Origin: Verrucomicrobiota bacterium
GTDB lineage: Bacteria; Verrucomicrobiota; Verrucomicrobiia; Limisphaerales; UBA1096
Assembly: GCA_015658765.1 (NCBI GenBank)
Contig: DQOE01000323.1
Location: 1 to 16,321, forward strand
DNA: 16,321 nt
Reading direction: 5' to 3'
Shown here: positions 1 to 16,321 of the stretch, one piece after another
How positions within the stretch are numbered: the first letter of the stretch is position 1
Layout: each line of letters opens with the position of its first letter
Translations under genes and position numbers: made by a program
The notes under the pieces: model-generated
The model's database searches: none
The model's input: only the letters and a program-made list of their open reading frames with translations
What the model was told of the DNA's origin: nothing

Positions 1-120
1 GTTGCGCTCCATGAATCGAATTCGCGAACGCTGCGAGCCGTCATCGGGCGCAACGGAACGGAACAACTGGGACAGGCGCCACCAGTCTATCCAAGACTTG
101 TTGCCCCTGGGGGAGGCCAT
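1..120 (-). CDS. Unrecognised protein, N-terminal 40 codons (partial)
   Basis: An open frame begins with ATG at 120, four bases after the coaC stop codon, and runs off the left edge of the window without a stop. The visible part begins MASPRGNKSWIDWWRLSQLF and is rich in Trp, Arg and Ser. It does not look like CoaB (no glycine-rich nucleotide-binding start), PriA or RpoZ, the genes that often follow gmk or coaC. Its position suggests the last visible member of the TPR-yicC-gmk-coaC operon. No good Shine-Dalgarno is seen; a GGAG lies about 19 bases upstream inside coaC. I do not recognise the family, and 40 codons are too few to exclude a chance open frame. Confidence 0.35.
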   Translation of the reverse strand, partial: MASPRGNKSWIDWWRLSQLFRSVAPDDGSQRSRIRFMERN

Positions 121-124
121 TTGA

Positions 125-688
125 TCAATCGTTTGCCTGCTCCAAACCGAGCAACTCAAGGGCGCGGTTGGCAATTCCGTCCACGGGCCAGAGCCGCCCG
201 ATGCCCTCATAACCACAGGACAACAGACCGTCGTCCGGCCCGACAAACACCGCGCCCCGCGCCGTCAGCGTCGCCACATTGGCCACGGTGGCGGGATGGC
301 GCCACATGCTCCCGTTCATCGCCGGGGCAACCAAAACCTTGGCTTCGGGCCGCAAAGCCAGCGCCACGCAGCCAAGCGCATCGTCGGCCAAGCCGTGAGC
401 CAGCTTAGCCAGAGTGTTGGCTGTCGCCGGGGCGATCAGCAGCAAGTCCGCCTCATCGGCGGCGCGGATGTGCGCGACCCCGGTTTCCTCCTCATCGTAC
501 AGGCTGGTGATCACCCGCCTGCGCGTGAGCGTCTGGAACGGAAGCGGCTTGACGAATTCCTGCGCGTCCCGTGTCAGCACCACATCCACCACGCACCCGG
601 CCTTGGTCAACAGACTGGCCAGGTCGATCGCCTTGTGAGCGGCGATCGAGCCGCTCACACCGAGCACGATTTTTTTGGATTCACTCAT
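125..688 (-). CDS. coaC: Phosphopantothenoylcysteine decarboxylase (CoaC flavoprotein)
   Basis: Cytosolic FMN enzyme of coenzyme A synthesis that decarboxylates 4'-phosphopantothenoylcysteine to 4'-phosphopantetheine. The 187-aa product has the full HFCD-flavoprotein pattern: N-terminal GVSGSIAAHKA (10-20), the active-site His73 in AHIRAADEADLLLIAPATAN, the PAMNGSMW motif (122-129) with Asn125, and the substrate-clamp Cys158 in LSCGYEGIGRL. Asn125 and Cys158 fall at the same numbers as in the CoaC half of E. coli Dfp. The protein ends after the decarboxylase domain, so this is a stand-alone CoaC and not the usual CoaBC fusion; a CoaB is not visible here. The ATG start overlaps the gmk stop by 8 bases, suggesting translational coupling. 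It could in principle be another HFCD flavoprotein (UbiX/EpiD-like), but the catalytic residues favour CoaC. Confidence 0.9.
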   Translation of the reverse strand: MSESKKIVLGVSGSIAAHKAIDLASLLTKAGCVVDVVLTRDAQEFVKPLPFQTLTRRRVITSLYDEEETGVAHIRAADEADLLLIAPATANTLAKLAHGLADDALGCVALALRPEAKVLVAPAMNGSMWRHPATVANVATLTARGAVFVGPDDGLLSCGYEGIGRLWPVDGIANRALELLGLEQAND

Positions 689-1307
689 CGGTCGATACAG
701 TTTCTCGCTTGGCCAGACGGGCGCGCTCGATGATCCCGAGCATCTGCCCGAGGTCGGCCTCCCTGGTTTGGCTGGTCAGCGTGTGATCAAATTTTTCAGC
801 CTGATCCATTTCATCCCTGGCGATGGCAAGGCGCTTGGCGATGATTTCATCCGAGTCGGTGCCCCGTCCGCGAAGCCGCTGCTCAAGCTCACCCAAGCTT
901 GCCGGACACAAAAAAACAGTGAGCAATGCCTCGTTCAAAACCGGGTCGTCCGCCGCCGCTTCGCGGATGGTCGCCGCGCCCTGCACGTCGATGTTGAGCA
1001 GCACGTCGCTCCCCTCGGCGAGTTTGGCCCGCAGCTCCGACTTCAGCACGCCGTAATGGTTCCCGTGCACGACGGCGTTCTCCAGAAACTCGCCGCCTTC
1101 GACTCTGCCGAGGAACTCATCCTCTCCGAGAAAATAATAATCGACGCCATCCAATTCGCCATCGCGCGGCTTGCGTGTGGTACAGGTCACCGCACGGCTC
1201 ACGCTTGGCAGGGCAGCGCGGACGTTGTCGCAAAGCGTGGTTTTGCCGGCCCCGGACGGGGCTGAGATCACCACGACAAGTGGCGTGCTGGAAACGGCGT
1301 CAGTCAC
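681..1307 (-). CDS. gmk: Guanylate kinase
   Basis: Cytosolic kinase converting GMP and ATP to GDP and ADP. The 208-aa product is of normal family length. The P-loop APSGAGKTT lies at 16-24. The GMP-binding segment follows as SRAVTCTTRKPRDGE (37-51) and GVDYYFL (54-60), then FLENAVVHGNHYG (74-86), the Walker-B-like LLNIDVQGA (103-111) and the lid Arg cluster near LEQRLRGRGT (141-150). The start is GTG at 1307, inside a GTGA overlap with the yicC stop, which argues for translational coupling. The yicC-gmk-coaC order is a well-known bacterial arrangement and supports all three calls. Confidence 0.96.
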   Translation of the reverse strand: MTDAVSSTPLVVVISAPSGAGKTTLCDNVRAALPSVSRAVTCTTRKPRDGELDGVDYYFLGEDEFLGRVEGGEFLENAVVHGNHYGVLKSELRAKLAEGSDVLLNIDVQGAATIREAAADDPVLNEALLTVFLCPASLGELEQRLRGRGTDSDEIIAKRLAIARDEMDQAEKFDHTLTSQTREADLGQMLGIIERARLAKRETVSTDE

Positions 1308-2188
1308 TCGATATTCTGAACTTGTTCACGGATTTTTTCCAACTCGGTTTTCAGGGTGACCACCTCGCTGGAAATATTGGCGTCGTTCGCCTTGGAGCCG
1401 ATCGTGTTGATTTCCCGAAACATTTCCTGAGCCAGAAAATCGAGCTTGCGACCCACTGGCACATTGTCGGACAGGCATTCCTCCAGTTGGACAAAGTGGC
1501 TCCTCAGCCGGGTCAATTCCTCGGTGATGTCCGTGCGATCCGTGTAATAGACAACCTCCCTAAGCAGGCGCTCATCGTCCATGTCGGGCACGTCGACGTT
1601 GGCATTGTTCAATCGTTCGACCAGTCGCTCCCGGTGGTGTTTCAGCACGTTCGGGGCGAGCTTGGCCACCCGCTTGACGACGCGGCGCAGCTTGCACAGG
1701 CGCTTGGCCAAGTCCCGGGCAAGGTTGGCTCCCTCCTTCTCGCGCATCGCCAGCAACCCCTCGAGCGCTTGGCTAAGCGCACGCTTTACCGGCGCACGAA
1801 ATGCCCTGGCATCGAGCGTTGGCTCAGAGGTTTCCAGCACACCGGGCAGGCGCAGGAGGCTGTCCAGCGAAAGGTTATCAGGGATCTTCAGCGACTTGGC
1901 CAACTTGGTCACTTCCGAACGGTACACCTTGGCTTGGGCCTCGTTGATGGCAACGGCAGAAGCGCGGTCCACGCCGGAACGCTGCAAAGCCACCCTGCCG
2001 CTGACTCGGCCCCGGGAAACCGAGGCGAGGATCAGGTCGCGCAAGTCGGACTCGATGAACTCCATCTCCGACGGGACACCCAGCGACACCTCGGCCTGTT
2101 TGCGATTCACCGAGTTCAACTCGACCGTAATGCGCGTGCCTTTAGCCGTGCATTCACCGCGCCCGTAACCGGTCATTGATTTCATCAT
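1304..2188 (-). CDS. yicC: YicC-family endoribonuclease
   Basis: 294-aa YicC/YloC protein. The family is reported to have endoribonuclease activity and to influence small-RNA stability. The signature N-terminus MKSMTGYGRGE is present, and the C-terminal DUF1732-type block is clear: LREVVYYTDRTDITEEL (209-225) and KLDFLAQEMFREINTIGSKA (248-267). The middle (about 150-200) is Lys/Arg-rich and helical. Two adjacent ATG codons (2188 and 2185) could start it; the second gives the classical MKSMTGYGR start. It follows the TPR gene by 12 bases and ends in a GTGA overlap with gmk. Assignment to the family is secure; which RNAs it cuts cannot be read from the sequence. Confidence 0.95.
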   Translation of the reverse strand: MMKSMTGYGRGECTAKGTRITVELNSVNRKQAEVSLGVPSEMEFIESDLRDLILASVSRGRVSGRVALQRSGVDRASAVAINEAQAKVYRSEVTKLAKSLKIPDNLSLDSLLRLPGVLETSEPTLDARAFRAPVKRALSQALEGLLAMREKEGANLARDLAKRLCKLRRVVKRVAKLAPNVLKHHRERLVERLNNANVDVPDMDDERLLREVVYYTDRTDITEELTRLRSHFVQLEECLSDNVPVGRKLDFLAQEMFREINTIGSKANDANISSEVVTLKTELEKIREQVQNIE

Positions 2189-2200
2189 TCCAGCGCCGCC

Positions 2201-3577
2201 CTATCCAAGGCTGGCGTAATAGGCATCCACCCGGTCGGCGACATCGCGATAGCCGATGTCGCGCTCGTAAATGAGCTTGAACTGCTCGATCGATTCCTCC
2301 GTCCGATCCATCGAGTCGAGCACGCAGCCGAGTTGGTAGTGCAAATCCATTTTTTCGTCGTCCATGATTTCCTTCTTATCGAGCGCCTTTTGCAGGGTGC
2401 CCGCCGCCATGTCGTTCATGCCGCGCTTGGCAAAGCACTTGCCCATGTGCATCAACGACGGGATTTCCTTGTGGGGATTGGCCTGCGAGCGCTGGAAGGA
2501 CTGGATCGCCGGGGTGATTTCGCCGGCCTCGAATTGCAGCACACCGAGGTCGTATCGCAGCGACAAGTCGGAGGGGTACATGTCGGACAAGCGCTGGATC
2601 TGCTCCATCTCAAACGCATTGCGCTCGACTTCCAGTTCGCCGGCATCGCCTTGGCCGGCCTGTTCAATCCGCCAGTCGAACTGCAACAGTTTCGTGTCCA
2701 CGATAGCCCGATCCACGGCGGCATCGGAGCGCAGGTTGGTCTTGTTGAACCGCTCGTAGTAGCCGACTGACTTGTCAAAATTCTTCACGCGGCTGTGCAG
2801 TTCCGCCAGCGAGCGAATGAGCTTCAGGTTCTCCGGCTCGTCCACCAACCGCTGCTCGTACTCCTTGATAAGGTTCTCGGCTGTGGACTCCTGCTCGGAA
2901 CGCCGGTTCTCCTGCTCGAGCAACACCGCCTCTGCCTCGTCCTTCAGCACCGCGCGGTAGTCGGACTCACCGGAGGCGACCTTGTCGTAGCCGCCCTCGG
3001 ACAGGGTTCGGCTGGCCGTCAGGTTCTTGGACAACTGCAGCACCTCCTGGTCGCCGGGGTGCGCCTTGGCCAATGCCGTGCAGGTTTCCTCCGCCTTGGC
3101 CACGTCGCCGTTATTCACCAACGCCTGACAGTATCGCATGGTGTTGGCCTTGTCATCCGGGTGCTTCTGCATGACAAGATCCCAGGCGAACAGCGCCGTG
3201 CGCGGGAACCCGGCCGCAGTGGCGGCATCCGCCAAAAGCTTGTTGCCCATCACGCTGTATGGGTCGTCATTCAGGACCTGCTCGGCTACCTCGATCGCCT
3301 CAAGCGGATCCTTTTTCAACGCCAACTGGCCCTTCGGCAAAAGCGACGTCGAAGTCGTCTTGCCGAACATCTTGAAGAGGCCGCTCTTCTTGCCGGAACG
3401 CTTGAACTGGTTGAGCCGTAGGGCCTCGCGGCACTCGAAAAACCCCGGCTCACGCCGTAGCGCCTGCTCGAAGAGCTTGGTCGCGTAGTCGAGATTGTCC
3501 TTTCGCAGCGCGGTGATCCCCTTCTCAAAATACTCTCGAGCCTGAGGTTGTACCTCTTTTTTTGTCTTTTCCGGCAT
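2201..3577 (-). CDS. Tetratricopeptide repeat protein
   Basis: 458-aa protein built largely of TPR-like helical pairs. Recognisable units include residues 13-47 (AREYFEKGITALRKDNLDYA, then LFEQALRREPG), about 92-138, 142-175, 338-372 and 374-400, and a final unit around 411-440. A Lys/Gly-rich insert (58-75, SGKKSGLFKMFGKTT) interrupts the first repeats. A charged, probably coiled segment lies near 205-245. There is no signal peptide or membrane segment, so it is probably a cytoplasmic scaffold. It is the first gene of the minus-strand operon leading to yicC, gmk and coaC. It has one of the few convincing Shine-Dalgarno sequences in this window, GGAAGG nine bases before ATG. Partner proteins and precise role are unknown. 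Confidence 0.85.
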   Translation of the reverse strand: MPEKTKKEVQPQAREYFEKGITALRKDNLDYATKLFEQALRREPGFFECREALRLNQFKRSGKKSGLFKMFGKTTSTSLLPKGQLALKKDPLEAIEVAEQVLNDDPYSVMGNKLLADAATAAGFPRTALFAWDLVMQKHPDDKANTMRYCQALVNNGDVAKAEETCTALAKAHPGDQEVLQLSKNLTASRTLSEGGYDKVASGESDYRAVLKDEAEAVLLEQENRRSEQESTAENLIKEYEQRLVDEPENLKLIRSLAELHSRVKNFDKSVGYYERFNKTNLRSDAAVDRAIVDTKLLQFDWRIEQAGQGDAGELEVERNAFEMEQIQRLSDMYPSDLSLRYDLGVLQFEAGEITPAIQSFQRSQANPHKEIPSLMHMGKCFAKRGMNDMAAGTLQKALDKKEIMDDEKMDLHYQLGCVLDSMDRTEESIEQFKLIYERDIGYRDVADRVDAYYASLG

Positions 3578-3595
3578 TCCCTAAAACCTTCCCGA

Positions 3596-3624
3596 ATCGT
3601 ACCGACAAACCCCAATTGATGCAA
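3596..3624 (-). promoter_or_regulatory. Possible sigma-70 promoter of the TPR-yicC-gmk-coaC operon
   Basis: On the minus strand, TTGCAT (3624-3619) and TACGAT (3601-3596) are separated by 17 bases. Transcription would begin near 3589, leaving a short leader that holds the GGAAGG ribosome site before ATG 3577. The -35 matches the consensus only at TTG, so this is a weak call supported by spacing and position. Confidence 0.33.
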
Positions 3625-3649
3625 ACAACCTCCCGCCCGCGCTTCGCGG

Positions 3650-3678
3650 TTGCCCTGTTTGGGAGGGTCGTGTACAAC
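3650..3678 (+). promoter_or_regulatory. Possible sigma-70 promoter of grpE-dnaJ-rsmE
   Basis: TTGCCC (3650-3655) and TACAAC (3673-3678) are separated by 17 bases, upstream of the grpE ATG at 3707. The -10 matches four of six consensus positions. No CIRCE element (TTAGCACTC-N9-GAGTGCTAA) and no clear heat-shock sigma-32 box is seen between the divergent genes. Confidence 0.33.
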
Positions 3679-3706
3679 ATTTGCCGCCGGTTATCGGCAG
3701 ACATCC

Positions 3707-4390
3707 ATGAGCAGGGAAGCCAAAGAGGAAAACCAAGACACCACCCAAATCGAGATCAACGACTCGGAGGAGAAAGACAATAACGCCCCGTCCACACCGG
3801 ATCAGCAAAGCCAAGCGCCCGACCCGGCGGACGAGGAACCTGAGCCCGCTGAAACCGAACCTGAAGAGGAGGAGGAACTCCCCCCGCCGACCCCGGAGGA
3901 AGTCAAGGAGCTTCGACAACAGGCGGCCAAGGCGGAGGAGTTTTATGACCGGCTTCAGCGCCAGGTCGCCGAGGCCGACAATCTGCGCAAGCGCTTGGCC
4001 AAGGAGAAGCAGGATGCCGTCCGCTACGCCAACGAGTCCCTCATCGAGCAACTGCTCCCCACGATGGACAGTTTCGAGATGGCCATGTCAGCCGTCCGGA
4101 ACGCGGATGACAGCACAATCGACTCGCTGAAGACCGGCATCGAGATGGTTCACGCCCAACTCAAGCGAACGCTCGAGGAGGTCGGGCTTGTTGAAATCGA
4201 CGCCACCGGCCAAACATTCGACCCTTCCCAACACGAAGCCGTGTCCCGCAAGAAAACCGACGAGGCCGACGAGGGCACCGTGATCGAGCAAACCCGCAAA
4301 GGCTACCGGCTGAAGGATCGCCTCCTGCGGGCTGCCTCCGTTGTCGTGGCCGCCCCCTCCGGGGAGGCCGAGGAAGCCAACGAGCAATAA
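3707..4390 (+). CDS. grpE: Nucleotide exchange factor GrpE
   Basis: Nucleotide exchange factor of the DnaK (Hsp70) chaperone; releases ADP from DnaK. The 227-aa product has a long acidic, Pro/Glu-rich disordered N-terminus (1-62), then the coiled-coil dimerisation helix (63-110, including [20 protein letters not shown]) and the C-terminal beta-domain with [10 protein letters not shown] (171-180) and [17 protein letters not shown] (199-215). The frame is open for 19 codons upstream, to an in-frame ATG at 3650. I choose ATG 3707 because the extra residues are not family-like and would overlap the proposed promoter. No Shine-Dalgarno precedes it. dnaJ follows after two bases. dnaK is not in the window. 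Confidence 0.95.
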
Positions 4391-4392
4391 GC

Positions 4393-5532
4393 ATGGCCAA
4401 GCGCGATTACTACGAGGTGCTGGGCATCAGCAAGGGTGCCTCCGCTGATGAAATCAAAAAAGCCTACCGCAAGCTCGCCGTCAAATATCATCCTGACAAG
4501 AATCCCGACAACAAGGAGGCCGAGGAGAAATTCAAGGAAATCGGTGAAGCCTACGAGGCGCTGAGCGATCCCGAGAAAAAATCGGCCTACGACCAGTTTG
4601 GCCACGCCGCGTTCGGCGCGGGTTCCCGGGCCAGTCGCGGCGGCGGCGGGTTTCACGATCCGTTCGACATTTTCCGGGAGGTGTTCAGCGGCGGCGGCGG
4701 CGGCGGCGTTTTTGAGGATTTGTTCGGCGGCGGCGGCCAACGCAGTTCCTCCGGCCCGTCGCGCGGCTCCGATCTGCGCTACGACATGGAGTTGACATTC
4801 GAGGAAGCCGTCCACGGTTGCGAAAAGGAAATCCGCCTCAGCAAACTCGACTCCTGTGATTCCTGCAAAGGCAGCGGTGCAGCGGACGGCGGACGGCGCT
4901 CGACCTGCGGCACCTGCAACGGCCGCGGGCAAGTCGTCCAGTCGCAGGGCTTCTTCAGCGTGGCGCAGACTTGTCCCCGATGCCACGGCAGCGGTGCCTC
5001 CATCGACAAGCCATGCCCCAAGTGCAACGGCGAGGGGCGCCGCGACAAGTCCAGCAAAGTCACCATCCGCGTCCCGGCCGGCGTCGATACCGGCGCGCGG
5101 TTGCGCTCAACCGGCAACGGCGAGGCCGGCATTCACGGCGGCAAACCGGGCGACCTGTACGTCGTGCTGCACGTGAAGGAGCATGAGATTTTCGAGCGCG
5201 ACGGCGACGACCTGCAGTGCGAAGTGCCCGTTAGCTTTGTGCAGTCAACGCTTGGCTCGGAGATCCAGGTGCCCACCCTCAACGGGAGCGCCCGAATCAA
5301 TGTGCCTCCCGGAACCCAGTCCGGAACCATCCTGCGGCTTCGGGGTAAAGGTGTCAAAAACGTGCAGGGCTACGGGCACGGCGACCTGCACGTGCGGGTC
5401 ATCGTCGAGGTGCCGACCCGCCTGAACGCGGAGCAGAAGGCCAAGCTAAGCGAGTTCGGCGAACTCTGCGACGACCGCGTCAACCCCATGCGCGGCTCCT
5501 TCTTCGAGAAGACCAGGAAGTTTTTCACCTAG
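4393..5532 (+). CDS. dnaJ: Chaperone DnaJ (Hsp40, type I)
   Basis: J-domain co-chaperone that stimulates DnaK ATPase and delivers substrates. Domains in order over 379 aa: J domain (4-68) with HPD at 33-35; Gly/Phe-rich linker (71-116) with Gly runs encoded by GGC repeats; zinc domain with four CXXCXGXG motifs (CDSCKGSG 155, CGTCNGRG 172, CPRCHGSG 194, CPKCNGEG 208); and C-terminal substrate-binding beta domains from about 220, ending [10 protein letters not shown]. This is a complete type I DnaJ. It begins two bases after the grpE stop, so translation is probably coupled, and rsmE follows after 14 bases. Confidence 0.97.
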
Positions 5533-5546
5533 TCATCCCCAGTTTC

Positions 5547-6296
5547 ATGCACCGATTTTTCATCCCCCCGGAGGAGTGCCATAACAACCCGCTTCGCCTC
5601 TCCCCGGCGGAATCCAAGCACGCTCGCTCGGTGCTGCGTCTGCGCGAGGGGGATCGTGTTGTCGTGCTGAACGGCGCTGGAAAGGAACTGCTCTGCCAGG
5701 CGGCGGAGGCTCGCAACGACTCGACAACACTGGAGATCATCCAGGAAAACAGCATCCCCCCCCTGCCCTTCGAGATCACGCTTTACCAAGCCGTGGCCAA
5801 GGGCAAGGCGATGGATTTTATTGTGCAAAAAGCAACCGAACTCGGCGCGCACCGGGTCGTGCCGGTGCTGTCCGAGCGCTCCGTGCCGGGTTGGGACGAC
5901 GCCAAGACAGCGGCCAAGGTCGAGAAATGGCGCAGCATCTGCATCGAGTCGATCAAGCAATGCGGCTCCGCATGGCTGCCCAGGCTTGAGCTGCCAATGA
6001 CGCCCAAAGCAGCCCTGGATGATGCGCGCCAATCCGATCTCTCGCTGATCGCCACGCTGCAACCCGACGCAAAACACCCCCGCGAACAAATCGACGCCCA
6101 CACCGCCGAGCACGGCCAAGCGCCGGGCAAACTGGCGATCTGGGTCGGGCCGGAAGGCGACTACACGCCGGCGGAAATCAACACCATCCGCACAGGTGCC
6201 CAGCCGATCACGCTTGGCCCGCTTGTGCTCCGCAGCGAGACCGCCGCCATCTACTGCCTCGCCGTGCTCAACTACGAACTGCAGGCACGCCAATAA
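5547..6296 (+). CDS. rsmE: 16S rRNA (uracil-1498-N3)-methyltransferase RsmE
   Basis: SPOUT-class methyltransferase that makes m3U1498 in 16S rRNA using S-adenosylmethionine. The 249-aa product has the N-terminal PUA-like domain (MHRFFIPPEE, then HARSVLRLREGDRVVVLNG at 25-43). The trefoil-knot domain follows, with YQAVAKGKAMDFIVQKATEL (80-99), the SAM loop WVGPEGDYTPAE (199-210) and LGPLVLRSETAAIYCLAVLN (223-242), all family hallmarks. Placement just downstream of dnaJ is common in bacteria. The ATG at 5547 has no Shine-Dalgarno. The gene ends nine bases from the convergent sugar isomerase gene. Confidence 0.95.
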   Translation: MHRFFIPPEECHNNPLRLSPAESKHARSVLRLREGDRVVVLNGAGKELLCQAAEARNDSTTLEIIQENSIPPLPFEITLYQAVAKGKAMDFIVQKATELGAHRVVPVLSERSVPGWDDAKTAAKVEKWRSICIESIKQCGSAWLPRLELPMTPKAALDDARQSDLSLIATLQPDAKHPREQIDAHTAEHGQAPGKLAIWVGPEGDYTPAEINTIRTGAQPITLGPLVLRSETAAIYCLAVLNYELQARQ

Positions 6297-6305
6297 GCGC
6301 TTGGT

Positions 6306-7118
6306 TTACGCGGAGGCTTCCCTCATGTAGCGCAGACTCTCGCGGGCGATCGTCTCGGGGCCTTCCTCGAAGTCAAACACCTCCACCGACACAAAGCCGC
6401 CGTAGCCGACTTCCTTCAGCGCACCAAAGATCGGCTTAAAATCGACATCGCCAAAACCCGGCCCCTTGAGGTTGGCGTCGTTGGCGTGGAAGTAAGCGAA
6501 ATTCGGATGCGAGTCGCGGATGATATCCGGTATCGGCTTGGGGTCGGAACACATCGCCTTCACGTCGAGGATAATCTTGAAGGCGTCACTGTCGAACTGC
6601 CGAATGAACTCGATGCCCTTTGCAGCCGTGTTCACGAAATCCGTCTCGGACGGAGCCAACGGCTCGAAGCAAATCGTCACCCCCTTGTCTTCCGCCAACT
6701 TGACCGACGGAACAAACGTCTCCCTCGCTAACTCCCACGCCTGCTCAAAGCTGACTCCCGGCAGCAGATTGCGCTGCTTGGGCGAGCCGACGACAATCGC
6801 CTCGCCGCCGAGGTCGGCGCAAAACTTCACCAACTCACAAAAGTAATCCGACGTTTTGCTGCGAACCGCCGGGTCGGTGTGCGTCATGTACATGCCCTCG
6901 GTATTGATGAGCACCCAGTGTACCGCCGAGATTCCGATGCCGCTGTCGGCGGCGACGTCGCGAATCCGATACCGCTCCGCCACCGGCACATCGGTCACAT
7001 ACTGCGCCAGCGTGAACGGCGCAATCTCAATGGCATCGTAACCCGTGTCGGCGACAAACTTGATGGAGTCGTCAATCGCCCAACCCTCGAAAACCTCATT
7101 ACAAATGGCAAACTTCAT
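6306..7118 (-). CDS. Sugar phosphate isomerase/epimerase (xylose isomerase-like TIM barrel)
   Basis: 270-aa AP-endonuclease-2 / xylose-isomerase-like TIM barrel. Likely divalent-metal ligands at the ends of barrel strands are Glu152 (CFEPLAPSETDF), Asp185 (IILDVKAM), His211 (YFHANDAN) and Glu246 (VSVEVFDF), matching the Glu-Asp-His-Glu layout of the D-tagatose 3-epimerase / hydroxypyruvate isomerase group. The N-terminus MKFAICNEVFEGW is family-like and supports ATG 7118. The protein is probably cytosolic. Exact sugar substrate is not readable. It is monocistronic, convergent with rsmE, and its upstream side opens into the AT-rich gap. No Shine-Dalgarno is seen. Confidence 0.85.
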   Translation of the reverse strand: MKFAICNEVFEGWAIDDSIKFVADTGYDAIEIAPFTLAQYVTDVPVAERYRIRDVAADSGIGISAVHWVLINTEGMYMTHTDPAVRSKTSDYFCELVKFCADLGGEAIVVGSPKQRNLLPGVSFEQAWELARETFVPSVKLAEDKGVTICFEPLAPSETDFVNTAAKGIEFIRQFDSDAFKIILDVKAMCSDPKPIPDIIRDSHPNFAYFHANDANLKGPGFGDVDFKPIFGALKEVGYGGFVSVEVFDFEEGPETIARESLRYMREASA

Positions 7119-7138
7119 TTTAGTGATGCGTTACAAGG

Positions 7139-7215
7139 GACGCAGATGAACACAACCAGAGTAACTTTTCAGTCTAATTCCAAATGTTTTTGAGAATGAG
7201 ACAAAGATGAACGCG
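7139..7215. repeat. Imperfect direct repeat, GACNNAGATGAACNCN
   Basis: GACGCAGATGAACACA (7139-7154) recurs as GACAAAGATGAACGCG (7200-7215), starting 61 bases later and identical at 12 of 16 positions. Both lie in the non-coding AT-rich gap between the sugar isomerase and the GxxExxY remnant. Function unknown; it may be a remnant of an imported segment. Confidence 0.5.
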
Positions 7216-7250
7216 GATCGCGGGATTTCCGGATGAAAATTAGATTGTGA

Positions 7251-7288
7251 GAATTTGCCTCCAATTACTTCCTGTAATTGTCAAATTC
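7251..7288. repeat. Strong AT-rich stem-loop at the 3' end of the GxxExxY remnant
   Basis: Two nested inverted repeats form one hairpin. The inner stem is CAATTAC (7262-7268) with GTAATTG (7274-7280) around the 5-base loop TTCCT. The outer stem is GAATTTG (7251-7257) with CAAATTC (7282-7288). A small asymmetric bulge (CCTC against T) separates the two, giving 14 base pairs in all. The inner stem covers the stop of the minus-strand pseudogene frame. It may be the old gene's transcription end structure, but no long T run follows it on either strand. Confidence 0.6.
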
Positions 7289-7632
7289 CTTTCGCTTGAT
7301 TTCTGGTTTTGTGCCGAGATTTAGCAACAGGCTAACTTCGTACTCCGTTGCTTTCATATAATTCAACAACCGGGCCTCATCCTTGTCAATCAACTGCTTG
7401 CTCGATTTCAATTTCACGAGAACAAGATTCTCCACGACAACATCCGCAAAGTATTCCCCAACAAGAATTCCTCGTATCGAACATCAACCCGTTCCTGTTG
7501 TTTGACGGCTAATTGCGTTTTTCCAAGTTCATGAACCAAAGCATTTTCATAAACCTTCTCCAAGAACCCAAAACCAAGCGTGTTGTAAACCACGTAGAAG
7601 GCTTTGATCACTTTTTCTGTTAATTCCTGATG
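7265..7632 (-). pseudogene. GxxExxY family protein, frameshifted
   Basis: The minus-strand frame from about 7632 reads HQELTEKVIKAF (no ATG; an in-frame TAA lies at 7641-7639), then VVYNTLGFGFLEKVYENALV, which carries the GxxExxY signature GFLEKVY. Near 7460, in YEEFLLGNT, the frame is lost. Reading the next frame recovers the rest of the family: VGEYFADVVVENLVLVKLKS, then a segment with LLNYMKAT, then SLLLNLGTKPEIKRKEFDNY, ending at TAA 7267-7265. A single-base loss near 7460 explains the break. The original start codon also seems missing; the first usable start is GTG 7611. The family is a small, PD-(D/E)XK-like protein of uncertain role, often found in AT-rich accessory DNA. A sequencing error at the shift cannot be excluded, but the missing start supports true decay. 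Confidence 0.82.
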
Positions 7633-7681
7633 TTCAAATTATATAATAACACAATGAGTATCAACAAGAAGTAAAATCCAT

Positions 7682-8530
7682 TTAATCCTGAAAACCAGCG
7701 TTCAACTGTGTCCCATTGCGTACCAACTCGCAAAAACGTTTCAGCAGCCGAGTCGCGCGGTCGCTGGCTTGGCGGGATTGTTCGAGGACTTCTCCGTGAC
7801 TGATCGCTGACTTGGCCAAGCCGGCGGCGGCGTTAGTGATGCATGACAAGCCGGAGACCCCGAGGCCAAGCTGACGGGCGACGATCACTTCCGGCACGGT
7901 GCTCATGGCGATGGCGTCGGCGCCCAGCGTTGCGAAGGCTCGAATCTCTGCCGGCGTCTCGTAGCTTGGCCCGGACACCGCCGCAAAAACACCGCTCTTC
8001 AACTCGATCCCGCAGTCGGCGGCGGCTTGGCCAAGCGCTTGGCCAAGCGACTCGGAGTAAGCGGCAGACATGTCCACAAAGCCCGGCAGTCCCGCCGCCG
8101 CTTCGCCGCGCAGCGGATTGGCCCCCATCAGATTGATGTGGTCGATGATGCGCATGAAGTCGCCGACTGCCAAGTCTGTCGCAATGCCACCGGCGGCGTT
8201 GGTCAGTAACACCTGCTCGACACCGAACGCGGCCATGACCCGGATCGGATATGTCACTTGAGCCATCGAGTGGCCCTCGTAGTAGTGCAACCGGCCGGCC
8301 TGCACCACGACGTCGGCGCCGCCCAGTCGCCCAATGATAAACTGACCGGTGTGACCCTCGACGCTGGATGCGGCGCATCCGGGGAGATCGGCAAAATCAA
8401 CGGTCGCATCGACCTCGATCGACTTCGCCACTTGGCCAAAGGCGCTGCCCAGCACGATACCGAGAATCGGGCGCAACGATGTTGCCGCATTCAGAACTTT
8501 GGCGGCGGCTTGAGGGTTCAACTGCACCAA
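7682..8530 (-). CDS. punA: Purine nucleoside phosphorylase (trimeric, PunA type)
   Basis: Phosphorolyses inosine and guanosine (and deoxy forms) to base and (deoxy)ribose-1-phosphate in purine salvage. The 282-aa product shows the low-molecular-mass PNP motifs: ILGIVLGSAFG (22-32), the phosphate/ribose loop QAGRLHYYEGH (77-87), LLTNAAGG (108-115), the base-binding GPSYETPAEIR (187-197) with Glu191, GADAIAMSTVPEVI (203-216) with Met209, and CITNAAAG (230-237) with Asn233, which favours 6-oxopurines. The start is uncertain: no ATG is in frame before the upstream stop at 8579-8581. TTG 8530 or GTG 8527 are the options, and neither has a Shine-Dalgarno. The gene contains four copies of the TTGGCCAA word, two as a perfect tandem. 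Confidence 0.92.
   Translation of the reverse strand: MVQLNPQAAAKVLNAATSLRPILGIVLGSAFGQVAKSIEVDATVDFADLPGCAASSVEGHTGQFIIGRLGGADVVVQAGRLHYYEGHSMAQVTYPIRVMAAFGVEQVLLTNAAGGIATDLAVGDFMRIIDHINLMGANPLRGEAAAGLPGFVDMSAAYSESLGQALGQAAADCGIELKSGVFAAVSGPSYETPAEIRAFATLGADAIAMSTVPEVIVARQLGLGVSGLSCITNAAAGLAKSAISHGEVLEQSRQASDRATRLLKRFCELVRNGTQLNAGFQD
8025..8048. repeat. Perfect tandem of two GCTTGGCCAAGC palindromes
   Basis: GCTTGGCCAAGC occurs at 8025-8036 and again, directly abutting, at 8037-8048. Each unit is a perfect 12-bp palindrome. They lie inside the purine nucleoside phosphorylase gene and encode the duplicated residues LGQALGQA. This is the densest instance of the word scattered through the window. 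Confidence 0.9.
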
Positions 8531-8622
8531 GCCGGTATGGCGCTTGGGCGGGTGGAACTCAAGCCAAGAGCGTCCGGATCACGCTTGAGCCGGTGATAAT
8601 GCAGATTGATTGGCGAAATCTG

Positions 8623-8652
8623 TTGACGAGCCTTGGGGCCTTTCGCTAGGTT
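8623..8652 (+). promoter_or_regulatory. Probable promoter of tRNA-Asn
   Basis: TTGACG (8623-8628, five of six consensus bases) and TAGGTT (8647-8652) are 18 bases apart. Transcription would start near 8659, about ten bases before the mature tRNA. The -35 is strong and the -10 weak. The position just upstream of a stable RNA supports the call. Confidence 0.5.
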
Positions 8653-8668
8653 CTCCCGCCCTCAGAGT

Positions 8669-8743
8669 TCCTGAGTAGCTCAATGGTAGAGCGGTTGGCT
8701 GTTAACCAATAGGTTCTAGGTTCAAGTCCTAGCTCAGGAGCCA
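8669..8743 (+). tRNA. tRNA-Asn (anticodon GTT)
   Basis: The full cloverleaf is visible. Acceptor TCCTGAG pairs with CTCAGGA, followed by discriminator G and an encoded CCA (8741-8743). The D arm GCTC/GAGC encloses AATGGTA. The anticodon stem GTTGG/CCAAT holds the loop CTGTTAA with anticodon GTT. The variable loop is AGGTT. The T arm CTAGG/CCTAG holds the loop TTCAAGT. The gene is single and convergent with the large carboxykinase gene, whose stop codon lies 9 bases beyond the CCA. Confidence 0.97.
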
Positions 8744-8752
8744 TCTTCCCCC

Positions 8753-11700
8753 CTAATAACTCTCGGTTGTTCCTGATTGTTTAAGCGAACAATCCAGGCC
8801 AATGGTGCCGGCGAGAGCGACGAGGCAGTCGCTGCTTCTGGCGAACGCGAGTTCGTCTTCCACCTTGGCTAGGCGCTTGCCCAAGCCAAGTCGGCCGGCC
8901 TCTTCGCGGTGGGTTTCCTTCTCGAGGAATGCCTTCATGTAGGCCACTTGGTTTTCGAGATAAGCCACATCGCGCGTCTGCTTGGACTTGATCCGATCGT
9001 GATACCAACTTTGCCCGCGCACTTTTTCCTGGTCGAACAGGCTGCGTATCTCCGGGTCGGCGGCGGTTTTACCCTCGAACTGCCCATGCGCCATGATGTG
9101 CAGCAGCGCCCGTAACGGCGGGATGGCATCATCGATGGAGCCATCCTCAAAATAGTGCCCGGCGATTCGCTGCTGAGTCTCGACGATGTTGTTGACACCA
9201 TCCACAAAATCGTCGATCCCCTGCAACTCGGGTTTGAGCATGTCCTCGGGCAGGACGGAATCCGGGTTGGTGAAAATTCGACCGAAAAAATCCAGCACGA
9301 ACCGGCTCGTAATCCTATAGCCAAGTCGGCCGGCCAGAACGGTCCGACCGGCGTGATCGAAATCATCCACCTTCTCCAAGTACCCTTCCCGGATCAGATA
9401 ATCCGCCCGGCGTTCACCGGAGGACATGCGAGCCCAAAGTTCCGGAATCAACAGGCTGATGTCGTGGTTCACGCGGTACTTTGGGCCGATGTAACCTGCG
9501 GCGGAGGTGAAGCAGTCGTCGCTCGTCAGCATGTAACTGACCAGCGCGTTGTTCAGGTCGACCACCGGCAACAGCGCATTGAACGGCCCCTTGGTCAGTG
9601 CGCCCTCGGAGCCGGCCCCGGTGGTTGACGGGGATTTGCCGGTGAGCGAGCTGACGAAGTCCATGAACAGTTCCGGCAGTTCCTGATAATGGATCGGCCC
9701 GTAAACGGCGAGGGCTCGGATGCCGGCCTTGGCGTCGGGCGGGTTGTTACGGCGTCCGGCCAGTACGGCATCGACGGGGTTCAGCACCGCTTGGCCAAGC
9801 GGCACGCGACGGTACAGGCGCGTGCCGATGTTTGCCAGGTAACGCCCTCTCGCGTCCTCCACGTCAGGCCGGTTTTGGAGATAGCGCGGGTTCTTCGTCG
9901 GCTTACCGTCCACGATTCGCGGCAACGCCGATGACGCCATGAACTCGCGAGGGTTGGAGTCGTCGAGAAAGCCGCGAAAGACTTCCTGAAGGTTCGCGGT
10001 GTACTGCCCGAATTGAAGGGCATCATCGACCTCATCCCGAGCCTCCTGCCTTGAGATCGGGTGGTAATTGGAAGCGAAAAGGTTTTGGCGGCAGAAGTCC
10101 GCCTCGGCATTTTTGTCGTACCCCCGCAGCACCGCGTCATCGGGCCGCTGAAAGAAACGGTACTCACAGTTGGAGGCAAACTTGAGCGAGGGGCGATGTT
10201 CATCATTCCTGAGGTGCGGCAGAGCCCCCGACGGCAACACGGTGCTGGCGGAAATGTCATCCTCACGCTGCAACTTGACCGAGGGGATGAAATCTTTTCG
10301 CAGCGTGAACGTCCGCCAAAGCCCGTCCCCGGTGAAGCCGACGCGCAAATATTGAGCCACCAGTTTTTGTTGCTTGTACTTGAGTTCCTTTCCCGGTTGG
10401 CCGTTGACCGCGTCCACCGAAAAGAGCCTCCCCCAATCGCCCTTCCATTCCGGCTGGTAGAACCGCTTGACCGTGAAAACGAGATCTCTGACGTGCATGG
10501 GGATTCCGCCAAGCCACTCGTTGTACTCGTCCGTGTATGCGCGACTGGGAGTCAGCAACTTGATCACCGAGCCGAGCGATCGGCGCTCATCCAGGATACT
10601 GCGGCCGCGTTTCACTTCCGGCGGATTCTTAAACCGGCCCGAGAAGCTCCGCTGGATGATTTCCTCAGCCGATGCCATGTCCTCTTGAAAATCTGCGACA
10701 AAAACCGGCCCGGCCAAAATGGCGTCTCGGATGGACTTGGAGATTTCCGACTTGCCGCCACCGGACACCGTGCACGGCTTGTGGCAAAAGACCCCCTCGG
10801 CGGCATTGCCCACGAGACGCCAATGCCCTCCCACAGAACGGCGCACCATGGAAACCTTGTAGCCCGACGGCAGCACATACGTGATGCCCGGCGACAAGCG
10901 GATACGCTGGGCGATGCCCTCCCGCGACCAGGAAATGCTCTGTTCCCTCAGCCGCACGATGGAATCCTCCGGGATGTATTGGATGTCGGGGAATCGCTTG
11001 TCGATGGCATACCCTTCCGGCTGAAAACACATGAGATCGCCGCACTCCCGGATCATCTCCGCAAAGGTATGGTTCACTTCCTTGACGAAATCGCTCAGGT
11101 GAAACTCTTCGCCCAGGTCATATCGGGGATAGGCGATCACGCCACCGGCGTGTTCCTCCTCTGCGTTGCCCAGCAGATTGGCGGAGAAACTGATCTGGGT
11201 TTTCACCTCTTTTTTACAGTAGCCAAAATAGTTGTCGGCGATCAGCGTGACCATGACGCCGGAAGCGTCCCGGCAAGCCACCTTGAACCCGCCGCCGTCG
11301 TTGTAGCGCTCTTCACCGGACTCCCAGCACATGCCGTCGCGTTTTTGCCGCTCGGTGGCCTCGGAAACATGCGGCAAACCCAGTTCCTTTTTGCCCAACA
11401 AAACCAGGTGGGGCGCAAGCACCACGCATCCGGTGTGCCCGGTCCAATGCGCCGGATCGAGCGCTGCGTCGTTCTCGCTCAAGTACGGGTCGCCGGCGTT
11501 GCCGAAAATAGACTCCACGAAATCCAAATTGGAAACCAAGCTGCCCGGCGCGAAAAACCGGGTCTCAAGCGAACGCTCCGCACAAACGCCCCGGACTCCG
11601 GGCGTGACCACGGGGCGCAGCAACAGCGACACAAACAACCTCGCCCTCTCCTCCTGCGAACTCGTGAAGGGGATTTCCATCACGCCTTCCGGCGGGGAGA

Positions 11701-12238
11701 GCGCTTGGCCAAGCAGCGCGGCAAACACCGCCTTGGGAACCTGCTTTTTGTCGTGGGGAATCGGCAACCCACCTTCCACGATATGAAACACCCCCTTTGT
11801 GGTTCGCCGATCGCTCCTTGGATTGTGCAACACCCCCTGTTCAATCCGGTACGAGTCAATATGCTCCGATTTGTACGAATCCTTGTCGGGCGGGAGCGAC
11901 AGGGTACGGGCCAGGCCGTGATGCTCCAGTTGGAGGGCGTTGGTCGGAAGCTTGGGGACATCGCAACCGGCAAGGTAACGGTTCAGAAAATTCTGGATCC
12001 GCGCATCCACCGGGCAGTGGTACTCTGCCAGTAAACGGTTCTTCTCCTGCAAATTGGCCAGGAGATGCTTGCTTGTCTTGAGAAGGGCAAACTCACTCTC
12101 CTTGCCAACGATCGGCTGGCCTCGAAACCACAACTTGGCGTTGATCACCTCGGCCAAGCGCAGCCTGTCCTCGTCCGAGTTCAGGTTCACGCCGAAGCCA
12201 AGGCGTCTCTTCAGTTCCTTTGCGTCATCCAAATTCAT
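8753..12238 (-). CDS. PPi-type phosphoenolpyruvate carboxykinase
   Basis: This 1161-aa protein matches, from memory, the diphosphate-dependent PEP carboxykinases known from Propionibacterium and Entamoeba. These interconvert oxaloacetate and PPi with PEP, CO2 and phosphate at the glycolysis/TCA junction, and are unrelated in length to the ATP and GTP enzymes (about 530-620 aa). Signature blocks, numbered from ATG 12238, are HTGCVVLAPHL (about 268-278), DNYFGYCKKEVKTQISFSAN (335-354), the kinase-like loop TVSGGGKSEISKS (490-502), a SLGSVIKLLTP block (555-565), NPPDAKAGIRALAVYGPIHY (832-851) and GKSPSTTGAGSEGALTKGPF (867-886). The C-terminus is helical and charged. The frame is open upstream to TTG 12271. 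I prefer ATG 12238 because a good promoter sits across the extra codons, giving a nearly leaderless mRNA. The gene stands alone between tRNA-Asn and slyX. Confidence 0.85.
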   Translation of the reverse strand: MNLDDAKELKRRLGFGVNLNSDEDRLRLAEVINAKLWFRGQPIVGKESEFALLKTSKHLLANLQEKNRLLAEYHCPVDARIQNFLNRYLAGCDVPKLPTNALQLEHHGLARTLSLPPDKDSYKSEHIDSYRIEQGVLHNPRSDRRTTKGVFHIVEGGLPIPHDKKQVPKAVFAALLGQALSPPEGVMEIPFTSSQEERARLFVSLLLRPVVTPGVRGVCAERSLETRFFAPGSLVSNLDFVESIFGNAGDPYLSENDAALDPAHWTGHTGCVVLAPHLVLLGKKELGLPHVSEATERQKRDGMCWESGEERYNDGGGFKVACRDASGVMVTLIADNYFGYCKKEVKTQISFSANLLGNAEEEHAGGVIAYPRYDLGEEFHLSDFVKEVNHTFAEMIRECGDLMCFQPEGYAIDKRFPDIQYIPEDSIVRLREQSISWSREGIAQRIRLSPGITYVLPSGYKVSMVRRSVGGHWRLVGNAAEGVFCHKPCTVSGGGKSEISKSIRDAILAGPVFVADFQEDMASAEEIIQRSFSGRFKNPPEVKRGRSILDERRSLGSVIKLLTPSRAYTDEYNEWLGGIPMHVRDLVFTVKRFYQPEWKGDWGRLFSVDAVNGQPGKELKYKQQKLVAQYLRVGFTGDGLWRTFTLRKDFIPSVKLQREDDISASTVLPSGALPHLRNDEHRPSLKFASNCEYRFFQRPDDAVLRGYDKNAEADFCRQNLFASNYHPISRQEARDEVDDALQFGQYTANLQEVFRGFLDDSNPREFMASSALPRIVDGKPTKNPRYLQNRPDVEDARGRYLANIGTRLYRRVPLGQAVLNPVDAVLAGRRNNPPDAKAGIRALAVYGPIHYQELPELFMDFVSSLTGKSPSTTGAGSEGALTKGPFNALLPVVDLNNALVSYMLTSDDCFTSAAGYIGPKYRVNHDISLLIPELWARMSSGERRADYLIREGYLEKVDDFDHAGRTVLAGRLGYRITSRFVLDFFGRIFTNPDSVLPEDMLKPELQGIDDFVDGVNNIVETQQRIAGHYFEDGSIDDAIPPLRALLHIMAHGQFEGKTAADPEIRSLFDQEKVRGQSWYHDRIKSKQTRDVAYLENQVAYMKAFLEKETHREEAGRLGLGKRLAKVEDELAFARSSDCLVALAGTIGLDCSLKQSGTTESY
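9787..9802. repeat. 16-bp perfect palindrome CCGCTTGGCCAAGCGG
   Basis: This is the longest perfect version of the recurring palindrome in the window. It lies inside the PPi-PEPCK gene, where the minus strand reads Pro-Leu-Gly-Gln-Ala. It belongs to the dispersed TTGGCCAA set reported in the findings. Confidence 0.9.
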
Positions 12239-12251
12239 TTTCAAAAAAACG

Positions 12252-12279
12252 ATTATCGTATCACGCGGCAAAAAGTCAG
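12252..12279 (-). promoter_or_regulatory. Probable promoter of the PPi-PEPCK gene
   Basis: On the minus strand, CTGACT (12279-12274, four of six) and GATAAT (12257-12252, five of six) are 16 bases apart. The start point would fall near 12245, leaving only about seven untranslated bases before ATG 12238. This supports the ATG over the upstream TTG 12271 as the translation start. Confidence 0.45.
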
Positions 12280-12295
12280 GGAAAATCAGGTCGCG

Positions 12296-12323
12296 TTGAA
12301 ATTGGCCCGGCCTCCGCTATCGA
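12296..12323 (+). promoter_or_regulatory. Weak candidate promoter of slyX
   Basis: TTGAAA (12296-12301, five of six) and TATCGA (12318-12323, three of six) are 16 bases apart and lie about 30 bases before the slyX ATG. The -10 is poor, so this is only a candidate. It would share the 116-bp divergent region with the PPi-PEPCK promoter. Confidence 0.25.
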
Positions 12324-12354
12324 TCCCCTGCCCCGCCTGCGGTAGCCTGCACCC

Positions 12355-12561
12355 ATGTCGCATGAAAAACGGCTGGTAAACATCGAGTCCGACCTGACGC
12401 ATTTGGAACAGCTTGTGGCGTCCCTGAACCATACCATCACCGAGCACGACAAAATGATTCAGCAACTCCAGACCCAGGTGAACCGGGTTGCCACCGGCTT
12501 GGAGACAAAAGAGATGGACTCCATCAAGGGCAATGTCACAAAGCCGCCCCACTATCAGTGA
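12355..12561 (+). CDS. slyX: SlyX family protein
   Basis: 68-aa acidic coiled-coil protein. Heptad-like spacing of hydrophobic residues runs from about 6 to 52 (RLVNIESDLTHLEQLVASLN, then a Gln/Val-rich stretch), and the tail ends in PPHYQ, the typical SlyX C-terminus. The family has no established biochemical role. Length and tail fit well. ATG 12355 has no Shine-Dalgarno. Its last seven bases overlap the end of the convergent PfkB kinase gene, and its start is divergent from PPi-PEPCK. Short coiled coils are easily over-called, but the PPHY tail makes SlyX the best reading. Confidence 0.8.
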   Translation: MSHEKRLVNIESDLTHLEQLVASLNHTITEHDKMIQQLQTQVNRVATGLETKEMDSIKGNVTKPPHYQ

Positions 12562-13577
12562 GCGCAAACCAAGGGACGAATCTCCTCCAAGTTCGCCGTT
12601 CCCGTTGTGCCTAATTGGTGAACCACCACCGAGGCGGCAGCCATTGCAAATCTCATCGCCTCGACAACCTCCGCGCCCGCTGCCAAGGCCATGGCCAGGT
12701 TTGCCATCACGGCATCCCCGGCACCGACGATGTCGATCTCACCCCGCAGAGGCAGACACGGCACATGCTCCGGCGCCTTGCCCGGCTTGGCCCCGGCGAT
12801 GCCCTCTTCGCTGAGGCTCACAAACACCGGCTGGCCCCGGTCGGTGGCCAAGCGCCCAATCGCCGCACATAAATCGTCCAACGGCAAGCCAGCCGTCTCG
12901 CCGGTCAGCACGGCAAACTCCTCCCGATTCATTTTCAGGCCAACGGACGGAAAGTGACCCAGCCCCCGACGACTGTCGGCTAGGATGAGCAGATCGGGGT
13001 TGTCGCGGCGGATTTGGCCAAGCGCATCGAGCACGCCCCCGGCGAGCACCCCGGTGTCAGCCTCGTCCACCTGCTCGAGCAGCACCATCGCGTCCACCCG
13101 CTTGGCCAAGGCGTTGAGCGACTCGACAGTTCGCTCCTGCACCGACGGCGGCGTGCGGGCCCAGTTCTTGAAATCGAGCCGGTTCAGTTCCCTCGGCGAC
13201 TGCCCGGACTCGATCACCAGCGGCTTGGTGTAGGAAAAAGTCCTGCGCTCGGGCGTCTGAAAAAAATGGCTCAAGTCAACGCAGCCCACTTGGCCAAGCG
13301 AGCGCATCAACTCGTACCCCTCACCGTCCTCGCCGGCGAAGCCCACCGGGAAAACCGTTCCCACGCCAAGCGCCGACAGATTATTCAGAATGGTTCCACA
13401 ACCACCGGGCTGCGAACGAACGTTGGCCACGTTCAAAACCTCCAACCCGGTCTCAATGGAAGTTTCCGCCAGCGCGGGGTCGATCTCGAGATACCGATCC
13501 AGACAAAAATCGCCGACCAACGCCACGCGAAGACCGGAAAACCGGTCGGCGATTTCACTAAAACGCTCCTCTTTCAC
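12555..13577 (-). CDS. PfkB-family sugar kinase, RfaE/HldE kinase-like
   Basis: 340-aa ribokinase-superfamily enzyme that phosphorylates a sugar or sugar phosphate with ATP. Visible landmarks are VALVGDFCLDRYLEIDP (18-34), the substrate-side PGGCGTILNNLSALG (57-71), LADSRRGLGHF (199-209), KMNREEFAVLTG (215-226) and the ATP/anion-hole motif DIVGAGDAVMANLAMALAAG (282-301) with catalytic Asp288. The DFCLDRY start and the REELN-like spacing resemble the kinase half of HldE (heptose-7-phosphate kinase), but no adenylyltransferase domain follows. It starts at GTG 13577 in a GTGA overlap with the DHS-like gene, so translation is probably coupled. Third gene of the HAD / DHS-like / kinase operon. The true sugar is unknown. 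Confidence 0.83.
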   Translation of the reverse strand: MKEERFSEIADRFSGLRVALVGDFCLDRYLEIDPALAETSIETGLEVLNVANVRSQPGGCGTILNNLSALGVGTVFPVGFAGEDGEGYELMRSLGQVGCVDLSHFFQTPERRTFSYTKPLVIESGQSPRELNRLDFKNWARTPPSVQERTVESLNALAKRVDAMVLLEQVDEADTGVLAGGVLDALGQIRRDNPDLLILADSRRGLGHFPSVGLKMNREEFAVLTGETAGLPLDDLCAAIGRLATDRGQPVFVSLSEEGIAGAKPGKAPEHVPCLPLRGEIDIVGAGDAVMANLAMALAAGAEVVEAMRFAMAAASVVVHQLGTTGTANLEEIRPLVCAH

Positions 13578-14689
13578 GATGGGTTCGCGTCATCCAGGGC
13601 ACGGGATAAATGCTGGACGAAGGCCAGGTTATCGCACTGCAAGTAATGCATCGAGCCACCCATTCGGGCGTACGTTTTGCAGAACCGCAGATAATAGGCA
13701 GCGCTGGTGACAGGCGGCTCGCCCTGCGTCCAGTCCCAGTTGCCGCCATCCTGCAAATCGACGACGTACATCGAGTGGTTTTTCACAATCTCCCGCCCTT
13801 CCTGCAGGCGAATGTGGTTCACACAACTCAACGCCTTCTCGAACACTTGCGGCCCCATAATGGCCGAGCCGACCGACAACAGCACACCGCCGTCAAGCTG
13901 ATCGAGTGTCCCGGCGAATGTTTGAAAATCGACATGCGCCGCCCGGCCTATTGCCGCGCCGTTGAACATCGGGTGGTTTGAAATAATGTCGTAACCGATG
14001 CCCGGATGCACCGTCAACGGCATCCCGTGGCGGTAGGCGGAAGCCACAACCGAAGCCTGTTTCCAGCGATGCTCGAGGTCGCACCGTCCCTCCGGCGCGG
14101 AGCCGTTACGCATGGCATGGAGCAACTCCGCCCGGGCCGCAGCCAACTCGTGCGCCGGTTCCGCCGCGATGAGCGAAACCAACTCATCCGCCGCCGGCAG
14201 ATCAGCGCCGTCCCCAGCGATAAAGCGGCCAAGCGCCTCACCATAACCCAGCCCCTCGACCCCGCCGGCGAGCAGCGCCAAGTGAATGTAGCGCCCCGTT
14301 TCCTCCCAGGTACCGAACGTGCCGGTGGCGACGTTCGAGCGAACGCACTCGGTCGAGCGGCCAAGCCAGGCGTACTCCCAGTCGTGAATTGTCCCGGCAC
14401 CGTTGGTGGCCAGATGCGACAGCCAACCGTTGGCGATCAAGTTGTCGAGGATCAGCGCGGCGCCGTTTTTGATGAGGTGCGCCCCGTAAATCATCATGAC
14501 AGCCTTGCCGTTGGCCCGGGCTTCGCGGATGCGCCCGGCGCAGTCGTCCACTTGGCTCATCAGCGCATCGCCGATCGCCGCCGGCTCGGCATCGAGCGGC
14601 ACAAGGACTTCCTCCACCGTGCTCAGGCTGTTGCGCTTGGCCAAGGGCAGCGGCTTGATTTTTTGCAGATCTATCTTGGTGCCAATCAT
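13574..14689 (-). CDS. Deoxyhypusine synthase-like protein
   Basis: 371-aa protein starting [14 protein letters not shown]. Motifs recall the deoxyhypusine synthase fold: MMIYGAHLIKNGA (65-77), LATNGAGTIHDWEYAWLGRS (93-112), GTFGTWEETGRY (123-134), HPGIGYDIISNHP (228-240) and SVGSAIMGPQVFEKAL (272-287). Bacteria lack eIF5A, so a true deoxyhypusine reaction is unlikely, and I do not see the catalytic Lys context of eukaryotic DHS near the C-terminus (NWDWTQGEPPVTSAAYYLRF at 317-336). An NAD-dependent role on another amine or sugar is possible. The start at 14689 sits in an ATGA overlap with the upstream HAD gene; a longer frame reaching 14782 would overlap that gene and is Arg/Cys-rich, so I reject it. 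It ends in a GTGA overlap with the PfkB kinase gene. Confidence 0.65.
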   Translation of the reverse strand: MIGTKIDLQKIKPLPLAKRNSLSTVEEVLVPLDAEPAAIGDALMSQVDDCAGRIREARANGKAVMMIYGAHLIKNGAALILDNLIANGWLSHLATNGAGTIHDWEYAWLGRSTECVRSNVATGTFGTWEETGRYIHLALLAGGVEGLGYGEALGRFIAGDGADLPAADELVSLIAAEPAHELAAARAELLHAMRNGSAPEGRCDLEHRWKQASVVASAYRHGMPLTVHPGIGYDIISNHPMFNGAAIGRAAHVDFQTFAGTLDQLDGGVLLSVGSAIMGPQVFEKALSCVNHIRLQEGREIVKNHSMYVVDLQDGGNWDWTQGEPPVTSAAYYLRFCKTYARMGGSMHYLQCDNLAFVQHLSRALDDANPS

Positions 14690-15552
14690 TTCCCCACAAT
14701 CACATCCACCAAAACAGCGGCGTCGCGGTAATCCGGGACAACGATGTCGGCCCCGACACCGAGCAGCCGCTTGCGTTTCCACTCGTCAAACTGCCCTGCT
14801 CCATTGCGGGCTTCATCGCTGGCCACCGCCACCGCGAGCCCGCCGACATTTTTGCCGTCCTCGATTTCCACGTACCCGTCGCCGATCACCAGCAGCTCGT
14901 CGCCGTCGACGTTGTTCTCCCTGAGAATCCGCTCGATCACCTGTTTTTTGGAGAAACTCATGAAATCATCCTGTGCCCCGTAAACACGCTCGCCGAAGTA
15001 CCGGCCCAAGCCGAGCAACTCGGCCTCGCGCCTGACAAACGGCTCGTCGGTACCACTGGCCAAATAAAGATCCCACCCGCGCGCCTCAAGACAGTCGAGC
15101 AGCGCAACCGAGCCGTGCAAAAGAAACTCCACCGGCTTGGCGTCGCCGCTGGCTAGGCTTTCAACTCGGGACTGAATCCGCACCTCGAGCCGTCGGAGAT
15201 ACTCGTGTTTATACTCCAGTGGATCAAGCGCCTCGCCGCCGCGCTCAGTGACGCGCTCGGCAAACTTCATCATTTGGAAAATCGTCTGCCTGCCGTTCAG
15301 CGTCATGATGTCGTCCAGCAACATGGCGCGCACGCTGTCTGAATCGTCACCATTTACCGACGGAAGCAACTTCTCGAACATCGGCAGCATCACCTCCGGC
15401 CAGCCCTCGCGGATCAGTGACAGCGTGCCGTCGAAGTCGAACACGACATGCTGAATGTTTGGGTGCGGTACGAAATGATCTGCAAATTCCACCCGGCCGG
15501 CGAATCGTCCGGCCAAGGTGTCGTGTGGAGCTAAAGAAGGGGTTTCGGTCAT
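14686..15552 (-). CDS. HAD-superfamily hydrolase (phosphatase-like)
   Basis: 288-aa HAD phosphohydrolase with a C1-type helical cap. Motif I is [10 protein letters not shown] with Asp39 and Asp41; a cap of about 130 residues follows. Motif II is LYLASGTDE (near 162-170). Motif III is the Lys pair in [11 protein letters not shown] (about 199-209). Motif IV is [17 protein letters not shown] (222-238), where the second acidic position is Glu. The chosen start is ATG 15552. The frame is open upstream to TTG 15621, but the added residues are not family-like and occupy the divergent spacer to htpG. First gene of a coupled operon with the DHS-like protein and the PfkB kinase; a phosphatase plus sugar kinase pair suggests sugar-phosphate metabolism. 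It is longer than GmhB and lacks its zinc cysteines. Confidence 0.85.
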
Positions 15553-15618
15553 AAATATGCGCCTGGCCAATGTATCGGGCCACTTGCGGGCAGTGAAGCA
15601 GAAACTCCCCCGCGTGGC

Positions 15619-15637
15619 CAAGCGGTGAAAACGCTTG
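15619..15637. promoter_or_regulatory. Inverted repeat CAAGCG-N7-CGCTTG between HAD gene and htpG
   Basis: CAAGCG (15619-15624) and CGCTTG (15632-15637) form a 6-bp inverted repeat around GTGAAAA, 54 bases before the htpG ATG. It lies in the 138-bp divergent spacer. It could be an operator or an RNA hairpin. It is not CIRCE. The half sites equal the arms of the dispersed GCTTGGCCAAGC word, here split apart. Confidence 0.35.
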
Positions 15638-15690
15638 CACTCCGGCTTGGCAATGGGCTTATTGTGCCGGCGCGATTAGCGCCTCAACAC

Positions 15691-16321
15691 ATGGCAACGG
15701 AAAAAAAGGAATTCAAGACCGAGGTTCAACAACTCCTCGATTTGGTCATTCACTCGCTCTACTCGAACAAGGACATCTTCCTGCGGGAATTGATCAGCAA
15801 CGGATCGGACGCGATCGACCGGCTGCGTTTCGAGGCTCTCTCAAACAAGGAACTGATCAAGGACGATCCGGAGTTTCGGATCAAGCTCTTCGTGGATAAC
15901 GAGGCCAAGACGCTGCGGATCGAGGACAACGGCATCGGCATGACCCGCGATGAACTCGAGGAGAATATCGGCACCATCGCCCGCTCCGGCACGCGGCAGT
16001 TCATGGAGGAACTCAAGAAAGGCAAGGCCAAGGCCAGCCCGGAACTGATCGGCCAGTTCGGCGTCGGGTTTTACTCGGCCTTCATGGTCGCCGATAACGT
16101 GATGCTGAAAACCCGCCCCGCCACCGGTGACGAGTCGTGGACGTGGGAATCAAGCGGCGACGGCACCTACGAAATCTCCGAGGGCGGCCGTGACAAGCGC
16201 GGCACCGAGATCACTCTGCACCTTAACAAAAGCAGCCGGGACTACATCGTCGAGTTCAGGCTCCGGCAGATCATCAAGAAATATTCCGACTTCGTGGAGT
16301 ACCCTGTCGTGATGGACATCA
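15691..16321 (+). CDS. htpG: Molecular chaperone HtpG (Hsp90), N-terminal part
   Basis: ATP-dependent cytosolic Hsp90 chaperone. The first 210 codons are present and the frame leaves the right edge. The GHKL ATPase domain is clear: [20 protein letters not shown] (8-27), [17 protein letters not shown] (30-46) with catalytic Glu33 and Mg-binding Asn37, IEDNGIGM (77-84) with Asp79, GTIARSGT (94-101) and [15 protein letters not shown] (121-135). A Gly replaces the more usual Ala in SNASDA. It begins MATEKKEF at ATG 15691, with no Shine-Dalgarno before it. It is divergent from the HAD operon. The missing part should be the middle and dimerisation domains (full family length about 620 aa). Confidence 0.96.

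Follow-up and report, generated by a model that had tools for sequence, protein, structure and literature searches.

The 14 copies of the octamer TTGGCCAA found in the window, a 16,321-nt stretch of a Verrucomicrobiota genome, appear to belong to a single 14-bp palindrome, CGCTTGGCCAAGCG, that is highly iterated throughout its genus. This element is longer than the word described in an earlier note on the same DNA, and two further observations go beyond that first reading: the word is lineage-specific, with high density confined to a single genus in the genomes sampled, and it is scarce in the AT-rich clade of this genus. We tentatively favour the reading that it is a self-DNA word used in uptake or recombination.

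Copies of the word in the window

All 14 start positions of TTGGCCAA listed in the earlier note proved exact, and the over-representation it had pointed out was confirmed (14 copies vs. 0.41 expected; none of 200 dinucleotide shuffles reached 14), as were the two reading frames, in which seven copies are read as Leu-Ala-Lys (LAK), six as Leu-Gly-Gln (LGQ), and one as FGQ. The copies in the LAK frame lie at 1704–1711 and 1896–1903 in a yicC-like gene, at 3066–3073 in a TPR protein gene, at 3995–4002 in grpE, at 7812–7819 in a phosphorylase-superfamily gene (earlier named PNP), at 13102–13109 in a PfkB kinase gene, where the word is identical in all eight homologous loci (L001–L008), and at 14637–14644 in a gene earlier called DHS-like, the top Pfam match of which is ArgZ-like and under its cut-off. 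In the LGQ frame, the copy at 8027–8034 and the perfect CGCTTGGCCAAGCG at 8036–8049 (octamer at 8039) form a pair 12 bp apart; a second perfect 14-bp palindrome (9788–9801, octamer at 9791) and the copy at 11705–11712 are in a gene of 1172 aa, previously taken for PPi-PEPCK, which had no Pfam match at E 0.001, and two more copies (13014–13021 and 13290–13297) belong to the PfkB kinase gene. The FGQ copy is at 8432–8439 in the phosphorylase gene.

Exact CGCTTGGCCAAGCG thus surrounds two of the 14 octamers (8039 and 9791), while the extension to the 16-mer GCGCTTGGCCAAGCGC proposed earlier was exact at none of them and one base off at 8039 and 14637. The four near or half copies named in the earlier note are real: 1766–1779 differs from the 14-mer by one mismatch and has a TTGGCTAA core, 2424–2437 differs by two, and half copies are present at 12845–12855 and 14225–14236. 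Some near copies are complete words in relatives, since the site at 1766–1779 is TTGGCCAA in the homologous locus L003, that at 8874–8887 (TTGCCCAA core) is TTGGCCAA in L003, L005, L006, and L007, and that at 15611–15624 (one mismatch, GTGGCCAA core) is TTGGCCAA in L001, L004, L005, and L006. The claim that all copies lie in genes holds for the window (14/14) but not for a 123.6 kb sample of the same genome, where 87 of 96 copies were inside ORFs, which were chosen greedily and cover 93.4% of the sample. Because the ORF share of the copies is close to the ORF coverage, the word does not avoid intergenic DNA. A separate count gave a density of 0.59/kb in intergenic and 0.69/kb in coding DNA, without intergenic enrichment.

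Abundance in the genome and in the genus

The window's own genome (2.24 Mb, 71% complete) contains 1816 copies of TTGGCCAA vs. 65 of the reversed-word control, that is, 0.81/kb, and TTGGCCAA was at the top of the ranked palindromic 8-mers in the 123.6 kb sample (96 copies vs. 8.6 by an order-3 Markov model). The strong genome-wide over-representation typical of highly iterated palindromes (HIPs) is therefore present, and the comparison with Markov expectation, which the earlier note had set as a refuting test, gave counts far above expectation. The other genomes of the genus carry 1086–4314 copies in 17 of 20 cases and 192–265 in three AT-rich ones, and 17 of the 21 genomes have a density, calculated with rounded genome sizes, of about 0.5–1.1 copies per kb. 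In 19 genomes from other families of the order, the word occurs at 0.2–1.7 times the control. The bacteria of this genus are apparently marine. No replacement word stood out in the first samples of the low-density genomes G001, G005, and G019, and the top palindrome in the G005 and G019 samples was still TTGGCCAA. Neither a report of the word as a genomic repeat nor one of a HIP in Verrucomicrobiota was found among the matches listed from the open-licence literature.

Structure and spacing of the 14-bp palindrome

The leading flank bases of the core are identical across three reading frames and between genes. Allowing zero to three mismatches to CGCTTGGCCAAGCG, 95, 156, 170, and 282 sites were found, while 30 shuffled palindromes gave means of 0, 0.1, 4.3, and 45.9. 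A graded near-miss pattern has been described for uptake words and also for other frequent words (PMC1939737), thus the mismatch ladder is not specific to uptake words. The core is palindromic and its flanks are mirrored, which differs from the non-palindromic, oriented form of uptake sequences. The flanks covaried weakly at position 2 (z 2.7), whereas position 4 gave a negative value (z −2.1) and the other positions no clear signal; consequently, a hairpin formed by the flanks was not adopted.

The sites are clumped, pairs 12 bp apart recur (8 of 516 gaps), and on the contig G015:C3 site density follows the GC content of 10-kb segments (r 0.71), with a single site in its 48 kb end. This end was considered as a mobile island; however, the five ORFs scanned there are low in GC and encode proteins of surface type that carry Ig-like, MBG, or lectin-like domains, which does not demonstrate a horizontal origin.

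Conservation among relatives

Relatives share the word at corresponding positions far more often than they share other 8-mers. At 78–82% nucleotide identity (L004–L007), it was retained in 33 of 52 cases vs. about 10 expected, approximately three times the retention of other 8-mers, and it persists at synonymous positions in distant relatives. The near relatives L001 and L002 retained it in 16 of 24 cases vs. 60–63%, and this small excess fits loss and regain of words. In G015, ortholog-like genes contain 0.81 words per kb and the remaining genes 0.38. None of the words of G020 and G019 coincided in position (0/14 and 0/4). The word was presumably inherited from an ancestor shared by the main and AT-rich clades and was then eroded in the AT-rich clade.

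A self-DNA word as the favoured reading

According to the reading that we tentatively favour, the palindrome would serve for the recognition of self-DNA, most probably during natural transformation or the ensuing recombination. Fragments bearing the word would enter the chromosome more often, molecular drive would spread and restore it, and its twofold symmetry suggests a putative dimeric reader. The Pfam families Competence, DNA_processg_A, and Mg_chelatase_C, which we took to represent ComEC, DprA, and ComM, were detected in 9, 12, and 13 of the 21 genomes, respectively. The five least dense genomes had 0 of 15 possible matches and the other sixteen 34 of 48, with the cut between low and high density set after the data had been seen. 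This contrast is confounded, because GC content, ancestry, and assembly incompleteness vary with it: three of the five low-density genomes form one AT-rich clade, and detection of the competence genes also tracks genome completeness (p 0.02–0.05). The gene of 1172 aa, an unrelated control, showed no trend with density (p 0.80). The trend between density and competence genes was not significant (rho 0.34, p 0.21) in the 15 genomes with an estimated GC content of at least 0.53 (G001, G005, G019, G020, G003, and G010 being left out). Among all the genomes, the GC values of nine were estimated from 5–17 kb only, and that of G003 (0.33) is unreliable. None of the three genes was detected in the window's own genome or in G009 (0.50/kb), the sole match in G010 (0.99/kb) was a ComM with an internal stop, and the ComM matches of G004 and G010 are broken or partial frames. 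The confinement of high density to one genus, the flanks common to all frames, the tripeptide excess, the positional conservation, and the higher density in ortholog-like genes speak for this reading, whereas the palindromic form, the lack of intergenic enrichment, the clumping of sites, and the lack of coincidence between the words of G020 and G019 speak against it.

Phage DNA also carries the word. The phage contig L215 has eight copies of TTGGCCAA vs. 0.28 expected, and temperate phages of Pasteurellaceae are described as accumulating uptake words (PMC6776037). L215 was the only clearly rich one by TTGGCCAA among the listed matches to viral loci >5 kb. Scanning viral sequences with the 14-mer gave at least 120 stretches, with one site each in 80 rows among the matches listed; L206 had 45 loose matches (≤3 mismatches) and one exact word, and the scan with a 20-base paired word gave no matches. 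In a bolder form of the favoured reading, natural transformation in this genus would be driven by such a palindromic self-DNA word of 14 bp, in a DUS-like system with a new architecture (a dimeric reader and sites mostly in genes) that reshapes the proteome and has counterparts among some HIPs; this is possible but rather unlikely.

Alternative explanations

The word may instead be bound by a dimeric chromosomal protein, such as a nucleoid organiser or a segregation, replication, or repair factor, that needs a site approximately every kb, with selection keeping the sites. The twofold-symmetric 14-bp consensus is what a homodimer would read, and the density of about one per kb, the persistence at synonymous positions, and the recurrent 12-bp spaced pairs agree with this, but the clumped, GC-dependent spacing and the nearly empty end of G015:C3 speak against strict spacing; we regard this explanation as a serious, though unlikely, one.

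A functionless origin, in which a context-dependent mutation or repair bias drives the sequence towards the word, is less probable still. The graded mismatch ladder, the dependence of density on local GC, and the apparent loss and regain in relatives are consistent with it, but such a bias must read approximately 14 symmetric bases and override amino acid choice, and G009 and G020 are poorer in words despite moderate GC content (0.56 and 0.51).

In one published proposal, HIPs are tied to DNA methyltransferases (Elhai, 2015; PMC4390886), and accordingly the word could be made and kept by methylation-directed repair acting alongside an orphan methyltransferase that recognizes GGCC or TGGCCA. 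The GGCC core points to this, as do the near misses, which cluster at the outer positions (CTGGCCAA 3.5–4.9-fold in G000, G008, G013, and G015, and only 0.9–1.7-fold in G020, G019, G001, and G005), like those described for HIP1 (Elhai, PMC4390886), and the one-step changes, led by G4>A and G4>C (34 each of 146, the pairs not being independent). However, in a search of four Pfam families in the 21 incomplete assemblies, PF00145 was present in one genome (one gene), PF01555 and PF02086, the latter named by Elhai for an Anabaena GGCC enzyme (PMC4390886), in none, and PF02384 in three, as weak matches (about 20 bits, frames of 283–313 aa) that were just above the curated cut-off only when neighbouring pieces were added. 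No methyltransferase able to modify the word was thus apparent in the four families; the methylation target suggested by the earlier note is poorly supported, and the methyltransferase explanation appears quite improbable.

A codon-pair or peptide preference can be rejected with near certainty: although most coding copies are in the LAK (245/477) and LGQ (188/477) frames, the G000 sample writes LAK with the word in 44 of 78 cases and LGQ in 27 of 53, far above the 7.3 and 1.6 predicted from codon usage, and the flanks are common to third-frame and intergenic copies. In this sample, the two tripeptides exceed their composition-based expectation 4.85- and 4.77-fold, and their reversed forms are at 0.93 and 0.45 times theirs. 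The DNA letters are therefore favoured, not the encoded protein, and the genome counts together with the Markov and codon tests support the earlier view of a HIP1-like, genome-wide palindrome acting at the DNA level.

Significance and comparison with known systems

The function of HIPs is a long-standing question, and here HIP1-like density is seen in another phylum, in genomes with almost none of the methyltransferase families searched for, which separates the word from methylation. The dense-to-sparse series within one genus makes the uptake, recombination, and chromosome-protein ideas comparable across relatives, and the word can serve as a tag by which to bin these bacteria and to find their phages. 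If the self-DNA reading is true, a DUS-like system would exist far from Neisseriaceae and Pasteurellaceae, and uptake or recombination might be the role of some HIPs, including HIP1.

Chi of E. coli is likewise a frequent chromosomal word. It is read on one strand, whereas the palindrome of this genus carries no strand information. Chi is not palindromic, and with 1008 copies in 4.64 Mb (PMC1939737) it has about one-quarter of the density seen here.

HIP1 (GCGATCGC) and the alternate HIPs are, like the present word, short palindromes extendable on both sides, found in many related genomes and low in some lineages (PMC4390886). HIP1 is mostly in coding DNA. The sequence of the cyanobacterial word is unrelated, thus the present word is not HIP1 itself. 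Cyanobacterial HIPs reach about 500–2500 per Mb, and a putative enzyme is described for each cyanobacterium in which a word is highly overrepresented, whereas the searched families are nearly absent here; the core has 50% GC, in contrast to at least 75% in Elhai's replacement HIPs (PMC4390886).

Unlike the DUS of Neisseriaceae and the USS of Pasteurellaceae, the word is palindromic, 14 bp long, and without intergenic enrichment, while known uptake words are described as non-palindromic and favouring non-coding DNA (PMC1939737), and its copies lie preferentially in the 5′ part of genes, whereas Pasteurellaceae words lean to the termini (PMC2346458). It resembles them in its density (for USS, a saturation level near 750 per Mb, PMC6776037; for DUS, about 1900 per genome, PMC3630211), in being more frequent in shared genes, in its presence in phages, and in its graded near misses.

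Abundance and shape of the palindrome

The earlier note had described an 8-bp palindrome, TTGGCCAA, as dispersed in the manner of HIP1, the cyanobacterial highly iterated palindrome (HIP). All 14 copies that it listed in the window were exact and no further copy occurs there; 0.41 copies were predicted by chance, and none of 200 shuffles got to 14. The genome of the window, G000 (433 contigs totalling 2.24 Mb; estimated completeness 71%), contains 1816 copies of this word versus 65 of the reversed word, which was used as control. In a 123.6 kb sample of G000, consisting of the window and 20 contigs, the word was the most over-represented palindromic 8-mer (96 copies versus 8.6 under an order-3 Markov model). 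The HIP-like observation is real, and wider than the note stated. The same sample has a second, weaker word, TTGCCCTT(G), found at 20 places (e.g., positions L082:4182 and L085:1215; 10 per strand versus 1.7 expected), which possibly represents Lys-Gly-Lys codons.

The window copies are read in two frames, as had been claimed (LAK seven, LGQ six and FGQ one), and the preference for the DNA word over the peptide was borne out in G000, where the word encodes 44 of 78 LAK and 27 of 53 LGQ tripeptides, while codon usage predicts 7.3 and 1.6, respectively. Both tripeptides exceeded the forecast from amino-acid composition (LAK 4.85-fold, LGQ 4.77-fold); the reversed tripeptides were not enriched (KAL 0.93, QGL 0.45). 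Three other members of the genus (G008, G013 and G015) were in line with G000 (3.7 to 6.6-fold), and two (G020 and G019) were weaker (1.7 to 2.7-fold).

The base preceding the word is C in 82% of the G000 copies (79% pooled over five genomes), position −2 is G in 59% (60%) and position −3 is C in 52% (56%), and these preferences are mirrored on the opposite side. When copies spanning an ORF edge or lying at most 10 bases from a contig end were excluded, the leading flank bases were common to LAK-frame (245), LGQ-frame (188), third-frame (44) and intergenic (27) copies, the −2 and −3 preferences being weaker in the LAK frame. Because the flank bases agree in all frames and between genes, the unit is the palindrome CGCTTGGCCAAGCG, for which 703 sites with at most three mismatches were found in 732.5 kb of four genomes versus an average of approximately 50 for 30 shuffled palindromes. 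Thus, the claim of a dispersed palindrome holds genome-wide, but the unit is this 14-mer rather than the octamer. A dimeric chromosomal protein behind the palindrome is the main rival to the reading proposed below, and we consider it only somewhat less likely than that reading.

Distribution among genomes

The nearest named records to the window, among the matches listed, were Verrucomicrobiota MAGs, one titled Pedosphaera sp., and a marine origin is suggested by isolate names, FRAM, ETNP and ALOHA among them. The word surpassed its control in all 20 other genomes of the genus (G001–G020), 17 of which hold 1086–4314 copies; the low members are G001, G005 and G019 with 238, 265 and 192 copies (controls 50, 54 and 43). 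A family-level search returned the same 21 genomes. Nineteen genomes from other families of the order had 29–350 copies versus controls of 34–278, the control being surpassed in 10 and 1.7-fold at most. In a draw of 387 genomes of the phylum, where the reversed word (0–309 copies) is a rough yardstick, the maximum outside the genus was 335 copies and the top density approximately 0.076 per kb (G375, read from the table) versus 0.81 in G000. A few of these genomes match the word-to-control ratio of G000 (G233, 181 vs. 7; G083, 119 vs. 0; G118, 59 vs. 1), yet at one tenth of its density or less. The density of G001, G005 and G019 (0.09–0.11 per kb) is barely over the phylum background.

These three genomes have 40–42% GC, and G001 shares a median amino-acid identity of 83% with G019 (55 pairs) and 86% with G005 (4 pairs). 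G020 is set apart (51% GC, 0.34 words per kb), and G009 falls in the main clade, sharing 86% with G017 (6 pairs). Where distant pairs of partial samples are compared, the medians are unreliable. Words of G001 coincided with main-clade words in 3 of 5 cases (G000) and 3 of 9 (G015), those of G019 in 3 of 6 and 3 of 8, against a background of 4–5%. The leftover words of G001 and G019 thus often lie at main-clade word sites, as relics would. Against relics, G020 and G019 shared no word positions (0/14 and 0/4). C-to-T or G-to-A changes made up 3 of 5 one-step differences at main-clade words from G000 to G001 and 3 of 7 from G015 to G001, these sets overlapping.

Turnover and placement

Retention was compared between the window and its homologous loci, over all 72 directed pairs. 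In relatives of 78–82% nucleotide identity, window words were kept far more often than any 8-mer (L004, 9/14 vs. 22%; L005, 9/10 vs. 22%; L006, 9/14 vs. 19%; L007, 6/14 vs. 16%), and 2 of 6 were kept in L008 (vs. 17%). At closer loci the values were 9/14 vs. 60% (L001), 7/10 vs. 63% (L002) and 8/12 vs. 41% (L003), and some directed pairs did not exceed background (L001 to L002, 5/11 vs. 47%; L004 to L008, 1/7 vs. 20%; L002 to L008, 1/8 vs. 15%). Where the amino acid was the same, word codons in L004–L007 were retained at higher rates than identical codons outside words (GGC 22/25 vs. 409/672, CAA 23/27 vs. 79/141, TTG 19/24 vs. 143/330 and GCC 21/22 vs. 481/700), with no clear excess in L001 and L002 (GGC 9/12 vs. 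261/325). Since the word is hardly safer than its neighbours in the short term but far safer in the long term, these small numbers are best read as copies being lost and regained at the same places.

Word density is alike in coding (0.69 per kb) and intergenic (0.59) DNA. Spacing is clumped: in five genomes pooled, 13 of 516 gaps were below 20 bp versus 3.9 predicted at uniform density, and eight were of exactly 12 bp, six of these pairs being TTGGCCAAGCGCTTGGCCAA. The window has such a pair at 8027–8046, with GCGC in common. Inside genes, copies are skewed towards the 5′ part, the first tenth holding 60 and the final tenth 30 (n = 412, p = 0.007). In G015, word density is 0.81 per kb for ortholog-like genes (52 genes, 60 words) and 0.38 for the remaining genes (195 genes, 109 words), which include orthologs absent from the partial comparison samples. 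The gap narrows within GC classes (0.40 vs. 0.35, 0.79 vs. 0.55 and 1.16 vs. 0.84) and is reversed below 50% GC, where just three ortholog-like genes fall. A segment of G015 (C3, approximately 270–318 kb; L155, L156) has GC of about 0.41 and a single word over 48 kb; its scanned ORFs encode proteins of surface type, in which MBG, Ig-like, TIG or lectin-like domains were recognised.

A phage contig, L215 (IMGVR_UViG_3300032087_002358, 1–13670; matches to terminase, DnaB-like helicase, helicase loader and exonuclease), has 8 words over 13.7 kb versus 0.28 expected, four of them as CTTGGCCAAG. It was the richest longer locus of at least 120, each chosen for holding the 14-mer, so one copy is owed to selection; it is a candidate phage of this genus. 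Another viral locus, L206, has 45 loose 14-mer matches over 14.9 kb, yet one TTGGCCAA; these are probably a repeat of its own.

Competence genes and methyltransferases

Our tentative reading is that the word may serve in self-DNA recognition, acting in transformation or recombination. ComEC, DprA and ComM matched in 9, 12 and 13 of the 21 genomes (the ComM matches of G004 and G010 being partial or interrupted by a stop). The five genomes of lowest word density (G001, G019, G005, G020 and G009) had 0 of 15 possible matches and the other sixteen 34 of 48; G002, the sixth-lowest, had ComM alone, and none of the three was found in G000, which is 71% complete. Word density was greater with DprA (p = 0.017) or with ComEC or DprA (p = 0.013), and marginally so with ComEC alone (p = 0.06); an unrelated 1172-aa gene showed no link (p = 0.80). 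The protein of 1172 aa at window 8753–12271 has no Pfam match at E 0.001 and 265 related stretches in genome_contigs, several phyla being among the 80 titles listed. Density correlated with the three-gene score over all 21 genomes (rho 0.61, p = 0.003), but not significantly in the 15 with estimated GC of at least 0.53 (rho 0.34, p = 0.21), and detection of competence genes also follows genome completeness (p = 0.02–0.05). The trend is a lead, not proof.

The suggestion of a methylation target fared poorly, the four searched families being nearly absent from these 21 genomes of 2–4 Mb: PF00145 in one (G008, whose 3-kb locus L101 lacks the word), PF01555 and PF02086 in none, and PF02384 in three at approximately 20 bits, barely above the cut-off once neighbouring pieces were counted, which we guess to be another kind of methyltransferase. 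The same searches matched 10, 11, 4 and 13 of 14 named genomes used as controls, respectively (PF00145, PF01555, PF02086, PF02384).

Comparison with known systems

The word behaves like a highly iterated palindrome. According to Elhai (PMC4390886), a putative fitting methyltransferase is present in all cyanobacteria whose genomes have a highly overrepresented word, and a GGCC enzyme of Anabaena is assigned to the D12 family; PMC6560206 places a GGCC enzyme in Synechocystis too. In this methyltransferase feature the genus differs from HIP systems, within the PF00145, PF01555, PF02086 and PF02384 searches. The word also resembles uptake words, from which it differs in being palindromic.
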